A DNA stretch of 59,262 nt, from contig CAMUZU010000011.1 of NCBI GenBank assembly GCA_947165295.1, forward strand, positions 1-59,262, given 5' to 3'. The notes beneath the pieces are model-generated. The model was not told the origin of the DNA, did not search any database, and worked only from the letters and a program-made list of their open reading frames with translations. The translations under genes and the position numbers were made by a program. Shown piece by piece: positions 1-59,262 of the stretch (position 1 is its first letter; each line of letters begins with the position of its first letter). The DNA is from an uncultured Selenomonadales bacterium (lineage in GTDB: Bacteria > Bacillota > Negativicutes > Selenomonadales > Selenomonadaceae).

Positions 1-78
1 TTTACGTCGGCGAGCGCATTAACGACCAAACTTCGACGGGCTTGTCAACGGGCAATGTGACGAGCTGTTGAGCGTGCG
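1..78 (-). repeat. Duplicated 3' end of the neighbouring U32 peptidase gene
   Basis: This stretch repeats the last 26 codons of the U32 gene (170-247), including the TAA stop, with one mismatch. The match breaks abruptly after base 78. It is a gene-end fragment with no gene body in the window; whatever lies to its left is cut off by the window edge. With the following 91 bases it forms a 169-bp unit that is then continued by the genuine gene end, so it reads as a tandem duplication with an insert. Confidence 0.9.
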
Positions 79-82
79 ACGG

Positions 83-112
83 CCGCTTTAAAAGCGGCGG
101 AACTCTTGGTGC
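83..112 (+). repeat. Hairpin cassette shared with the leuC leader
   Basis: A short palindrome (CCGCTTT/AAAGCGG around a single A) is followed by GGAACTCTTGGTGC. The same cassette, with a C/G-extended stem, occurs three times in the leuC leader at 56938, 57029 and 57119. The flanking bases differ, so only these roughly 30 bases are shared. It sits between two copies of the U32 gene end. No T-run follows, so it is not an obvious intrinsic terminator. Its function is unknown. Confidence 0.75.
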
Positions 113-170
113 TCACCGTGACTGCCCGACAATTCCGGCTTGCCGTGTTGCAACAGCGTTGCGAAAACTT

Positions 171-1394
171 TTACGTCGGCGAGCGCATTAACGACCAAAC
201 TTCGACGGGCTTGTCAACGGGCAACGTGACGAGCTGTTGAGCGTGCGGAGCGTCGAAAATTTCTTCGCCGTCAACGTCGCGCATTTCGGTTATCGTCTGC
301 GAAAAAGTTTCTCCGCACGGTTGCAAAAATTCTGCGCGTTGACCGACGGTGAACTTGCCGCGCTGTTCGACCGTCGCCGTCATTGTTGACGCGTCAAATG
401 CCCGCACGATGCCCAAAAAATTAGCCGAACGCTTCGGCTTTGACGTTGAATAAATTTCTGTCGGCTTGCCGTCGCCCGCGAAAAATCCCGTCGTGTACGG
501 GCGGTGAGCGACTTTGTCGAGTTCGTCGAGCCACTCGTCGCGCACGGTGAACTTGTCGGGATTGTCGCAGAACGAATCTATTGCCGCACGATAAACTTTG
601 ACGACGCCCGCGACGTAATTGACGCTTTTCATGCGGCCTTCAATCTTGAGCGACGTGACGCCGCTTCGGATGACTTCAGCAATGTTCGGCAACAGGCACA
701 AGTCTTTTGAGTTCATGACGTAACTGCCGCGTTCGTCACCTGCGACGGGAAAAAATTCTCCGTCACGGGTCTCCTCGACAAGTTGATATTTCCAGCGACA
801 AGAATGCGTGCATTGACCGCGATTGGCGTCGCGCCCCGTCAAAAATTTCGACAGCCAGCAACGTCCCGAATACGAAATGCACATTGAGCCGTGCACGAAA
901 ATTTCAAGTTCGGCTTCGCAGTTCGCTTTGATGTCGGCAATTTCTTCGCCTGTGAGTTCGCGGGCAAGGACAATTCGACTTGCGCCCAGTTCGTGAAAAG
1001 TTTTCGCCGCGTGAAAGTTCGTGACGTTGGCTTGTGTGCTGACGTGAATTTTCAAGTCGGTCAACTGTCGCGCCAAAGCAATGACGCCCAAGTCCGAAAC
1101 GATAATCGCGTCGACACCTGCCGCGTCCAAAAACTTCAGGTAATCGGCAAGTGCGTCGAAGTCGGCGTTGCGTGCGTAAATGTTTACTGCCGCGTAAATC
1201 TTCTTGCCGCGTGCGTGCGTGAAATCAACCGCCGACAAAATTTCGTCGCGGGTGAAGTTGTCGCCGAATGCGCGCAGGCTGAAGTTTTCGCCGCCGAAAT
1301 AAACCGCGTCCGCGCCGTAAATCAAAGCCGCCTGCAATTTCTCGAAGTTGCCCGCGGGTGCCAAAAGTTCCGGCTTAACGATACTCGTTGACAA
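171..1394 (-). CDS. U32 family peptidase-like protein (tRNA hydroxylation type)
   Basis: 407 residues. The N-terminus (ELLAPAGNFEKLQAAL, then GADAVYFGG) and the central CISYSGRCWLS / RGQCTHSCRWKY block with conserved cysteines are signatures of the U32/YrrN-YrrO/RlhA family. Characterised members are Fe-S proteins needed for prephenate-dependent 5-hydroxyuridine formation in tRNA (TrhP) or 23S rRNA C2501 hydroxylation (RlhA); which applies here cannot be told. The start is TTG, with GAGGAG 10 bases upstream, and it overlaps the end of mltG by 20 bases, as expected in the mltG-yrrM-yrrN-yrrO neighbourhood of Firmicutes (no yrrM is present). Its 3' end is duplicated at the window edge. Confidence 0.88.
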   Translation of the reverse strand: MSTSIVKPELLAPAGNFEKLQAALIYGADAVYFGGENFSLRAFGDNFTRDEILSAVDFTHARGKKIYAAVNIYARNADFDALADYLKFLDAAGVDAIIVSDLGVIALARQLTDLKIHVSTQANVTNFHAAKTFHELGASRIVLARELTGEEIADIKANCEAELEIFVHGSMCISYSGRCWLSKFLTGRDANRGQCTHSCRWKYQLVEETRDGEFFPVAGDERGSYVMNSKDLCLLPNIAEVIRSGVTSLKIEGRMKSVNYVAGVVKVYRAAIDSFCDNPDKFTVRDEWLDELDKVAHRPYTTGFFAGDGKPTEIYSTSKPKRSANFLGIVRAFDASTMTATVEQRGKFTVGQRAEFLQPCGETFSQTITEMRDVDGEEIFDAPHAQQLVTLPVDKPVEVWSLMRSPT

Positions 1395-2541
1395 GATTCA
1401 AATGCTCCTCGTAAGTGAAGGCGTAATGATTGTGCCCGTTGCGGTCGGCGACGAAATACAGATAATCGGTCTCCGCAGGATGCAATACGGCTTCAATCGA
1501 CGCCATGCCGGGATTTGCAATCGGCCCCGGCGGAAGTCCCGCGTGCTGATACGTGTTGTACGGCGAATCAATCTGCGTGTCGGCAATCGTCACGTCTTCT
1601 TTCGGCGTGTCCATCAAGTACTGCAACGTCGCGTCGGTCTGCAACGGCATGTTCAATTTGAGCCGCTTCAAGAAAACCTGCGCGACAATCGGTCGGTCTT
1701 CGGGGAAACGAACTTCGCGTTCAACCAGCGACGCCAAAGTTATCAGGTCGTACACGGACAAGCCCATCTTTTCGGCGTGCGTGCGCATTTCGGGCGTCAA
1801 GCGTTCGTCGAAGTTGTTTGCCATGAGCGTCAAAATTTCGTCGATGTCCATGTCGCTTTCGACGTTGTAAGTGTCGGGGAACAAAAAACCTTCCGCCGCG
1901 AAGAAAACGTTCTGCCGCTTGCGCATGTAATCATACGGCGCGAAATTCTCCGCCGCCTTGAGAAACTCGTTTTTGTCGGCAAGGTCAAGATTGTACAGCC
2001 GCTCGGCAATTTCTTTGACGCCGAAACCTTCGGGCACGGTGAACTTGATTAACTTCTTTTCGCCCGTCAACAGTTTGGCAAAAACGTCGTCGTCGCTCAT
2101 GTCGGCGGTAAAGGTGTACGAACCCGGTCGAAGTTTGTCGTCGTAGCCGCGCAGGCGTGCGAAAAATCTAAACTTCAAGCTCGAATCGATGATACCTTTT
2201 TCGGCAAGGCGGTCGGCAATTTCCGCGGTGGACATGCCGTCGCGAATTTTGATGTTGATTCGTTTCTCGATGACGTTTTCGGGTGACTCGTCTTCGATCG
2301 GAGCGTCGGGCTTCTGAATGTGTGCAACGTCGGGGTCGGCAAATAAAAGTACCGCGCCCAATGCCGCAATGCAAAACGTCACCGCGCCCGCAACGGAGGC
2401 AACGTATTTCCACGAAATTTCGTCAAGCAAGTCGCTTAAAGAATCGCGCACCTTGTCCGCAAAGGAAACTTTCTCGGAGCGTCGCGAAGGAATTTTGCTT
2501 TCCTCGTCGTCGGGAAAATTTTTGTCGTCGGGCTGACTCAA
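1375..2541 (-). CDS. mltG: Endolytic murein transglycosylase MltG
   Basis: 388 residues. A charged cytoplasmic N-terminus of about 45 residues precedes one membrane segment (about 47-67), followed by the periplasmic YceG/MltG domain. The catalytic region reads LASLVEREVRFP with the likely catalytic Glu near residue 274, followed by the family block SPYNTYQHAGLPPGPIANPG. MltG cleaves nascent glycan strands at the membrane and sets their length. The gene lies directly downstream of the DUF1292 gene (2-base gap) in the conserved Firmicutes order ireB-ruvX-DUF1292-mltG-U32, so these are probably one transcript. Confidence 0.95.
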   Translation of the reverse strand: MSQPDDKNFPDDEESKIPSRRSEKVSFADKVRDSLSDLLDEISWKYVASVAGAVTFCIAALGAVLLFADPDVAHIQKPDAPIEDESPENVIEKRINIKIRDGMSTAEIADRLAEKGIIDSSLKFRFFARLRGYDDKLRPGSYTFTADMSDDDVFAKLLTGEKKLIKFTVPEGFGVKEIAERLYNLDLADKNEFLKAAENFAPYDYMRKRQNVFFAAEGFLFPDTYNVESDMDIDEILTLMANNFDERLTPEMRTHAEKMGLSVYDLITLASLVEREVRFPEDRPIVAQVFLKRLKLNMPLQTDATLQYLMDTPKEDVTIADTQIDSPYNTYQHAGLPPGPIANPGMASIEAVLHPAETDYLYFVADRNGHNHYAFTYEEHLNLVNEYR

Positions 2542-2543
2542 GA

Positions 2544-2864
2544 TTACTCGTCCTCATCCAAAAGTTTGTCGTAAGCCGCCTGTACCGCCTCGAATTCTTC
2601 GTCGGTCGGCTCGATGTATTCGTCTTCGCCGTCGGCGTTGGTGACGATTTTGGCAATGATAACGTCGTCTTCTTCGCAACCGCAGTCGCAACCTTCGTCG
2701 TGTTCGTGAACTTCGACCAAAAGCGCGAATCTGTCTTTGCCGACGGGGATAACCATCTCTTCGACGTAATAATAAGTGTTGCCTTCTTCGTCGGTCATTT
2801 CGACGATGATGTCGTCGTCCGCGAAGTCTTCTTCGGGAATTTGGTTGATGCGTTTGTCCGCCAT
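2544..2864 (-). CDS. DUF1292 (UPF0473/YrzB) acidic protein
   Basis: 106 residues, very acidic, matching the DUF1292 family by its IIVEMTDEEGNTYYYVEE core and by position between ruvX and mltG. The function of the family is not known. Unlike many relatives it carries a CDCGC cluster mid-protein, which could bind metal. GAGGAG lies about 8 bases before the ATG. It is separated from ruvX by 77 bases that hold no gene, and is probably co-transcribed with mltG. Confidence 0.9.
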   Translation of the reverse strand: MADKRINQIPEEDFADDDIIVEMTDEEGNTYYYVEEMVIPVGKDRFALLVEVHEHDEGCDCGCEEDDVIIAKIVTNADGEDEYIEPTDEEFEAVQAAYDKLLDEDE

Positions 2865-2941
2865 TTAAAAATCTCCTCTCCGGCTGTCAAGTCAACGTGA
2901 CGTTGCATCCAATGAGTGTGACCCGTGACGTTGCGACAGCT

Positions 2942-3355
2942 TTATCTCCGACTGTCAAGCCAACCTTGCAAGATGTAAACCGCAGCCATTTTGTCGATGA
3001 CTTTCTTGCGCTTCTTGCGACTTAAATCCGCTTCGATTAACGTGCGTTGAGCCGCGACGGTGCTGAGGCGTTCGTCCCAAAAACTTTGCTCGACGTTGGG
3101 AAGAGCCGCCGCGATTTTCGCCGCGAAAGTCTTGACGAATTCGCAACGGGTGCCCTCGGTGCCATCCATGTTTTTGGGCAGTCCGATAACAAAAGTTTTC
3201 GCCTCGAATTGAGCGACAAGTTCGCGCAGACGCTTAAGGTCGTTTTTGTTCGACGTGCGCTGAATTGTTTCGACGCCTTGAGCAGTCAAACCCAACGGGT
3301 CACTTGCCGCCACGCCGATTGTCTTGTCGCCGATGTCCAACGCCAAAACTCTCAC
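2942..3355 (-). CDS. ruvX: Putative pre-16S rRNA nuclease / Holliday junction resolvase-like RuvX (YqgF)
   Basis: 137 residues, normal length. The N-terminal MRVLALDIGDKTIGVA contains the first catalytic Asp of the RNase H-like YqgF fold; PKNMDGTEG and WDERLST hold the other conserved acidic positions. The family processes the 16S rRNA 5' end in E. coli and has been proposed as a resolvase elsewhere. It starts with GTG overlapping the TGA of ireB (GTGA), giving translational coupling. Confidence 0.93.
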   Translation of the reverse strand: MRVLALDIGDKTIGVAASDPLGLTAQGVETIQRTSNKNDLKRLRELVAQFEAKTFVIGLPKNMDGTEGTRCEFVKTFAAKIAAALPNVEQSFWDERLSTVAAQRTLIEADLSRKKRKKVIDKMAAVYILQGWLDSRR

Positions 3356-3633
3356 GCTTTGCCCTCCAGCCGCTCAAGATACGTGCGCACAAGTTCTTCC
3401 AACAGCTCGTCGCGTTCGACTTTGCGAATTTGGCTGCGCGCCTCCATGTGGCTCGTGACGTATGCGGGGTCGCCGCTCAAAAGGTAGCCGACAAGTTGAT
3501 GCACGGGATTGTAACCTTTGGCGGTCATTGCTTTGTATGCGTTGCGGATGACTTTCTCGGCGCGGTTCTCCTCGATGCCGAAGCTGAACATTCTGGTCTC
3601 GTCGCTGACGGTTTTGGTTTCGCTGCCGGTCAA
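3352..3633 (-). CDS. ireB: IreB family regulatory phosphoprotein (DUF965)
   Basis: 93 residues from the chosen start. KGYNPVHQLVGYLLSGDPAYVTSH is the family signature. IreB is the small substrate of the PASTA kinase IreK in Enterococcus. An ATG 45 bases upstream would give a longer, atypical N-terminus with no ribosome site; the TTG used here has AAGGAG seven bases upstream and gives the usual family length. It heads the ireB-ruvX-DUF1292-mltG-U32 set and overlaps ruvX by four bases. Confidence 0.9.
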   Translation of the reverse strand: MTGSETKTVSDETRMFSFGIEENRAEKVIRNAYKAMTAKGYNPVHQLVGYLLSGDPAYVTSHMEARSQIRKVERDELLEELVRTYLERLEGKA

Positions 3634-3715
3634 ACCAATCACTCCTTCGCGAAAAATTTTTCGTGCATTGTACAACAACTGCGCGGCGTGGACAAGAAAA
3701 AGTTTGGTTCACGGT

Positions 3716-4999
3716 TCACTTGCCTTTGAGCGCGTTGTACTTTTGCATGTCGGCTTGAGCTTTCGCGTTGTCGCCAACAGCTTTGTAACATTCGGCGCGA
3801 AAATAATACATCCACAGCAACAAACTTTGTGCAGTCTCGTTATCGGCAGCAAGTTCAATCGCCCGTGTCCAATCGACAATCGCCGCCGAATAATTTTTCA
3901 AGTCGTGCTGATAAAAGTTTGCGCGATTCATGTAAGCATGTGCGGTCGGATTCAGTTCAACCGCCTTACTCAAGTCGGCAAGAGCGCGCCCGTTATCTTT
4001 GGCGACCTGCCGCCAATACAGCGAACGATAAATGTAATTCTGCGCGTTGGTCGGGTCAAGTTCGATTGCACGGTCAAAATCTTTTATCGACGCGGGATAA
4101 TTTTTCGCCATGAACTGAAGATAGCCGCGGTTGCCGTAAGCCTCCGAATAATCGGGCTTGAGCTGAATTGCACGGTTGAAGTCGTCAAGTGCTTGCGAAC
4201 GAATTTTTTCGCCGACGGAAACATTTTTGTCGACGGATATTTTAATCGCCGCGACGCTGTTGCGAATATTTCCGCGCCAATTGTAAGCTTCGGCGTTGTC
4301 GGGCTTGAGTTCAATGGCTTCAGTGTAAAGTTGAATCGCGTCGTCGAATTTCTGTTGATAAGCAAGGCGCGTGCCTTCCTCGACTTTTTGATTGGACAAA
4401 AATTCGTTGTCCGCCTGCTTGAATTCGGCTTGAAGTTGAGCACGTCCCGCGTCGTCGGAAACATTTTGCGAACGTCGGCGAAGATCTTCAACCTTGCGGT
4501 CGTTTTCTTCGGCGGCGGATTGTGATTCGCGGGTTTGACTTATCAGCGTCGAACGGTCGCGGTCGTCGCGCTTGACCCACTTGGTAATTTCGCTGTCGTC
4601 GACATTGACATCAACCGTCGCTTCCCAAACAATCAGCGTGATTTGGTCGGTCACCTGCTTGACGGTGCGGTTGTAGCGGACTTCGCCGACAACTTCGTAA
4701 GCGTTGCTGGTTATCGCGGTAATTTCGTCGTCGGTCAGCTCGTTGTTGATACTGCGCGAATAAGTCTTCAGGTAAACGCCGGCTTGCTTTGTCGCGTTTT
4801 TAATCGCCTTGTCGCGGGCACGCAACTTGACAATGTCCTGCGATTCGTATTCGTTGCCGTAATCGACGCCCATTGCCGTGTAAAGTTTGACTTCCGCACG
4901 GGCGATGGGGAAATTTTCAACGCCGCAAATTTCGGGCGCGAAAGTCAACGTGCCGACAATCAACGTCGCCGCCAAAAGTTTTCGCCAATGTTTAATCAA
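3716..4999 (-). CDS. Secreted TPR-repeat protein with an N-terminal LPP20/FlgT-like domain
   Basis: 427 residues from a TTG start that overlaps the mtaB stop by eight bases; a further-upstream ATG would run more than 100 bases into mtaB. The start gives a clean signal peptide (KHWRKLL, a hydrophobic stretch, cleavage near ARA-EV). Residues about 36-145 form a domain resembling FlgT-N/LPP20 proteins, similar to the small secreted protein at 24.1 kb. A charged linker and about five TPR units (e.g. YTEAIELKPDNAEAYNWRG) follow. Probably a periplasmic scaffold; its partner is unknown. Confidence 0.8.
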   Translation of the reverse strand: MIKHWRKLLAATLIVGTLTFAPEICGVENFPIARAEVKLYTAMGVDYGNEYESQDIVKLRARDKAIKNATKQAGVYLKTYSRSINNELTDDEITAITSNAYEVVGEVRYNRTVKQVTDQITLIVWEATVDVNVDDSEITKWVKRDDRDRSTLISQTRESQSAAEENDRKVEDLRRRSQNVSDDAGRAQLQAEFKQADNEFLSNQKVEEGTRLAYQQKFDDAIQLYTEAIELKPDNAEAYNWRGNIRNSVAAIKISVDKNVSVGEKIRSQALDDFNRAIQLKPDYSEAYGNRGYLQFMAKNYPASIKDFDRAIELDPTNAQNYIYRSLYWRQVAKDNGRALADLSKAVELNPTAHAYMNRANFYQHDLKNYSAAIVDWTRAIELAADNETAQSLLLWMYYFRAECYKAVGDNAKAQADMQKYNALKGK

Positions 5000-6293
5000 C
5001 GCAATCACCCCAAACACCGTCGCGGAAAAGTTTTTCGACGCGAACTTTAATGACGTTGCCGAGCGGAATATTTTCGTCGGGGACATAAACGCGGACATAA
5101 TTTTTCGTCAAGCCGTCGACAAGCCCGCCTTCGGAAGTTTCGGCGATAATCTCGACCGTGCGCCTGATTAATCGTTCGGCAAAAGTTTGTGACTTGTCAC
5201 GCGAAATTTCCAACGCTTGACTTGCGCGAAGTTTTTTCGTCGACGACGGAATTTGATTCGGCAACGTTGCCGCAACCGTGCCCGCCCGCGCAGAGAACGG
5301 GAACACGTGAATTTTCGCGAACGGTTGACTGCGGATGAATTCCAGCGTCTCCGCGAAGTTGTCTTCGGACTCGTTCGGAAAGCCGACGATTAAATCCGTG
5401 CCGATTGAAATTTCGGGGACTTCGCGCACAAGTCTTGCCGTCAACTCCGCGAATTGTTTCGTCGTGTACGGTCGTCGCATTGCCCGTAAAATTTCGTCGC
5501 TGCCCGATTGAAGCGGCAGGTGTACATGGTTGCAAATTCGCCCGTCGCTTTTGAGCAGGTCAATCAGCGCGTCGGACATCTCGACTGATTCGATTGAGCC
5601 GAGCCGCAGTCGCAACGGATTCGCCGCGTCCAAAACAGTTTTCACCGCGTCGACCAAAGAAATTTTGCCGCCGAAGTCTCGCCCGTAAGCTCCGACGTGA
5701 ATGCCTGTCAAAACAATTTCCTTGAAGCCCGCCGCCGCAAGTTTCAAACTTTCGTCGCGGATACTTTCAAGACTTCGACTGCGAACGCGCCCGCGCACGA
5801 ACGGAATTATGCAGTACGCGCAGAAATTGTTGCAACCGTCCTCGATTTTCAGGAAAGCCCGCGTGCGTTGAGGAGCGTGCGGCAGTTCTTCAAACGCGTG
5901 AATTTCGTCGACCGTGCCGACCTGCAAAATTTTTTCGCGACGGGTGAAAGCCTCTTCAACAAGCTCGACGATTCGCGTCCTGTCACGCGTGCCGATAACC
6001 ACGTCGACGCCGTCAATCGCCGCGACAACTTCGGGCTCGCTTTGCGCGTAACAGCCGACGACCGCGACGATTGAGTTTTGATTCGCGCCCGCCGCTCGAC
6101 GAATCATCTGCCGCGATTTTTGCGAACTGACCGCCGTGACCGTGCAGGTGTTGACGACGACGACATCCGCGTCCGAAATGTCATCAGCCGCAACGTAACC
6201 CGCCGCCTCGAAAAGTTTTTGCATGGCCTCCGATTCGTATTGGTTGACTTTACAGCCGAGCGTAACGAAGAAAAATTTCTTACATGAATTCAT
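4992..6293 (-). CDS. mtaB: tRNA t6A37 methylthiotransferase MtaB
   Basis: 433 residues. TLGCKVNQYESE at residues 11-22 is diagnostic of the MtaB branch of methylthiotransferases. The N-terminal cluster cysteines are near 14, 50 and 81, the radical-SAM triad CNNFCAYC is at 154-161, and a C-terminal TRAM region is present. The enzyme converts t6A37 to ms2t6A in ANN-decoding tRNAs. Its ATG overlaps the end of rsmE by 14 bases, so rsmE-mtaB and the TPR gene are likely one transcript. Confidence 0.95.
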   Translation of the reverse strand: MNSCKKFFFVTLGCKVNQYESEAMQKLFEAAGYVAADDISDADVVVVNTCTVTAVSSQKSRQMIRRAAGANQNSIVAVVGCYAQSEPEVVAAIDGVDVVIGTRDRTRIVELVEEAFTRREKILQVGTVDEIHAFEELPHAPQRTRAFLKIEDGCNNFCAYCIIPFVRGRVRSRSLESIRDESLKLAAAGFKEIVLTGIHVGAYGRDFGGKISLVDAVKTVLDAANPLRLRLGSIESVEMSDALIDLLKSDGRICNHVHLPLQSGSDEILRAMRRPYTTKQFAELTARLVREVPEISIGTDLIVGFPNESEDNFAETLEFIRSQPFAKIHVFPFSARAGTVAATLPNQIPSSTKKLRASQALEISRDKSQTFAERLIRRTVEIIAETSEGGLVDGLTKNYVRVYVPDENIPLGNVIKVRVEKLFRDGVWGDCVD

Positions 6294-7023
6294 AATTAAT
6301 CATCGCCAAAGCTGAAATTGCCGCCGTGTCAGTTTTGAGGACGCGCTTGCCGAGCGTGACGCTGACTCCGCCGGCAAATTTTATTGCGCGAACTTCGCGG
6401 TCACTGAAGCCGCCTTCGGGGCCGATAAGCACGGCAATATCTTTCGACGCGCCCGAAGCTTTAAACGCGCTCAACACTTCGCGAACGGTCGTGGTCTGCT
6501 CTTTCTCCCAACAGAACAGCAGAAACAAATTGTCGCCGTCAATCGCCGTGGTTTCTTTGAGCCACAAGTCAAGGTCGCGAATGGTGGCGATTGCCGGAAT
6601 TGTGTCGCGGGCACATTGTTCGGCGGTTTCTTTGGCGATTCGATTCCAGCGTTCGATTTTTGCTTTTTCGCGGAAACTGTTCGGGCGGGCGATTGTCCTG
6701 TCGGAAATGAGCGGAACAATCCTGTCAACGCCGAGTTCGGTTGCCTTCTCGACAATCGTGTCGAAGCGATTTTGTTTGGGCAAACAGTCCGCCAAAATGA
6801 TTTTCCTGTCGACGGCGACGAGCTGAATTTCGCCGACGCGTTGAGCGTTAATCGCGTTTCTGTCGAAGTCGGTTAGTTCAATCACAGCACTTCTGCCCGA
6901 TCTGTCGACGGCTGTCAATCTGTCGCCGCGCCGCGCCCGCAGTGAATAAGCAAGATGTCGGGCGTCTTCCCCGCGAATGGTGAGCTTGTCGGCGGTCACG
7001 TCTTCGAGAAAGATTCGTTTCAT
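6280..7023 (-). CDS. rsmE: 16S rRNA (uracil1498-N3)-methyltransferase RsmE
   Basis: 247 residues. Start chosen at ATG giving MKRIFLED because GAGGTG sits six bases upstream; a longer reading adds 11 residues without a ribosome site. The N-terminal PUA-like part is followed by the SPOUT domain with IGPEGGFSDREV and the C-terminal LGKRVLKTDTA knot motif that binds SAM. Methylates U1498 of 16S rRNA. First gene of the rsmE-mtaB-TPR unit, with an extended -10 promoter just upstream. Confidence 0.94.
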   Translation of the reverse strand: MKRIFLEDVTADKLTIRGEDARHLAYSLRARRGDRLTAVDRSGRSAVIELTDFDRNAINAQRVGEIQLVAVDRKIILADCLPKQNRFDTIVEKATELGVDRIVPLISDRTIARPNSFREKAKIERWNRIAKETAEQCARDTIPAIATIRDLDLWLKETTAIDGDNLFLLFCWEKEQTTTVREVLSAFKASGASKDIAVLIGPEGGFSDREVRAIKFAGGVSVTLGKRVLKTDTAAISALAMINYEFM

Positions 7024-7054
7024 GATTTCACCTCGTTGAAAAAATTTTTGTCGC

Positions 7055-7063
7055 ATTATAACA
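7055..7063 (-). promoter_or_regulatory. Extended -10 promoter for rsmE
   Basis: Reads TGT-TATAAT on the minus strand, 32 bases before the rsmE ATG. There is no recognisable -35; that position falls in the left direct repeat flanking the repeat element at 7094-7190, so the insertion may have replaced the native -35. Confidence 0.55.
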
Positions 7064-7069
7064 TGCCGC

Positions 7070-7214
7070 CAAAAAAAAATCCCGCCACGTGTGTATCGTG
7101 TTACTTTCTTTCGGCGCGAAACATCCTGTATCGTGCGCGAACGGCGGCCGACGTCCTGTCGGCCGGATTTACGCGTTGCAGTTCACGTCGCAAAAAAAAA
7201 TCCCGCCACGTGTG
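7070..7214. mobile_element. Three-hairpin repeat, copy a (degenerate), between 24-bp direct repeats
   Basis: A 97-bp segment (7094-7190) lies between perfect 24-bp direct repeats at 7070-7093 and 7191-7214. The right repeat is part of the intrinsic terminator of the zinc-ribbon gene, so a terminator half has been duplicated. Inside are only one arm of hairpin 3 (GTTACTTTCTTT at 7100), a decayed hairpin 2 (CATCCTGTATC), and an intact hairpin 1 at 7146-7164 (GGCCGAC-N5-GTCGGCC). It appears to be an old or truncated copy of the family. Confidence 0.75.
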
Positions 7215-7219
7215 ACGGG
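7192..7219 (-). terminator. Rho-independent terminator of the zinc-ribbon gene
   Basis: On the minus strand a CCCGTCAC/GTGGCGGG stem with a two-base loop is followed by nine T. Starts 14 bases after the stop codon. Its distal half and T-run recur as a direct repeat at 7070-7093. Confidence 0.85.
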
Positions 7220-7232
7220 AAAAAGTTTTTGT

Positions 7233-7691
7233 TCAGTTACGAGCGTCGTCAATTTCGTTGTACATTGTGTTCGAGTAAGTTTTCTGTGCACCGCCGCGAA
7301 TCGTCGTGGCGGCTTGTTCGTTTTTGCGTGCACGCATCCTCATCGAGTCGGCGAACTTTTTCGCCTCCTGCTTGAGCTTGACGGCGCACTCTTGGCAATA
7401 AGCACCGTTCTTGATGAGTTTGCCGCATCTGCCGCAAGGATACTGGACTTCGAGACCGCTTGCGTTTTCAAACTCGCCTTGCCGAACCATGCGCCAGATT
7501 AATTTGTCGGGCACGCCGGTTTCGTCAATGAGTTGCCGAATTGTAATGCCGGGATGGTCGCGCACGTAATCTTTAACTTGCTCTTCCATCGTCTGTTCCA
7601 TGACGCGGCATTCGGGACAGATCGTTTCGCCAATGACGGACAAGAAAATTTTATGACAACGCACGCAGTTTTTCATGTTGAGTTTCGCCAC
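7233..7691 (-). CDS. Flagellar-region zinc-ribbon protein (YvyF/TIGR03826-like)
   Basis: 152 residues. N-terminal CVRC...CPEC and C-terminal CGRC...CQEC pairs suggest two zinc ribbons around a helix-turn-helix-like middle (GITIRQLIDETGVPDKLIWRM). This matches the YvyF-type protein usually next to flgM in Firmicutes flagellar regions; its role is not established, and no flgM is nearby here. GTG start with GGGGTG eight bases upstream. Confidence 0.8.
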   Translation of the reverse strand: MAKLNMKNCVRCHKIFLSVIGETICPECRVMEQTMEEQVKDYVRDHPGITIRQLIDETGVPDKLIWRMVRQGEFENASGLEVQYPCGRCGKLIKNGAYCQECAVKLKQEAKKFADSMRMRARKNEQAATTIRGGAQKTYSNTMYNEIDDARN

Positions 7692-7782
7692 AGAAATTTC
7701 ACCCCGCAGTTCGCTGTAAATCTTTCGGTATGTTCAACGGGCATGAAGAAATTTCCTGCCGCCCGACGCGCTTTAAGCAAGT

Positions 7783-8694
7783 TTAAATTTTCAGCTCGCG
7801 ATTGAACTCGTCGACTTCTTCGGGCGTGAACTCCTCGCGCATGGACTTCCAACGGTCGTGCAACCAAAACCACTCGTCGGGGAATTTGCGCACGTGTTGT
7901 TCAATCAGCGTCGCAAGCTTCTGAGTCATCGATTTAATGTCGGCGTGCTTGTCGGCTGAGCGTTCGACAAAAAGCGGCGGCGAAACTTCAAGCGTGTGTG
8001 TGCCGTCGGAATTCTTGTGCATGAACGCGGGGAAAATCGGCACTTTGCGGAAACGCGACATACTCGCCGCGCCCGTCACAAAGTTTGTCGCTTGGTTGAA
8101 AAATTTCACGACAACGCCGTCCGTGCGCCCGACGTCCTGATCCATAATCAAGCCGATAAAATGTCCCGCGTCGAGCAACTTGTACATTTCGCGCACGTCG
8201 TTGCGGTAAGTTATGTGCATGCCGACAAGTTCGCGGTATTCGCAGATGAATTTGTCCGCGCCTTCGGAACGTTGCTTTTTGGCGACGCCGACGAGCGGAA
8301 TGCCGTATTGCGCGAAGGCACCGCCCATGAGTTCCCAGTTGTCGCTGTGACCGGTGGCAATGACTCCGCCGCGTCCCGTCGAGGCAATGTAATTCGTCAA
8401 GTGTTCGAGCCCGACAATTTTAACGTAACTGCGCATGTCGGGTTTGATTTTCGGCAAGGCAAGCACTTCCATAAAAATCGAGCCGAGCTGAACGGAACCT
8501 GCCTTCGCGATACGTGCGGCTTCGTCGTCGTCAACATTCAAACAACGGCGTGCGTTGTCGACGGCGATTCGCTTGCGTTTCGGCGGCAAAATGAGCCACA
8601 ACAAACTTGCCAAAGCGCGCCCGACCGTCAACGAAAATTTCAGCGGCAACAGACAGACCACGCGGCTCAACAGTTTCAAAAGTTTGTATTCGAT
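7783..8694 (-). CDS. LpxL/HtrB-type lipid A acyltransferase
   Basis: About 303 residues. The HSDNWE motif (the HX4D/E active site of lysophospholipid/Kdo2-lipid A acyltransferases) and the later FPAFMH and WFWLHDRWK blocks place it in the LpxL/LpxM family, which adds secondary acyl chains to lipid A at the inner membrane. Implies an outer membrane. Start is unusual: a strong GAGGAGG has no ATG, GTG or TTG in frame behind it, but an ATC nine bases later would give the expected N-terminus EYKLLKLLSRVVCLLP. The nearest ordinary start (TTG at 8715) has no ribosome site. Follows the rhodanese gene closely. Confidence 0.88.
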   Translation of the reverse strand: MEYKLLKLLSRVVCLLPLKFSLTVGRALASLLWLILPPKRKRIAVDNARRCLNVDDDEAARIAKAGSVQLGSIFMEVLALPKIKPDMRSYVKIVGLEHLTNYIASTGRGGVIATGHSDNWELMGGAFAQYGIPLVGVAKKQRSEGADKFICEYRELVGMHITYRNDVREMYKLLDAGHFIGLIMDQDVGRTDGVVVKFFNQATNFVTGAASMSRFRKVPIFPAFMHKNSDGTHTLEVSPPLFVERSADKHADIKSMTQKLATLIEQHVRKFPDEWFWLHDRWKSMREEFTPEEVDEFNRELKI

Positions 8695-8716
8695 TGACGT
8701 TGACCTCCTCGGCAAA

Positions 8717-9109
8717 TTATTTGACTTCGGTACCTTCGACTGCGCCCGTCCAATCGACAAGCCCGCCGAATTCGTAAACGCGTTTGTAACCGTGCTCAAG
8801 CAGAATTTCGGCGGAATCTTCGGCGCGGCGTCCCGTCCAACAGTAAATCAAAATCGTGGCGTCCTTGTCGGGCAACTTGCTGAAATCACCTGCGCGCAGA
8901 TTGTCAATCGGCACGAGCAAAGCGTTCGGCAGGTGACGTTTGTCGAATTCTTCTTTCGTGCGCACGTCCAAAACAATCGCGTCGGGGTTCGACTTCATGA
9001 TTCGCACGGCGTCTTTCTGCGTGATGTGAATGTCGTCCTTGCCGCAAGCCGAAAATAAAATCGCGACGATAACCAAAACTGCAACTGAACAACCGCGTAA
9101 CCATTGCAA
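8717..9109 (-). CDS. Rhodanese-domain lipoprotein
   Basis: 130 residues. Start chosen at TTG with GGAG nine bases upstream, which yields a lipoprotein signal (QWLRG, hydrophobic core, lipobox LFSAC-G); any longer reading would run into the repeat at 9156-9258. One rhodanese domain with the active-site loop CWTGRR and DVRTKEEFD. Single-domain rhodaneses handle sulfane sulfur; as a lipoprotein it would act outside the cytoplasmic membrane. Probably co-transcribed with the acyltransferase. Confidence 0.85.
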   Translation of the reverse strand: MQWLRGCSVAVLVIVAILFSACGKDDIHITQKDAVRIMKSNPDAIVLDVRTKEEFDKRHLPNALLVPIDNLRAGDFSKLPDKDATILIYCWTGRRAEDSAEILLEHGYKRVYEFGGLVDWTGAVEGTEVK

Positions 9110-9155
9110 AATTATCAGCTCCAAAAATTTGACTGCCGCAAGTGAAAATCGAAAT

Positions 9156-9258
9156 CCGGCCGTCATGGATGACGGCCGCTCCGCTTGCGCGTGATACACG
9201 ATGTATCACAGCAAGCGCAGTTTCTTTGGTTACTTTCTTTGCTGCCAAAGAAAGTAAC
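9156..9258 (+). repeat. Three-hairpin repeat, copy b
   Basis: Hairpin 1 at 9158-9177 (GGCCGTCAT/ATGACGGCC), hairpin 2 at 9182-9217 (CGCTTGC and GTGATACA paired with TGTATCAC and GCAAGCG), hairpin 3 at 9229-9258 (GTTACTTTCTTTG-CTGC-CAAAGAAAGTAAC). Read on the minus strand, hairpin 3 starts two bases after the permease-kinase stop codon. It lies between that gene and the rhodanese gene. Confidence 0.9.
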
Positions 9259-9260
9259 GT

Positions 9261-12188
9261 TCAGCGCAAAACCTCCGTGAGTGTTTCAATCATCTTTTGA
9301 ATGTCGAGCGGCTTGGCAATGTGCCCGTCCATGCCCGCATCTTTGGCGGCCTGAATGTCTTCGGTGAAGGCGTTGGCGGTCATTGCGATAATCGGAATTC
9401 GCGCAAGTTTCGGGTCGGCAAGCGCACGGATTTTCGCCGTCGCTTCGTAGCCGTTCATGACGGGCATTTGAACATCCATCAACACCGCGTCGAAATCGCC
9501 GGGCTTCGACGCCGCAACTTTTTCGTAAGCAATCTTGCCGTTTTCGGCCGTGTCCAAACCGAAACCGAATTCCGTCAAAATCAGCGACGCAATTTCGCGG
9601 TTGACTTCGTTGTCTTCGACGAGCAGGAGTTTGACTTTGCTGAAATCAATTTCGCGCTTCGTATCGTCAATCTGCGCGGCGTCGGAAACTTCGTCGGCTT
9701 CGTCGACAATCGGGAAATTCACGCGCACGATAAATTCCGTGCCCTTGCCGAGTTCGGTCTCAACGTCAATCGTGCCGCCCATAAGTTCGACGATGCTTTT
9801 TGTAATCGACATGCCCAAGCCCGTGCCTTGAATGTTGCTGACGGTTCGGTCGCGTTCGTAAGCGGCAAAAACTTTCGCGGCGAATTCGGGCGTCATGCCC
9901 ATGCCGGTATCTTTCACGCGAAGTTCGTAGCTGCCCGTCGTTTCGTTGCCGCCGACTTGTTCAAGCGTGACGGTGACCGAGCCGCCTTCGGGCGTGAATT
10001 TAAACGCATTGCTAATCAGGTTCAGCAAGACGCGGTTAAGTCGCGGCGTGTCGCACATGACGGTTTTGTTCATGACGCGTCCGACGTTGACGACAAACTT
10101 CAAGCCTTTCGTCTCCATTTGCGTAACAAACAAGTCGCGCACTTCGTTGACGGCCTTGACGAGGTTTGACTTCTGCGGGTCGAGTTCCATTTTGCCCGAC
10201 TCAATGCGGCTCATGTCGAGTATGTCGTTAATCAATTCGAGCAGGTGACCGCTTGACGCTTCGATTTTGTCGAGATAATCGCGGGTCGTCGGCGAAAGGT
10301 CGTCTTCCTTCTTGATAAGATTCGTGTAACCGATAATCGCGTTCATTGGCGTGCGGATGTCGTGGCTCATGTTCGACAGGAAAGTTGACTTCGCTTTGTT
10401 CGAGCGTTCGGCCTGGACTTTCTGAACTTCCATGAGTTTTTCGCGCTTCATCATCAAGTTGTAGATGTTGAACATGATAAACAGCGCAATCATAATCAAG
10501 CCCATTTGCATGAGGTTATGCCGCGTCAACGAGTCGCTGACGTGTTCCATTTGATTTTGCAGGTAGTATTGCGAATCGGCTTTTTCAATTTCGGTCGGAG
10601 GCATGCCGTGTTCGTTAAGTTCTTCGGTGTAATATTCGCTCAAGTTGCTCAAGACGGCTTTGGCACTGTCGCTGGTCGCCTCGCGCACCCACAGCATCGA
10701 CGTAAAAAATATCAGGAACAGCAACGCAATCCACGAGATTGTTGACTGCCCGAAGCGTCGAAATTCCGTGTCGCGCTGAAAGATGTAGCGGAAGAACGCG
10801 AATCCGAGTATGCTCCACAGAATCAAAATCAGGTAACTTTCGGTCGTCATTGCGCTGACCGTCCAGGCGTTGGGCACCATGAAGTACACGAAAAAAATCA
10901 GCGACACGACGCAACCGACAATGCCCGTCACCTGCGGCAGGCCGAGTCCGAGTTTGCGGGCGACGATTAACGCGACGAGTGATGTGTACGTGTAATCGAT
11001 TGTCGCGCCGATTGTGTTCACGTCGATAATCCACGCGATAGCCGTTCGTCCGAGAAACGGTATCGGCAAACTCAACAGCATGATAAAAAGTACGGCGTTG
11101 CGCGGCGTGTGATTTTCGCTCAACTTGCCGAACCACGCGGGAAGTAAATCGTCACGCGTCAAAGCGTAAATCAGTCGGCTTGCGGCAATGTAATTTCCGA
11201 CAAGTCCGGTTATGACGCCCGACACGCACGTTGCCGCCAAAATCACAAGACCCGTGTCGCCCAAAAAATATTTCACGGAATAGAACGTCGGCAAGCCCGC
11301 AAGTCCTTCGTAGCTGCCGAGGTTGTTGATGTATTCGCCCCACGTCGCGCAAGGCGGAGGCAACGTCGCAACCGCCAACAACGTCAAAAACGTGTAAGCC
11401 AACGCCGCCGCAACTACCGCGCAGAAAAGTATCGCGAACGTTTTTTTGACCGAAAACGTGAAACCTTCCGCCGACTGCGAAATTGACTCGAAGCCGACGA
11501 ACGCCCACGGCGCAAGCACGACAATTCCGAAGACCGCCGCAAACGAACTGCCTTCAGCGGGCGGGAAATCGGGCTTTATCGCGAAGATGTCAACGCCGCT
11601 CGACAAAACCGCGCCGATACCAATCAGCACGCCGCCGAACAGAATTATCGCGCAGACCGTTTGAACTCGTGCCGCCAACTTGCCGCCGTACATGCAGACC
11701 GCTCCGAAAATCCACAGCGCGCCCAAACTCAACAGCACTTCGCCAAGGTAAATGTCGTAGCCCGCGATTGTGTAATGGAAGCCGAATTGGAACGTGTCGC
11801 CCAGCAAGTTTCGGAAGATGAGCGGCAAGGCGGTCGCGTTCGCCCAAATTATCGCGATGTAAACCAGAATCAAAAACCACGAACTCAGAAAGCCGTGGTC
11901 GTAGCCCAAAACTTTTTTCGCGTATGAATAAGTGCCGCCCGCGTCGGGGTAGCGATTCATCATGAAGTGATAGTTGTAGCCGATAATCAGCATGATGATT
12001 CCGCCGACAGCCATACCCAGCGCAGTACCGAGAGGGCCGCCAATCGGAAGAAACGTCGTGCCCGGCATGACGAACGCGCCCCAGCCGACTGCGCAACCGA
12101 ATGACAGTGCCCAAACGTTCAGCGGCGACAAATACGGTTTCAACTGTGTGTCCTCTGCTTTGCCCATGAATGAGACCCGAACTCCCAT
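9261..12188 (-). CDS. Amino-acid permease fused to a hybrid histidine kinase and receiver
   Basis: About 975 residues. Residues about 15-440 are an APC-superfamily amino acid transporter (GWGAFVMPG near the start, about 12 membrane segments). Two further membrane segments, an outside loop of about 75 residues and another membrane segment lead to a HisKA domain (SNMSHDIRTPMNAI, phospho-His near 609), an HATPase (LISNAFKFT, DTGMGM, GTGLGMSI) and a receiver with phospho-Asp near 905 (LMDVQMPVMNG). No HPt or output domain is present and no response regulator is adjacent, so its partner is unknown. By analogy with CbrA-type transporter kinases it may sense a transported amino acid. Start ATG; a TTG one codon upstream is possible. 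Confidence 0.9.
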   Translation of the reverse strand: MGVRVSFMGKAEDTQLKPYLSPLNVWALSFGCAVGWGAFVMPGTTFLPIGGPLGTALGMAVGGIIMLIIGYNYHFMMNRYPDAGGTYSYAKKVLGYDHGFLSSWFLILVYIAIIWANATALPLIFRNLLGDTFQFGFHYTIAGYDIYLGEVLLSLGALWIFGAVCMYGGKLAARVQTVCAIILFGGVLIGIGAVLSSGVDIFAIKPDFPPAEGSSFAAVFGIVVLAPWAFVGFESISQSAEGFTFSVKKTFAILFCAVVAAALAYTFLTLLAVATLPPPCATWGEYINNLGSYEGLAGLPTFYSVKYFLGDTGLVILAATCVSGVITGLVGNYIAASRLIYALTRDDLLPAWFGKLSENHTPRNAVLFIMLLSLPIPFLGRTAIAWIIDVNTIGATIDYTYTSLVALIVARKLGLGLPQVTGIVGCVVSLIFFVYFMVPNAWTVSAMTTESYLILILWSILGFAFFRYIFQRDTEFRRFGQSTISWIALLFLIFFTSMLWVREATSDSAKAVLSNLSEYYTEELNEHGMPPTEIEKADSQYYLQNQMEHVSDSLTRHNLMQMGLIMIALFIMFNIYNLMMKREKLMEVQKVQAERSNKAKSTFLSNMSHDIRTPMNAIIGYTNLIKKEDDLSPTTRDYLDKIEASSGHLLELINDILDMSRIESGKMELDPQKSNLVKAVNEVRDLFVTQMETKGLKFVVNVGRVMNKTVMCDTPRLNRVLLNLISNAFKFTPEGGSVTVTLEQVGGNETTGSYELRVKDTGMGMTPEFAAKVFAAYERDRTVSNIQGTGLGMSITKSIVELMGGTIDVETELGKGTEFIVRVNFPIVDEADEVSDAAQIDDTKREIDFSKVKLLLVEDNEVNREIASLILTEFGFGLDTAENGKIAYEKVAASKPGDFDAVLMDVQMPVMNGYEATAKIRALADPKLARIPIIAMTANAFTEDIQAAKDAGMDGHIAKPLDIQKMIETLTEVLR

Positions 12189-12207
12189 CAAGAAAATTTT
12201 CCTTGCA

Positions 12208-12235
12208 ATTATACACGAATGCAGGTTAAAGTAAA
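12208..12235 (-). promoter_or_regulatory. Sigma-70-type promoter for the permease-kinase
   Basis: Perfect TATAAT on the minus strand with TTTACT 16 bases upstream (four of six matches). The -10 ends about 20 bases before the ATG, leaving a short leader that contains AAGGA. Confidence 0.6.
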
Positions 12236-12265
12236 GTTGACGATTGGTTGACGGAGGTAATTTTT

Positions 12266-13276
12266 ATGCGCATTTGGTTTAATCATTGGTTTTCGACGGC
12301 GTACCACTTAATCAACTTGATTCGCGACGGCAACCCCGATTTTCGATTCGTCGGCTCGAACAAAAACGACTTCGCGATTTACAAGCGCGCCTGCGACGAA
12401 TGGTTTCGTGAGCCCGAAAAAATTTCCGACGGCGATTACGTCGATTGGTGCGTTGACTTCTGCCGCGAACGGGCGATTGATGTTTTCGTCCCGCGCAGGG
12501 CTTTGACGGCGATTGCTCAACGTCGCGGCGAATTTGAATCAATCGGCGTGAAAGTTTTGGTCGGGCGCGACGGTCGCTTGATGAAAATTCTTGACGACAA
12601 AGTTGCCACGTACGAATTCATGTCGGCGGGCGGGCTTGACGAAATTGTTCCGCCGCATCGACTTGCAAAAAGTTTTGCGGAGTTTGTGACGGCTTGCGAC
12701 GCGCTCAAGACTTCGACGAACCGCGTTTGTTACAAGCTTGCCGTCGACGAAGGCGCGACGACGTTCCGCGTGATTGACGATTCGCTCGAAAACATTTCCG
12801 CGTTGCACAATATGCCGAACATGAAAGTCACCCGTGCCGCCGCCGAAAAAATTTTGTCACGCTACGACTTCAAAATTCCGCTGATTGTCATGCCGTACTT
12901 GAGCGGCCGCGAAGTCAGCGTTGATTGCCTGTCGACGCCGCAGGGAAATATCGTCGTGCCGCGCTTCAAGACGAACGGTCGCTTCAGCGAAATAAAATTC
13001 GACGACGAAATAATTTCCGTCGCCGAAAAGATTTTGACGTTATTGAAACTCGACGTGCCCGCGAACATACAGTTCCGCTTCGACGGCGAAAAATTTTTCC
13101 TGCTCGAAATTAACCCGCGCATGTCGGGCGGTCTGCAACTGTCGTGTCTCGGCGCGCAGGTGAACATTCCCGACGTGGCGATTAATCAGTTGCTCGGCGT
13201 CGAAAAAGTTTGGCAGTTGACCGCGAAGAAATTCTGCCGCGTCGCACACATTGAAACGCCGATTGTCATTGACTGA
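12266..13276 (+). CDS. ATP-grasp domain protein
   Basis: 336 residues. Start at the ATG giving MRIWFNHWF, with GGAGG eight bases upstream. The C-terminal half has ATP-grasp hallmarks: a glycine-rich GREVSVDCL strand and the metal-binding LLEINPRMSGG near residue 290. Resembles carbamoyl-phosphate-synthase/D-Ala ligase-type enzymes that join a carboxylate to an amine through an acylphosphate. The substrate is not identifiable. Its 3' end overlaps the convergent DUF4931 gene by 11 bases. Confidence 0.82.
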   Translation: MRIWFNHWFSTAYHLINLIRDGNPDFRFVGSNKNDFAIYKRACDEWFREPEKISDGDYVDWCVDFCRERAIDVFVPRRALTAIAQRRGEFESIGVKVLVGRDGRLMKILDDKVATYEFMSAGGLDEIVPPHRLAKSFAEFVTACDALKTSTNRVCYKLAVDEGATTFRVIDDSLENISALHNMPNMKVTRAAAEKILSRYDFKIPLIVMPYLSGREVSVDCLSTPQGNIVVPRFKTNGRFSEIKFDDEIISVAEKILTLLKLDVPANIQFRFDGEKFFLLEINPRMSGGLQLSCLGAQVNIPDVAINQLLGVEKVWQLTAKKFCRVAHIETPIVID

Positions 13277-14030
13277 AATACATTTCGCGAATTTCGGCGG
13301 CAACGCGCTCGACATTGTTCGGCAGGAAGTGTATGTTGTAGCCGACGAAGTAAGGACTCGTGACGTAGCGCGACATTATCTTAGCGAAGATCTTTCCGTC
13401 GCCGCGGTAGAAGAAAATGTTGTAGCTGGTCGTGCGCTTGTTGAAAAAATTTTTGACGTAATGCACGCCGACTTGAATAAAATCCGCCAACGCGTCAAGA
13501 CTTCCGCCGCGTTCGACGACAACATTAAATTCGCCGAAACCGACACGCGGGCAGGTCGACGCATTGAACTCGACGCCGTCACGACTCGCAATGACCACGC
13601 CGCGAAGTTCCGCCTCGTCGAAGAGCAAATCGCTGTTCAGGCGCGGGAAGCCGACAAGTTGCATGTGCGGATGTCGAATCGTGCCGCCGCTCATGACGCC
13701 GTAATTTTTGAAGAACAGAACTTCCGCGTACCTGTTCGACGCCAAAAGATTTTGCCAGTGACGAACGCCCGTCTTTATGACGCGGCGCATTTTTTCTTGC
13801 GGATAATCGGGCATGTCAAGTTCGCAGTCGCGCCCTTCAATCAAAACGAATTGGTCGGCGCCTTCGATGACGTTGTACTTGTTGCGCAGAAAAATTATGT
13901 CGCCGTCGGTCTCTATAATGTCGGTCAAGTGTTCCACGTCGCAGAACGGGCAGGCGGCCTCGGCGTGAACAAGATTTTCGGGCTTCGTCTTGCCGATGTC
14001 TGTGTTGAACTTTACAAGGTTGATGTCCAC
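13266..14030 (-). CDS. DUF4931 (HIT/GalT-like) protein
   Basis: 254 residues. CPFCDVEHL near the N-terminus and HPHMQLVGFP mid-protein resemble the zinc site and the active-site histidine triad of galactose-1-phosphate uridylyltransferase/HIT proteins, as in DUF4931. A nucleotidyl-transfer or hydrolysis role is plausible but unproven. GTG start with GGGGAGG eight bases upstream. Lies 21 bases after the MBL-fold gene, likely the same transcript. Confidence 0.75.
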   Translation of the reverse strand: MDINLVKFNTDIGKTKPENLVHAEAACPFCDVEHLTDIIETDGDIIFLRNKYNVIEGADQFVLIEGRDCELDMPDYPQEKMRRVIKTGVRHWQNLLASNRYAEVLFFKNYGVMSGGTIRHPHMQLVGFPRLNSDLLFDEAELRGVVIASRDGVEFNASTCPRVGFGEFNVVVERGGSLDALADFIQVGVHYVKNFFNKRTTSYNIFFYRGDGKIFAKIMSRYVTSPYFVGYNIHFLPNNVERVAAEIREMYFSQ

Positions 14031-14051
14031 GCAGAGTGCCTCCCCAATGAA

Positions 14052-14837
14052 TCAAAATTCCAAAGTCTCGCCGTCGGCGGGCATGAAATATTCGATGCCG
14101 CGTTTTGCCAAAAGTCCGCGCATGTCGTGGCGGGTAATCGTTGCGTGCGCGACGTTGTCCATGTGCGAAACGACAATCTGCGCGTTCGGCAAAGTTTGGC
14201 GGATGCAGTCAATGTCTTCGTCGTTCATGATTAATCGCCCGTAGCCGACAAGTTCAGCCGCGCAGGCGTTGACAATCACAACGTCGGGTTGAAATTTTTT
14301 CAACGAACTTTGCACGCCGTCGAACCAAATTGAATCGCCGACAAGATACAAAGTCTTTTCGTTCGGCGCGGTAAAAATTATTCCGCACGCGTCGCCGCAA
14401 GGATTAATCGTCCCGTGACGCGCAGGCGTCTTCGTGAGCTTGACGTCGCCCAAAATTTTTCCGTCGAGCAAGTCAACCGTCGCGAAACCCGAACGCTTGA
14501 AGACTTCGGCGTCAGCTGAATTCTGCACGAACAGCGGAACGTTTTTGTCGAGCGGCGCGCCAACCGTCCCGTCGGGCGACATGTCGACGTGGTCGGGGTG
14601 AATGTGCGTCACGACGTAAAAATCCACGCCGCGCAGAATTTCTTCGACACTCGCGGGCAAGTCGCATATCGGCATGAGAATTTCTTCGCGGACGGGGTCG
14701 GGCGTGCTGAACGGTTTGCCGGGCAGGTCGACGAACGAACCGAACTTGTGCTTGTCGACGAGCCACGGGTCAACGAGAAAAGTTTTCCCGCCGAAAGTCA
14801 GCTTGAGCGTCGCGTTGCGAATCTGCGTAATCTTCAA
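14052..14837 (-). CDS. MBL-fold metal-dependent hydrolase (UlaG-like)
   Basis: 261 residues. THIHPDHVDM is the metal-binding HxHxDH motif; LVGDS and a late SHMDN give the remaining ligands. The arrangement resembles the UlaG/L-ascorbate-6-phosphate lactonase-like branch, but the substrate is unknown. TTG start chosen because GGAGG precedes it by eight bases; a TATAAT lies about 24 bases further upstream. First gene of a two-gene unit with DUF4931. Confidence 0.82.
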   Translation of the reverse strand: MKITQIRNATLKLTFGGKTFLVDPWLVDKHKFGSFVDLPGKPFSTPDPVREEILMPICDLPASVEEILRGVDFYVVTHIHPDHVDMSPDGTVGAPLDKNVPLFVQNSADAEVFKRSGFATVDLLDGKILGDVKLTKTPARHGTINPCGDACGIIFTAPNEKTLYLVGDSIWFDGVQSSLKKFQPDVVIVNACAAELVGYGRLIMNDEDIDCIRQTLPNAQIVVSHMDNVAHATITRHDMRGLLAKRGIEYFMPADGETLEF

Positions 14838-14927
14838 GTCAATCGCCTCCGTTTTGAAAGGATTATAACACACGGCGGCGAAGATAGCTAACAACTCAAA
14901 CTCAACCCCCGAAACGGACGGTGCACA

Positions 14928-16550
14928 ATGGCTGAAACAAAATCGAGCGAAAAATTTCTCAAGGGCACGTTCATCTTGACGATCGCAAGTTTCGTCGTCA
15001 AAGTTATCGGCTCGCTGAATTGGATTTTCGTCTCAAGAATACTCGGCGGCGAAGGCATCGGGCTTTATCAAATGGCGTTCCCGATTTACTTCTTCGCAAT
15101 GACGGTCTCGCAAGCGGGCGTTCCCGTGGCAATTTCAATCATCACGGCGGAGCGCGTCGCGTTGAACGACATTTACGGAGCGCGAAGAGTTTTCCGAATC
15201 TCAATGCTGCTCATGCTGTTGACGGGAATAATTTTCTCGTTGCTTACGTATTTTTCTGCGCGGTGGCTGATTGACTTGCAATTTATCCGTGACCCGCGGG
15301 CTTACATGTCGGTTGTGGCACTTGCGCCGACGGTTTTTTTCGTGACGTTTCTTGCCTCGTCGCGTGGATATTTGCAAGGTTGGCAACGCATGACGCCGAC
15401 GGCGGTCAGCCAAATCGTCGAACAAATTTTCCGCGTGATAACAATGATTGTGCTTGCAGATTTACTCATGCCTTGGGGACTTGATTACGCGGCGGCGGGC
15501 GCAAGTCTCGGAGCTTTGGCGGGCGCGGTCACGGGCTTAATCGTGCTGGTTTACTTCCACATCAAATTGAATCGCGACATCGAACGGACTTACGGCGTCG
15601 ACCTGAAACCTTCGCCGACAGCCGAACGTGAGCCGACGTTTTCAATCATCAAGCGGATATTCAAGTTGGCGTTGCCGGTGAGCGCGGCGTCAATCATGTT
15701 GCCCGTCGTGTCGAATTTGGACTTGATGATTGTCCCGCAGCGTTTGGAAGTGGCGGGTTACTCGGTTCGTCAAGCGACGGAGCTTTTCGGTTACTTGACG
15801 GGTATGGCTGTTCCGCTGGTGAACTTGGCGACGATTTTGACGGCTTCGCTTGCGGTATCAATCGTGCCTGCAATTTCGGAGGCGCGGGCACTCAAAGACA
15901 CGGCGCGAATCTTTCGACAGACTGCGGCGGCGGTGAGAATCTCAAACTTCGTGTGCTTCCCCGCGTTCGTGATTGTGTTCTTCCTTGCGACGCCGATATC
16001 GAGTTTGATTTACAACGCACCGGGCGCGGGCGATGCGGTCATGATTTCCGCCGTGTCGATAATCTTGCTCGGACTTCACCAGGTGTCGACGGGCGTTCTT
16101 CAAGGACTCGGACACACGACAATTCCGATGGTCAACATGATTCTTGCGGCGGCGGCTAAAGTTGCGCTCAACTGGACTTTGACGGCAATGCCCGCACTCG
16201 GAATTATGGGCGCGGCTTGGGCGACGGCGGCGGACATGGGCGTTGCGGCGTTCATCAACCTGTATTTCATCTACAAGTACATTGGTTACAAAATCGAACT
16301 CGGTCAGCTGTTCAAGACAATTTGCGCGGCGGCGGTCATGTCGGTCGTCGTGAAGTTCTTTTACGAATTGACGGCGGCTCAATGGCACGTGGAAATTTTC
16401 TCGACGTTCGGCGCGGTTATCGTCGGTTGCGTGGTTTACCTTGCGACGTTGGCATTAATCGGCGGCGTGCTTGAAGAAGACATGGCGCGAATTCCGCTCG
16501 TCGGCAAGTTCGCCACGAAAGTTTTCCGTCGCCTGGGAATTTTTAAGTGA
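14928..16550 (+). CDS. SpoVB/MurJ-like polysaccharide flippase
   Basis: 540 residues, about 14 membrane segments. N-terminal GTFILTIASFVVKVIGSLNWIFVSRILG and EGIGLYQMAFP are typical of the SpoVB branch of the MOP exporter superfamily, which contains lipid II and oligosaccharide flippases. A role in moving a lipid-linked peptidoglycan or surface glycan precursor across the inner membrane is inferred. The ribosome site is weak. A copy of the three-hairpin repeat begins seven bases after the stop. Confidence 0.88.
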   Translation: MAETKSSEKFLKGTFILTIASFVVKVIGSLNWIFVSRILGGEGIGLYQMAFPIYFFAMTVSQAGVPVAISIITAERVALNDIYGARRVFRISMLLMLLTGIIFSLLTYFSARWLIDLQFIRDPRAYMSVVALAPTVFFVTFLASSRGYLQGWQRMTPTAVSQIVEQIFRVITMIVLADLLMPWGLDYAAAGASLGALAGAVTGLIVLVYFHIKLNRDIERTYGVDLKPSPTAEREPTFSIIKRIFKLALPVSAASIMLPVVSNLDLMIVPQRLEVAGYSVRQATELFGYLTGMAVPLVNLATILTASLAVSIVPAISEARALKDTARIFRQTAAAVRISNFVCFPAFVIVFFLATPISSLIYNAPGAGDAVMISAVSIILLGLHQVSTGVLQGLGHTTIPMVNMILAAAAKVALNWTLTAMPALGIMGAAWATAADMGVAAFINLYFIYKYIGYKIELGQLFKTICAAAVMSVVVKFFYELTAAQWHVEIFSTFGAVIVGCVVYLATLALIGGVLEEDMARIPLVGKFATKVFRRLGIFK

Positions 16551-16557
16551 ACTGTTC

Positions 16558-16663
16558 GTTACTTTCTTTTGGCAGCAAAAGAAAGTAACCAAAGAAAACT
16601 GCGCTTGCTGTGATACATCCTGTATCACGCGCAAGCGGTTTGGCCGTCATCCATGACGGCCGG
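16558..16663 (-). repeat. Three-hairpin repeat, copy c (inverted)
   Basis: Reverse orientation to copy b: hairpin 3 at 16558-16589 (stem GTTACTTTCTTTTG, loop GCAG), hairpin 2 at 16602-16637, hairpin 1 at 16642-16661. Hairpin 3 follows the SpoVB-like stop codon closely, and bases after hairpin 1 (GTTACCGTTGCAG) match those after copies a and f, extending the element. Confidence 0.9.
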
Positions 16664-16695
16664 TTACCGTTGCAGCTGTGAGGTCAGCTCAAGTC

Positions 16696-17571
16696 ATGAA
16701 AAAGATTTTGCTCGTCTACAATCCCGTTTCGGGTCACGCGGCGTTCAAGAATCGTTTGGACGCCGTGATTGAAAGTTTTCAGCGGCGCGGAATTTTGTTG
16801 TCGGTCTACCGCACGCAAGCCGACGACAATTCCGCCTTCGCGGACTGCGTGAAACTTTCGGGCGTCGAAGGTGTCGTTGCGGCGGGAGGCGACGGAACTT
16901 TACACGCGGTGATCAATTGGCTTAAGAAAAATTCGCTTGACTTGCCCGTCGGAGTTTTGGGTTCAGGAACTTCAAACGACTTCGCGACGCATCTTCAACT
17001 TGACGACGAAACTTTTTTCGACGCGGTTGCGACGGGTCACACGCAAGCTGTCGACTTGGGCTTAATCAACGGCGCAAAGTTTTTCGTCAACGTGGCAAGC
17101 GCGGGCGTCTTCACGTCGATTGCTCACGAAGTCAATTCGCGGCTGAAAAATTTTCTTGGCAAGTCGGCTTATTATCTGCGCGGGCTCGGCGAATTGAAAA
17201 ACTTCCGTGCGGTAACGTTTGACATCACTGCCGACAGCGAAAAATTTTCCGTCGAGGCGTTTTTGTTCCTTGTGCTGAATTCGCCTGCGGTTGCGGGCTT
17301 CAAAAAAATTTCCGGCATTGCAAAAGTCGACGACGGCAAACTTGACTTGCTTGCGTTGAAAAAATGTTCGACGGCGGGACTTTTGGGCTTGACGAAAAAA
17401 CTTTTGGCGGGCGAGGCTGTCGACGGCGACGAAAACATCTTGACGTTGCAGGCGCGCACGTTCGAGATAAAATCCGCCGCGCAACTTGTCGGCGACTTCG
17501 ACGGCGAGGCGGGCGACTCGTTGCCGCTGAAAATCGAAACCATACCACGTGCGATAAATTTTTTCGCTTGA
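16696..17571 (+). CDS. Diacylglycerol/lipid kinase family protein (YegS/DagK type)
   Basis: 291 residues. VYNPVSG at residues 8-14, AAGGDGTLHAV near 60-70 and GTSNDFA form the nucleotide-binding pattern of the DAGK catalytic domain. Such enzymes phosphorylate diacylglycerol or related lipids for recycling into phospholipid. The ATG giving MKKILLVYNP is chosen; GAGGT lies about 11 bases upstream. Eight codons between GGDGT and GTSND match the family spacing. mqnC follows after 23 bases. Confidence 0.88.
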   Translation: MKKILLVYNPVSGHAAFKNRLDAVIESFQRRGILLSVYRTQADDNSAFADCVKLSGVEGVVAAGGDGTLHAVINWLKKNSLDLPVGVLGSGTSNDFATHLQLDDETFFDAVATGHTQAVDLGLINGAKFFVNVASAGVFTSIAHEVNSRLKNFLGKSAYYLRGLGELKNFRAVTFDITADSEKFSVEAFLFLVLNSPAVAGFKKISGIAKVDDGKLDLLALKKCSTAGLLGLTKKLLAGEAVDGDENILTLQARTFEIKSAAQLVGDFDGEAGDSLPLKIETIPRAINFFA

Positions 17572-17594
17572 TTATTCGGACGAGGTGAATTGCT

Positions 17595-18695
17595 TTGAGA
17601 GTGACACACAAAGACGCGTTGAGGCTCTTCGACGAAGGCGACCTTATCGAGCTGGGCAAGCAAGCCGACGCGATTCGCAAAGACAAATTCGGCAACGTGA
17701 CGACTTTCATCGTCGACCGCAACATCAATTACACGAACGTTTGTCAAAACGAATGCAAGTTCTGCGCGTTCTTTCGGCGGGCGAATTCGTCGGGCGCGTA
17801 TCTTTTGACGCACGAAGAAATTCTTGACAAGGTTCGCGAAACCGTCGAGGCGAAGGGCACGCAAGTCATGATTCAGGGCGGACTGCACCCCGACTTGCCG
17901 CTTGAGTGGTACGAAGACATGTTGCGGCTCATCAAGAAAAATTTCAACGTGACGATTCACTCGTTCACCGCGACGGAGATTCAGCATTTCGCGAACAAAG
18001 CGGGCTTGTCGATTCTTGAAACGCTCAAACGACTTCAGGCGGCGGGACTTGACAGCTTGCCCGGCGGCGGCGCGGAGATTTTGGTTGACGACGTGCGCAG
18101 ACGAATCAGCCCGAAAAAAATTTCAACGGACGATTGGCTCAACGTCATGCGACTTGCGCATTCAATCGGCATGAAGTCAACCGCGACGATGGTTATCGGC
18201 TTCGGCGAAAGTTTGCGTCAACGGCTTGAACACATGCAAAAAATCCGCGACCTGCAAGACGAAACGGGCGGCTTCCGCGCATTTATCACGTGGACATATC
18301 AGCCGAAAAATACCGTGCTCGGCGGCGAAAAAGTTTCCGCGTGGGATTATATGAAGACGTTGGCAATGACGCGCATTTTCATGGACAACGTCGACCACAT
18401 TCAAGGCTCGTGGGTCACGCAAGGCGAACAAATCGGGCAGTTGACGTTGGCATTCGGCGCGGACGACTTGGGCTCAATTATGCTTGAAGAAAACGTCGTG
18501 CGGGCGGCGGGCACGTCCTTTGACATGTCGACGCGCAAAATGGTTGACTTGATTTACGCGGCGGGGCGCGTTCCCGCTCAACGAAACACGGCTTACGAAG
18601 TCTTGCGATTTTTCGGACGGCGCGTGACTGCTTACGAAAAGTTTTCGGCGTTGACGGCACGTCGGGAGTCGGCGAACTTTTTGCCCGACAATTAA
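17595..18695 (+). CDS. mqnC: Cyclic dehypoxanthinyl futalosine synthase MqnC (radical SAM)
   Basis: 366 residues. The radical-SAM triad CQNECKFC is at residues 50-57 inside the family block NINYTNVC; CAFFRRANSSGAY, MIQGGLHPDLP and SLPGGGAEI are typical of MqnC. It cyclises dehypoxanthinyl futalosine in the futalosine route to menaquinone, implying respiratory quinone made this way, although other mqn genes are not in the window. CofH/MqnE paralogues are alternatives but fit less well. TTG start with GAGGTGA upstream. Confidence 0.88.
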   Translation: MRVTHKDALRLFDEGDLIELGKQADAIRKDKFGNVTTFIVDRNINYTNVCQNECKFCAFFRRANSSGAYLLTHEEILDKVRETVEAKGTQVMIQGGLHPDLPLEWYEDMLRLIKKNFNVTIHSFTATEIQHFANKAGLSILETLKRLQAAGLDSLPGGGAEILVDDVRRRISPKKISTDDWLNVMRLAHSIGMKSTATMVIGFGESLRQRLEHMQKIRDLQDETGGFRAFITWTYQPKNTVLGGEKVSAWDYMKTLAMTRIFMDNVDHIQGSWVTQGEQIGQLTLAFGADDLGSIMLEENVVRAAGTSFDMSTRKMVDLIYAAGRVPAQRNTAYEVLRFFGRRVTAYEKFSALTARRESANFLPDN

Positions 18696-18741
18696 CTTGT
18701 CCCTTGTCCCTTACCACTTGTCCCTTACAGGAGGTGACGCG

Positions 18742-19830
18742 ATGGCTGACGACGACAAGAAACCGTGCGACTTGCAAGCGAACCTGCGGCAGATGATGCA
18801 GACGACAAAGAAGTCCGACCTTGAACAGGCGTTGCAAAAGATGATGCAGACGACGCGCTCAAACGACTTGCAAAACGCCTTCCGAAAGATGATTCACGTG
18901 ACGCGTTCGCTTGACCAGCAGATTGAAGAGCAGCAGAAGGCGCACGAAAAAAATATTGCCGACGCGTTCCAAAAGATGATTCGCGTGACGCATTCGCTTG
19001 AACACGACAGCGAAAACGAAATTGTCAGCTACGAACACGCGGAGCCGTCGCCCGACGAAAAAAAATCCGCTCAACCCGAAAAGAAGCTCGACAAAGTCAA
19101 GAAGAAAGTTCCGCGCAGGATTCGCAGTTTCCCGGCAGCCTTCCGCCGCAACCCGAAAGCCGTCATAAAATATTTTCTCGGCTTGGTGCTCGGTCGCGTG
19201 TTGGCGATTGTGCTGTATGTTTTAATGGCGTTGATTCCCGCGTTGCCGATACCCGACGCCGTCGCGAACATGAGCAAACCGCCCGCGATTTTCGGCACGG
19301 CGTTTAACTCAATGCGAACGTTCTTCACGGATTTAAGCCCGCAAATGATTATGGCGACGGTGACAAGTATCCCGACGGACATAAACAAAATCCTGCAGAA
19401 GGTCGGCGAATTCTTCACGTATTACGCCAAACGTGCGGGCGCGTTCCTCGTGCGGGCGATTCGTCACCCGAAGCTTGCCTTCGACGACGTGCGGCGGACA
19501 ATTCGCGAAAAAATGCCGCTGGTGATTCGGCTGGCTCGCGGGGCGTTCTCGGTGCTGTTCTCGTTCCTGCTGATAAAGCTTGCGATGATTTTCCTGTTGC
19601 CGCTGTTCGGCGGTATCGCGTTGACCGTGCTGGGCATCAAAGTTTCGATAATCCTGTTCGTCGTGGCGCGCATGATTGCTGATAAAGTCGGCGAACTTAT
19701 CGGCAAGTACGTCTTCAACGGCGGTTTGAAATGCGTCAACATTGCCAAGACGATTCGCGAAGCGCAAGTTGTCAAAGCCGTCGGCGATTACCTCAAAGAG
19801 TGGCTCAATCAAGCGACGAACAAAAAATAA
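18742..19830 (+). CDS. Unrecognised membrane protein with N-terminal 20-residue repeats
   Basis: 362 residues; I do not recognise the family. Residues about 9-90 contain four imperfect amphipathic repeats with the pattern L-x-x-A-F-x-K-M-I/M-x-x-T-R/H-S (QKMMQTTRS, RKMIHVTRS, QKMIRVTHS). A charged lysine-rich linker leads to several hydrophobic segments (about 150-175 and 270-325). AGGAGGTG lies seven bases before the ATG. The last ten codons, stop and terminator are duplicated at 20422-20485. Confidence 0.75.
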   Translation: MADDDKKPCDLQANLRQMMQTTKKSDLEQALQKMMQTTRSNDLQNAFRKMIHVTRSLDQQIEEQQKAHEKNIADAFQKMIRVTHSLEHDSENEIVSYEHAEPSPDEKKSAQPEKKLDKVKKKVPRRIRSFPAAFRRNPKAVIKYFLGLVLGRVLAIVLYVLMALIPALPIPDAVANMSKPPAIFGTAFNSMRTFFTDLSPQMIMATVTSIPTDINKILQKVGEFFTYYAKRAGAFLVRAIRHPKLAFDDVRRTIREKMPLVIRLARGAFSVLFSFLLIKLAMIFLLPLFGGIALTVLGIKVSIILFVVARMIADKVGELIGKYVFNGGLKCVNIAKTIREAQVVKAVGDYLKEWLNQATNKK

Positions 19831-19858
19831 CCGCCCGAACATCTCGAACGGTTTTTTT
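19831..19858 (+). terminator. Terminator after the repeat-containing membrane protein
   Basis: Imperfect CCG-CCCGA/TCG-CGG stem followed by seven T, directly after the TAA. A second copy of this terminator lies 620 bases downstream. Confidence 0.7.
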
Positions 19859-20440
19859 CTTGACGGCTTGCAGTTCGTCAACTCAATCGCGAACATCAAC
19901 GGTGACCGTTCGGCTCGTCGACAAGCTCGGCTTGCAACTCGTCAACTTAACCGTGAACGTCGGCGGTGACCGTTCAACTCGTCGACAGGCGCGGCTTGCA
20001 GTTCGTCAACTCAATCGCGAACATCAACGGCGACCGCTCAACTCGTCGACAGGCGCGGCTTGCAGTTCGTCAACTCAACCGTGAACGTCGGCGGTGACCG
20101 TTCGGTTCATCGACAAGCTCGGCTTGCAGTTCACGCAACTCAATCGCGAACATCAACGGCGACCGCTCAACTCGTCGACAGGCGCGGCTTGCAGTTCGTC
20201 AACTCAACCGTGAACGTCGGCGGTGACCGTTCGGTTCATCGACAAGCTCGGCTTGCAGTTCACGCAACTCAATCGCGAACATCAACGGCGACCGCTCAAC
20301 TCGTCGACAGGCGCGGCTTGCAGTTCGTCAACTCAACCGTGAACGTCGGCGGTGACCGTTCGGTTCATCGACAAGCTCGGCTTGCAACTCGGCAACTCAA
20401 CCGTGAACGTCGGCGACTGCAGGCTCAATCAAGCTACAAA

Positions 20441-20478
20441 CAAAAAATAACCGCCCGAACATCTCGGACGGTTTTTTT
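20441..20478. terminator. Second (bidirectional) copy of the terminator
   Basis: CCG-CCCGA/TCGG-CGG stem with T-runs on both strands (AAAAAA on the left, seven T on the right). On the minus strand it terminates the small membrane gene whose stop is 10 bases away. The array therefore splits what was probably one shared terminator between convergent genes. Confidence 0.75.
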
Positions 20479-20487
20479 CTTGACGAT

Positions 20488-20781
20488 TTAAAGTTCGCGC
20501 AACAGGCCGCTGACCAAAAGGAAGCTGACAATCAGGAAGACCACGCACCCGCCGACGAACACGATCCAATCGGGCTTGTAACGCCAAATCATGTCGCCGC
20601 TCAAACGTTCAAGCGGAAGTTTCGAGTGCTTTTGCGCGTAAGGCAGATAAATCAACATGCCCAAAATTATCCCGAAGACGAAGATGCCGACCATGCCGAT
20701 AACCACGTCGGCCGGCGGAATTTCAATCAGACCCGAAAACGCCTCGCCGAAGGAATTTTCTGCAACGGAATGATCTTCCAT
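20488..20781 (-). CDS. Small two-segment membrane protein
   Basis: 97 residues, not recognised. Two hydrophobic segments, about 25-46 (VVIGMVGIFVFGIILGMLIYL) is split here as residues of the first, and about 74-94 as the second, with a basic loop (YAQKHSKLPLERL) between. GGAGG overlaps the end of nrdG, three bases upstream, so the two are translated together. It may support anaerobic ribonucleotide reduction only by association; no function can be assigned. Confidence 0.65.
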   Translation of the reverse strand: MEDHSVAENSFGEAFSGLIEIPPADVVIGMVGIFVFGIILGMLIYLPYAQKHSKLPLERLSGDMIWRYKPDWIVFVGGCVVFLIVSFLLVSGLLREL

Positions 20782-20784
20782 GAC

Positions 20785-21279
20785 TCAACCTCCGATTCCG
20801 ACCCACGGCACGATTTTATGTTGTGCGCGGGATTTTTTTACGTCGATGATTCGCTGATTGCTTGAGCCGCGAAAGTCAAGCTCCAAGTCGCGCAGACTTT
20901 CGACAAATTCGCCGTCGATTAAAACGTCGACATTGTCGAGAAGTTTTTGCGCGTCGGCGTCGAGTTCTTCAAACTTGTTGCCGGTGTAGCACCAGACGCT
21001 TAAGCCCAAACTTTTTGCACTGCGGGCAAGTTCGGTTGCCGCGTCGACTTGCAGGAACGGTTCGCCGCCCGTAAGAGTGATTCCGTCGAGCAGAGGATTT
21101 TTCTTCAGCGCGTCGACAATGTCATCAGTGTCGACAAGGTGTCCGCCGTCAAGCGCGTGCGTTTCGGGATTATGGCAACCTTCGCAGTTTCGCAGACAAC
21201 CTTGCATGAAGACCGCGAAACGAATTCCGTCGCCGTCAACGAAACTTTCGGGCACGAGACCCGCGATGCGAATTTGCAA
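20785..21279 (-). CDS. nrdG: Anaerobic ribonucleotide reductase activating protein NrdG
   Basis: 164 residues. The radical-SAM cluster motif CLRNCEGC is at residues 28-35, preceded by ESFVDGDGIRFAVFMQG and followed by ITLTGGEPFLQ, the standard NrdG order. It generates the glycyl radical on NrdD using SAM. nrdD is not in the window, which is unusual because the two are normally adjacent. TTG start with GGAGG nine bases upstream. Confidence 0.9.
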   Translation of the reverse strand: MQIRIAGLVPESFVDGDGIRFAVFMQGCLRNCEGCHNPETHALDGGHLVDTDDIVDALKKNPLLDGITLTGGEPFLQVDAATELARSAKSLGLSVWCYTGNKFEELDADAQKLLDNVDVLIDGEFVESLRDLELDFRGSSNQRIIDVKKSRAQHKIVPWVGIGG

Positions 21280-21490
21280 CTCAATCAGCCTCCGTCGCCG
21301 ATTATAAAACTTAGCCCGCCAAAAGGCAATAACAGGGACGCGGCGCCGTACGCATTACGCATTACGAATTTCGCATTACGCATTGCAGTTACTGTTGCGT
21401 TCACGAAAAATTTTTGTTATCTTTACCGCAAAATAATCGAAGGAGGCACAGACGCGTTTGCTGTGTCTTTTACTTTGGGAGGCGATTGCG

Positions 21491-22105
21491 TTGACCAGAA
21501 TTTTTTTGATACGCCACGGCGAAACCGAGTGGAATGCGTCGGGCAGACTGCAGGGCAACTCCAACGTTCAGCTTTCGATGGTCGGGCTTCATCAGGCGCG
21601 GCTTTTGGCAATGCACGCACCCTTCCCGACGGCGGAAGCGATTTACTCAAGCGACTTGATTCGTGCGAAGGCGACGGCTGACGTTTTGGCGGCGCAGTTC
21701 AACTTGAAAGTTCAACTTGTGCCCGAACTGCGCGAGACAAGTTTCGGCGACTGGGAAGGTCACGCCATCAAAGATTTGGCAGAAGAGTCCGCCGACGACT
21801 TTGAAAAGTTTTTCGTCGACCCGGAAGTTTGTCGCCCGCCGCACGGTGAAACTTTCGCCGAATGTCAAACGCGTGTGGTCAACGCCGTCCGAAAAATTAT
21901 CGCCGACAACGCGGACAACAGCCGAATTATCGTCGTGTCGCACGGCGCGGCAATTCGACTTTTGCTGTGCGCGGCGTTGGGCATGCCGATTCGCAAGATG
22001 TGGGCAATCGCGCAGTTCAACATGGCATTGAACGTCCTTCGCGTCGACGACGGCTCAATCACCGTCGAACTTATCAACAGCACGCAACACTTGTACAGAT
22101 TTTGA
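21491..22105 (+). CDS. Histidine phosphatase family protein (phosphoglycerate-mutase-like)
   Basis: 204 residues. IFLIRHGETEWN at residues 3-14 holds the catalytic His; SHGAAIR near 160 has the second. Could be a CobC-type alpha-ribazole phosphatase or a GpmB-like broad phosphatase; nothing nearby decides. TTG start chosen for GGGAGG eight bases upstream. The 3' end (last 25 codons) and the start of the next gene are tandemly duplicated with a 180-bp offset, leaving a second copy of the C-terminal coding end downstream. Confidence 0.88.
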   Translation: MTRIFLIRHGETEWNASGRLQGNSNVQLSMVGLHQARLLAMHAPFPTAEAIYSSDLIRAKATADVLAAQFNLKVQLVPELRETSFGDWEGHAIKDLAEESADDFEKFFVDPEVCRPPHGETFAECQTRVVNAVRKIIADNADNSRIIVVSHGAAIRLLLCAALGMPIRKMWAIAQFNMALNVLRVDDGSITVELINSTQHLYRF

Positions 22106-22380
22106 CGGAGGCGACCTGTCATGAAAAAACTTTTCGCGCTTGCGACGGCTTTGCTGTTCGTGATGTTGTCGACGGCTCAAGCGGAGATTTATCCGCACGG
22201 CATGACCTTGAACGTCCTTCGCGTCGACGACGGCTCCGTTACCGTCGAACTTATCAACAGCACGCAACACCTGTACAGATTTTGACGGAGGCGACCTGTC
22301 ATGAAAAATTTTTTCGCGCTTGTGACGGCTCTGCTGTTCGTGATGTTGTCGACGGCTCAAGCTGAAATTTACCCGCACAT
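22027..22380 (+). repeat. 180-bp tandem duplication across a gene boundary
   Basis: Positions about 22027-22200 and 22207-22380 are near-identical at an offset of exactly 180 bases. Each copy holds the phosphatase C-terminal codons, its stop, a GGAGG site and the signal-peptide codons of the next gene. No foreign sequence is inserted. The offset is a multiple of three, so reading frames stay aligned. Confidence 0.92.
22121..22285 (+). CDS. Chimeric 54-residue secreted ORF created by the duplication
   Basis: ATG with GGAGG eight bases upstream. The first 21 residues are the signal peptide of the following gene (MKKLFALATALL, then ML-STAQA) and EIYPH, joined in frame to the last 25 residues of the phosphatase (LNVLRVDDGS...TQHLYRF) and its stop. 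If expressed, a 33-residue exported peptide would result. It may be a neutral by-product; the substitutions in the second copy (SV for SI) leave the frame open. Confidence 0.5.
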   Translation: MKKLFALATALLFVMLSTAQAEIYPHGMTLNVLRVDDGSVTVELINSTQHLYRF

Positions 22381-22813
22381 GATGCCGCTTGAAGAAATGT
22401 CCGTCGGCGGTGTCGGTTACGGCACGTCGCTCGGTTACGTCAAAAAAATTTACGGCGAACCTGTCGACAAAAAAATTTTCACGGGTGACGGCGTTCGTGT
22501 CGTCACGTGGATTTACTCGGAATATTTTTCGGTGACGGCTCGCACTTCCGCCGAAGACACCACGCCCGAAGACAACTTGCAAGTCGTCGGTTACAGCTTG
22601 AAAAATAATTCGCTGTCGACGCCCGCGGGCTTGACCGTCGGCATGAGTTACCATAAAGTCGTTATGCTTTGGGGGCGCGGCGAACTTGTCGAAGACGACG
22701 GCCGACGCGGTTATTTTTACGTGCCCGCATCTTCGCAACTGCCCGTTACGTTGACTTTTTACGTCGACGCGGACGCGAAGATAACCGAAATGCAACTCGG
22801 CACGGACTTTTGA
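22301..22813 (+). CDS. Secreted protein of unknown function, two BamE-like repeats
   Basis: 170 residues with a clear signal peptide (MKNFFALVTALLFVML, cleavage after AQA). Two related halves, each starting G-x-S/T-x-G-x-V (GTSLGYVKKIYGEP near 42; GLTVGMSYHKVVMLWGRG near 108), recall the SmpA/OmlA/BamE pattern. I cannot name the family. GGAGG eight bases before the ATG. Sits between the phosphatase and a small cytosolic gene with 13-base gaps, so probably one operon. Confidence 0.75.
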   Translation: MKNFFALVTALLFVMLSTAQAEIYPHMMPLEEMSVGGVGYGTSLGYVKKIYGEPVDKKIFTGDGVRVVTWIYSEYFSVTARTSAEDTTPEDNLQVVGYSLKNNSLSTPAGLTVGMSYHKVVMLWGRGELVEDDGRRGYFYVPASSQLPVTLTFYVDADAKITEMQLGTDF

Positions 22814-22826
22814 CGGAGGCGACGAA

Positions 22827-23096
22827 ATGTTTTATTACTCGACGGTCGGCGACATTGTCACGACTCACGGCGCGCTTGAGAGCGACGAATATCAAACTCC
22901 GTGCGTGCGCGTGCGATTTGAACGCCCGAATCAAAACAACGGCTTCGATTTCGCCGAAGGGAAGATTCCGCATTACAGCTTCCAAAAAACTTACGGCTTT
23001 TCCGAAGACGAACTGTTTCGCCTGCGTGAATACATGCGCAACAACGCGTTCCTGATTTGGGAATTCGCGCAGAAGGGCGGCGGTCAAAATGCCTGA
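22827..23096 (+). CDS. Small protein of unknown function
   Basis: 89 residues, no signal peptide or membrane segment, not recognised. GGAGG lies six bases before the ATG and 13 bases after the previous stop, so it is a likely third member of the phosphatase operon. Contains a central CVRVRFERPNQ strand-like part and a helical ELFRLREYMRNN segment. The 72 bases after it hold no gene. Confidence 0.65.
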   Translation: MFYYSTVGDIVTTHGALESDEYQTPCVRVRFERPNQNNGFDFAEGKIPHYSFQKTYGFSEDELFRLREYMRNNAFLIWEFAQKGGGQNA

Positions 23097-23168
23097 TTAC
23101 TGCGGCCGAACTCGCCGCATGGTTCAGATTCTTCAACATGTAAATCATTCACAAGGAGGCAAACTTTC

Positions 23169-24050
<882 letters not shown>

Positions 24051-24056
24051 CGTTCC

Positions 24057-24449
24057 ATGAAGAAATTTTTCGTGACGATTTTCGCGCTGATTCTGTTGAC
24101 GGCGACGGCTCACGCGCAAATTCAAACTTACACCGGCAGCGGCGAATATCTCATGTCGGAGGACGAAAACGTTGACTTCGCCAAAAGTCGTGCGGCAATC
24201 GAAGCGGAGCGCAACATCCTCGATCAAGTTTGCGTTTACGTCAAAGGGCAGTCGTCCATGATTGACAACGAACTCGACAGCGACGAAGTCATTTCGATTG
24301 GTGCGGGCATTTTGCACGTCACCGACACGAAATATAAACTGCTCGACGACGCGCAAGGAATTTTGGTCAAAGCGACCGTCACCGCGCAGATTGACATCGA
24401 AGAACTCAAAACTCTGCTCAATCAAGCCATTGCCGAACGTCAGCGTTAA
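24057..24449 (+). CDS. Small secreted LPP20/FlgT-N-like protein
   Basis: 130 residues with a signal peptide ending AHA-QIQ. The mature part (TYTGSGEYLMSEDENVDFAKSR is split: TYTGSGEYLMS, then EDENVDFAKSRAAIEAERN; IDNELDSDEVISI) resembles the N-terminal domain of the TPR protein at 3.7-5.0 kb, which has NNELTDDEITAI at the matching place. Probably a periplasmic structural domain on its own. AGGTGA precedes the ATG. A terminator follows after 16 bases. Confidence 0.75.
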   Translation: MKKFFVTIFALILLTATAHAQIQTYTGSGEYLMSEDENVDFAKSRAAIEAERNILDQVCVYVKGQSSMIDNELDSDEVISIGAGILHVTDTKYKLLDDAQGILVKATVTAQIDIEELKTLLNQAIAERQR

Positions 24450-24465
24450 ACTAATCGAAAACTTT

Positions 24466-24493
24466 CCCCGTCACGCGGCGGGGATTTTTTTTT
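24466..24493 (+). terminator. Terminator after the small secreted protein
   Basis: CCCCGTC-ACGC-GGCGGGG stem followed by nine T. Its right half (19 bases) recurs at 24624-24642 beyond the repeat element. Confidence 0.9.
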
Positions 24494-24642
24494 GCCGACA
24501 ACGCAAGTGCAACACCGGCCGACAGGACGTCGGTCGCCGCCCTGCGCGTGATACAGGATGTATCACAGCAGGCCGGTTTTCTTTGGTTACTTTCTTTGTC
24601 CGCACAAAGAAAGTAACACAACACACGCGGCGGGGATTTTTT
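24472..24642. mobile_element. Three-hairpin repeat, copy d, between 19-bp direct repeats
   Basis: Direct repeats at 24472-24490 and 24624-24642 consist of terminator sequence, so the terminator half has been duplicated around the insert. Hairpin 1 is at 24517-24535 (GGCCGAC-N5-GTCGGTC), hairpin 2 at 24541-24572 (CCTGC and GTGATACA with TGTATCAC and GCAGG), hairpin 3 at 24586-24617 (stem GTTACTTTCTTTGT, loop CCGC). Stems differ from copy b in paired positions. It lies just before the ilvD promoter. Confidence 0.88.
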
Positions 24643-24654
24643 GTTGCGCAAAAC

Positions 24655-24683
24655 TTGCTTGCCGTCAACGAATGCTGTAAAAT
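24655..24683 (+). promoter_or_regulatory. Sigma-70-type promoter for ilvD
   Basis: TTGCTT, 17-base spacer, TAAAAT. The -10 ends 43 bases before the ATG. The -35 is a weak match. Confidence 0.5.
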
Positions 24684-24725
24684 CCTTTCAAAAATTTTTC
24701 ACTTGCACAAGGAGAGTTTTTCATC

Positions 24726-26381
24726 ATGAGAAGCGACATTGTCAAAAAAGGCGCGACACGTTGCGCACACAGAAGTTTGTTTCACGCCAACGGCTACGGC
24801 GTCGACGAACTCAGTCGCCCGCTTATCGGCGTGTGCAATTCCTTCAACGAAATAATTCCCGGTCACATGCATTTGAAGTCGATAACCGAAGCGGCGAAAC
24901 TCGGCGTCGCGGCGGCGGGCGGCACACCCGTCGAATTCCCCGCTATCGGCGTGTGCGACGGCATTGCAATGGGTCACACGGGCATGAAATATTCTTTGGC
25001 GAGCCGCGAACTGATTGCCGACTCAATCGAAGCGGTGACAATGGCAAGCGGTTTCGACGCGCTGATTTTAATCCCGAACTGCGACAAAGTCGTCCCGGGC
25101 ATGTTGATGGCGGCGGCACGTTTGAATATCCCGTCGATAATCGTAAGCGGCGGCCCCATGCTTGCGGGAAGATTTCACGGACGCGACATCAGCGTCAGTC
25201 AAGCGTTCGAGGCGGCGGGCAAATTCGCGGCGGGCAAAATGACTGCCGAAGAAATGACCGACCTTGAAGCGCACGCCTGCCCAAGTTGCGGCTCCTGCGC
25301 GGGACTGTTCACCGCAAACACGATGAATTGTCTGAGCGAAGCTTTGGGCATGGCACTTCCCGGCAACGGCACGATTCCCGCAGCGTACACGGGCGACAGA
25401 TTCATTTTGGCGAAACGTGCGGGCAAAGTCATCATGGACTTGCTTGACAAAAATATTTGCCCGCGTGACATCTTGACGCTTAAAGCTTTCGAGAACGCCA
25501 TAACCGTCGACATGGGTATCGGCGGCTCGTCGAATACTGTCCTGCATTTGACGGCGATTGCCAACGAATGCGGCATTAAAATTCCCGCGAACTTGTTTGA
25601 CGAAATTTCTGCGCGCACGCCGTATATTACGAAGCTCAGCCCCGCAGGTAAGCACCACATGCAAGACCTTGACGAAGCGGGCGGCATTAACGCGGTCATG
25701 CACGAACTGTCCAAGAAAAATCTGTTGCACCTCGACGCGGTGACCGTCACGGGCACACTCGGCGACAGAATCAAAGACGCGACGATTCAACGCGCCGACG
25801 TTATCCGCACGGTCGACAATCCGTATCGTGCGACGGGCGGCATTGCGATTCTTCACGGCAACTTGTGCCCCGATTGTGCGGTCGTCAAAGCCTCGGCGGT
25901 AAGCGAAGACATGCTCGTTTACAAAGGCGCGGCGAAGTGTTTCGACAGCGAAGAAACCGCGATTAACGCGATTATGGCGGGCGAAATTCACGACGGCGAC
26001 GTTGTTGTCATCCGCTACGAAGGCCCCAAAGGCGGCCCCGGCATGCAGGAAATGTTGAACCCGACGGCGGCTATCACGGGCGCGGGCTTGAAAGTCGGCT
26101 TGATTACCGACGGTCGTTTCAGCGGCGCAAGTCAAGGCGCGTGTATCGGTCACATTTCGCCCGAAGCAATGGACGGCGGCACGATTGCCCTTGTTCACGA
26201 CGGCGACATCATTTCGATTGACATCCCGAACCGCAAACTTGAACTTGAAGTTTCCGACGAAGAACTTGCCAAACGTCGCGCCGCGTGGACGAAGCCCGAA
26301 CCGAAAATCAAAACGGGTTACCTTGCGCGTTACGCCAAACTCACGACTTCGGCGTCGACGGGCGCGGTCTTGAAAGTTTGA
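24726..26381 (+). CDS. ilvD: Dihydroxy-acid dehydratase IlvD
   Basis: 551 residues. Fe-S ligands are in CDGIAMGH near residue 78 and in [17 protein letters not shown] near 185; [19 protein letters not shown] near 465 is the C-terminal signature. Dehydrates dihydroxyacids to the 2-keto precursors of valine, isoleucine and leucine. ATG with AAGGAGAG upstream. Other ilv genes are absent, but leuCD are at the far end of the window. murB follows after nine bases. Confidence 0.96.
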
Positions 26382-26390
26382 GGTACCCGC

Positions 26391-27311
26391 ATGGATTGGG
26401 AAGAATCCTTCAAGTTTCGGCTGACGGAATTTCTGCGTGCGGAGCAATTCATCTTTAACGCGCCAATGAACGAACACACGACGTTTAAAATCGGCGGTGC
26501 GGCGGACGTTTTGATTTTCCCGTCAAGCGCGGACGACGTGTCGAAGATCTTCAAGCTCGTCGACGAATTCAAGTTGCCCTGCACGATTCTCGGCAACGGC
26601 TCGAACGTCCTTGTTCGCGACAAAGGAATTCGCGGCGCGGTCGTCAAGTTCACCGAAAAATTCTTCGGCGACATGCGTTGCGACGGTCAACGGCTCTTTG
26701 CATGCGCGGGTGCCAAGTTAAAAGACGTGTCGACATTCGCGGCGGAAAATTCGTTGACGGGCATGGAGTTTGCCTGCGGAATTCCCGGCAGTATCGGCGG
26801 CGCGATTTTCATGAACGCGGGCGCTTACGACGGCGAAATGAAAAACACGGTCGCCAGCGTCAAAGCCGTCAACCGCAGCGGTGAGTTAATCGAATTCACG
26901 GGCGCGAGTCTCGGACTCGGTTACCGTCACAGCAACTTTCAGGAAAACGGTTGCGCCATTTGCGAAGTCGAATTGATTCTTCAGCGCGGCAACGTCACCG
27001 ACATCAAAAACAAAATGGCGGACTTCACCGAACGGCGCGAAAGCAAACAGCCGCTCGACATGCCAAGCGCGGGCAGTACGTTCAAACGCCCGAAAGGTTA
27101 TTTCGCGGGCACGCTGATTGACAAAACCGGCTTGAAAGGCTTGCGCGTCGGCGGAGCAATGGTTTCCGAAAAACACGCGGGCTTCGTCGTCAACGTCGGC
27201 GGCGCGACGGCTTCGGATGTGCTGAACTTAATCGAAGAAGTCAAACGCAGAGTTTGCGAGGCTCACGGCGTCACGCTCATGCCCGAAGTTCGCATTATCG
27301 GAGAGGAGTGA
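26391..27311 (+). CDS. murB: UDP-N-acetylenolpyruvoylglucosamine reductase MurB
   Basis: 306 residues (type II MurB length). FAD-binding blocks HTTFKIGGAADVLIFP, GNGSNVLVRDKGIRG and GIPGSIGGAIFMNAGAYDGE, then SAGSTFKRP with the catalytic Ser near residue 226 and a C-terminal Glu in PEVRIIGE. NADPH-dependent step to UDP-MurNAc in peptidoglycan synthesis. Likely co-transcribed with ilvD and the glycosyltransferase (gaps of nine and four bases). Confidence 0.96.
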   Translation: MDWEESFKFRLTEFLRAEQFIFNAPMNEHTTFKIGGAADVLIFPSSADDVSKIFKLVDEFKLPCTILGNGSNVLVRDKGIRGAVVKFTEKFFGDMRCDGQRLFACAGAKLKDVSTFAAENSLTGMEFACGIPGSIGGAIFMNAGAYDGEMKNTVASVKAVNRSGELIEFTGASLGLGYRHSNFQENGCAICEVELILQRGNVTDIKNKMADFTERRESKQPLDMPSAGSTFKRPKGYFAGTLIDKTGLKGLRVGGAMVSEKHAGFVVNVGGATASDVLNLIEEVKRRVCEAHGVTLMPEVRIIGEE

Positions 27312-27315
27312 TTTA

Positions 27316-28440
27316 ATGGTTAAAAACAAAAATCGACGGCGAGAACTTAATCCGTCACCGAAAACGAATTTCGCAACCGTCACCGAGAAAATCCCGCTCG
27401 TCAGCGTGATCATTCCCGTGTTCAACGCGGAAAAATTTCTTCCGCAAACGCTCGAAAGTTTGCTTTGCCAGACAATGACGGATTTTGAAGTTATCGCGGT
27501 GGACGATTGCTCAACCGACAATTCAATCGCAGTCCTCGAAAGTTTCGTGCCAAAACTGCTTAGGGAGGGGGTGAAATTGCACGTTGTCAAGCTTGCGACA
27601 AACATCGGCACACCCGCCGTCCCGCGCAACATCGGCATTAACTTTGCACGCGGAAAATATATCGCCTTCCTCGACAGCGACGACCTGTATACGAAGAGCG
27701 CGCTTGAAGAGCTGTCGACGCTTGCCGAAGAATTTCAAGCCGACATCATCAACGCGACGGACTTTTTTTGTTTCAAAGAAACACAAGCCAACGCGACGAC
27801 CGCAGAGTTGTTGACCATGAATCACCGCGTCATAACCTGCCGAAAACCCGGTGCGCCTAAAGTAAATCTGGTCGGCATTGTGCCCGAAGACATGGTTGAG
27901 CGCGCCAAACTTTGGCTCAACGACGACATTCACTGGGCGACGTGTGCGACCTTCTGCCGCAGAGATTTCTTGACCGTCAACGACATCAGATTTCCCGTCA
28001 TGAAAATTTCGGAAGACCAAATTTTTAATTTCGCGTGCCTGTGTCGGGCGAAGAAATATCTTCACTCGCCGAACGTCACTTACATTTGCAGAGAGCGCGC
28101 CGATTCGCTCTCTCGTGCCTACGAAGATTCGGACAAATATTTTCACAAGTGGCTGAGCAATTTGACCATCGGGTTCAGGGAGTTTGCCGCGTTCATGGAC
28201 GGGCTTGACTTCTTCCGCGAACACGTCGATTATCGTTGCGCCGTGCTCGACTGGTATTTCAACAGGATGATTAAAGACGCTCGGCAGTTGTCGGCGGCTT
28301 ACGCGCAAGTTCATCCCGCGCTGTTGAATCAATTCGTCGAAAAAGAATTCTCGTCGGACGACGCGGCTTTGACGGCTTACCTGTTTAATGTCGTCAACCT
28401 TCAGCGGCTCGAACTTGCGCAAAAGTTTCACAAGCAGTAA
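27316..28440 (+). CDS. Family 2 glycosyltransferase
   Basis: 374 residues. A GT-A domain: [20 protein letters not shown] near 28-46, DDCSTDNS near 68 and FLDSDDLY near 117, the metal-binding DxD. A basic N-terminal 20 residues precede the domain; the C-terminal part (about 230-374) is not recognised. No membrane segment, so a cytosolic or peripheral enzyme decorating a surface glycan or teichuronate-like polymer is inferred. GGAGAGGAG site before the ATG; trpD follows after 13 bases. Confidence 0.88.
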
Positions 28441-28453
28441 AGGAGTTTCAACC

Positions 28454-29470
28454 ATGATTAAAGACGCCATCGTTAAAATCGTCAACAAGTACGACTTGAC
28501 TTACGACGAGGCATTTGCCGTCATGAACGAGATTATGAGCGGCGAAACTTCCGCGACGCAAAACGCGGCGTTTCTGTCTGCCCTGTCGACGAAGAGTGCG
28601 GGCGCGGAAACAACCGACGAAATTGCGGGCTGCGCGGCGGCAATGCGTGCACATGCAACCAAAGTCGAAACGGGCTTTGACGTGTTCGAGATTGTCGGAA
28701 CCGGCGGCGACAATTCCCAAAGCTTCAACATTTCGACGACGGCGGCTTTAATCGCGGCGGCGGGCGGCATGAAGGTCGCCAAACACGGCAACCGTGCGGC
28801 TTCGTCCAAATGCGGCGCGGCGGATTGTCTTGAGGCTTTGGGCGTCGACATCAATCAATCGCCCGACAAGTGCGTCGAACTTCTGCGCGACGTGGGAATT
28901 TGTTTCTTCTTCGCGCAGAAATATCACGCGTCGATGAAATATGTCGGCGCCATTCGTCGCGAACTGGGCTTCCGCACGGTCTTTAACATCTTGGGACCTT
29001 TGACGAATCCCGGCAAACCGTCGCGGCAAATTCTCGGCGTGTACGCGGAATATCTCGTTGCCCCGCTCGCGCAGGTTTTAATCAGTCTCGGCGTCAAACG
29101 CGGCATGGTCGTTTACGGTCGCGATAAGCTTGACGAAATTTCTTTGAGCGCGCCGACTTCAATCTGTGAAATTAACGACGGCTGGGTCAAAAATTTTGTC
29201 GTCACGCCTGAAGAATTCGGCTTCGCTCGTTGCACGCGGGAAGATTTGCGCGGCGGCGATCCGTCGGAAAATGCGGCGATTACTCGTGCGATTCTTCAAG
29301 GCGAACGCGGTCACAAACGCAATGCCGTCTTGCTTAACGCGGGCGCGGCTCTTTACGTCGGCGGCAAGGCGGACACGTTTAAATCGGGCGTCGAACTTGC
29401 GGCTCAGCTTATCGACAGCGGCAAGGCTTTGGCGACGTTGAACAAATTCGTCGAGGCGTCGCAGTCATGA
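28454..29470 (+). CDS. trpD: Anthranilate phosphoribosyltransferase TrpD
   Basis: 338 residues. [14 protein letters not shown] near residue 77 binds [25 protein letters not shown] and [10 protein letters not shown] are family blocks. Transfers phosphoribose to anthranilate. Start at ATG with AAAGGAG eight bases upstream; an upstream in-frame ATG lies inside the glycosyltransferase and lacks a site. First of trpD-C-F-B-A; trpE and trpG are absent here. ATGA overlap with trpC. Confidence 0.95.
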
Positions 29471-30252
29471 ACATCCTGCAAGAAATTGCCGAAACCGCCC
29501 GAATTCGCGTCGCGGGTTACAAAGCCGTCATCTCCGCCGACGAAGTCAAAGATTGGGCGTCGAGTTTGCCCCGTAAAAATTTTCCGTTTGAAGTCGCGCT
29601 CAAGAAACCGTGGCTGTCGTTCATCTGCGAATGCAAGAAGGCTTCACCGTCGAAAGGTTTGATTGCCGAAAATTTCCCGCACGTCGACATTGCCAAAGCT
29701 TACGAGTCGGCGGGCGCGGACGCAATTTCAGTTTTGACGGAGCCGAATTACTTTTTGGGCGACGACAAGTTTCTCGCCGAAATTGCCGACGAAGTTTCAA
29801 TTCCGTGTCTGCGGAAAGATTTCGTCGTCGATGAGTACATGATTTATCAGGCGAAAATTTTGGGCGCGGACGCCGTGCTGTTAATCTGCGCGATTCTTGA
29901 CGACGTTCAGCTGAAAAGTTTTATCGCGACGTGCGACGAACTCGGTTTGAGCGCGCTGGTCGAGGCTCACGACGCGGACGAAATTCGACGGGCTTTGAAC
30001 TGCGGGGCGCGTGTTATCGGCGTCAACAACCGCAACTTGAAAAATTTTTCCGTCGACATGGACAACGCCGCCAAACTTCGCGAACTCGTTCCGCCCGAAA
30101 AAATTTTCGTCTCGGAAAGCGGCGTGCAAACTTCCAACGACGTGAAAAAAATTCGTGCGCTCGGTGCCGACGCGGTGTTAATCGGCGAAGTTTTGATGCG
30201 TGCCGTCGACAAAAAATCCAAGCTTGACGAATTGCGCGGTGACGGCTCATGA
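29467..30252 (+). CDS. trpC: Indole-3-glycerol-phosphate synthase TrpC
   Basis: 261 residues. [13 protein letters not shown] near 53-65 contains the catalytic Lys region; [28 protein letters not shown] and GVNNRNL are family blocks, and SESGV near the end binds phosphate. Closes the indole ring from CdRP. Overlaps trpD and trpF by four bases each (ATGA), indicating translational coupling. Confidence 0.96.
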
Positions 30253-30848
30253 CCCGCATTAAATTTTGCGGACTGCGCACGCTCGACGACATTGCCGCCG
30301 CGAATCAACTGTTGCCCGAATACGTCGGCTTCGTCTTCGCGCCGAAAAGTAAACGTTGCGTCACGGTCGACACTGCCGAAAAACTTCGCGCTTCACTGTC
30401 GAAGAAAATTCAAGCGGTTGGCGTCTTCGTCAACGAAAACTTTCAAACCGTCGGCGAACTTTTGAACGCGGGCATAATCGACGCGGCTCAACTTCACGGC
30501 GACGAAACCGAAGATTATATCCGAAGTTTGCGAACCGTCACCGACAAGCCGATAATCAAGGCGTTTCGCGTCGACAGGCTTGCGGACACGTCGGCGGATT
30601 TTGTTTTGATTGACGCGGGAGCGGGCGACGGTCGAACTTTCGATTGGCGGCTGTTGACGAACTTCAAGCGCGAATTTTTTCTTGCGGGCGGACTCACTGT
30701 CGACAACGTGGCGGAGGCGATTGAATTTTTGCAACCGTTCGCCGTCGACGTAAGCAGCGGCATTGAAACCGACGGTCGCAAAGACTTCGACAAGATGAAC
30801 GCCTTCGCAAACGTTGTTCGCAAACGAAAACCCGGCCGTCATGGATGA
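30249..30848 (+). CDS. trpF: Phosphoribosylanthranilate isomerase TrpF
   Basis: 199 residues. [11 protein letters not shown] at 4-14 has the catalytic Cys, QLHGDE and LIDAG follow, and [10 protein letters not shown] binds phosphate. Amadori rearrangement of PRA to CdRP. The last five residues (PGRHG) and the stop codon are encoded by hairpin 1 of three-hairpin repeat copy e; the family would be expected to end near VVRKRK. The fold should be unaffected. Confidence 0.95.
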
Positions 30849-30935
30849 CGGCCGCAATCGCTTGCGCGTGATACATGACGTATCACAGCAAGCGCAGTTT
30901 CTTTGGTTACTTTCTTTGCTGCCAAAGAAAGTAAC
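30832..30935 (+). repeat. Three-hairpin repeat, copy e, inside the trp operon
   Basis: Hairpin 1 at 30834-30853 overlaps the trpF stop codon, hairpin 2 at 30859-30894 (GTGATACA-TGACG-TATCAC variant loop), hairpin 3 at 30906-30935. Lies between trpF and trpB. Flanks show no clear direct repeat. Confidence 0.9.
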
Positions 30936-30978
30936 GCAACACGCAACCTTCGCCTGTGCAGTAAGGAAGGAATTTTTT

Positions 30979-32169
30979 ATGACGAATCAACACGGACGCT
31001 TCGGCGTTTACGGCGGGCAATACATCCCCGAAACGCTCATGAACGCGGTTATCGAACTGGAGGCGGCTTACAATCGCTTCAAGGACGACGCGGACTTCAA
31101 TCGCGAACTCGACGCGCTGTTTCAAAATTACGCGGGACGGCCATCGCTTTTGTATTTCGCCAAACAGATGACAAACGACCTCGGCGGCGCGAAAATTTAT
31201 CTCAAGCGCGAAGACCTCAATCACACCGGTTCCCACAAAATCAACAACGTGCTCGGTCAAGCTTTGCTCGCCAAAAAGATGGGCAAAACTCGGTTGATTG
31301 CCGAAACGGGCGCGGGTCAACACGGCGTCGCAACTGCCACTGCCGCCGCTCTGCTGAAGATGTCGTGCGTCGTGTTCATGGGCGTCGAAGACACACGCCG
31401 TCAAGCTTTGAACGTCTACCGCATGAAACTTCTCGGCGCGGAAGTTGTCCCCGTCGAAAGCGGCACGGGCACGCTTAAAGACGCGGTCAGCGAAACTTTC
31501 CGCGAATGGACTGCGCGAATTGCCGACACGCATTATTGTCTCGGTTCAGTCATGGGGCCTCACCCGTTCCCGACGATTGTTCGCGATTTTCAAGCCGTCA
31601 TCTCCCGCGAAATTAAAGCTCAAATTCTCGAACGCGAAGGCCGACTGCCCGACGCGGTCATTGCATGTTGCGGCGGCGGATCGAATTCAATCGGCACGTT
31701 TTATAATTTCATTGGCGACGAATCGGTTCAACTTATCGGCTGTGAAGCGGCGGGACGCGGCGTCGACACCTTTGAAACTGCCGCGACGATTGCCACGGGA
31801 CGCACGGGAATTTTCCACGGAATGAAGTCGCTGTTCTGCCAGGACGCTTACGGTCAAATTGCGCCCGTGTATTCGATTTCGGCGGGACTGGATTATCCCG
31901 GTATCGGCCCCGAACACGCGTGGCTCCACGACATCGGTCGCGCTCAATACGTCCCGATAACCGACGCGGAGGCCGTCGACGCCTTTGAATATCTGTCGCG
32001 CACGGAAGGAATTATTCCCGCGATTGAATCAGCGCACGCCGTCGCTTACGCAATGAAAATCGCGCCGACAATGTCCCGCGATAAAATTATCGTCGTCACG
32101 TTGAGCGGTCGCGGCGACAAAGATTGCGCAAGCGTTGCCCGCTACAGAGGAGAAACGATTGATGAGTAA
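30979..32169 (+). CDS. trpB: Tryptophan synthase beta chain TrpB
   Basis: 396 residues. [10 protein letters not shown] near residue 83 holds the PLP lysine; [16 protein letters not shown] and CGGGSNSIG (PLP phosphate) are standard. Condenses indole with serine. ATG with AGGAAGG eight bases upstream. Separated from trpF by the repeat element, so trpBA may be expressed or processed separately from trpDCF. Overlaps trpA by eight bases. Confidence 0.97.
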
Positions 32170-32932
32170 AATTTCCGAAGCGTTCGCCCGCGGCAAGGCG
32201 TTCATACCGTTTATCACGTGCGGTGACCCGAATCTTGAAACGACGGCGAAAGTCGTTCGTGCGGCCGTCGACAACGGCGCGGATCTCGTCGAACTCGGCA
32301 TACCGTTTTCAGACCCGACGGCTGAAGGCGTCGTGATTCAAGCGGCGAATTTGCGTGCACTGCAAGGCGGCGTCACCACCGATAAAATTTTCGACCTCGT
32401 GCGTGACCTGCGTGTCGACGTGAAAGTTCCGTTCGTCTTCATGACTTATGCGAATGTCGTTTATTCTTACGGCGCGGAAAAATTTTTCGCCAACTGTCAA
32501 AGGCTCGGCGTCGACGGAATAATTTTGCCCGATGTGCCGTTTGAGGAGAAAGGCGAATTCCTGTCGACGTGTCGAAAGTTCGGCGTCGATTTGATTTCGA
32601 TGATTGCCCCGACGTCCGAACAACGCATTGCAATGATTGCTCGCGAAGCCGAAGGTTTCGTTTACGTCGTGTCAAGTCTCGGCGTGACGGGCGTGCGCAG
32701 TGAAATTAAGACCGACCTTGCGTCGATTGTCGCGGCGATTCGGGCGAACACGAAAATTCCTTGCGCGATTGGTTTCGGCATTTCGACACCCGCGCAGGCT
32801 CAGGCAATGGCTCGAATTTCCGACGGCGCGATTGTCGGCTCGGCGATAATCAAGATTCTTGCGGCACACGGCACGAACTCCGCAGAATTCGTCGGCGCTT
32901 ACGTCCGCGAAATGAAAGACGCGTTGCTTTGA
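32162..32932 (+). CDS. trpA: Tryptophan synthase alpha chain TrpA
   Basis: 256 residues. [12 protein letters not shown] near the start, [20 protein letters not shown] with the catalytic Glu and Asp, and [10 protein letters not shown] and [10 protein letters not shown] in the phosphate site. Cleaves indole-3-glycerol phosphate. ATG with GAGGAG about 10 bases upstream inside trpB. Three-hairpin copy f starts two bases after the TGA. Confidence 0.96.
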
Positions 32933-32934
32933 AT

Positions 32935-33040
32935 GTTACTTTCTTTTGACAGCAAAAGAAAGTAACCAAAGAAAACTGCGCTTGCTGTGATACATCCTGT
33001 ATCACGCGCAAGCGGAATGGCCGTCATCCATGACGGCCGG
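32935..33040 (-). repeat. Three-hairpin repeat, copy f (inverted)
   Basis: Hairpin 3 at 32935-32966 (loop ACAG), hairpin 2 at 32979-33014, hairpin 1 at 33019-33038. Same orientation as copy c and, like it, hairpin 3 directly follows a stop codon. Downstream bases AATTTACCGTTGCGC match those after copy a and c. Confidence 0.9.
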
Positions 33041-33089
33041 AATTTACCGTTGCGCTTCAAACTTGTCCCTTGCAAAGGAGGCTTGACGT

Positions 33090-34121
33090 ATGTTCAAAAA
33101 ATTTTTCGCGGTTGCAATGCTCGTTGCGGCTGTGCTCGTGACGGGTTGCGGCGGCTCGACAGGCGGCAACAAACCCGACGACTCGCCCGACAAGAAGAAG
33201 TCCGCCAACACGCTGGTGATTTACACGTCCATGAAAGAATCGCTTATCGGCGGCATCGTCGAAGGTTTCAAAGCGAAACACCCCGACATCGACGTCGATT
33301 GGCAGTCCGCCGGCGCGGGCAAAATCATGGCGAAACTCGAAGCCGAACGTCAAAGCGGTCACCTCATGGCGGACATCATTTGGACAAGCGAAGTGCCCGA
33401 CTTTTACCAGATGAAGAACGACGGCTTGCTCGAAAAGTACACGCCCGCGGGTTTTGACGAACTGCTGAATCCCTTCGACGATTACGACGGCTCGTTTACT
33501 GCAGCTCGTTTGGGCACGCTCGGAATTGTCATAAACACCGACAAGGTCAAAACTCCGCCCGCGAATTGGGAAGCGATTGCCACCGACGCGACGTACAAAA
33601 ATTCGTTCGGCATTGCTGACCCCGCACTTTCGGGCACGGCCTTTATGAGTATCGCGCTTTTGGAAAAGCAATTCGGTTGGGATTACATTGTCCGCTTGCA
33701 CGACAACGGCGCGTCGAAGTCCAAAGGCTCAGGCCGCGTGGTTGACGACACCGCCGACGGGATTTTGAACGCGTGCCTCGGCGTCGATTACATTACCGCC
33801 GTCAAAATCGACAAGGGCGCGCCGCTCAAGATGGTTTATCCGCACGAATTGTTGATGGTGCCCAGTCCCGTCGCGATTTTCAAGGACGCCGAACACAAGG
33901 ACGCCGCAAAAAAATTCGTCGATTATCTCATGTCGCAGGAAGCCCAGCAGAAAGTTGCCGAAGCGGGAACCGTGCCCGTGCGCCGCGACGTGACCTTACC
34001 CGAAAAGTACAACCTGCCCAAGCCCGAAGACGCGCTTGCCAACGGCATCAAAATCAATTACAGCGAAGTTCTTGCCAACAAGGACGAAACAGTTCGCAAG
34101 TTCTCGAATCTGTTCAAGTGA
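33090..34121 (+). CDS. ABC transporter substrate-binding lipoprotein (Fe3+/AfuA-FbpA-like)
   Basis: 343 residues. Lipoprotein signal with lipobox VTGC-G near residue 20, then LVIYTSMKESLIGGIVEGF, typical of the iron(III)/spermidine-putrescine/phosphonate-type family 1 binding proteins; ADIIWTSEVPDFYQMKNDG and YVPHELLMVPSPVAI-like segments follow. The ligand is not clear. No permease or ATPase gene is adjacent. AAAGGAGG nine bases before the ATG, own terminator after. Confidence 0.88.
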   Translation: MFKKFFAVAMLVAAVLVTGCGGSTGGNKPDDSPDKKKSANTLVIYTSMKESLIGGIVEGFKAKHPDIDVDWQSAGAGKIMAKLEAERQSGHLMADIIWTSEVPDFYQMKNDGLLEKYTPAGFDELLNPFDDYDGSFTAARLGTLGIVINTDKVKTPPANWEAIATDATYKNSFGIADPALSGTAFMSIALLEKQFGWDYIVRLHDNGASKSKGSGRVVDDTADGILNACLGVDYITAVKIDKGAPLKMVYPHELLMVPSPVAIFKDAEHKDAAKKFVDYLMSQEAQQKVAEAGTVPVRRDVTLPEKYNLPKPEDALANGIKINYSEVLANKDETVRKFSNLFK

Positions 34122-34131
34122 AAGCGTTTGA

Positions 34132-34161
34132 CCGTCGCGAAAAATCTGCGGCGGTTTTTTT
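34132..34161 (+). terminator. Terminator after the substrate-binding protein
   Basis: CCGTCGC/GCGGCGG stem, nine-base loop, seven T. The next gene's ribosome site begins immediately afterwards. Confidence 0.85.
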
Positions 34162-34175
34162 GTGGAGGAAACATC

Positions 34176-34895
34176 ATGGACAGTAAGATTGCCGCGCTCG
34201 TCAAGCTGAACACGTCGCCCGTCGCCGTCGTTCAAGCCGACGCGTGCCCCGAAAAAGTTTTGCGCTTCAAGCCCGGTCAACGCGGTTGCGTCATTGCAAG
34301 TTTGGTCGCCGCCGCGCACGGGAAGGTTGCCGCGTTCACCGCCGAAACGACGCCTTGCCTCGGTGGACGTGCGGGACTCGGCTTCGCGAAGTATCCGCTC
34401 GGTTGGATTGAATATTTTCTGTCGACGGGTTCGCCGACGGTTGAACGCTGCGAACGTTACAAAAAAACTCCCGACGCGGCGCGGAACTTTATCTGCAACG
34501 TGTCCAACGCTTTAATCGAGAGTTTGTCTGCGCGGAAGAAATTTCTGCTGTTCAAGCCGCTTGAAACTGTCGACGACGAAACGCCCGACGTTGTGATTTT
34601 CTTCGTGAACGCCGATCAACTGTCGGGGCTGGTCACTTTGGCGAATTTCGATTCGGCGGGCAATGACGGCGTGAAACTTTTGTTCGGAGCGGGTTGCGCG
34701 CAAGTCGTGTTGTATCCGTTCGTCGAGAAAAAAATTTGCTTCGTCGGACTTACCGACCCGTCGGCGCGGAAGTTCGTCGACAAAAACTTGTTGGCGATGA
34801 GCATGTCTTACGAACGTTTCGTTGAGCTTGAGGCCGTCGCGCACGAAAGTTTTTTGTCGGCGGACGCGTGGCGGAAAATTTCTGCGCGGCTTTGA
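34176..34895 (+). CDS. DUF169 family protein
   Basis: 239 residues. AVVQADACPEKVLRFKPGQRGCVIASLVAAAHGKVAAF is the DUF169 pattern (given here in two parts: AVVQADACPEKV and RFKPGQRGCVIAS), with CLGGRAGLGF following. Function of the family is unknown; several conserved cysteines suggest metal or cluster binding. GGAGGAA eight bases before the ATG. Because a terminator precedes it by 15 bases, it may be read through or use an unseen promoter. Confidence 0.82.
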   Translation: MDSKIAALVKLNTSPVAVVQADACPEKVLRFKPGQRGCVIASLVAAAHGKVAAFTAETTPCLGGRAGLGFAKYPLGWIEYFLSTGSPTVERCERYKKTPDAARNFICNVSNALIESLSARKKFLLFKPLETVDDETPDVVIFFVNADQLSGLVTLANFDSAGNDGVKLLFGAGCAQVVLYPFVEKKICFVGLTDPSARKFVDKNLLAMSMSYERFVELEAVAHESFLSADAWRKISARL

Positions 34896-34900
34896 GCAAC

Positions 34901-34931
34901 AAAAAATCCCCGACCGTCGTCGAGGATTTTT
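34901..34931. terminator. Bidirectional terminator between DUF169 and carD
   Basis: AAAAATCC-C-CGAC paired with GTCG-A-GGATTTTT around a four-base loop, giving T-runs on both strands for the two convergent genes. Confidence 0.85.
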
Positions 34932-34941
34932 GTCGCGAAGT

Positions 34942-35439
34942 TCATGACGCTTCTTCCGTCGGAATGTCAATCAGCTTGTCGACCCAAGCGGTTGTTTCTT
35001 CGGGCGACGTGCCGCGTGCGTAAACCAGTTCGCTAATCAAAATTTGCCGCGACAGTTCCAAAAGCCGACGTTCGCCGCTGGAGATTTTGCGCTTGCTGTT
35101 TTGCCGCGAAAGATTTCTTGCCACCGACGCCGCGTCCAAAATGTTGCCCGTCTTGAGCCGTTCAAGGTTCGTGTGATAACGTTTATTCCAACTGCCCTGC
35201 AACTGTTCGGTCTCCGCCTGCAGGACTTCGACGACATCTTTAACTTGTTCGGAACTGATTATGTCGCGCAAGCCGGCTTCTTCGACCTTGTCGACAGGCA
35301 GCATGACCTTCATGTCGCCCATCGGCAGGCGGAAGATGAAGTACGAATTTTTGACGCCGCCGACCTCGTTCTCCTCCACGCCCGTGATTTCGCCGGCACC
35401 GTGCATGGGGTAAACAACTCTGTCACCGATTTTCAGCAA
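34942..35439 (-). CDS. carD: CarD/CdnL family RNA-polymerase-binding regulator
   Basis: 165 residues. The N-terminal RID (MLKIGDRVVYPMHGAGEITGVE is split: GDRVVYPMHGAGEITG) is the CarD/TRCF Tudor-like domain that binds the RNAP beta subunit; the C-terminal helical part (about 70-165) resembles CdnL. Stabilises open complexes at rRNA and other promoters in relatives. TTG start with GGAGGTGG nine bases upstream. Single gene with a shared terminator. Confidence 0.92.
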   Translation of the reverse strand: MLKIGDRVVYPMHGAGEITGVEENEVGGVKNSYFIFRLPMGDMKVMLPVDKVEEAGLRDIISSEQVKDVVEVLQAETEQLQGSWNKRYHTNLERLKTGNILDAASVARNLSRQNSKRKISSGERRLLELSRQILISELVYARGTSPEETTAWVDKLIDIPTEEAS

Positions 35440-35544
35440 CTCATGCCACCTCCCGAAAAAATTTTTCGTTCACAGTGTAACACAAACGCCCGTGTCAAAG
35501 CAAACGCGGCGGCAAAAATATTTCTGCACGCACGCAAACTTTTC

Positions 35545-35553
35545 TGTTATAAT
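35545..35553 (+). promoter_or_regulatory. Extended -10 promoter for lysA
   Basis: TGT-TATAAT, 40 bases before the lysA ATG. No good -35, which is common for extended -10 promoters. Confidence 0.6.
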
Positions 35554-35593
35554 CGGCGGTAACAAACGTTACAGAAATTTCGGAGGAACTTTA

Positions 35594-36898
35594 ATGACGA
35601 ACGATAACCACGCGGAGATTTTCCGCACGCCAAAAATTTTCCCGATGACCGAAGACGCGCTCCGTCAACTGACAAAGAAATTCCCGACGCCGTTTCACAT
35701 TTACGACGAACGAACAATCCGCGAAAATTTTCGTCGACTGCGCAAGGCCTTCGCGTGGGCACCCGACTTTCGCGAACACTTTGCGGTTAAGGCGTCGCCT
35801 AATCCGTATTTGGTTGAGATTTTGGCTCGTGACGGCGCGGGCACGGACTGCAGTTCAATCGCCGAACTTTTTATCAGCGAAGCGGCAGGCGTCACGGGCG
35901 AACGAATCATGTTGACTTCGAACGACACGCCCGCCGTCGAATTCCGCAAGGCTCGCGAACTCGGCGCGATTATCAACCTCGACGACATTTCGCACATCAG
36001 TTATCTTGAGCAGAACGCCGGCTTGCCCGAAGTGATTTCGTTCCGATACAATCCCGCCGACATCATGAACGACGGCAACGACATTATCGGGCGACCCGCC
36101 GAAGCGAAATTCGGACTCACCCGCGAACAGATCTTCGCCGCGTACAAAATTTGTCTCGACAAGGGCATTAAACGTTTCGGCTTGCACACGATGATTGCCT
36201 CGAACGAACGCAAGGCGTCGACGTTCATTTACACGGCGCGAATCATGTTCAACCTTGCCGCGCAGATTAAAAGTCAACTCGGCGTTGATTTTGAATTCGT
36301 CAACTTGGGCGGCGGACTCGGAATTCCGTACAGCCCCGACGAATTGCCCGTTGACCTGAAGACCGTCGGCGAAGGCGTCGAAAAACTTTTCCGCGAAATT
36401 CTCGTGCCGTGCGGACTCGGCAACGTTCGCATTGCAATGGAAAGCGGCCGCGCAATGACCGGCAACGCGGGCTGGCTCGTGTCGACCGTCCTGCACAAGA
36501 AGAACACTTACAAAAATTACGTCGGGCTTGATGCGTGCATGTCGGACTTGATGCGTCCCGCGCTGTACGGAGCTTATCACCACATAACGGTTCTCGGCAA
36601 GGAAAATCAGCCCGCCGAAGAAATTTACGACGTGACGGGCTCGCTGTGCGAAAACAACGACAAGTTCGCCGTCGACCGCCGCTTGCCCGCGATTGACATT
36701 GGCGACGTGCTGATTATTCACGACACGGGCGCGCACGGTCACGCAATGGGTTTCAATTACAACGGCAAACTTCGCAGTGCTGAACTGTTGATTCGCGAAA
36801 GCGGCGACGTTGAATTGATTCGTCGTGCGGAGACGCTTGAAGATTATTTCGCGACGCTGAACTTTCCGAACGCACGATTGAAGCTCGCGACAAAATAA
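35594..36898 (+). CDS. lysA: Diaminopimelate decarboxylase-type PLP enzyme LysA
   Basis: 434 residues. HFAVKASPNPYLVEIL near residue 60 has the PLP lysine; GGGLGIPY and ESGRAMTGNAGWLVSTV follow, and CMSDLMRPALYGAYH near 315 is the LysA-type active-site loop, favouring DAP over ornithine decarboxylase. Makes lysine from meso-DAP. GGAGG nine bases upstream of the ATG; an earlier in-frame ATG precedes the promoter and is not used. Confidence 0.9.
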   Translation: MTNDNHAEIFRTPKIFPMTEDALRQLTKKFPTPFHIYDERTIRENFRRLRKAFAWAPDFREHFAVKASPNPYLVEILARDGAGTDCSSIAELFISEAAGVTGERIMLTSNDTPAVEFRKARELGAIINLDDISHISYLEQNAGLPEVISFRYNPADIMNDGNDIIGRPAEAKFGLTREQIFAAYKICLDKGIKRFGLHTMIASNERKASTFIYTARIMFNLAAQIKSQLGVDFEFVNLGGGLGIPYSPDELPVDLKTVGEGVEKLFREILVPCGLGNVRIAMESGRAMTGNAGWLVSTVLHKKNTYKNYVGLDACMSDLMRPALYGAYHHITVLGKENQPAEEIYDVTGSLCENNDKFAVDRRLPAIDIGDVLIIHDTGAHGHAMGFNYNGKLRSAELLIRESGDVELIRRAETLEDYFATLNFPNARLKLATK

Positions 36899-36929
36899 AA
36901 AAGACCCCGTCCAAGCGACGGGGTTTTTT
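36897..36929. terminator. Bidirectional terminator between lysA and truB
   Basis: ACCCCGTC-CAAGC-GACGGGGT stem with six A before and six T after, serving convergent lysA and truB. Confidence 0.9.
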
Positions 36930-36934
36930 GTTGC

Positions 36935-37774
36935 TCAAATGATTTTCGATGAACGCAATTCGCCGCTTGCAATTCGTCCGACGCCAAGAAATTTTCCGTT
37001 CGCCACGACGCGCAAGCAATTTTCGTCGGGCAAGTTGACTGTCGTGGGCAAACCGTTCATGAAGGCGCGAATTCGATTGTCGGGCAAGTCAAACTTCGGC
37101 AGGTGTTTCAAGCAAGCGTCAATCGGCAGCAGGCAACTTTCGTCGAGTTCGTCGAAGTTCACCGAATCGGCAAGCTTGAAGTCGCCGACGCGCAGGCGAA
37201 TCAAATTTTTCAGCGTCGCGGGCAAGTTCAGTCGTGCGCCCAAGTCAACCGCCAAACTTCGGATGTAAGTTCCCGCCGAACAGTCAACGTCAATCGTCGC
37301 GGAAATGTCCGTTGCGTCGACAAGTTCAAGCCGAAAGATTTTCACGCGGCGACGGGGCATGTCGAATTCCAAATTCTTGCGCGCCAAGTCGTAAGCTTTG
37401 CGTCCGTGAATTTTTATCGCGGAGAACTTCGGCGGAGTTTGTTCGATTTCGCCGACAAAAAATTTCAGCGCGGACTTGATGTCGTCGACGTTCAGCGAAA
37501 AATTTTCGACGCGTTCGACAACTTCGCCGTCCAAGTCGCCCGAATCAGTCGCCGTCCCGAAAAGAATTTCCGCACGATAAGTTTTGTCGCGGGCGGACAA
37601 GTATTCCAGAAATTTCGTGGCGCGGTTGACTGCGACGGGCAACACACCCGAAGCGGCGGGGTCGAGCGTTCCTGCGTGCCCGACTTTTCGCGTCATGAAA
37701 ATTTTTCGCACACGATTAACCGCGTCGTGGCTGGTCATGCCGGCGGGCTTGTGCAAGTTGACGAAGCCGTCCAT
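36935..37774 (-). CDS. truB: tRNA pseudouridine-55 synthase TruB
   Basis: 279 residues. VNLHKPAGMTSHDAVN at 5-20 and HAGTLDPAASGVLPV near 38-52 with the catalytic Asp; YIRSLAVDLG is the third block. The C-terminal PUA region is short. Makes psi55 in the T-loop of all tRNAs. ATG overlaps the nrnA stop by one base (TGATG), following the Firmicutes order rbfA-nrnA-truB; ribF does not follow. Confidence 0.96.
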   Translation of the reverse strand: MDGFVNLHKPAGMTSHDAVNRVRKIFMTRKVGHAGTLDPAASGVLPVAVNRATKFLEYLSARDKTYRAEILFGTATDSGDLDGEVVERVENFSLNVDDIKSALKFFVGEIEQTPPKFSAIKIHGRKAYDLARKNLEFDMPRRRVKIFRLELVDATDISATIDVDCSAGTYIRSLAVDLGARLNLPATLKNLIRLRVGDFKLADSVNFDELDESCLLPIDACLKHLPKFDLPDNRIRAFMNGLPTTVNLPDENCLRVVANGKFLGVGRIASGELRSSKII

Positions 37775-38745
37775 CAGTCGATTTCCGCAAGCGGAGTGCC
37801 CGCGTCCGACAGGTTGTCGACGTGCAGAGCCTTGCCGATTGCCGCGACAAGAATTTTCGTCGCTTCGTCAAGCGAAGTCTTCAGCGTGCAACCCGCAGCC
37901 CGCACGTGTCCGCCGCCGCCCAATGAGTTGGCGATTGTCGCAACGTCGGTGCCTTTCGAGCGCATACTCACGCGGCAAAAGTTCGGAGCCTTCTCGTTAA
38001 TCATAAACGCCACGTCGACGCCGTCAATCACGCGAATCAAGTCGATAAAACCTTCGGTCGAGTCGGTCGTCTGCAGGAAGATGCCCGCAACTTTGCCGCC
38101 GAAAAAAATTCTTGCGGACTGCAGAGCTTTGGTCATGTCGCGGACTTCGGCGACGGATTTTCGCTCCATCTGTTCGGCAATTTCGTTGGGACGCACGCCG
38201 CAAGTCACCAGCTCCGAAGCAATGCGCAACGTGTCGGCTCCCGTGTTCGAGTATTGGAAAAAGCCCGTGTCGGTCGCCATGCCCGCGTAAATGCAATTCG
38301 CAACGTCAAGCGAAATTTCCGCGCCGAGTTCGCCCGCAAGCTTGTAGACGATTTGGCAAGTTGCGGCGGCGTTCGGCTCAACGTACAGGTCGTAACCTTC
38401 GCCGCTGTTGGTGACGTGGTGGTCGACGTTCAAAATCGGCGCGTCGGTCAAGTTGCGCACGGCTCCGATTCGGTCGGGCGACGTGTCGAGAATCAAAAGT
38501 AAATCCGCGTCGAACGTCTCGCCTTTGACGGGTCGGCGAATTTCGTCAAAGTGCGGCAGTGCGTGTAAGTTTTCGCGGATTGTGTCGTCGATAAAAATCT
38601 GCGCGGACTTGCCGATTGAGCGAAGAATTTGCAACATTGCCAAAGTCGAGCCGACAGCGTCACCGTCGGGCAAAATGTGCGCGGTCAACAGAATTTTATT
38701 CGCGGCTTTGATTTTGTCCGCCGCCTGCTTGAGCGTTATCAGCAT
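37774..38745 (-). CDS. nrnA: DHH-family oligoribonuclease/pAp phosphatase NrnA
   Basis: 323 residues. DHH domain motifs: TAHILPDGDAVGST, LILDTSP and VDHHVTN, then DHHA1 with LGGGGHVRAAG near 300. Degrades short RNA oligomers and dephosphorylates pAp. ATG with AAGGAGA nine bases upstream, located inside the 3' end of rbfA (50-base overlap). Confidence 0.95.
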   Translation of the reverse strand: MLITLKQAADKIKAANKILLTAHILPDGDAVGSTLAMLQILRSIGKSAQIFIDDTIRENLHALPHFDEIRRPVKGETFDADLLLILDTSPDRIGAVRNLTDAPILNVDHHVTNSGEGYDLYVEPNAAATCQIVYKLAGELGAEISLDVANCIYAGMATDTGFFQYSNTGADTLRIASELVTCGVRPNEIAEQMERKSVAEVRDMTKALQSARIFFGGKVAGIFLQTTDSTEGFIDLIRVIDGVDVAFMINEKAPNFCRVSMRSKGTDVATIANSLGGGGHVRAAGCTLKTSLDEATKILVAAIGKALHVDNLSDAGTPLAEID

Positions 38746-39097
38746 TGCAGAGGTCTCCTTCCACTTGCAACAAAAGTTTCTGAATGTGGTCGCCGTAGTC
38801 AAGCGACGTGTCCAACGCGAACGAAATTTCGGGCGTGAAGCGCAGACGAATTCGCTTGCCGATCTCGCGGCGAATAAAGCCCAACGCGCTTTGCAAACCT
38901 TCGAGCGAATTTTTGACTTGTTCGTCGCCGCCCATGATGCTGACGAAAATTTTTGCCTCGCGCAGATCGCCGGTCATTTCCACGTCGGTCACGGTCACGA
39001 AGCCGATTCGCGGGTCTTTGATGTCGTTGAGAAGCATCTTGCCGGTTTCCTGCTTGATGAGTTCTTGAAGTTTTTCTATGCGAAGTTTACTGCTCAC
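38696..39097 (-). CDS. rbfA: 30S ribosome-binding factor RbfA
   Basis: 133 residues. RIEKLQELIKQETGKMLL is split here: LRIEKLQELIKQE, then DIKDPRIGFVTVTDVEMTGDL and FIRREIGKRIRLRFTPEI, the KH-like RbfA fold. Acts in 16S rRNA 5'-end maturation of the 30S subunit. GTG start with AAGGAG upstream. infB, normally directly upstream, is missing here. The last 15 residues run over the nrnA start. Confidence 0.94.
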   Translation of the reverse strand: MSSKLRIEKLQELIKQETGKMLLNDIKDPRIGFVTVTDVEMTGDLREAKIFVSIMGGDEQVKNSLEGLQSALGFIRREIGKRIRLRFTPEISFALDTSLDYGDHIQKLLLQVEGDLCNADNAQAGGGQNQSRE

Positions 39098-39162
39098 GGT
39101 CGATTCAGCTCCTTGAAAAAAATTCGGCGGTTGAATTCGTCAACGTTGAAAAAATTTCCTGC

Positions 39163-39188
39163 AAAAAAATTGCCCGACACTTTCGGGC
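39163..39188 (-). terminator. Terminator of the DUF721 gene
   Basis: GCCCGA-AAGTG-TCGGGC stem followed by AA and seven T on the minus strand, 11 bases after the stop. Separates dnaN-recF-DUF721 from rbfA-nrnA-truB. Confidence 0.88.
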
Positions 39189-39198
39189 GTCGAGCTTT

Positions 39199-40134
39199 TC
39201 ATTTGTGTTGAAGCGTGCGGAACTTGCTGAAGTGTTGGCGCGGGAAGCGAACGGGCGCGGCGAAGTTGAAATGCAGTTCGCTTAACGTGCGGCGGATTAT
39301 CGCGGGCGTGACTTTGTCGGGCGGCAGTTGGCGTTCAAGCATGACAAGCCGCAGAATATCTTTCGAGCCGTCGTCCGCGTCGTCAAGCGTCAAACGTCCC
39401 GCAATCAACTGAATCAACGATGTGCGCGTCGAGTTCACGAAGTCAAGCGGGCATTGCTGATTCGGGAACTTGTCCAGAAAAATTTTCCGCACGTCTTCGG
39501 AGCTGAGCCACGGCGTGTCGTAAAAGATTTCAAACAGCTTGCGGCGAATCTTTTCGCTTTCGACAAGCCGACAAACTTCGCAAAAAGTTTCGCCCGCCGC
39601 GCACAGAGCGTCGCACGTCTTGCATTTGTGCCAACCGTCGGCAAGCTTGAACTTCTGTGACTTCGCACGCAGCAGCAAAGTTTGATACGTCGCGGCGCGT
39701 AAGTTTTCGTCGGCGATTTTCTGAGCGGCAACTTTGCAACTGGCGGTTTCTTCGTCCGTCAAAGAAATTCCGTCGAGCGAAACTTCCGCAGGCGGTTTGC
39801 GCGGCGCGGGCGGTTTGCGTCGCCTTTCGTTGAACGCGGCAACTTGATGAGCTTGAGCGGGACAAACCTTCTTGACATATTCGTTGCCGAAGTATCCGTT
39901 AACCGCGTCGATAATCTCTTCGGCGTGAAATTTGAGCTGATCTTTGAAGGCGGAGTTTTCCACGTCGACGAAAAGCACGCCGTGTTCCAAAACAATCGGT
40001 TGAACGTTCGTGTAAATGTTTTTATCGACGAGCCTGTACCACGCGGCGGCGATTTCGTTGAGCAAAAACTTTTCGTAGTCTTTCGGGTCGAGCGCGTGAA
40101 CGGCTTCGTTCAGGACGTCTTTAACATGTTTCAT
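39199..40134 (-). CDS. DUF721 (DciA-like) protein with a zinc ribbon
   Basis: 311 residues. Residues 1-100 are a DUF721/DciA-type domain (EIAAAWYRLVDKN, LFVDVENSAFKDQL); DciA loads the replicative helicase in many bacteria. Unlike plain DUF721 proteins it continues through a proline/arginine linker to a four-cysteine ribbon (CKTCDALC...CEVC near 175-195) and a further 110 residues without a recognised family. Its start overlaps recF by four bases, the usual dnaN-recF-DUF721 neighbourhood. Confidence 0.82.
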   Translation of the reverse strand: MKHVKDVLNEAVHALDPKDYEKFLLNEIAAAWYRLVDKNIYTNVQPIVLEHGVLFVDVENSAFKDQLKFHAEEIIDAVNGYFGNEYVKKVCPAQAHQVAAFNERRRKPPAPRKPPAEVSLDGISLTDEETASCKVAAQKIADENLRAATYQTLLLRAKSQKFKLADGWHKCKTCDALCAAGETFCEVCRLVESEKIRRKLFEIFYDTPWLSSEDVRKIFLDKFPNQQCPLDFVNSTRTSLIQLIAGRLTLDDADDGSKDILRLVMLERQLPPDKVTPAIIRRTLSELHFNFAAPVRFPRQHFSKFRTLQHK

Positions 40135-41240
40135 GGAACAACCTCCCGGTCGTCGACGAAGGTGCCCGCCGTCACGAAAAAAAATTTGCCGAAACGTTGC
40201 GGCGGGAAGTAAGCGCGGTCGGTGGCGGTTATCAGCGTTTGAATTCTTTCGCGGCGCAGGAAGTCGATAAGCATTTCGCGTCGCGGCCGGTCGAGTTCGC
40301 TCATCACGTCGTCGAGCAACAAAAGCGGATATTCGCCCGTTTCGGACTTGAGGAATTGCAATTCGGACAGCTTGAGCGCCAAAGCGACGGTGCGCAGTTG
40401 TCCTTGCGAGCCGAAAAGTTTTAGCTCACGCCCGTTGACGAAAAAGTTCAGGTCGTCCAGGTGCGCGCCCAAACTTGTTGACCCGCGTTTGATGTCGACG
40501 AATCTTCGTTCACGCAGAGCCGCAAGGAAATTGTCCGCAAGATTGTCCGCCGAATCAAGCCCGTGCATTTCGTAGACGACGGAAAGATTTTCTCTGTGCG
40601 AAGAAATTTTCCGTTGCATCAGGTTGGCAAGGAAGTTGAGCTTGTCGACGGCTTCAAATCGCTTGCGGATGACTTTTTCCGCGACGACGGCAAGTTGTTC
40701 GTCCCACAGGTCGAGTTCGGCGGGACGCGCCTGCCCGTCACGAATTTTTTTCAGCAGACTGTTGCGCTGGTCGACAAGGCGATTGTGCCGCGTGAGGTCG
40801 GCGAAGTACACGGGCGACGCCTGCGAAATTTCCGCGTCGAGAAACTTGCGGCGGGCGGCGGGTGAACCTTTGAACATGAACAGATCTTCGGGCGCGAACA
40901 AGACGGAGTTCAACTTGCCGATAAGTTCACGCGGTCGCAGTGCGTTGGCGTCGAACAAAATCCTGCGGCGTTTGGTCGTCGAAAGTTCAATCGCCAATTC
41001 ATGCGCGACGTTGCGGCGGAAAAATTTTATTCGCAACAGCGCGACATCTTGACCCCAACGAACAAATTCGGCGTCCTTGGAGGCGCGTCCGCGTCCGAGC
41101 GAGGCAAAGTTAATCGCTTCGAGCAGATTGGTCTTGCCCTGCGCGTTGAGCCCGACAAAGACGTTAATCGCGTCGGCAAGCGTCAACTTCACCGCGACGA
41201 GATTGCGCCAGTCCGTCAAAGAAATTTCGGTGACGTGCAT
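40131..41240 (-). CDS. recF: DNA replication/repair protein RecF
   Basis: 369 residues. Walker A GLNAQGKTNLLEAI near 30-43, the ABC signature FGSQGQLRTVALALKLSE and Walker B LLLLDDVMSELD near 310. Loads RecA at gaps. ATG follows the dnaN stop with no gap. The C-terminal end continues past ITATDRAYF with a short tail that overlaps the DUF721 start. Confidence 0.95.
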   Translation of the reverse strand: MHVTEISLTDWRNLVAVKLTLADAINVFVGLNAQGKTNLLEAINFASLGRGRASKDAEFVRWGQDVALLRIKFFRRNVAHELAIELSTTKRRRILFDANALRPRELIGKLNSVLFAPEDLFMFKGSPAARRKFLDAEISQASPVYFADLTRHNRLVDQRNSLLKKIRDGQARPAELDLWDEQLAVVAEKVIRKRFEAVDKLNFLANLMQRKISSHRENLSVVYEMHGLDSADNLADNFLAALRERRFVDIKRGSTSLGAHLDDLNFFVNGRELKLFGSQGQLRTVALALKLSELQFLKSETGEYPLLLLDDVMSELDRPRREMLIDFLRRERIQTLITATDRAYFPPQRFGKFFFVTAGTFVDDREVVP

Positions 41241-42356
41241 TCAAATGCGCACGGGCGTGGTGACGTATGAGTAATTGTCGTTTTTGTCTTCACGGAAAAG
41301 CACGGGGTCATACCTGCCGCCGAGCTGAATAGAAATTCGCGAAGTTTCCAACACGCGCAGAACGTCGATGAGATATTCGGCGTTGAAAGCAATTTCCGTC
41401 TCGTCGCCCGAAACGTCCGCTTCGATTGTCTTGTACGCTTCGCCGACGTCGGGCGAGAAGGACGAAATTTTTATGTAGCCGGGCACGATTTCAAACTTAA
41501 TCGCGTTGTATTCGGCTTCGCGGGCGGTGAGCGCAATGAGTTCGACACTGCCGCGCAAATCGAGTCTGCTGACTTCAACGCGGGTCGAGAAGTCCGTTTC
41601 AAAAGCTTTGTCGTAAGCCGGAAATTCGCCGTCGATAAGCCGCGAAGTCATAAAGACGTTGTCGAATTCAAAGTTCACGATTCGGTCGGAATAGCTCACT
41701 TCAACCATGTTTTCAACGTCGTTGGGGTCAAAGCTTTGCATAAGGCAACGCAAAACTTCGGGCGGCACGACGAAACTTGCGGCTCTTTCGGGCGTGTGGT
41801 TTTGAATTACGTCCGAGGCAAAGGCAATGCGTTGCGCGTTCGTCGCAAGGACGTTGATTCGGTTGTCTTTAATTTCAAAGCAGCAGCCCTTGAACACGGG
41901 GCGTTCGTTGTCCTTCGAGACGGCGAAGACGGTCTTGCGAATCAAGTTTTTCAACGTGTTTGCGCGAATTCTGAACGAGCCGAAAGTGTCCTGCCGTTTG
42001 ACTTTGGGAAATTCCGTCGCGGGCATCGTCAAAAGATCGATATGCGCGCCGCCCGACTCAATTGCAAAAGTCGGAGCCGCTTCTTCGCCGAACAAAGTTA
42101 TTATGTCGTCGGGGATACCGCGGATAAAGTCTTGAAACCTTTTGCCGCTGACGACAGCTTCGCCGTAAGATTCGGCGGTGACGGGGATTCGCAAAGTCGT
42201 TCCGGAGCTGAAGTTGTTCGCCTGCATTTCCAAACCGTCTTCGGTGAGGTTGAGGTAAATGCCCGACAGAATCGGCGTCATGGGCTTGACGGCGACGGAG
42301 TGAATCAGAATTTGCAAAGCTTCGACCAGATCATTTTTGTAGCAAGTGAATCGCAT
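41241..42356 (-). CDS. dnaN: DNA polymerase III beta clamp DnaN
   Basis: 371 residues in three clamp domains; ILIHSVAVKPMTPILSGI near 17-34, FKGCCFEI and DVIQNHTPER-like segments and the C-terminal YVTTPVRI are typical. ATG chosen for AAGGAGG eight bases upstream; a longer reading passes the promoter. dnaA, which normally precedes dnaN, is not present; instead a divergent promoter for cbiK lies upstream. Confidence 0.96.
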   Translation of the reverse strand: MRFTCYKNDLVEALQILIHSVAVKPMTPILSGIYLNLTEDGLEMQANNFSSGTTLRIPVTAESYGEAVVSGKRFQDFIRGIPDDIITLFGEEAAPTFAIESGGAHIDLLTMPATEFPKVKRQDTFGSFRIRANTLKNLIRKTVFAVSKDNERPVFKGCCFEIKDNRINVLATNAQRIAFASDVIQNHTPERAASFVVPPEVLRCLMQSFDPNDVENMVEVSYSDRIVNFEFDNVFMTSRLIDGEFPAYDKAFETDFSTRVEVSRLDLRGSVELIALTAREAEYNAIKFEIVPGYIKISSFSPDVGEAYKTIEADVSGDETEIAFNAEYLIDVLRVLETSRISIQLGGRYDPVLFREDKNDNYSYVTTPVRI

Positions 42357-42390
42357 CCAAGTAGCCTCCTTAAATAAAATTCCGCCGCGC

Positions 42391-42419
42391 ATTTTACAAC
42401 ATCGACGGGCTTTTGACAA
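42391..42419 (-). promoter_or_regulatory. Sigma-70-type promoter for dnaN-recF-DUF721
   Basis: On the minus strand TTGTCA, 17-base spacer, TAAAAT; the -10 is 34 bases before the dnaN ATG. Confidence 0.75.
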
Positions 42420-42426
42420 CTTCGCT

Positions 42427-42470
42427 AAGCGTCGGCAACTTTGGCAAGCGTCGGCAACTTCGGCAAGCGT
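42427..42470. repeat. Short 19-bp direct repeats between divergent promoters
   Basis: Two near-identical 19-base units (AAGCGTCGGCAACTT-T/C-GGC) and a partial third (AAGCGTT) lie between the dnaN and cbiK -35 boxes and touch the latter. Could be an operator; no factor is identifiable. Confidence 0.55.
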
Positions 42471-42499
42471 TTGACAAATTATTTTGCCGCAGTTAATAT
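42471..42499 (+). promoter_or_regulatory. Sigma-70-type promoter for cbiK
   Basis: Perfect TTGACA, 17-base spacer, TAATAT; leader of about 60 bases to the ATG with GAGGAGGAG as ribosome site. Confidence 0.85.
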
Positions 42500-42566
42500 G
42501 TTGTCGGAAACTCTTCCTCGGCAGAAATGTATGAGCACGCAAACAAAATTTTGAGGAGGAGTTTTC

Positions 42567-43547
42567 ATGAAGTGTTGGCAGAAACTTTTGGCTTTGGGCG
42601 TTGCGTGTTCAAGTTTGCTGTTCGCGCACGCCGAAGCCGCCTATCAATTAAGCGACGAAGTCGACAACCCGCCCGCCGCGTTGCAAATGGCGACTCAAAT
42701 CGGCGTCCTAAAGTTCGACAACGAAGCGTTGGCAAGTCAAGCCGACAAAGACGCAATTGTCGTTCTGAGTTTCGGCACCACGTTTAAAGACCAACGCGAC
42801 AAAGCAATCGACGCGACGGCTAAAGCAATTCAAGCCGCTCACCCGAACGCCAAAGTCGTCACCGCCTTCACCAGCCACATCGTCTTGAAACACATCAAGG
42901 AGAACGAAGGCAAGTGCGACTACTTGACGCCCGAACAGACGCTCGAACAACTCAAACGCGAAGGCTACACGCGCATTGCCTTGGTGTCGCTCGACGTTAT
43001 CCCCGGCATCGAATACAAGTATGACGTTGCGCTGTTCCACGAGTTCAAGACGCAGTTCAAAAAAATGACGCTCGCCACGCCGCTCATGTATTGGCAAGGT
43101 CAAGAAAATCAGCGCGACGACGTGACGCAGGTTCTGGAGTCTTTGAACTTGCCCGCGTACAAAAAAGGCACCGCGATACTTTTGATGGCTCACGGCACGC
43201 CCGACCCGTCGAACGCGTATTACTCGGTCATGCAGGAAAAACTTCGCCGCATGAAACGTTCCGACGTGCACATTTACACCGTCGAAGGTTGGCCGCGACT
43301 TGACGATTGGGCAGACAAACTCAAAATGCACAAGGTCAACAGAATCATCTTGATGCCGCTGATGATGGTTGCCGGTGACCACGCCAACAACGACATGGCG
43401 GGCGACGAAGATGATTCGCACAAAATGATTCTGCAAAAGATGGGCTTCAAGGTCGAAACTCACCTGCAAGGTCTCGGCGAAAACAAAAAGATTCGCGACA
43501 TTTTCGTTGAGCGCGCCGACGAAGCCTGGGACGCCTTGACGAAGTAA
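42567..43547 (+). CDS. cbiK: Exported sirohydrochlorin cobaltochelatase CbiK
   Basis: 326 residues. An N-terminal signal peptide (KCWQKLLALGVACSSLLFA, cleavage near AEA) precedes a complete CbiK domain: VVLSFGTTFKDQR, LLMAHGTPDPSNAYY with the metal-binding His, and MVAGDHANNDMAGD with a second. CbiK inserts cobalt (or iron/nickel) into sirohydrochlorin. An exported form, like the periplasmic CbiK of Desulfovibrio, cannot serve cytosolic B12 synthesis directly and may handle haem or metal outside the inner membrane. Monocistronic. Confidence 0.9.
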   Translation: MKCWQKLLALGVACSSLLFAHAEAAYQLSDEVDNPPAALQMATQIGVLKFDNEALASQADKDAIVVLSFGTTFKDQRDKAIDATAKAIQAAHPNAKVVTAFTSHIVLKHIKENEGKCDYLTPEQTLEQLKREGYTRIALVSLDVIPGIEYKYDVALFHEFKTQFKKMTLATPLMYWQGQENQRDDVTQVLESLNLPAYKKGTAILLMAHGTPDPSNAYYSVMQEKLRRMKRSDVHIYTVEGWPRLDDWADKLKMHKVNRIILMPLMMVAGDHANNDMAGDEDDSHKMILQKMGFKVETHLQGLGENKKIRDIFVERADEAWDALTK

Positions 43548-43568
43548 ACAATTTTCACGAACGACTCA

Positions 43569-43593
43569 CCCTCCCGACGCGGAGGGTTTTTTT
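43569..43593 (+). terminator. Terminator of cbiK
   Basis: CCCTCC-CGACGC-GGAGGG stem followed by seven T. The next bases (CAAAAGAAAAGTAGC) resemble one arm of hairpin 3 of the dispersed repeat, perhaps a remnant. Confidence 0.88.
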
Positions 43594-43696
43594 GCGCCAA
43601 AAGAAAAGTAGCACAACCCCGCACGCGACAAAAAAATTTCGCGAATCCTAGACTTCACGGCAAACGTTATGCTATCATAGCGGCGATTGATTAATG

Positions 43697-43725
43697 TTGA
43701 CTTTCCTTTTTCAGTAAACTAAAAT
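43697..43725 (+). promoter_or_regulatory. Sigma-70-type promoter for the chemoreceptor
   Basis: TTGACT, 17-base spacer, TAAAAT. The transcript start would be about 220 bases before the start codon. It does not look like a flagellar sigma-28 site. Confidence 0.75.
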
Positions 43726-43731
43726 CTTATA

Positions 43732-43954
43732 GCACAACCTAATCAACTACGAAAGAGGAAGCTTGCGGAGGAGGCGGTCGCTGAAATTTTTCTGCAAGGT
43801 TTTAAACTACCGCACGAACGACGGGAAGTTACGCCCAAATCGCGGGAATTCGTTCAAACGTTGAGACAGGCGGTTGGCGGGACGAAGCGCTCCCGTTGCA
43901 AAATCTCAAGCCGAAAAAATTCAAACGCCGCCACGAAAAGGGGGAATCAGTTTT
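43732..43954 (+). other. Long leader of the chemoreceptor gene
   Basis: About 220 untranslated bases. Contains a CGGGA-CGAAGCGC-TCCCG hairpin (near 43885), bounded by GAGA/TCTC, and purine-rich GAGGAGGCGG and AAGGGGGAA segments. I compared it by eye with c-di-GMP-I and -II, fluoride, ZTP and glycine riboswitch cores and found no match. No T-run terminator is seen inside. A regulatory RNA is possible but unproven. Confidence 0.4.
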
Positions 43955-45700
43955 ATGCAGTGGATGAACAACATGCGAGTCGCGTACAAGTTGTTGATTC
44001 TCAACATTATCGCACTCTTCGGGATGATTGTCATCGGCGCCGTCGGTTACAACGCCGTCATGCAGGCGAAAGCCGACCTTGACACGGTCAGCAACAAGTA
44101 CTTGAAAGCTATCTTTTACATCGGCCGTTGCCGCCACGCCGTCCGTTATGCGCAGGTTCAATCGACGTTGGCACCTTTGACGGTTGACCAAACTTTGTTC
44201 CAAAACCGCTCCACGAAGTACAATCAGGCCGTCCAAGAACTCCAAGAGACTTTGGCGGAATACGAAAAGATTATTGCCGACGACCCGACGCTCGTTGCCG
44301 AAGTTGAATCCGCCAAACGCGAGTGGGATAAGTTCCACGCCGGCGCGGACAAAATCTTCACGATGCGTTCTCCCGTCGGTGACACTGCTGCCATTGCGGC
44401 GCACAGAAACGCGGCTTTGGCGTTCTATGAATCAGACATCATGCCTTATGCCGTTTCCGTCAGTGAAGCGATTTTGAAAATCCAGCAGAGCGCGTACGAC
44501 AAAGCCGAAGCCACAATCGTTGCGTCGAACGCGGGCATTGACGCCGCAGTTCGCAATATTTTTATCACGCTCGGCGTTACCTTCGTCGTGTTGATTTTCT
44601 TCAGCTTTATGATTACCAAAGCCGTCACTAATCCGCTTGCCAACATGGTCGAGGCACTCAAACGCCTCAAAGACGGCGACTTCCGCAAAACCAACCTGCT
44701 TGACGTTGACCGCGACGACGAATTCGGCGAAATTGCCCTTGCGTTGCGCGACATGCGTCAGACAATCAGCAAACTCATTCAGCAGACAAGCGACTCGTCC
44801 AACCAGTTCGCCGCCTCCAGCCAAGAGCTTACCGCAAGTGCTCACCAGAGCGCGCAGGCGTCCGAACAGGTTGCTCAATCCGTCACCAACTCGGCAAGTG
44901 CCGTCGTCGAACAACAAACTTACGTCAACGATGCAATGGATTCGATCAACCGTGCGTTGAAGTCCATTGAAACTTTGGCGAAGACTTCCGACCTTGTCGC
45001 CGCGAACATTTCGGCAACGAACGAACAGGCGTCCGCCGGTACCGAAGCCGTCGAGACCGCAGTCAACCAGATTATCAGCGTCGAAAAGATTGTTAATGAC
45101 TCCGCTTTGACCGTCGACAAACTCGGCAAACGTTCGCAGGAAATCGGACAAATCGTCGAAGCCATCAGCGGTATCGCCGAACAGACGAACTTGCTTGCGT
45201 TGAACGCCGCTATCGAAGCTGCACGCGCAGGCGAACACGGCCGCGGATTCGCCGTCGTTTCCGAAGAAGTCCGCAAGCTCGCCGAAGAATCGCAAGAAGC
45301 CGCGCAGAAGATTGGTACGCTTATCGGCGACATTCAGGCAGACACAACCGCCGCCGTCGACTCCATGCAAAAAGGCAACGCCGCTGTTCGCGACGGCACG
45401 CGCTCCGTCGAAAGACTTCGTACAACCTTCGACAACATCAGCAACGCCGCGCAGAAAGTCGAGACCGAAGCGAAAAACATGGTCGGCGAACTCAAGGCCG
45501 TCGAAGACGCCACGTACACCATTCGCGACCGCTCCGAAAAGATTCTCGAAAAAGGCACGCACGTTTCCAAAGAGATGGAAAGCGTTTCGGCCGCGTCGCA
45601 ACAACAATCCGCCTCCGCAGAAGAAATTGCTTCCGCCGCAGACGAATTGGCGCGTTTGGCTCAAGGTTTGCAGAATTCTTTGCAAGCGTTCCAGTGCTGA
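43955..45700 (+). CDS. Methyl-accepting chemotaxis protein
   Basis: 581 residues. First membrane segment about 13-33, an outside four-helix-bundle sensor (about 35-200), second segment about 202-220, HAMP ([18 protein letters not shown]), then the signalling domain with hairpin tip [26 protein letters not shown] (tip core [19 protein letters not shown]) and VRKLAEES. Binds CheA/CheW at its tip. The ligand is unknown. ATG preceded by AGGGGG; strong terminator after. Confidence 0.95.
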
Positions 45701-45722
45701 AAATTTTCAACCGCAACTTCAA

Positions 45723-45755
45723 CCGACAGGGTTTCAGACCTTGTCGGTTTTTTTT
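45723..45755 (+). terminator. Terminator of the chemoreceptor gene
   Basis: CCGACA-GG/CC-TGTCGG stem with an eight-base loop and eight T. Confidence 0.9.
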
Positions 45756-45776
45756 GCGTCGACGGTGCAGAACAAT

Positions 45777-45943
45777 CCGGCCGTCACGGATGACGGCCGC
45801 GCCCGCAGTTGAAACAGGATGTTTCACCTGCGGGCACGAGTGATTCGCGGTACTTGCAACGTTTGAATTACGAACGAATAACGCCCCCGCGAGGTGCCGT
45901 TTCTTTTTGCTACTTTTTCTTTGGGCAAGCAAAGAAAAAGTAG
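45777..45943 (+). repeat. Three-hairpin repeat, copy g (divergent, expanded)
   Basis: Hairpin 1 at 45779-45798 (GGCCGTCA/TGACGGCC), hairpin 2 at 45801-45835 with rewritten but still paired stems (CCCGCAG/CTGCGGG and TGAAACA/TGTTTCA), hairpin 3 at 45910-45943 (CTACTTTTTCTTTG/CAAAGAAAAAGTAG). Seventy-four bases separate hairpins 2 and 3, against about 11 in other copies; that insert holds no gene I can see. Confidence 0.85.
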
Positions 45944-46022
45944 ATGCTACAAACTCAAATCAACGAATCAGCCGAATCGAAGAGACGAACCGCCAACGCA
46001 ACGTCACCGAAGCCGACACACG

Positions 46023-46048
46023 AAAAAAGCCCGCCTTTCGACGAGCTT
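46023..46048 (-). terminator. Terminator of tRNA-Ser
   Basis: AGCTCGTC-GAAA-GGCGGGCT stem (with G-T pairs) followed by T-run on the minus strand, 16 bases after the CCA end. Confidence 0.8.
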
Positions 46049-46063
46049 ATAAATTTCAGTTTA

Positions 46064-46152
46064 TGGCGGAGGGGGTGGGATTCGAACCCACGGTGGCTTG
46101 TGACCACACTTGATTTCGAGTCAAGCACCTTCAACCGCTCGGACACTCCTCC
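46064..46152 (-). tRNA. tRNA-Ser(CGA)
   Basis: 89 bases including an encoded CCA. Class II tRNA: acceptor GGAGGAG/CCCCTCC (one A-C mismatch), D-arm with GTCCGAGCGG, anticodon loop CTCGAAA giving CGA, a long variable arm (GTGGTCAC-AAGCCAC region) and T-arm GTGGG-TTCGAAT-CCCAC. Reads UCG serine codons. Own promoter and terminator. Confidence 0.96.
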
Positions 46153-46164
46153 GCAACGCATGCA

Positions 46165-46193
46165 ATGTTATCACGCGGGAAAATTTCTGTCAA
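46165..46193 (-). promoter_or_regulatory. Sigma-70-type promoter for tRNA-Ser
   Basis: On the minus strand perfect TTGACA, 17-base spacer, TAACAT, ending 12 bases before the tRNA 5' end. Confidence 0.85.
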
Positions 46194-46307
46194 GCGTTTT
46201 CGGCGTTCAAGTCCCGCGTCAATTGCCCGTCGCAGGTGAATTGCCGACTTATGCGCGACTATCGAAATGTCGTTGATGATTGCGTGCCTTCGATTAATGC
46301 GCACACG

Positions 46308-46339
46308 AAAAAACCGCGCTCCGTGCTTGGAACGCGGTT
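46308..46339. terminator. Terminator of the rubrerythrin gene
   Basis: AACCGCG-TTCC/GGAG-CGCGGTT long stem followed by T-run on the minus strand; a T-run also follows on the plus strand. Between it and the tRNA promoter (46194-46307) I see no gene. Confidence 0.88.
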
Positions 46340-46379
46340 GATTTTTTTCTTCGTGCGACGTTCAAACGCCGGTCAAAAT

Positions 46380-46922
46380 TCAGCCGAAGTAACGGTCAAG
46401 CAGACCTTTGAAGCCTTTGCCGTGACGCGCCTCGTCTTTGGCCATTTCGTGAACCGTGTCGTGAATTGCGTCGAGATTGAGTTTCTTGGCAAGCGTGGCG
46501 AGATCTTTTTTGCCTTGGCAGGCACCGTGCTCTGCGGCAACGCGGGCTTTGAGATTTTCTTTCGTGGAGTCGGTGAGGACTTCGCCCAAAAGTTCCGCGA
46601 ATTTGGCGGCGTGTTCGGCCTCTTCCAGCGCGTAACGACGGAAAGCCTCGCCGATTTCGGGGTAACCTTCGCGGTGTGCGACGCGTGCCATTGCCAGGTA
46701 CATGCCGACTTCGGTGCATTCGCCGGTGAAGTTTTGGCGCAGACCTTCGATGATTTTTTCGTCGACGCCTTTGGCAACGCCGACAACGTGTTCGTCCGCG
46801 AAAACCAGATCGCCGCTCTGCTCAACGAATTTTTCGGCGGGCGCCTTGCAAATCGGGCACTCAATCGGAGGGGCATCGCCTTCGTAGACGTAGCCGCAGA
46901 CACTGCAAACATATTTCGCCAT
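46380..46922 (-). CDS. Reverse-type rubrerythrin (rubredoxin plus ferritin-like)
   Basis: 180 residues. N-terminal rubredoxin-like site [11 protein letters not shown]...CPICKAP, then a ferritin-like four-helix domain with [11 protein letters not shown] and [10 protein letters not shown] di-iron ligands. The domain order is reversed relative to classical rubrerythrin, as in revRbr of clostridia. Reduces hydrogen peroxide and oxygen in anaerobes. GGGAGG eight bases before the ATG; single gene with its own extended -10 promoter. Confidence 0.93.
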
Positions 46923-46968
46923 GGTGAAAACCTCCCAAATATAATTTTTGTTTCATACGCTGTTGCGA

Positions 46969-46997
46969 ATTATAGCACAGAAGTTTTCGTTTGGGAA
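46969..46997 (-). promoter_or_regulatory. Promoter for the rubrerythrin gene
   Basis: TTCCCA, 17-base spacer, TATAAT with TGC immediately before the -10 (extended -10) on the minus strand. Confidence 0.75.
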
Positions 46998-47014
46998 GAT
47001 TTTTTTTCGCCGTC

Positions 47015-47043
47015 AAAAAAGCCCCGTGTGAGCAGCACGGGAC
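47015..47043 (-). terminator. Terminator downstream of the FAD dehydrogenase gene
   Basis: GTCCCGTG/CACGGGGC stem with six T on the minus strand. A smaller CTTGATA/TATCAAG hairpin lies nearer the stop codon. Confidence 0.8.
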
Positions 47044-47123
47044 CTTTTCCAAGCGTATGCATTATATTTTAGGAGAGCTTTAACGAAAGCCTGAACGCAG
47101 TATAGCAGACTTGATAGCGTTTA

Positions 47124-48713
47124 TCAAGTGGTTTGAGAAATTTTTTCAAGAAAATTTTTCGCGGACTTGAAGCCGTCGAGAGCCGAACTGGTAATGCCGC
47201 CCGAATAGCCCGCGCCTTCGCCAATCGGATAAAGCCCCGCCGCGTTGATTGACTGCCGCGTAACCTCGTCGCGAAGAATCCGCACGGGTGAACTCGTCCG
47301 TGATTCGACAGCCGTCAAGGGCACGTCCGCCGCCGCAAAGCCCGGAATTTTTTTGTCGAAGAACTTCAGCGCGTCAATCAGCGTCAAGCACACGTCACGC
47401 GGAAAAATTTCGCGCAAGTCGGCAGGCGTGAATCCGATCGGGTAAGTCGGCGTCGTCAAAAAATCTTTCGAGCCGACACGTCCGTTAATGAAATCTCCGA
47501 CGCTTTGCACGGGCGCACGATAATTTTTCCCGCCGTGAACAAAAGCCGCACGCTCAAGTTCACGCTGAAAACGCACGCCGCTTAAAACGTCGTCGCCGAA
47601 ATCTTTCTTGCCGACAGTGACGACCAAAGCTCCGTTGGCAACGCCGCTGTCACGCGCAAAGTTGCTCATGCCGTTCGTGACGACGCCGCCGACTTCCGAC
47701 GAAGCCGCGACGACCAGACCGCCGGGGCACATGCAGAAACTGTACGCGCCGCGCCCGCGAATTTCGTCCTTGAACGTCAACATGTAATCGGCGACGGGAA
47801 GTTTCGCGTTGCGGAAATCTTCGCCGTATTGAGCGCGGTTGATGAATTCCTGCGGGTGTTCAATCCTCACGCCGACGGCAAAATCTTTGGCAGTCATTGC
47901 GACGCCGCGACGATTTAACATTTCATATGTGTCACGCGCCGAATGTCCGACGGCAAGAAAAATCGCGTCCGCCGAAAAAGTTTCGGAGCCGTTGACGACG
48001 ACGCCCGCGACTTTGCCGCCGCGAATGTCAATGTACGTAACTTGCGCGTTGAAAAAAATTTTCCCGCCGCGTGACAGAATTTCTCGCCGAATGTTTTTGA
48101 CGACCGTACGCAACTTGTCCGTGCCGACGTGCGGTTTTTGTTCGCGAAGAATTTCTTCGGGCGCGCCTGCCTCGACGAAAGTTTTCAGCACGAAGTCAAC
48201 CGCCGGGTCGTTGAGCCGCGTCATCAACTTGCCGTCTGAAAAAGTGCCCGCGCCGCCTTCGCCGAATTGAACGTTGGAATTCTCGTCGAGTGAGCCGCCG
48301 TTGAAAAATTTTTCGACAGCCGCAACTCGCGAATCGGTATCGCCGCCGCGTTCAAAAACAATCGGCTCGACACCACAGCGCGCCAACGTCAAAGCCGCGA
48401 ACATGCCCGCCGCTCCGAAGCCGACGACAATCGGGTTATGTTCAGGGACGCGTTCAACCGTCGCGAAAGTTTCGGTGACTTTGTCGGGCACGGGACGAAC
48501 GCTTTTGTCGCGAACTTTGCCGCGAATTTCCGCGTCGACAACGTAAACGAATTTGACGGGCGCGCCGCGAAAACGTCGGGCGTCCACGGCTCGGCGAACA
48601 ATCTGCGCGGACAAAATCTTTTCGACGGGAACTTTCAAACGTTCGGCGACAAGAGCGGCAAGCGGGCGTTCGTCGTCAAGCGCGGCGGTCAAGTTTGCAA
48701 TGCGAATCTTCAT
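47124..48713 (-). CDS. FAD-dependent dehydrogenase (COG2509 type)
   Basis: 529 residues. After an N-terminal roughly 95-residue domain, PIVVGFGAAGMFAALTLARCG near residue 105 is the dinucleotide-binding fold (core GFGAAGMFAAL); FGEGGAGTFSDGKLMTR and CMCPGGLVVAASS near 350 and GEGAGYSGGITSSA at the end are typical of this uncharacterised family. Substrate unknown. ATG chosen for GGAGG seven bases upstream. Upstream array carries terminators, so it is probably transcribed apart from the genes before it. Confidence 0.85.
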   Translation of the reverse strand: MKIRIANLTAALDDERPLAALVAERLKVPVEKILSAQIVRRAVDARRFRGAPVKFVYVVDAEIRGKVRDKSVRPVPDKVTETFATVERVPEHNPIVVGFGAAGMFAALTLARCGVEPIVFERGGDTDSRVAAVEKFFNGGSLDENSNVQFGEGGAGTFSDGKLMTRLNDPAVDFVLKTFVEAGAPEEILREQKPHVGTDKLRTVVKNIRREILSRGGKIFFNAQVTYIDIRGGKVAGVVVNGSETFSADAIFLAVGHSARDTYEMLNRRGVAMTAKDFAVGVRIEHPQEFINRAQYGEDFRNAKLPVADYMLTFKDEIRGRGAYSFCMCPGGLVVAASSEVGGVVTNGMSNFARDSGVANGALVVTVGKKDFGDDVLSGVRFQRELERAAFVHGGKNYRAPVQSVGDFINGRVGSKDFLTTPTYPIGFTPADLREIFPRDVCLTLIDALKFFDKKIPGFAAADVPLTAVESRTSSPVRILRDEVTRQSINAAGLYPIGEGAGYSGGITSSALDGFKSAKNFLEKISQTT

Positions 48714-48725
48714 GCGGTTACCTCC

Positions 48726-48752
48726 AAAAAAATTGCCCGTCAAGCGACAGGC
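48726..48752 (-). terminator. Terminator within the 103-bp array (distal copy)
   Basis: GCCTGTC-GCTT-GACGGGC stem followed by AA and T-run on the minus strand. Variants of the stem recur at each unit boundary (48839, 48942, 49040). Confidence 0.8.
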
Positions 48753-49063
48753 AGAAAAGTTTCAATTCGCGACGAATCGGTTGCGGTTGTCGACAATGCC
48801 GCGTCGCGAAAACTGTTTGGTTACTTTTTAAAAGTAACCCCGTCAACCGACAGGCAAAAAAGTTTCAATTCGCGGCGAATCGGTTGCGGTTGTCGACAAC
48901 ACCGCGTCGCGACAACTATTTGGTTACTTTTTAAAAGTAACCCCGTCAACCGACAGGCAGAAAAGTTTCAATTCGCGGCGAATCGGTTGCGGTTGTCGAC
49001 AACGCCGCGTCGACTGTTTGGTTACTTTTTAAAAGTAACCCCGTCAAGCGACAGGCAGAAAAA
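48736..49063. repeat. Tandem array of 103-bp units carrying terminator and palindromes
   Basis: Units start at 48736, 48839, 48942 (103, 103 and 98 bp) with a partial unit at 49040. Each holds the terminator stem (CCCGTC/GACAGG), a long stem TTCGCGAC/GTCGCGAA (perfect in unit 1), the palindrome TTGTCGACAA, and GGTTACTTTT/AAAAGTAACC, which recalls hairpin 3 of the dispersed family. It fills the gap between the gene at 49067 and the FAD dehydrogenase; no gene is seen. Confidence 0.9.
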
Positions 49064-49066
49064 TTT

Positions 49067-49696
49067 TTAATCGCCCAACACGGCACGAATCGCGGCAACT
49101 TCAGGCGCGGTGAAAAGTCCTTCGGGCGACTCGCGAATCATGATGTCGTGCAGTTTGAGTTTTAGCGGTTCAAGTTCGGCAATCGATTTGGCGGCACCGA
49201 CCGACAAGCTTATCGTTCGCGTCTGCGCGTCGACGTAATCTTTCGTCTTGCGGATAATTTCGTCGACCTGCGCACGGCTTTGTTCGTCAAGCGACTGCGG
49301 CACCGTCAGCCCGTAAATTTTTATCTGCTCGTCAAGCGACTCCTGCTCCAGCTCGTGCAACCGCTGTTGAAGTGCCTCCGCGTTGAAGCTGTCCGCGTCC
49401 ACCGACTCCAAGCCGTCAACGATGTTGTGATACGTCTGCCAGTTGCGGTCAAGGCTGTCGATGTCGCGCTGATACGAAGCGTACCAGTCACCGAAAATTT
49501 TTTGCCGCGCCTGCAGTTCTTCACGTTGCGCACGCGAAATTTCTTCCTGTTGAGCTTGCCTGTTGGTGACGAATGCGCTTACGCCGAAGACAACGATCAA
49601 CACCGCGCAGATTATCGCGAAGTTTTTGCGCGTCGGCAGGAATTTGTACAGCACGACCAAAGCGACCGCCGCCGCGACCGTCAGCAGGTAAATCAT
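49067..49696 (-). CDS. Membrane-anchored coiled-coil protein of unknown function
   Basis: 209 residues, not recognised. Two hydrophobic segments (about 2-19 and 27-45) are followed by a charged, glutamine-rich helical region (QQEEISRAQREELQARQ, LQQRLHELEQESL) that probably forms a coiled coil. Start overlaps the flavodoxin-like stop by four bases (ATGA), so the two are coupled. The array directly after its stop carries its terminators. Confidence 0.7.
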   Translation of the reverse strand: MIYLLTVAAAVALVVLYKFLPTRKNFAIICAVLIVVFGVSAFVTNRQAQQEEISRAQREELQARQKIFGDWYASYQRDIDSLDRNWQTYHNIVDGLESVDADSFNAEALQQRLHELEQESLDEQIKIYGLTVPQSLDEQSRAQVDEIIRKTKDYVDAQTRTISLSVGAAKSIAELEPLKLKLHDIMIRESPEGLFTAPEVAAIRAVLGD

Positions 49697-50340
49697 TGCG
49701 AAACCAATTCGCGCCCGATATCAAAGGCGGCCTTGCAGTCGACGGGGAATTGTTTTTCGCGGTAAGCAAATTTGTCGTCGGGGTCAAAGATTGAGCTTTC
49801 GTAACGCGAATAATCTTTGAACTGCACGGTGTTGAACGCACGAAGAATTTTCGGCTCGACGCCAAGAATCCGTCCTGCGAACATTTCGGACATGCCAAGC
49901 CGCTCCGTCATGTTGAATTGCACGAAATGCTTGTCGGTCATGTTCATGGTGTAAACGAACGCGCTCGGAAGTTTTTTGCCGAAGACCGTCGGAATCTCGT
50001 TGCTGTAAATGTAATTGGCGAACAGCAACCGTTCAAGGAAGGCAATCATGCCCGCGCTCATGTTCATGAAGTAAATCGGCGTACCGAAGACGACGGCATC
50101 CGCGGCCTTGACTTTTTCCAGCACGGGCGACAGATCGTCTTTCATTGCGCAGAAACCGTGCGGACGACTTTTGAGCTTGCAGGCGAAACAGCTCGTGCAA
50201 CCTTTGAAGTCAAGCGCGTACAAGTTGACAAGTTCAGTCGACGCTCCCGCCGATTGTGCGCCTTGCATTGCGTGTTCAAGCAACGTGGCGGTGTTGCCTT
50301 TGCGTCGCGGGCTGCCGTTAATCGCGATTAAAGTTTTCAT
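49693..50340 (-). CDS. Flavodoxin-like NAD(P)H/FMN oxidoreductase (iron-sulfur flavoprotein type)
   Basis: 215 residues. INGSPRRKGNTATLLEHA at 7-24 binds FMN phosphate; CTSCFACK near 48 with a later Cys (GFCAMKDD) suits a compact cysteine motif as in iron-sulfur flavoproteins; VFGTPIYFMNMSAGM contacts the flavin. Electron carrier or quinone/disulfide reductase; the substrate is unknown. AGGAGGG seven bases before the ATG; 12 bases after the MBL-fold gene. Confidence 0.87.
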   Translation of the reverse strand: MKTLIAINGSPRRKGNTATLLEHAMQGAQSAGASTELVNLYALDFKGCTSCFACKLKSRPHGFCAMKDDLSPVLEKVKAADAVVFGTPIYFMNMSAGMIAFLERLLFANYIYSNEIPTVFGKKLPSAFVYTMNMTDKHFVQFNMTERLGMSEMFAGRILGVEPKILRAFNTVQFKDYSRYESSIFDPDDKFAYREKQFPVDCKAAFDIGRELVSQ

Positions 50341-50352
50341 GTCGAAACCCTC

Positions 50353-51477
50353 CTAAAAGTTGAACCAGTCGGAAAATGTTTGTTCGCCGTCGAAGTTGAT
50401 GACTTCACCGATACGCGGCGTCAACGGCTCGTAACCTTTATCGACGCTGTTGGCAAGCAAGTCTTTGTACGGGGCGTTCCACTCGTGGCGGGCAAGCGCG
50501 AACTTCCCCGCGTGAATCGGCACGACTTTTCGCGCAAGAATGTCGACGGACGCTTGAGCCGTCTCGTCTGGCAACATGTGAATCGCGTGCCAAGCGCGAT
50601 TGTACTGCCCGTTTTCCATGAACGCCAAATCGAAGCTGCCGAACTTTTTGCCGATGTCGCGGAAGTGTTGACCGTAACCGCCGTCGCCCGAACAAAAAAT
50701 TTTCCGCGCAGGTGTCACAAAGGCGAACGCGCACCACTCGGTTGGATTTTGCGTCAACAGTCGACCGGAGAAATGTTGGCTCGGCAAGATGTGCGCCGTC
50801 AGCCCGCGCCCGAAGTCAATCACCGCGTCCCAGTCGTCCTCGATGATTTTGTCCGCGTCGAAGCCCCATTGCTCGAAATATTCGCCGACGCCCAACGGAC
50901 ACAGCACGGTTTTGATTTTCGGCTTGAGCGACATAATCGACGGATAATCCAAATGATCCCAGTGATCGTGCGTTATCGCCAAGATGTCAATCGCGGGGAA
51001 GTCCGCCGCCGAATACGCGTTGCTGCCGTCGAACGCACGGTTGACGAAAAAAATCGGCGACGCGTACGACGAAAACACGGGGTCAAGCAAAATCTTTCGC
51101 CCGGCAAGTTGCAGGTAAATCGACGAGTGCCCCAGCCAAACCGCGCAGTCGCCGTTCAACGAATGCAAGTCGGTTTTCACGGACGGAATCGGTTTGGGCG
51201 GCACAAGTCCGGTTTTGTCGCCGAAAAGAAATTTCCACGTCGCGACGAGGCGATTTTCGTGTTCGCCTTCAGCTTGACTCATGACTTGCACGGGCGTCAA
51301 ACACTCGAAGCGGCCGTTGAAGTAATGCGGTGACGCCAAAATTTTTTTCAGCCGTTCACCCGACGGTTTGCGCCCGAATTCGGGTCGATTGACGTAATAA
51401 AAAATTCCGCCGCCGCCGAGAGCAGTCAAACCCGCCGCGCCGATAAAAAAGTTTCGGATAAAGTTTCTGCGATTCAT
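50353..51477 (-). CDS. Tat-exported MBL-fold hydrolase (NAPE-PLD/UlaG-like)
   Basis: 374 residues from the ATG with AAGGAGCG upstream. The N-terminus NRRNFIRNFFIGAAGLTALGG is a twin-arginine signal (RRNFI, then a hydrophobic stretch with GAAG). The MBL domain has THDHWDHLDYPS near 175 and CSGDGGYG and PIHAGKF later, matching the NAPE-hydrolysing phospholipase D-like branch. Acts outside the cytoplasmic membrane, possibly on phospholipid; unproven. Heads a three-gene unit. Confidence 0.85.
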   Translation of the reverse strand: MNRRNFIRNFFIGAAGLTALGGGGIFYYVNRPEFGRKPSGERLKKILASPHYFNGRFECLTPVQVMSQAEGEHENRLVATWKFLFGDKTGLVPPKPIPSVKTDLHSLNGDCAVWLGHSSIYLQLAGRKILLDPVFSSYASPIFFVNRAFDGSNAYSAADFPAIDILAITHDHWDHLDYPSIMSLKPKIKTVLCPLGVGEYFEQWGFDADKIIEDDWDAVIDFGRGLTAHILPSQHFSGRLLTQNPTEWCAFAFVTPARKIFCSGDGGYGQHFRDIGKKFGSFDLAFMENGQYNRAWHAIHMLPDETAQASVDILARKVVPIHAGKFALARHEWNAPYKDLLANSVDKGYEPLTPRIGEVINFDGEQTFSDWFNF

Positions 51478-51589
51478 CTGCTTAACGCTCCTTCGTTCAA
51501 TCACCGACGAAAATATATCAGCCGAAAAAATTTTTGACAAGTGCCGCGTCGTGCGAAAAAGTTTGGCGACATTTTTTAAGCGTCACAGG

Positions 51590-51618
51590 TTGAAGAAACT
51601 TTCTTTATGTTGTACAAT
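51590..51618 (+). promoter_or_regulatory. Sigma-70-type promoter for flgB
   Basis: TTGAAG, 17-base spacer, TACAAT, about 60 bases before flgB. A nearby TTGACG and TAAAAT are 21 bases apart and less likely. No flagellar sigma-28 consensus is seen. Confidence 0.65.
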
Positions 51619-51677
51619 CGATTGACGAATTTTCTTCGTGAAAACAACTAAAATCGCAGAAAGGTGCGTGAAACGGC

Positions 51678-52103
51678 GTGCTTGAGCAAATGTTTAATTC
51701 GCCGAACTTTAACTACCTGCCGCGTGCAATGACGGCGGCGAGCATTCGTCAAGAGGTCATCTCTCACAACATTGCCAACGTCAATACGCCGAACTATCGC
51801 AAGTCGGTTGTGGACTTCGAGGATCTTTTGGCGCGTGAACTTTACGGCGAAGAACCCGACGGCAAACTTAAAATGGTGCGCACGCACGACAATCACTTGC
51901 CCGCCGAGCCGCTGCCGTTCCACGCCGAGCCGACGATTTGGCAGGACAACACGACGATTATGCGCACGGACGACAACAACGTCGACATCGATATCGAAAT
52001 GGCGTCCCTGGCGAAGAATCAACTTTATTACAACGCCGTTTCCACGCAACTGGGCGGGCATGTCACGTTGCTCAAGAACGCCATAACCAGCAGTGCGCAG
52101 TAA
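51678..52103 (+). CDS. flgB: Flagellar basal-body rod protein FlgB
   Basis: 141 residues. ISHNIANVNTPNYRKSVVDFEDLL near residue 28 is the rod/hook-family N-terminal signature (core NIANVNTPNYR). Proximal rod subunit above the MS ring. GTG start; the ribosome site AAAGGTG is about 12 bases away, and an internal ATG four codons later is an alternative. First gene of flgB-flgC-fliE-fliF-fliG-fliH. Confidence 0.93.
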   Translation: MLEQMFNSPNFNYLPRAMTAASIRQEVISHNIANVNTPNYRKSVVDFEDLLARELYGEEPDGKLKMVRTHDNHLPAEPLPFHAEPTIWQDNTTIMRTDDNNVDIDIEMASLAKNQLYYNAVSTQLGGHVTLLKNAITSSAQ

Positions 52104-52121
52104 TTTCGAGGTGTAATCATT

Positions 52122-52571
52122 ATGGGAATTTTTCTTGGCATTGATGCGGCGGCTTCGGGCTTGACTGCCGAACGCCTGCGAATGGACGTCATCTCCAACA
52201 ACATCGCCAACTCCAACACGACGCGAACCGACAGAGGCGGGGCTTATCACCGCAGGTATGTCGTCTTTGAGCCGAGAGAGCGCACGCCGCAAACTTTCGA
52301 GCAAACGTTGATGCGCGCCGTCGGTTTAAGTCAACAAACCGGCGAAGGTGTTCGCGCCGTTTCGATTATGGAAGACCCGACGCAGGGGCCGCTTGTCTAC
52401 GAGCCGGGTCACCCCGACGCCAACGCCGAAGGTTACGTCGAAAAGCCCAACGTCAATATCGTCGCGGAAATGGTCGACATGATAACCGCCCAGCGCGCTT
52501 ACGAAGCAAACTCCACCGCGATAAATTCGGCGAAGTCCATGTTCTCCAAAGCTTTGGAAATCGGCAGGTAA
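52122..52571 (+). CDS. flgC: Flagellar basal-body rod protein FlgC
   Basis: 149 residues. DVISNNIANSNTTRTDRGGAYHR near 25 (core NNIANSNTTRT) and the C-terminal VNIVAEMVDMITAQRAYEANST (core MVDMITAQRAYEAN) are the FlgC ends that pack as a coiled coil. Proximal rod subunit. Follows flgB by 18 bases. A second promoter lies between it and fliE. Confidence 0.95.
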   Translation: MGIFLGIDAAASGLTAERLRMDVISNNIANSNTTRTDRGGAYHRRYVVFEPRERTPQTFEQTLMRAVGLSQQTGEGVRAVSIMEDPTQGPLVYEPGHPDANAEGYVEKPNVNIVAEMVDMITAQRAYEANSTAINSAKSMFSKALEIGR

Positions 52572-52598
52572 TTTTTTTCGCCGTTGCCTGAAAGCTGT

Positions 52599-52627
52599 TT
52601 GGAAATTGCCTTGCGACGTGCTATAAT
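52599..52627 (+). promoter_or_regulatory. Internal promoter before fliE
   Basis: TTGGAA, 17-base spacer, TATAAT with TGC directly before the -10; 45 bases upstream of fliE. Confidence 0.75.
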
Positions 52628-52672
52628 CACTAAATCGAAACTTCAGCGGTTGACGAAAGGGAAGGTGACGAG

Positions 52673-52975
52673 ATGGAAATAACGCCATTGGAAATGACGC
52701 CCGTGCACATGAGTGCGCGCAGTCATCTGGGCGAAACACAAGTTCAACAGCCCGTCAAAAGTTTTGGCGAATATTTGGTTGACTCATTAAAAAAAGTAAA
52801 CGAGCTTGAGCTTGAATCCGAACACCTCAACGCGGCACTTGCCGCCGGAAGGATAGAAGACGTTTCTCAAGTCGTGGTTGCCTCTCAAAAAGCGGAACTC
52901 GCGCTCCAATTGACGCTCCAGTTGCGAAACCGTGCGACGGCGGCATATCAAGAAATCATGCGTATGCAGGTATAA
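52673..52975 (+). CDS. fliE: Flagellar hook-basal body complex protein FliE
   Basis: 100 residues. SFGEYLVDSLKKVNELE near 31 and the C-terminal LALQLTLQLRNRATAAYQEIMRMQV (core LRNRATAAYQEIMRM) match FliE, the adaptor between MS ring and rod. ATG with AAGGTGA upstream. Fifty bases before fliF. Confidence 0.93.
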   Translation: MEITPLEMTPVHMSARSHLGETQVQQPVKSFGEYLVDSLKKVNELELESEHLNAALAAGRIEDVSQVVVASQKAELALQLTLQLRNRATAAYQEIMRMQV

Positions 52976-53025
52976 CGCCCGACACTTGATACTTTAATTC
53001 GGACGGTTCGAAAGGACTGAGTTTA

Positions 53026-54660
53026 TTGGCGAATTGGAGAGAGCGGCTCCGAGAGCTTTGGAACAGGTACGACAGGCGACGCAAGCTGATTTTCTTCGGT
53101 GCGCTTTTGGCCGTGATTTTGGCTTTCGTCGGCCTGAGCGTTTGGTACGGTTCCAAACCCGACTACGTGCCGCTGTATACCAATTTGGAGACGAAAGACG
53201 CCGGCGACGTTGTAAACAGCCTGAAAGAAACGGGCGTGCCCTACGAATTGGTCGAGGACAAAAAAGGCGCGACAATTCTTGTTCCCGCCCCGCAAGTTCA
53301 CGATCTGCGCTTGGATTTGGCTTCGGCGGGTCTGCCCCGCGGCAACAAAGGTTTTGAACTCTTTGACGACAGCAAGCTTGGCGTCACGGAGTTCCAGAAC
53401 AAAATCAATTATCTGCAGGCCTTGCAAGGCGAATTGACGCGCACAATAGAACACCTCGACAGCGTGGAAAAGGCGCGTGTTCATATCGTCCTGCCGGAAG
53501 ACAGCCTCTATAAGAAAAACGAAAAACCCGCGACCGCGTCAATTCTTTTGATGCTCGCGCCCGAAACGAAGTTGACGCCGCCGGAAGTCAAAGGCATTGT
53601 CAACCTGGTCAGCCACAGCGTTCAAGGTTTGAATCCCGAAAACGTCACAATCGTCGACACGGAAGGCAATATCCTCAACAAAAGCGACGACGACGCACTT
53701 GAACGCGAAGCACAGATGAATATGCGTGCACTCAATCAAATTGAGATGACCAAAAAAGTTCGCGACCACATTCAACAGAACATCCAAACTTTGCTCGACA
53801 AAACTTTGGGCGAGGGCAACGCCTTCGTGCGCGTCAGTGTCGAATTGGACTTCGATGACAGAAAGATTGACCGCCAAACTTTCACGCCCGTGGTCGACGA
53901 GTCAGGCATTATTCGTTCCCAACAAGATATCAGCGAAAGTTATAACGGCGAATCGACAATCCCCGGCGGCCCCGCAGGCGTTCAAAGCAACATCCCCGGT
54001 TACGTCGCCGAAGACCGAAGCGCCAACGCCGAATACGAACGCAAAGAGTCCACGCGCAACTACGAAATTAACGAAGAGAATCAAAAGATTATCGCGTCGC
54101 CCGGCTCAATCCGTCGCCTTACCGTTGCCGTCTTGGTCAACGACTCCATAACCGAGCTGCAACAGGAAGGTCTCCTGCGCGCAGTCAGCTCAGCGGCGGG
54201 CATTAACGAAGACAGAGGCGACACCATTTCGGTCGAGCCCATGCCGTTCAACACCGAACTTCGCGATCAACGTTTGGCTCAAGAGCGGCAAGAGCAGTTG
54301 CGCAAAGACAGAATTTTGTACACGGAGATTGCGGCGATGATTCTAATTGCGGCGTTGGTCTTGGGCGGGTTCCTCATGTACCGTTGGAAGAAACGCAAAG
54401 AACGTCAGGCGGAAATTGCCGAGCGACTTGCGGCAGAAAGACGCGCCCGCGAAGAAGCCCGTCGCGCCGAAGAAGCCGCACGTCGTCGCGAAGCCGAAGA
54501 ACGTCAACGCGCACTTGAAGCCAACGAAATTGAAGAGGACAACCTCACGCCCGAAGAGAAACAGCAGATGACCGAGAAGGACGCTATTCTTAAACTCATT
54601 GACGAAAAACCTGCCGACGCCGCCATGCTTATCAAAACTTGGTTGGCCGAGGACGATTGA
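53026..54660 (+). CDS. fliF: Flagellar M-ring protein FliF
   Basis: 544 residues. First membrane segment about 21-40, ring-building motifs (VPLYTNLETKDAGDVV core LYTNLETKDAG, AGLPRGNKGFELFD core GLPRGNKGFE), second segment about 433-452, then a highly charged arginine/glutamate region and a C-terminal IDEKPADAAMLIKTWL that binds FliG (core KPADAAMLIKTWL). TTG start with AAGGA upstream. Forms the MS ring. Confidence 0.95.
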   Translation: MANWRERLRELWNRYDRRRKLIFFGALLAVILAFVGLSVWYGSKPDYVPLYTNLETKDAGDVVNSLKETGVPYELVEDKKGATILVPAPQVHDLRLDLASAGLPRGNKGFELFDDSKLGVTEFQNKINYLQALQGELTRTIEHLDSVEKARVHIVLPEDSLYKKNEKPATASILLMLAPETKLTPPEVKGIVNLVSHSVQGLNPENVTIVDTEGNILNKSDDDALEREAQMNMRALNQIEMTKKVRDHIQQNIQTLLDKTLGEGNAFVRVSVELDFDDRKIDRQTFTPVVDESGIIRSQQDISESYNGESTIPGGPAGVQSNIPGYVAEDRSANAEYERKESTRNYEINEENQKIIASPGSIRRLTVAVLVNDSITELQQEGLLRAVSSAAGINEDRGDTISVEPMPFNTELRDQRLAQERQEQLRKDRILYTEIAAMILIAALVLGGFLMYRWKKRKERQAEIAERLAAERRAREEARRAEEAARRREAEERQRALEANEIEEDNLTPEEKQQMTEKDAILKLIDEKPADAAMLIKTWLAEDD

Positions 54661-54733
54661 CATTTCTGCGGTTGACAGTCGGTGACAGATTCGCCGACCG
54701 CCAATCGCTTTTCTTTTGAACGGAGGAATTCAC

Positions 54734-55774
54734 ATGCCCGCAGCAGCAGCAGCACCCGACATGTATGCCGAACCTAAGCCCATGACTTCACGCGAAAAAG
54801 CGGCGATTCTTTTTATCGCGCTGGGCGGCGATTATGCGGCAAAAATCTTCGAGCACATGGACGACGACGAAATCGAAACCATTACGCTTGAAATCGCCAA
54901 CAACAAACAGGTCAGCGCCGAAAAGAAAGCAATGGTTATCAGCGAATTCTATCAGCTGATGATGGCAAACGACTACATTTCCACCGGCGGACTTGAATAC
55001 GCGCAGAACGTCCTTGAAAAAGCTTTGGGCGCCGATAAAGCAATGGACATCCTCAACCGCTTGACGACAAGCCTGCAAGTGCGCCCATTCGAGTTCCTTC
55101 GCAAGACCGACCCCGCGCAGCTTTTGAACTTCCTGCAGAACGAACACCCGCAGACAATCGCGCTGGTTATGGCGTATCTGGAACCCGACCAAGCGGCAAT
55201 TATCATGAGCGGCCTGTCAATGGACTCGCAAGCCGACGTTGCCAAACGCATCGCAATGATGGACAGGACAAGCCCCGACGTTATCCGCGAAATCGAACGC
55301 GTGCTTGAAAAGAAACTGTCCTCCATGATGACGCAGGACTTCACCACGGCGGGCGGCGTCCCCGCAATCGTCGAAGTCTTGAACCGCGTCGACAGAACGA
55401 CAGAGCGTGCGATTATCGAGTCAATGGAAGTCGACAGCCCCGAACTCGCCGAAGAAATCAAGAAACTTATGTTCGTCTTCGAAGATATCGTCATGTTGGA
55501 CGACCGTTCGTTGCAGTTGGTTTTGCGCGACATCGACACGAAAGACCTTTCGCTTGCAATGAAGGCAACACCGCAGGAAGTTGCCGAAAAGATTTACAAG
55601 AACATGTCCAAACGCGCCGCCGACATGCTCCGCGAAGAACTCGAATACATGGGTCCCGTCAAGATTCGCGACGTCGAAGAAGCGCAACAGAAAGTTGTCA
55701 ATCGCATTCGCGACCTGGAAGAAAAAGGCGAAATCGTCGTTGCTCGCGGTCAAGGCGACGAAATGCTTGTTTAA
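54734..55774 (+). CDS. fliG: Flagellar motor switch protein FliG
   Basis: 346 residues. REKAAILFIALGGDYAAKIF near 20 (core KAAILFIALGGD), the middle EHPQTIALVMAYLEP with EHPQ motif, and the C-terminal MFVFEDIVMLDDRSLQLVLR torque domain (core FEDIVMLDDRS). Alanine-rich N-terminus after the start, which follows GGAGGAA. Connects FliF to FliM and the stator. Confidence 0.96.
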   Translation: MPAAAAAPDMYAEPKPMTSREKAAILFIALGGDYAAKIFEHMDDDEIETITLEIANNKQVSAEKKAMVISEFYQLMMANDYISTGGLEYAQNVLEKALGADKAMDILNRLTTSLQVRPFEFLRKTDPAQLLNFLQNEHPQTIALVMAYLEPDQAAIIMSGLSMDSQADVAKRIAMMDRTSPDVIREIERVLEKKLSSMMTQDFTTAGGVPAIVEVLNRVDRTTERAIIESMEVDSPELAEEIKKLMFVFEDIVMLDDRSLQLVLRDIDTKDLSLAMKATPQEVAEKIYKNMSKRAADMLREELEYMGPVKIRDVEEAQQKVVNRIRDLEEKGEIVVARGQGDEMLV

Positions 55775-55815
55775 TTTGCGTGACAGTTTTTCATTGCCTG
55801 CGGGAGGTGAATTGA

Positions 55816-56718
55816 TTGTTCCACCAACACAAAAACATCGTGCGTTACATGACGGTCGGTCAGCCCGTGTTAATCGGTGCCAAACCCGAAGAAGACGAGC
55901 CTGAAGTCGAAGCCGAATCCGACGAATCCGACGAAGCTCAAGAAGAGCCCGAAGCCGAACCGCCGATACCGCCCGAAATTCTCGAACGAGTTTACGAGGA
56001 AGTCGAAGAGATCGAACGCAAGTCACTGCTCCTCGACGCGAAGATACAAGCCGCCGAAGCAACTCAAGCCGAAGCCGACGCGCTTAAAGCTCAAGCCGAA
56101 GAATTCAAACGTCAAGCCGAAGAACTCAAAGCCGACGCCGCCAAAATCGTCGACGACACCAAACGCGAAGCCGAAGAACTTTTGGAACGCGTGCACAAGG
56201 AAGGATACGACGCGGGCTACGAAGAAGGCAAGCAGGACGGCATCAAAGACGGCAAAGAGCACATCGAAGAAGAACTTGCCGACATCGTTCGCCAAGCCAA
56301 CGACAAAGCTCAAAAAACTATTCGCGACGCCAAAGAGCAGACCGCCGAATACTTCATTCGCGCCGAAGACGACATTGTTGCCGTCGTCATGATGGCAGTC
56401 GAAAAAATTTTGCCGCAACATTTTCTTGACGTGCCGCAGACCGTGTTGCCCGTCGTGCGTGAAGCAATTCGTCACGTGCGCGACCAAAAAGAAATCAAAG
56501 TTCACGTTGACCCCGACAGCTACGATTTGGTTTTAATGGCGCGTTCGGAGTTTCAATCAATGTTGACCGACGGCACGGCGATTATCGAAGTCGTGAGCGA
56601 CGAAGCGTTGAAGCCGGGCGACTGCGTTATCGAGACACCCAACGGCGGAGTCGACGCACGGTTGTCAACTCAGCTCGCCCTGCTGAAAACTGCCGTCGAA
56701 AGCGTGCTGAACAATTAA
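55816..56718 (+). CDS. fliH: Flagellar assembly protein FliH
   Basis: 300 residues. A very acidic N-terminal part, a long Ala/Glu/Lys-rich coiled coil (about 55-145) and GYDAGYEEGKQDGIKDGKE, the FliH GxxxG-like run (core GYDAGYEEGKQDG), followed by the conserved C-terminal domain (VREAIRHVRDQKEIKVHVDP core). Regulates the export ATPase FliI. TTG start with GGGAGGTG upstream. fliI does not follow; the operon stops here at a repeat element. Confidence 0.9.
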   Translation: MFHQHKNIVRYMTVGQPVLIGAKPEEDEPEVEAESDESDEAQEEPEAEPPIPPEILERVYEEVEEIERKSLLLDAKIQAAEATQAEADALKAQAEEFKRQAEELKADAAKIVDDTKREAEELLERVHKEGYDAGYEEGKQDGIKDGKEHIEEELADIVRQANDKAQKTIRDAKEQTAEYFIRAEDDIVAVVMMAVEKILPQHFLDVPQTVLPVVREAIRHVRDQKEIKVHVDPDSYDLVLMARSEFQSMLTDGTAIIEVVSDEALKPGDCVIETPNGGVDARLSTQLALLKTAVESVLNN

Positions 56719-56737
56719 CGACCCGCAATGTCGCCGA

Positions 56738-56842
56738 CCGGCCGTCATGGATGACGGCCGCAACCGCTTGCGCGTGATACACGATGTATCACAGCAAGCG
56801 CGTCTTTCTTTGCTACTTTCTTTCCACGCGGAAAGAAAGTAG
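56738..56842 (+). repeat. Three-hairpin repeat, copy h, at the end of the flagellar operon
   Basis: Hairpin 1 at 56740-56759, hairpin 2 at 56765-56800, hairpin 3 at 56813-56842 with paired changes (CTACTTTCTTTCC/GGAAAGAAAGTAG). Lies 21 bases after fliH, where fliI would be expected, and directly before the leuC leader array. No intrinsic terminator for the flagellar operon is seen. Confidence 0.9.
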
Positions 56843-56917
56843 ACGACAAACAACTTTTGGAGAGCGATACGAATCAGCAATCCGCAACGTTACCATAAAT
56901 CTTGAAGAGTGATACGA

Positions 56918-56947
56918 ATGCCAATGACCATGAGCGACCCGCTTTAA
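56918..56947 (+). CDS. Micro-ORF 1 in the leuC leader
   Basis: Encodes MPMTMSDPL; the first six residues equal the LeuC start. GAAGAG lies upstream (weaker site than in the other units). The stop overlaps the cassette hairpin. Expression is uncertain. Confidence 0.3.
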   Translation: MPMTMSDPL

Positions 56948-57008
56948 AAGCGGGAGAACTCTTGGTGCAATCCGCAACGTTACCATAAACTTTCGGAGAG
57001 TGATACGA

Positions 57009-57038
57009 ATGCCAATGACCATGAGCGACCCGCTTTAA
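57009..57038 (+). CDS. Micro-ORF 2 in the leuC leader
   Basis: Encodes MPMTMSDPL with a GGAGAG site nine bases upstream, as in leuC itself. The last codon is a leucine codon inside the hairpin stem. Expression is uncertain. Confidence 0.35.
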   Translation: MPMTMSDPL

Positions 57039-57098
57039 AAGCGGGGGAACTCTTGGTGCAATCCGCAACGTTACCATAAATCTTGGAGAGTGATACGA

Positions 57099-57128
57099 AT
57101 GCCAATGACCATGAGCGACCCGCTTTAA
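57099..57128 (+). CDS. Micro-ORF 3 in the leuC leader
   Basis: Same nine-residue product and ribosome site as micro-ORF 2, ending 61 bases before leuC. It is one base out of the leuC frame. Expression is uncertain. Confidence 0.35.
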
Positions 57129-57189
57129 AAGCGGGGGAACTCTTGGTGCAATCCGCAACGTTACCATAAACTTTTGGAGAGTGATACGA

Positions 57190-58458
57190 ATGCCAATGAC
57201 CATGAGCGAAAAAATTCTTGCGCGACACGCGGGACTTGACGCCGTCGAAGCGGGACAACTCGTCATCTGCGATTTAGATCTCGTTATGGCGAATGACGTC
57301 ACGGGGCCGCCGTCAATCAAAGAGTTCGAGAAAATCGGGCGACCCGTTTTCGACCCAAACAAAATCGCGCTGATACCCGACCACTTCCAGCCCGCCAAAG
57401 ACATCAAGAGTGCCGACCTTGCCAAAATTATGCGCGACTTCGCACGCAAGAACAAAATCGCCCACTACTACGAACAGGGACGCGTCGGCATTGAACATGT
57501 CATCTTGCCCGAATTCGGAATCGTCGCGCCCGGCATGCTGATTATCGGCGCGGACAGCCACACCTGCACTTACGGCGCGGTCAACGCTTTTTCGACGGGC
57601 GTCGGCACGACTGATTTGGCTGTCGGACTTGCGACGGGCAAGGCGTGGTTCAAAGTTCCCGAAGCAATTAACGTTCACTTGACGGGCAAAAAGCCGAAGA
57701 ACATTTGCGGCAAGGACGTTATCTTGACGTTGATTGGGCGAATCGGCGTCGACGGCGCGCTTTACAAAGCTCTTGAATTCACGGGCGCGGTTTCCGAACT
57801 GTCAATGACCGACCGCCTGACAATTTCCAACATGGCGATTGAGGCGGGCGCGAAAGCCGGCGTGTTCCCGTTCGACGAAGTGGCGCAAATGTACGTTGCC
57901 CGCCGCGTGAAGAAACATTTCGAGCCCGTTGCCGCCGACGAAGACGCGAAGTATTGTGCGACCGTCGAAATCAACTTGAGCGAACTGAAACCCGTCGTCG
58001 CTCTGCCGCATTTGCCCGAAAACGTCAAGCCCGTCGACGAACTCGGCGACATCAAAATCAATCAAGTAGTTATCGGTTCATGCACGAACGGCCGACTTGA
58101 AGACTTGGGCATTGCGGCGGGAATTCTGCGCGGGCGAAAAGTTCACCCCGACGTTCGCTGCATAATCATCCCCGGCAGTCAAGAAATTTACAAAGAGGCC
58201 GTCAACTGCCACTGGATTGACATTTTCATTGACGCGGGCTGTGTCGTGAGCTGTCCGACCTGCGGGCCTTGCCTTGGCGGATACATGGGCATTTTGAGCG
58301 CGGGCGAACGTTGCGTGTCCACGACGAACAGAAACTTCCGCGGGCGCATGGGTCACGTCGACAGCGAAGTTTACCTTGCAAGCCCGTTCGTCGCGGCGGC
58401 GTCCGCTGTCACGGGAAAAATTTCCACTCCCGACGAGGTGATTGGTCATGAAGATTGA
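57190..58458 (+). CDS. leuC: 3-isopropylmalate dehydratase large subunit LeuC
   Basis: 422 residues, the shorter LeuC/HacA-like type common in anaerobes. [21 protein letters not shown] near 120 (core [11 protein letters not shown]), [11 protein letters not shown] near 298 and [10 protein letters not shown] near 356 supply the three [4Fe-4S] cysteines. Isomerises 2- to 3-isopropylmalate with LeuD. ATG with GGAG nine bases upstream; internal ATGs at codons 3 and 5 are alternatives. Preceded by the amplified leader and overlaps leuD by 11 bases. Confidence 0.94.
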
Positions 58459-58933
58459 AGGCAAAGTCTGGCGTTACGGCGACAACATCGACACCGACGT
58501 CATAATCCCCGCACGTTACCTGAACACGTTCGATCCTGCCGAACTTGCGAAACACTGCATGGTTGACATCGACGAAACTTTTGCCGCGAATGTCAAAGCG
58601 GGCGACATCATGGTCGGCGGAAAAAATTTCGGTTGCGGTTCCAGCCGCGAACACGCGCCCGTTGCAATCAAGGCGTCCGGAATTCCCGTCGTCATTGCCG
58701 CGAGTTTCGCACGGATTTTTTACCGCAACGGAATCAACATCGGCTTGCCTTTGCTTGAGATTGGTGACGCCGTCGAAAAAATTTCCGCCAACGACGTTTT
58801 GCGAATCGACACGTCCGCGGGCACGATTGAGAATTTGACGACGGGCGACACGTTCAAAGCGCAACCGTTGCCGCCGTTCGTTCAAGGTATCGCCGACGCG
58901 GGCGGATTAATCAATTACATCAAGTCGCGCTGA
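58448..58933 (+). CDS. leuD: 3-isopropylmalate dehydratase small subunit LeuD
   Basis: 161 residues. [19 protein letters not shown] near the start (core [15 protein letters not shown]) and [14 protein letters not shown] near 60 are the small-subunit signatures. Partner of LeuC. ATG inside the leuC 3' end with GAGGTGA upstream, so translation is coupled. leuA and leuB are not in the window. Strong terminator after. Confidence 0.95.
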
Positions 58934-58948
58934 CTTCACAACGCAAAC

Positions 58949-58985
58949 AAAAAAACCCCGTTCAATCGAGCGGGGAAATTTTTTT
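58949..58985. terminator. Bidirectional terminator after leuD
   Basis: CCCCG-N10-CGGGG stem (with inner TC/GA pairs) flanked by A- and T-runs; serves leuD and the convergent gene at the window end. Confidence 0.85.
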
Positions 58986-59005
58986 GCGTTGACGTTCGAG
59001 CGAAG

Positions 59006-59262
59006 TTACTTCTTGCCTGCGAACGCGACGAAAATATTTTTCGCAGTGAGAGCGGTCGACGCCGAATCGAACTTGCCGACGGAATAATCGGTTGCGGTCG
59101 TTTCGACAATCGAATCAAGGCGCGTGTCGTTCGTGATGAAGTTGTTGTCGTCCGCGCTTATCCAGTCGTCGCTTGCCAAGTCCGCCGAACTCACCAAATC
59201 CGCAGAGCTTGACAAGTTGCTTATGTTGAGCGTCGAGTTTTTGGCGTTCTTGAGCGTGATTG
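59006..59262 (-). CDS. C-terminal end of a repeat-rich, probably surface, protein (partial)
   Basis: The frame is open to the window edge, so the gene's start lies beyond it; 84 residues are visible. The sequence is rich in Ser, Asp, Asn and Ala (ITLKNAKNSTLNI, SSSADLVSSADLASDDW) and ends AKNIFVAFAGKK. The LKNAKNSTLNI pattern suggests the last turns of a beta-helix or calcium-repeat-type surface protein, but this is only an impression. Convergent with leuD. Confidence 0.6.
   Translation of the reverse strand, partial: ITLKNAKNSTLNISNLSSSADLVSSADLASDDWISADDNNFITNDTRLDSIVETTATDYSVGKFDSASTALTAKNIFVAFAGKK

Follow-up and report, generated by a model that had tools for sequence, protein, structure and literature searches.

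The window, that is, the whole 59,262-nt stretch analyzed here, carries a short structured repeat between its genes, which raises the question of what kind of element it is and what, if anything, moves it.

Copies of the repeat and their stems

Using a covariance model (R1) trained on six window copies, we recovered the element at all eight places where the first-pass annotation had put it, with six copies complete, one (at 45777) stretched by a longer spacer and one (at 7094) collapsed; two extra weak matches were the opposite strand of known copies (Table 1). In the stretched copy, hairpins 1 and 2 are kept and hairpin 3 lies about 60 nt more distant, with a T-run of 5 in S1 and an A-run of 5 in the tail, and in the collapsed copy hairpin 3 is reduced to its 5' arm and fused to hairpin 2. 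The copy at 30832 shares 17 nt with an open reading frame (30249-30848), including the stop codon of the latter.

Table 1. Coordinates of the element's copies in the window, with the parts of the reference copy.
Feature	Coordinates	Strand	Basis or remark
Reference full-length copy, hairpin-3-first	16558..16663	+	R1 118.8 bits; fold z -9.3
Hairpin 3 (S1), GTTACTTTCTTT / loop / AAAGAAAGTAAC	16558..16589	+	Sequence reading, pattern search, folding
Predicted third strand AAAGAAA, mirroring the S1 purine arm	16591..16597	+	Mirror covariation
Predicted pseudoknot strand GCAG inside the hairpin 3 loop	16572..16575	+	Complementarity in sequence; pairing covaries elsewhere
Predicted pseudoknot partner CTGC, directly past the third strand	16599..16602	+	Complementarity in sequence; pairing covaries elsewhere
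Hairpin 2, asymmetric internal loop	16603..16636	+	Pattern search, folding, covariation
Hairpin 1; apical loop is ANGGAY on the opposite strand	16642..16661	+	Loop count, covariation
Full-length copy	32935..33040	+	R1; empty site in relative G016
Full-length copy	9156..9258	-	R1
Full-length copy	24515..24617	-	R1; 19-nt direct repeat at flanks
Full-length copy	30832..30935	-	R1; empty site in relative G016
Full-length copy	56738..56843	-	R1
Displaced-hairpin-3 copy (hairpin 3 at 45910-45943)	45777..45943	-	Longer spacer
Collapsed copy	7100..7166	+	20-nt direct repeat at flanks, read from sequence

Across its own genome, an 80% complete assembly, R1 found at least 150 copies of 91-111 nt (all of the best 150 of 1352 candidates were matches), 148 of these 150 being 102-111 nt long, which supports the earlier proposal of a small non-autonomous repeat under selection for structure. 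The hairpin 2 pattern, with up to 3 mismatches allowed, gave 67 genome matches versus 0 for a reversed-pattern control, and the hairpin 3 pattern gave 92 exact sites versus 0. When 36 other genomes of the genus were searched by covariance model, 28 also had members; G000, G010, G028 and G034, for example, are rich in the motif, and G003, G007 and G013 are free of it.

We found the stems to change in a compensatory manner, as had been claimed from the window alone. Fold z-scores ranged from -7.5 to -9.5 for six strands (from three window copies and one relative), and in each case none of 200 shuffles folded as well. On an alignment of 25 copies, including 24 hand-chosen relatives (L060, L061 and L063-L067 were excluded for insertions, truncations or weak matches), the stem covariation score was 0.494 versus 0.160 +/- 0.014 upon shuffling, and 17 of 26 stem pairs showed changes on both sides versus 12.9 +/- 1.2; the structure had been hand-drawn on this alignment, and the counted pairs do not include those in the lower part of hairpin 2's stem.

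A predicted triplex core with a loop pseudoknot

All three hairpins are present in the complete copies, but they are not independent units. Hairpin 3 is predicted to be the core of a larger motif, TACTTTCTTT..AAAGAAAGTA..CAAAGAAA, in which a flanking purine strand mirrors the purine arm of the hairpin, as in an intrastrand triplex, while the hairpin's loop is predicted to pair with the bases past this third strand, forming a pseudoknot of 4-6 bp where it is well formed. The core is rich in A/T, and the TAC/GTA at its base is mostly conserved. Both the third-strand mirroring and the loop-flank pairing covary across phyla. The idea that the loops vary freely was thus not borne out: the hairpin 3 loop covaries with a flanking segment, and the hairpin 1 loop is nearly fixed.

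Of 280 distinct site types, 264 had a third strand that mirrors the S1 arm, and the mirror is kept in 56 of the 59 whose arm is other than the commonest one. In a set of viral contigs, mirroring occurred in 37 of 45 cases versus a permuted mean of 10 and a maximum of 20. The layout of an intrastrand triplex (a Y stem and an R stem around a loop, then a short loop and another R stem) was hence found at the level of sequence, including in substitution variants. The 16 site types that miss an exact mirror are a mix of chance wrong-strand matches and real exceptions, single-base departures being seen, for example, in G326, G331, G338 and G364; among seven listed length mismatches between arm and third strand, that at L133 appeared real by eye and the rest wrong-strand or spurious, and in viral contigs the tail was absent in 5 of 21 listed hairpins with an A-run of 3.

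For the pseudoknot, the mean loop-flank pairing run was 4.32 versus 3.01 +/- 0.09 in shuffles of 75 distinct sites, a set that was selected by a pattern requiring the tail CAAAGAAA and that therefore tests the pseudoknot and not the third strand. In 29 sites, a subset of 48 from which 19 Selenomonad or Selenomonad-like sites with a register one base off had been excluded, the loop-flank covariation score was 0.261 versus 0.080 +/- 0.013, and two further measures on the same 29 sites, namely two-sided pair changes (478/500) and additional pair types (97/500), did not rise above shuffled values. Loop bases that can pair outside their hairpin, with compensatory changes, are what characterizes an H-type pseudoknot, and the sites show this at the level of sequence; judged by eye, the pairing looked weak or even missing in two Clostridia genomes.

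A looser core pattern matched 45 of 48 genomes, all of which had been picked for carrying the core, with high copy numbers in unrelated genomes and 0 matches for the control. Because the triplex core is common to otherwise unlike repeats of several phyla, it is probably what the mobilizing machinery recognizes.

Searches for known relatives assigned the window copies to no Rfam family: the sole match above the gathering cut-off was a tRNA away from the element, the best match at the 16558 element scored 20.1 bits against a cut-off of 35, and seven other loci gave a single weak match near the core (Bp1_684 at L082:6202-6311, 26.6 bits against 44). ERIC, BOX and bcr1 are modular structured intergenic bacterial repeats, and the element resembles them in this general description. 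The earlier suggestion that no named family is like it held for Rfam and failed for kind, since intrastrand triplex repeats, namely BoxC/PIT and TM_ECO, have been described (Holder et al. 2015, PMC4666352). These likewise follow a hairpin purine arm with a second purine strand able to form a purine-motif triplex and occur in many copies per genome, which for the TM_ECO triplex motifs differ between strains and are reported at unstable loci; such natural bacterial DNA triplexes were proposed from sequence and test-tube work, and no clear footprint in vivo was seen in that study (PMC4666352). The two are not identical in sequence: TM_ECO, CCCTCNCCCN3-6GGGNGAGGGN3GGGNGAGGG (PMC4666352), is G/C-rich with a loop of 3-6 nt, unlike the A/T-rich core found here, and, whereas the element's loop is predicted to pair with its flank, such pairing is absent from TM_ECO (2.204 versus 2.203 +/- 0.061 shuffled, 142 distinct sites). 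In the present genus, unlike in TM_ECO, a three-hairpin unit holds the core. Intrastrand triplex repeats are therefore already known, and the combination of an A/T-rich core with a loop pseudoknot is without counterpart in Rfam or the searched literature, where the motif's sequence strings returned nothing relevant among the matches listed. The ENE RNA triple helices of transposons likewise place a triple helix on a mobile element, but, in the portion of PMC12501189 available, belong to plant retrotransposon RNA with a poly(A) tail.

Position after stop codons and the case for an RNA element

Copies sit after stop codons, in both orientations. Of 42 copies with the hairpin 3 side toward the 3' end of a gene, 21 started no more than 10 nt from its stop codon, and of 46 with the hairpin 1 side toward it, 26 did so within 22 nt. 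Using a purpose-made hexamer gene caller for the own genome, we found divergent gaps to be avoided (4/76 versus 35/207, p 0.011), the 76 being elements with a gene on both sides after 11 of 90 that overlapped a called gene were dropped. At named loci of other taxa, a naive longest-ORF caller gave 10 divergent, 16 convergent and 15 co-directional cases among 41 usable sites, and the avoidance of divergent gaps therefore counts as evidence in the own genus only; in two stretches of Paraburkholderia whose motif context was checked, no annotated gene was present.

This position is what would be expected of an RNA element, in which a pseudoknot with a triple helix would shield mRNA 3' ends from exonucleases and hairpin 1 would act as a CsrA/RsmA-like protein-binding hairpin. 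CsrA binds sites with ANGGA in an apical loop, and the hairpin 1 loop matches this motif in sequence. On stems that vary, it reads ANGGAY in 92 of the 99 copies taken from the own genome and in 40 of the 43 taken from relatives, the last 3 having no parsed hairpin 1. The 99 were the best of 123 model matches and the 43 the best of 75, with most of the rest lying on the opposite strand. A search for the csrA gene gave no match, but it covered just 0.75 Mb of DNA from the genus, too small a sample to be informative. Telomerase-type pseudoknots have a third strand of pyrimidines that runs parallel, and the hairpin-1-first strand would offer such a geometry. Against this stand an even orientation relative to genes (26 co-directional versus 30 anti), nearly perfect stems in which G.U and A.C mismatches are about equal, and hints as to the folded strand that conflict among themselves. 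A G.U at the closing pair of hairpin 1 in 14 of 25 alignment rows hints that one particular strand folds. Assigning the strand by wobble left the counts unsettled, with G.U 19 versus A.C 11 in S2 on the hairpin-1-first strand (17 versus 12 in a stricter count) but G.T 14 versus A.C 11 in hairpins 1 and 2 on the hairpin-3-first strand, the latter over the same best 99 and 43 model matches. We thus consider an RNA element improbable; of the mRNA 3'-end stability element suggested by the first-pass annotation, the position behind stop codons stands, but both orientations are used evenly and the stems show no clear G.U excess, which speaks against it.

Turnover and the question of a mobilizing enzyme

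Comparison with relatives pointed to turnover of the element. In G016, the gap was too short to hold it at 6 of 9 comparable sites, and the L251 insertion, which coincides with a 173-nt unit present in three copies, was missing from five relatives, whose aligned flanks are separated by -1 to 17 nt; where a relative lacks a copy, deletion could also be the cause. Direct repeats of at least 14 nt flanked 10 of 87 copies versus 5 of 272 control positions (Fisher p 0.0005). Such flanking repeats occur at a minority of copies, measure 13-48 nt and are offset from the ends, in a genome that is rich in tandem duplications regardless of the element. No short target duplication abutting the element ends was found in 12- and 20-nt windows, and the flanking repeats, being of varied length, do not fit the fixed-length target duplication of a MITE of a DDE insertion sequence.

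As to an enzyme, REP/REPIN repeats (PMC3116915, PMC2817692, PMC3733652) are, in the available parts of these sources, short, palindromic, intergenic and high in copy like the present element, are thought to be moved in trans and are associated with RAYT; the words triplex and pseudoknot are absent from the available text of PMC3733652. Y1 transposase domains do occur in 11 of 17 motif-rich genomes, yet the RAYT-type Y1 transposase (PF01797) had no match in G010, G297, G326, G344 and G353, nor in the own genome, which extends the absence noted for the window to a whole 80%-complete assembly, and by regular expression the motif lay near 0 of 10 examined Y1 loci, of 38 matches. A classical REP/REPIN mobilized by RAYT is hence disfavored, and we give it very little credence. 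A reverse transcriptase was likewise rejected, with no PF00078 match in the same 80%-complete genome and the motif near 0 of 4 examined loci, of 15 matches in motif-rich genomes (regular expression).

That neither search found an enzyme would suit a triplex instability element without any dedicated one, in which the structure would stall replication, and copies would arise, move and disappear through template switching or slippage, along with tandem duplication of the neighboring DNA. The range of flanking-repeat lengths and the arrangement at L251 fit this reading, as does the marking of unstable loci by TM_ECO motifs (PMC4666352). The copies are, on the other hand, near full length and scattered genome-wide, which template switching alone explains poorly, and we regard this alternative as rather unlikely.

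We lean, with some reserve, toward a non-autonomous mobile DNA repeat with a MITE/REP-like lifestyle, one end of which is a pseudoknot-locked intrastrand triplex, because of the covariation of pairs and third strand, the copy number, the differences in presence and absence, the position after stop codons and the excess of direct repeats. In such a mobile repeat, the third strand at one end would cover the hairpin's purine arm and the short pseudoknot would pin the loop to the flank, with the ANGGAY hairpin forming the opposite end. Triplex and pseudoknot may form on single-stranded DNA, for example on the lagging-strand template, upon which a trans-acting enzyme, or fork stalling with template switching, could copy the element to new sites and duplicate a variable stretch of target in doing so. 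More tentatively, and with doubts outweighing our confidence, the pseudoknot-locked single-stranded DNA triple helix could be the recognition end of a new class of non-autonomous elements across many phyla, with lineage-specific hairpins on the same core and some enzyme family moving them. Across phyla, the predicted third strand changes with its duplex at several positions and in several lengths, and a covarying pseudoknot is predicted to tie the loop. Whether an intrastrand triplex plays a part in vivo thereby becomes directly testable, and the motif could guide a search for the machinery behind the element's spread.

As a separate observation, the element's two ends read as unlike hairpins, where a MITE of a DDE insertion sequence would have terminal inverted repeats.

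Element architecture and stem covariation

The eight window copies claimed by the first-pass annotation were all present, six of them complete, one with a longer spacer before hairpin 3 and one collapsed. Read with hairpin 3 first, the element runs from stem S1 of that hairpin (GTTACTTTCTTT-loop-AAAGAAAGTAAC) through a purine tail CAAAGAAA and a short segment to hairpin 2, which contains an internal loop, and on to hairpin 1. Using R1, a covariance model built from the six complete copies, we found at least 150 copies of 91-111 nt in the element's own genome (2.49 Mb, 80%-complete; 77 on one strand, 73 on the other), these being the ones scored among 1352 candidates, so that further copies are possible. 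The sequence varies from genome to genome, and own-genome copies are closely similar. Outside the element, the flanks of 90 own copies carried a weak consensus, GT-rich on the S1 side (about CGTGTGTTGAAC) and reading about ATTTACCGTTGCGG beyond hairpin 1.

Judged from its covariation, the structure of the element is under selection. Upon aligning the window reference with 24 hand-chosen relatives (25 copies in all), we obtained a three-helix covariation score of 0.494, compared to 0.160 ± 0.014 for shuffled alignments and 0.078-0.105 when the pairing was slid out of register. Changes on both sides occurred in 17 of 26 stem pairs (shuffled, 12.9 ± 1.2), and the excess of further pair types was less clear (35 versus 31.7; 37/500 shuffles). 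Hairpin 1 followed a pattern of its own: the stem was variable, with 29 distinct 5' arms among the 40 relative copies parsed out of 43, while the loop read ANGGAY in all 40 of these, as it did in 92 of the 99 own copies.

A predicted third strand and loop-flank pseudoknot

Sequence comparison further indicates that hairpin 3 is the core of a predicted triplex, the purine tail that follows S1 being a mirror image of the purine arm in that stem. For S1 A-runs of 3, 4, 5 and 2, the tail held an equal run in 196, 32, 7 and 2 distinct cases, respectively, and one of the seven listed length mismatches was judged real. The mirror was exact in 264 of 280 distinct site types; because many standard-arm sites came from a search that demanded CAAAGAAA, the non-standard arms provide the cleaner test of the third strand, and these alone gave an exact mirror in 56 of 59 distinct site types. 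For variant arms beginning GAAAAGAAAGAA and AAAAAGGAAA, a script found 9 of 9 bases mirrored, a match that by eye extends to 12 and 10, respectively. Other mirrored arm/tail substitutions were AGAG/GAGA, GAGA/AGAG, GAAA/AAAG and AAGG/GGAA, and in one genome (G345) arm and tail were both all-A in two copies. In viral contigs queried with the hairpin alone, with no tail demanded, all 10 distinct hairpins listed with an A-run of 4 had a run-of-4 tail on exactly one side, and a run-of-3 tail was present at 16 of the 21 listed with an A-run of 3. In a viral-contig set of 45 sites, where the pattern demanded a purine tail and which partly overlaps the 280 site types, the tail mirrored the arm in 37, compared to a mean of 10 and a maximum of 20 over 1000 permutations of the tails.

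The S1 loop is predicted to pair with the bases directly beyond the tail, which would close a pseudoknot. Named contigs gave 75 distinct sites, in which the Watson-Crick run between loop and flank averaged 4.32 versus 3.01 ± 0.09 after shuffling (maximum of 500, 3.29) and reached at least 4 in 54 of them; in the viral-contig set, it was 3.73 versus 2.88 ± 0.13. For 29 ungapped sequences out of 48 sites, the other 19 being Selenomonad or Selenomonad-like with a register one base off, S1 plus the loop-flank pairing scored 0.261 versus 0.080 ± 0.013, with 4 of 5 pseudoknot pairs changed on both sides and 77.9% of pseudoknot-pair cells paired; in the same sequences, the counts of changed pairs (478/500) and pair types (97/500) for S1 plus pseudoknot were not above shuffles. 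By eye, the pairing was not visible in two Clostridia genomes. Unlike the A/T-rich core, sites of TM_ECO, a G/C-rich intrastrand triplex motif of the BoxC/PIT kind, had loop-flank runs at the shuffled level (2.204 versus 2.203 ± 0.061).

The hairpin-3-first strand would form a purine-motif triplex with its third strand, the same layout as in TM_ECO, while the opposite strand would carry a parallel pyrimidine third strand within a pseudoknot, arranged as in telomerase-type RNA pseudoknots. Covariation is compatible with either strand, and mismatch counts in the stems gave no decision between them; a conserved G.T at the closing pair of hairpin 1 and another in hairpin 2, the latter seen by direct reading of the sequence, favour the hairpin-3-first strand. 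As the stems are near-perfect, the strand signature unclear and the orientation even, we favour a role at the DNA level.

Relation to known repeats and distribution

Bacterial intrastrand triplex motifs are the subject of Holder et al. 2015 (PMC4666352), in which TM_ECO is reported to form a triplex in vitro, no clear footprint was found in vivo, and TM_ECO is linked with instability. The main text of that paper contains none of the words pseudoknot, Burkholderia, AAAGAAA and TTTCTTT, and its supplement or database may list the A/T-rich core. Among the matches listed, we found no description of the A/T-rich core or the loop pseudoknot in the open-licence literature, and no Rfam match at any element reached its family cut-off. 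The interest of the element lies in its covarying third strand and pseudoknot, beyond the already-known intrastrand triplex repeats.

A stricter genome search (E 0.001) matched 30 of 60 genomes: the own genome itself, 28 of the 36 further members of its genus and, weakly, 1 of 23 from the rest of the class; named contigs matching R1 include Quinella and other Selenomonadaceae. A strict core pattern matched 21 of 300 genomes of the class, 20 belonging to one family. Scanning public genomes for the core gave at least 116 stretches, and the 80 listed include Burkholderiales, Methylococcales, Neisseriales, Pasteurellaceae, Bacteroidota, Spirochaetota, Lentisphaerae, Clostridia and one Moraniibacteriota (Patescibacteria) contig. 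Among 48 genomes traced from these stretches, a looser pattern matched 45 with 0 control matches, a result that reflects copy number rather than prevalence because these genomes were picked for carrying the motif; the highest count was 484 sites, summed over the two strands, in a Burkholderia genome. The G/C-rich TM_ECO motif was common in viral and prophage contigs too (at least 120 stretches; L374-L453 and others).

In Paraburkholderia and a related Burkholderia, the core stands at both ends of a ~560-bp long inverted repeat (four loci self-aligned, 75-80%), and a 201-base query containing this core returned at least 40 matching pieces (7 plasmid records). Inverted core pairs ~450-560 bp apart occurred at loci L082, L101, L105, L122 and L137, as long-inverted-repeat ends in four; by eye, the flanks of L105 and L137 resemble inverted repeats, as though insertion had occurred in a hairpin loop.

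Genomic position and turnover

Using a purpose-made hexamer gene caller without reference annotation, we placed 76 of 90 own-genome elements between two called genes with no overlap. The gaps holding them were co-directional in 56 cases, convergent in 16 and divergent in 4; all 207 gaps of at least 60 nt, element gaps included, divided into 134, 38 and 35. Avoidance of divergent gaps was not seen in other taxa with a cruder caller. Orientation was even in co-directional gaps (26 versus 30). Where the hairpin 3 side faced a gene 3' end, 21 of 42 elements began within 10 nt of the stop, and where the hairpin 1 side did, 26 of 46 lay within 22 nt; the same counts for sides facing a gene start were 0/35 and 3/32.

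In the best-matching relative, G016 (flank identity about 75-90%), 9 sites could be compared: at 6 the gap was too small to accommodate the element, at one the element was shared, and at two the gaps were longer. At own-genome locus L251, 517 nt separate aligned flanks that lie -1 to 17 nt apart in five relatives, and the interval contains an element together with additional copies of the start of the following gene. Direct repeats of at least 14 nt within 90 nt flanked 12 of 89 copies versus 0.6 expected (20 flank shuffles); excluding copies with a neighbour within 400 nt, they flanked 10 of 87, versus 5/272 at post-stop control positions set with an equal gap, 3/281 and 7/277 at those set with other gaps and 7/745 at random positions. 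The flanking repeats listed span 13 to 48 nt, some as part of tandem arrays. Many tandem duplications of ~64-180 nt, some over a gene start, were also observed in the window and at L251.

Coordinates of individual features
Location	Feature	Detail
Window 1-247	Tandem duplication	
Window 19815-20457	Tandem duplication	
Window 22021-22378	Tandem duplication	
Window 30832-30848	Overlap of element with end of ORF 30249-30848	ORF stop codon inside element
Window 48699-49074	Tandem duplication	
Window 48802-49074	Tandem 103-nt units	Palindrome GGTTACTTTTTAAAAGTAACC, similar to hairpin 3 base
Window 56877-57209	Tandem duplication	
L082:6202-6311	Weak Rfam match to Bp1_684 (Burkholderia sRNA candidate)	26.6 bits versus cut-off 44; overlaps outer edge of core
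L252:2201	14-nt stretch on both sides of element	Single copy in relative, one difference
L251, about 10200-10590	173-nt unit, three copies	Single stretch in five relatives
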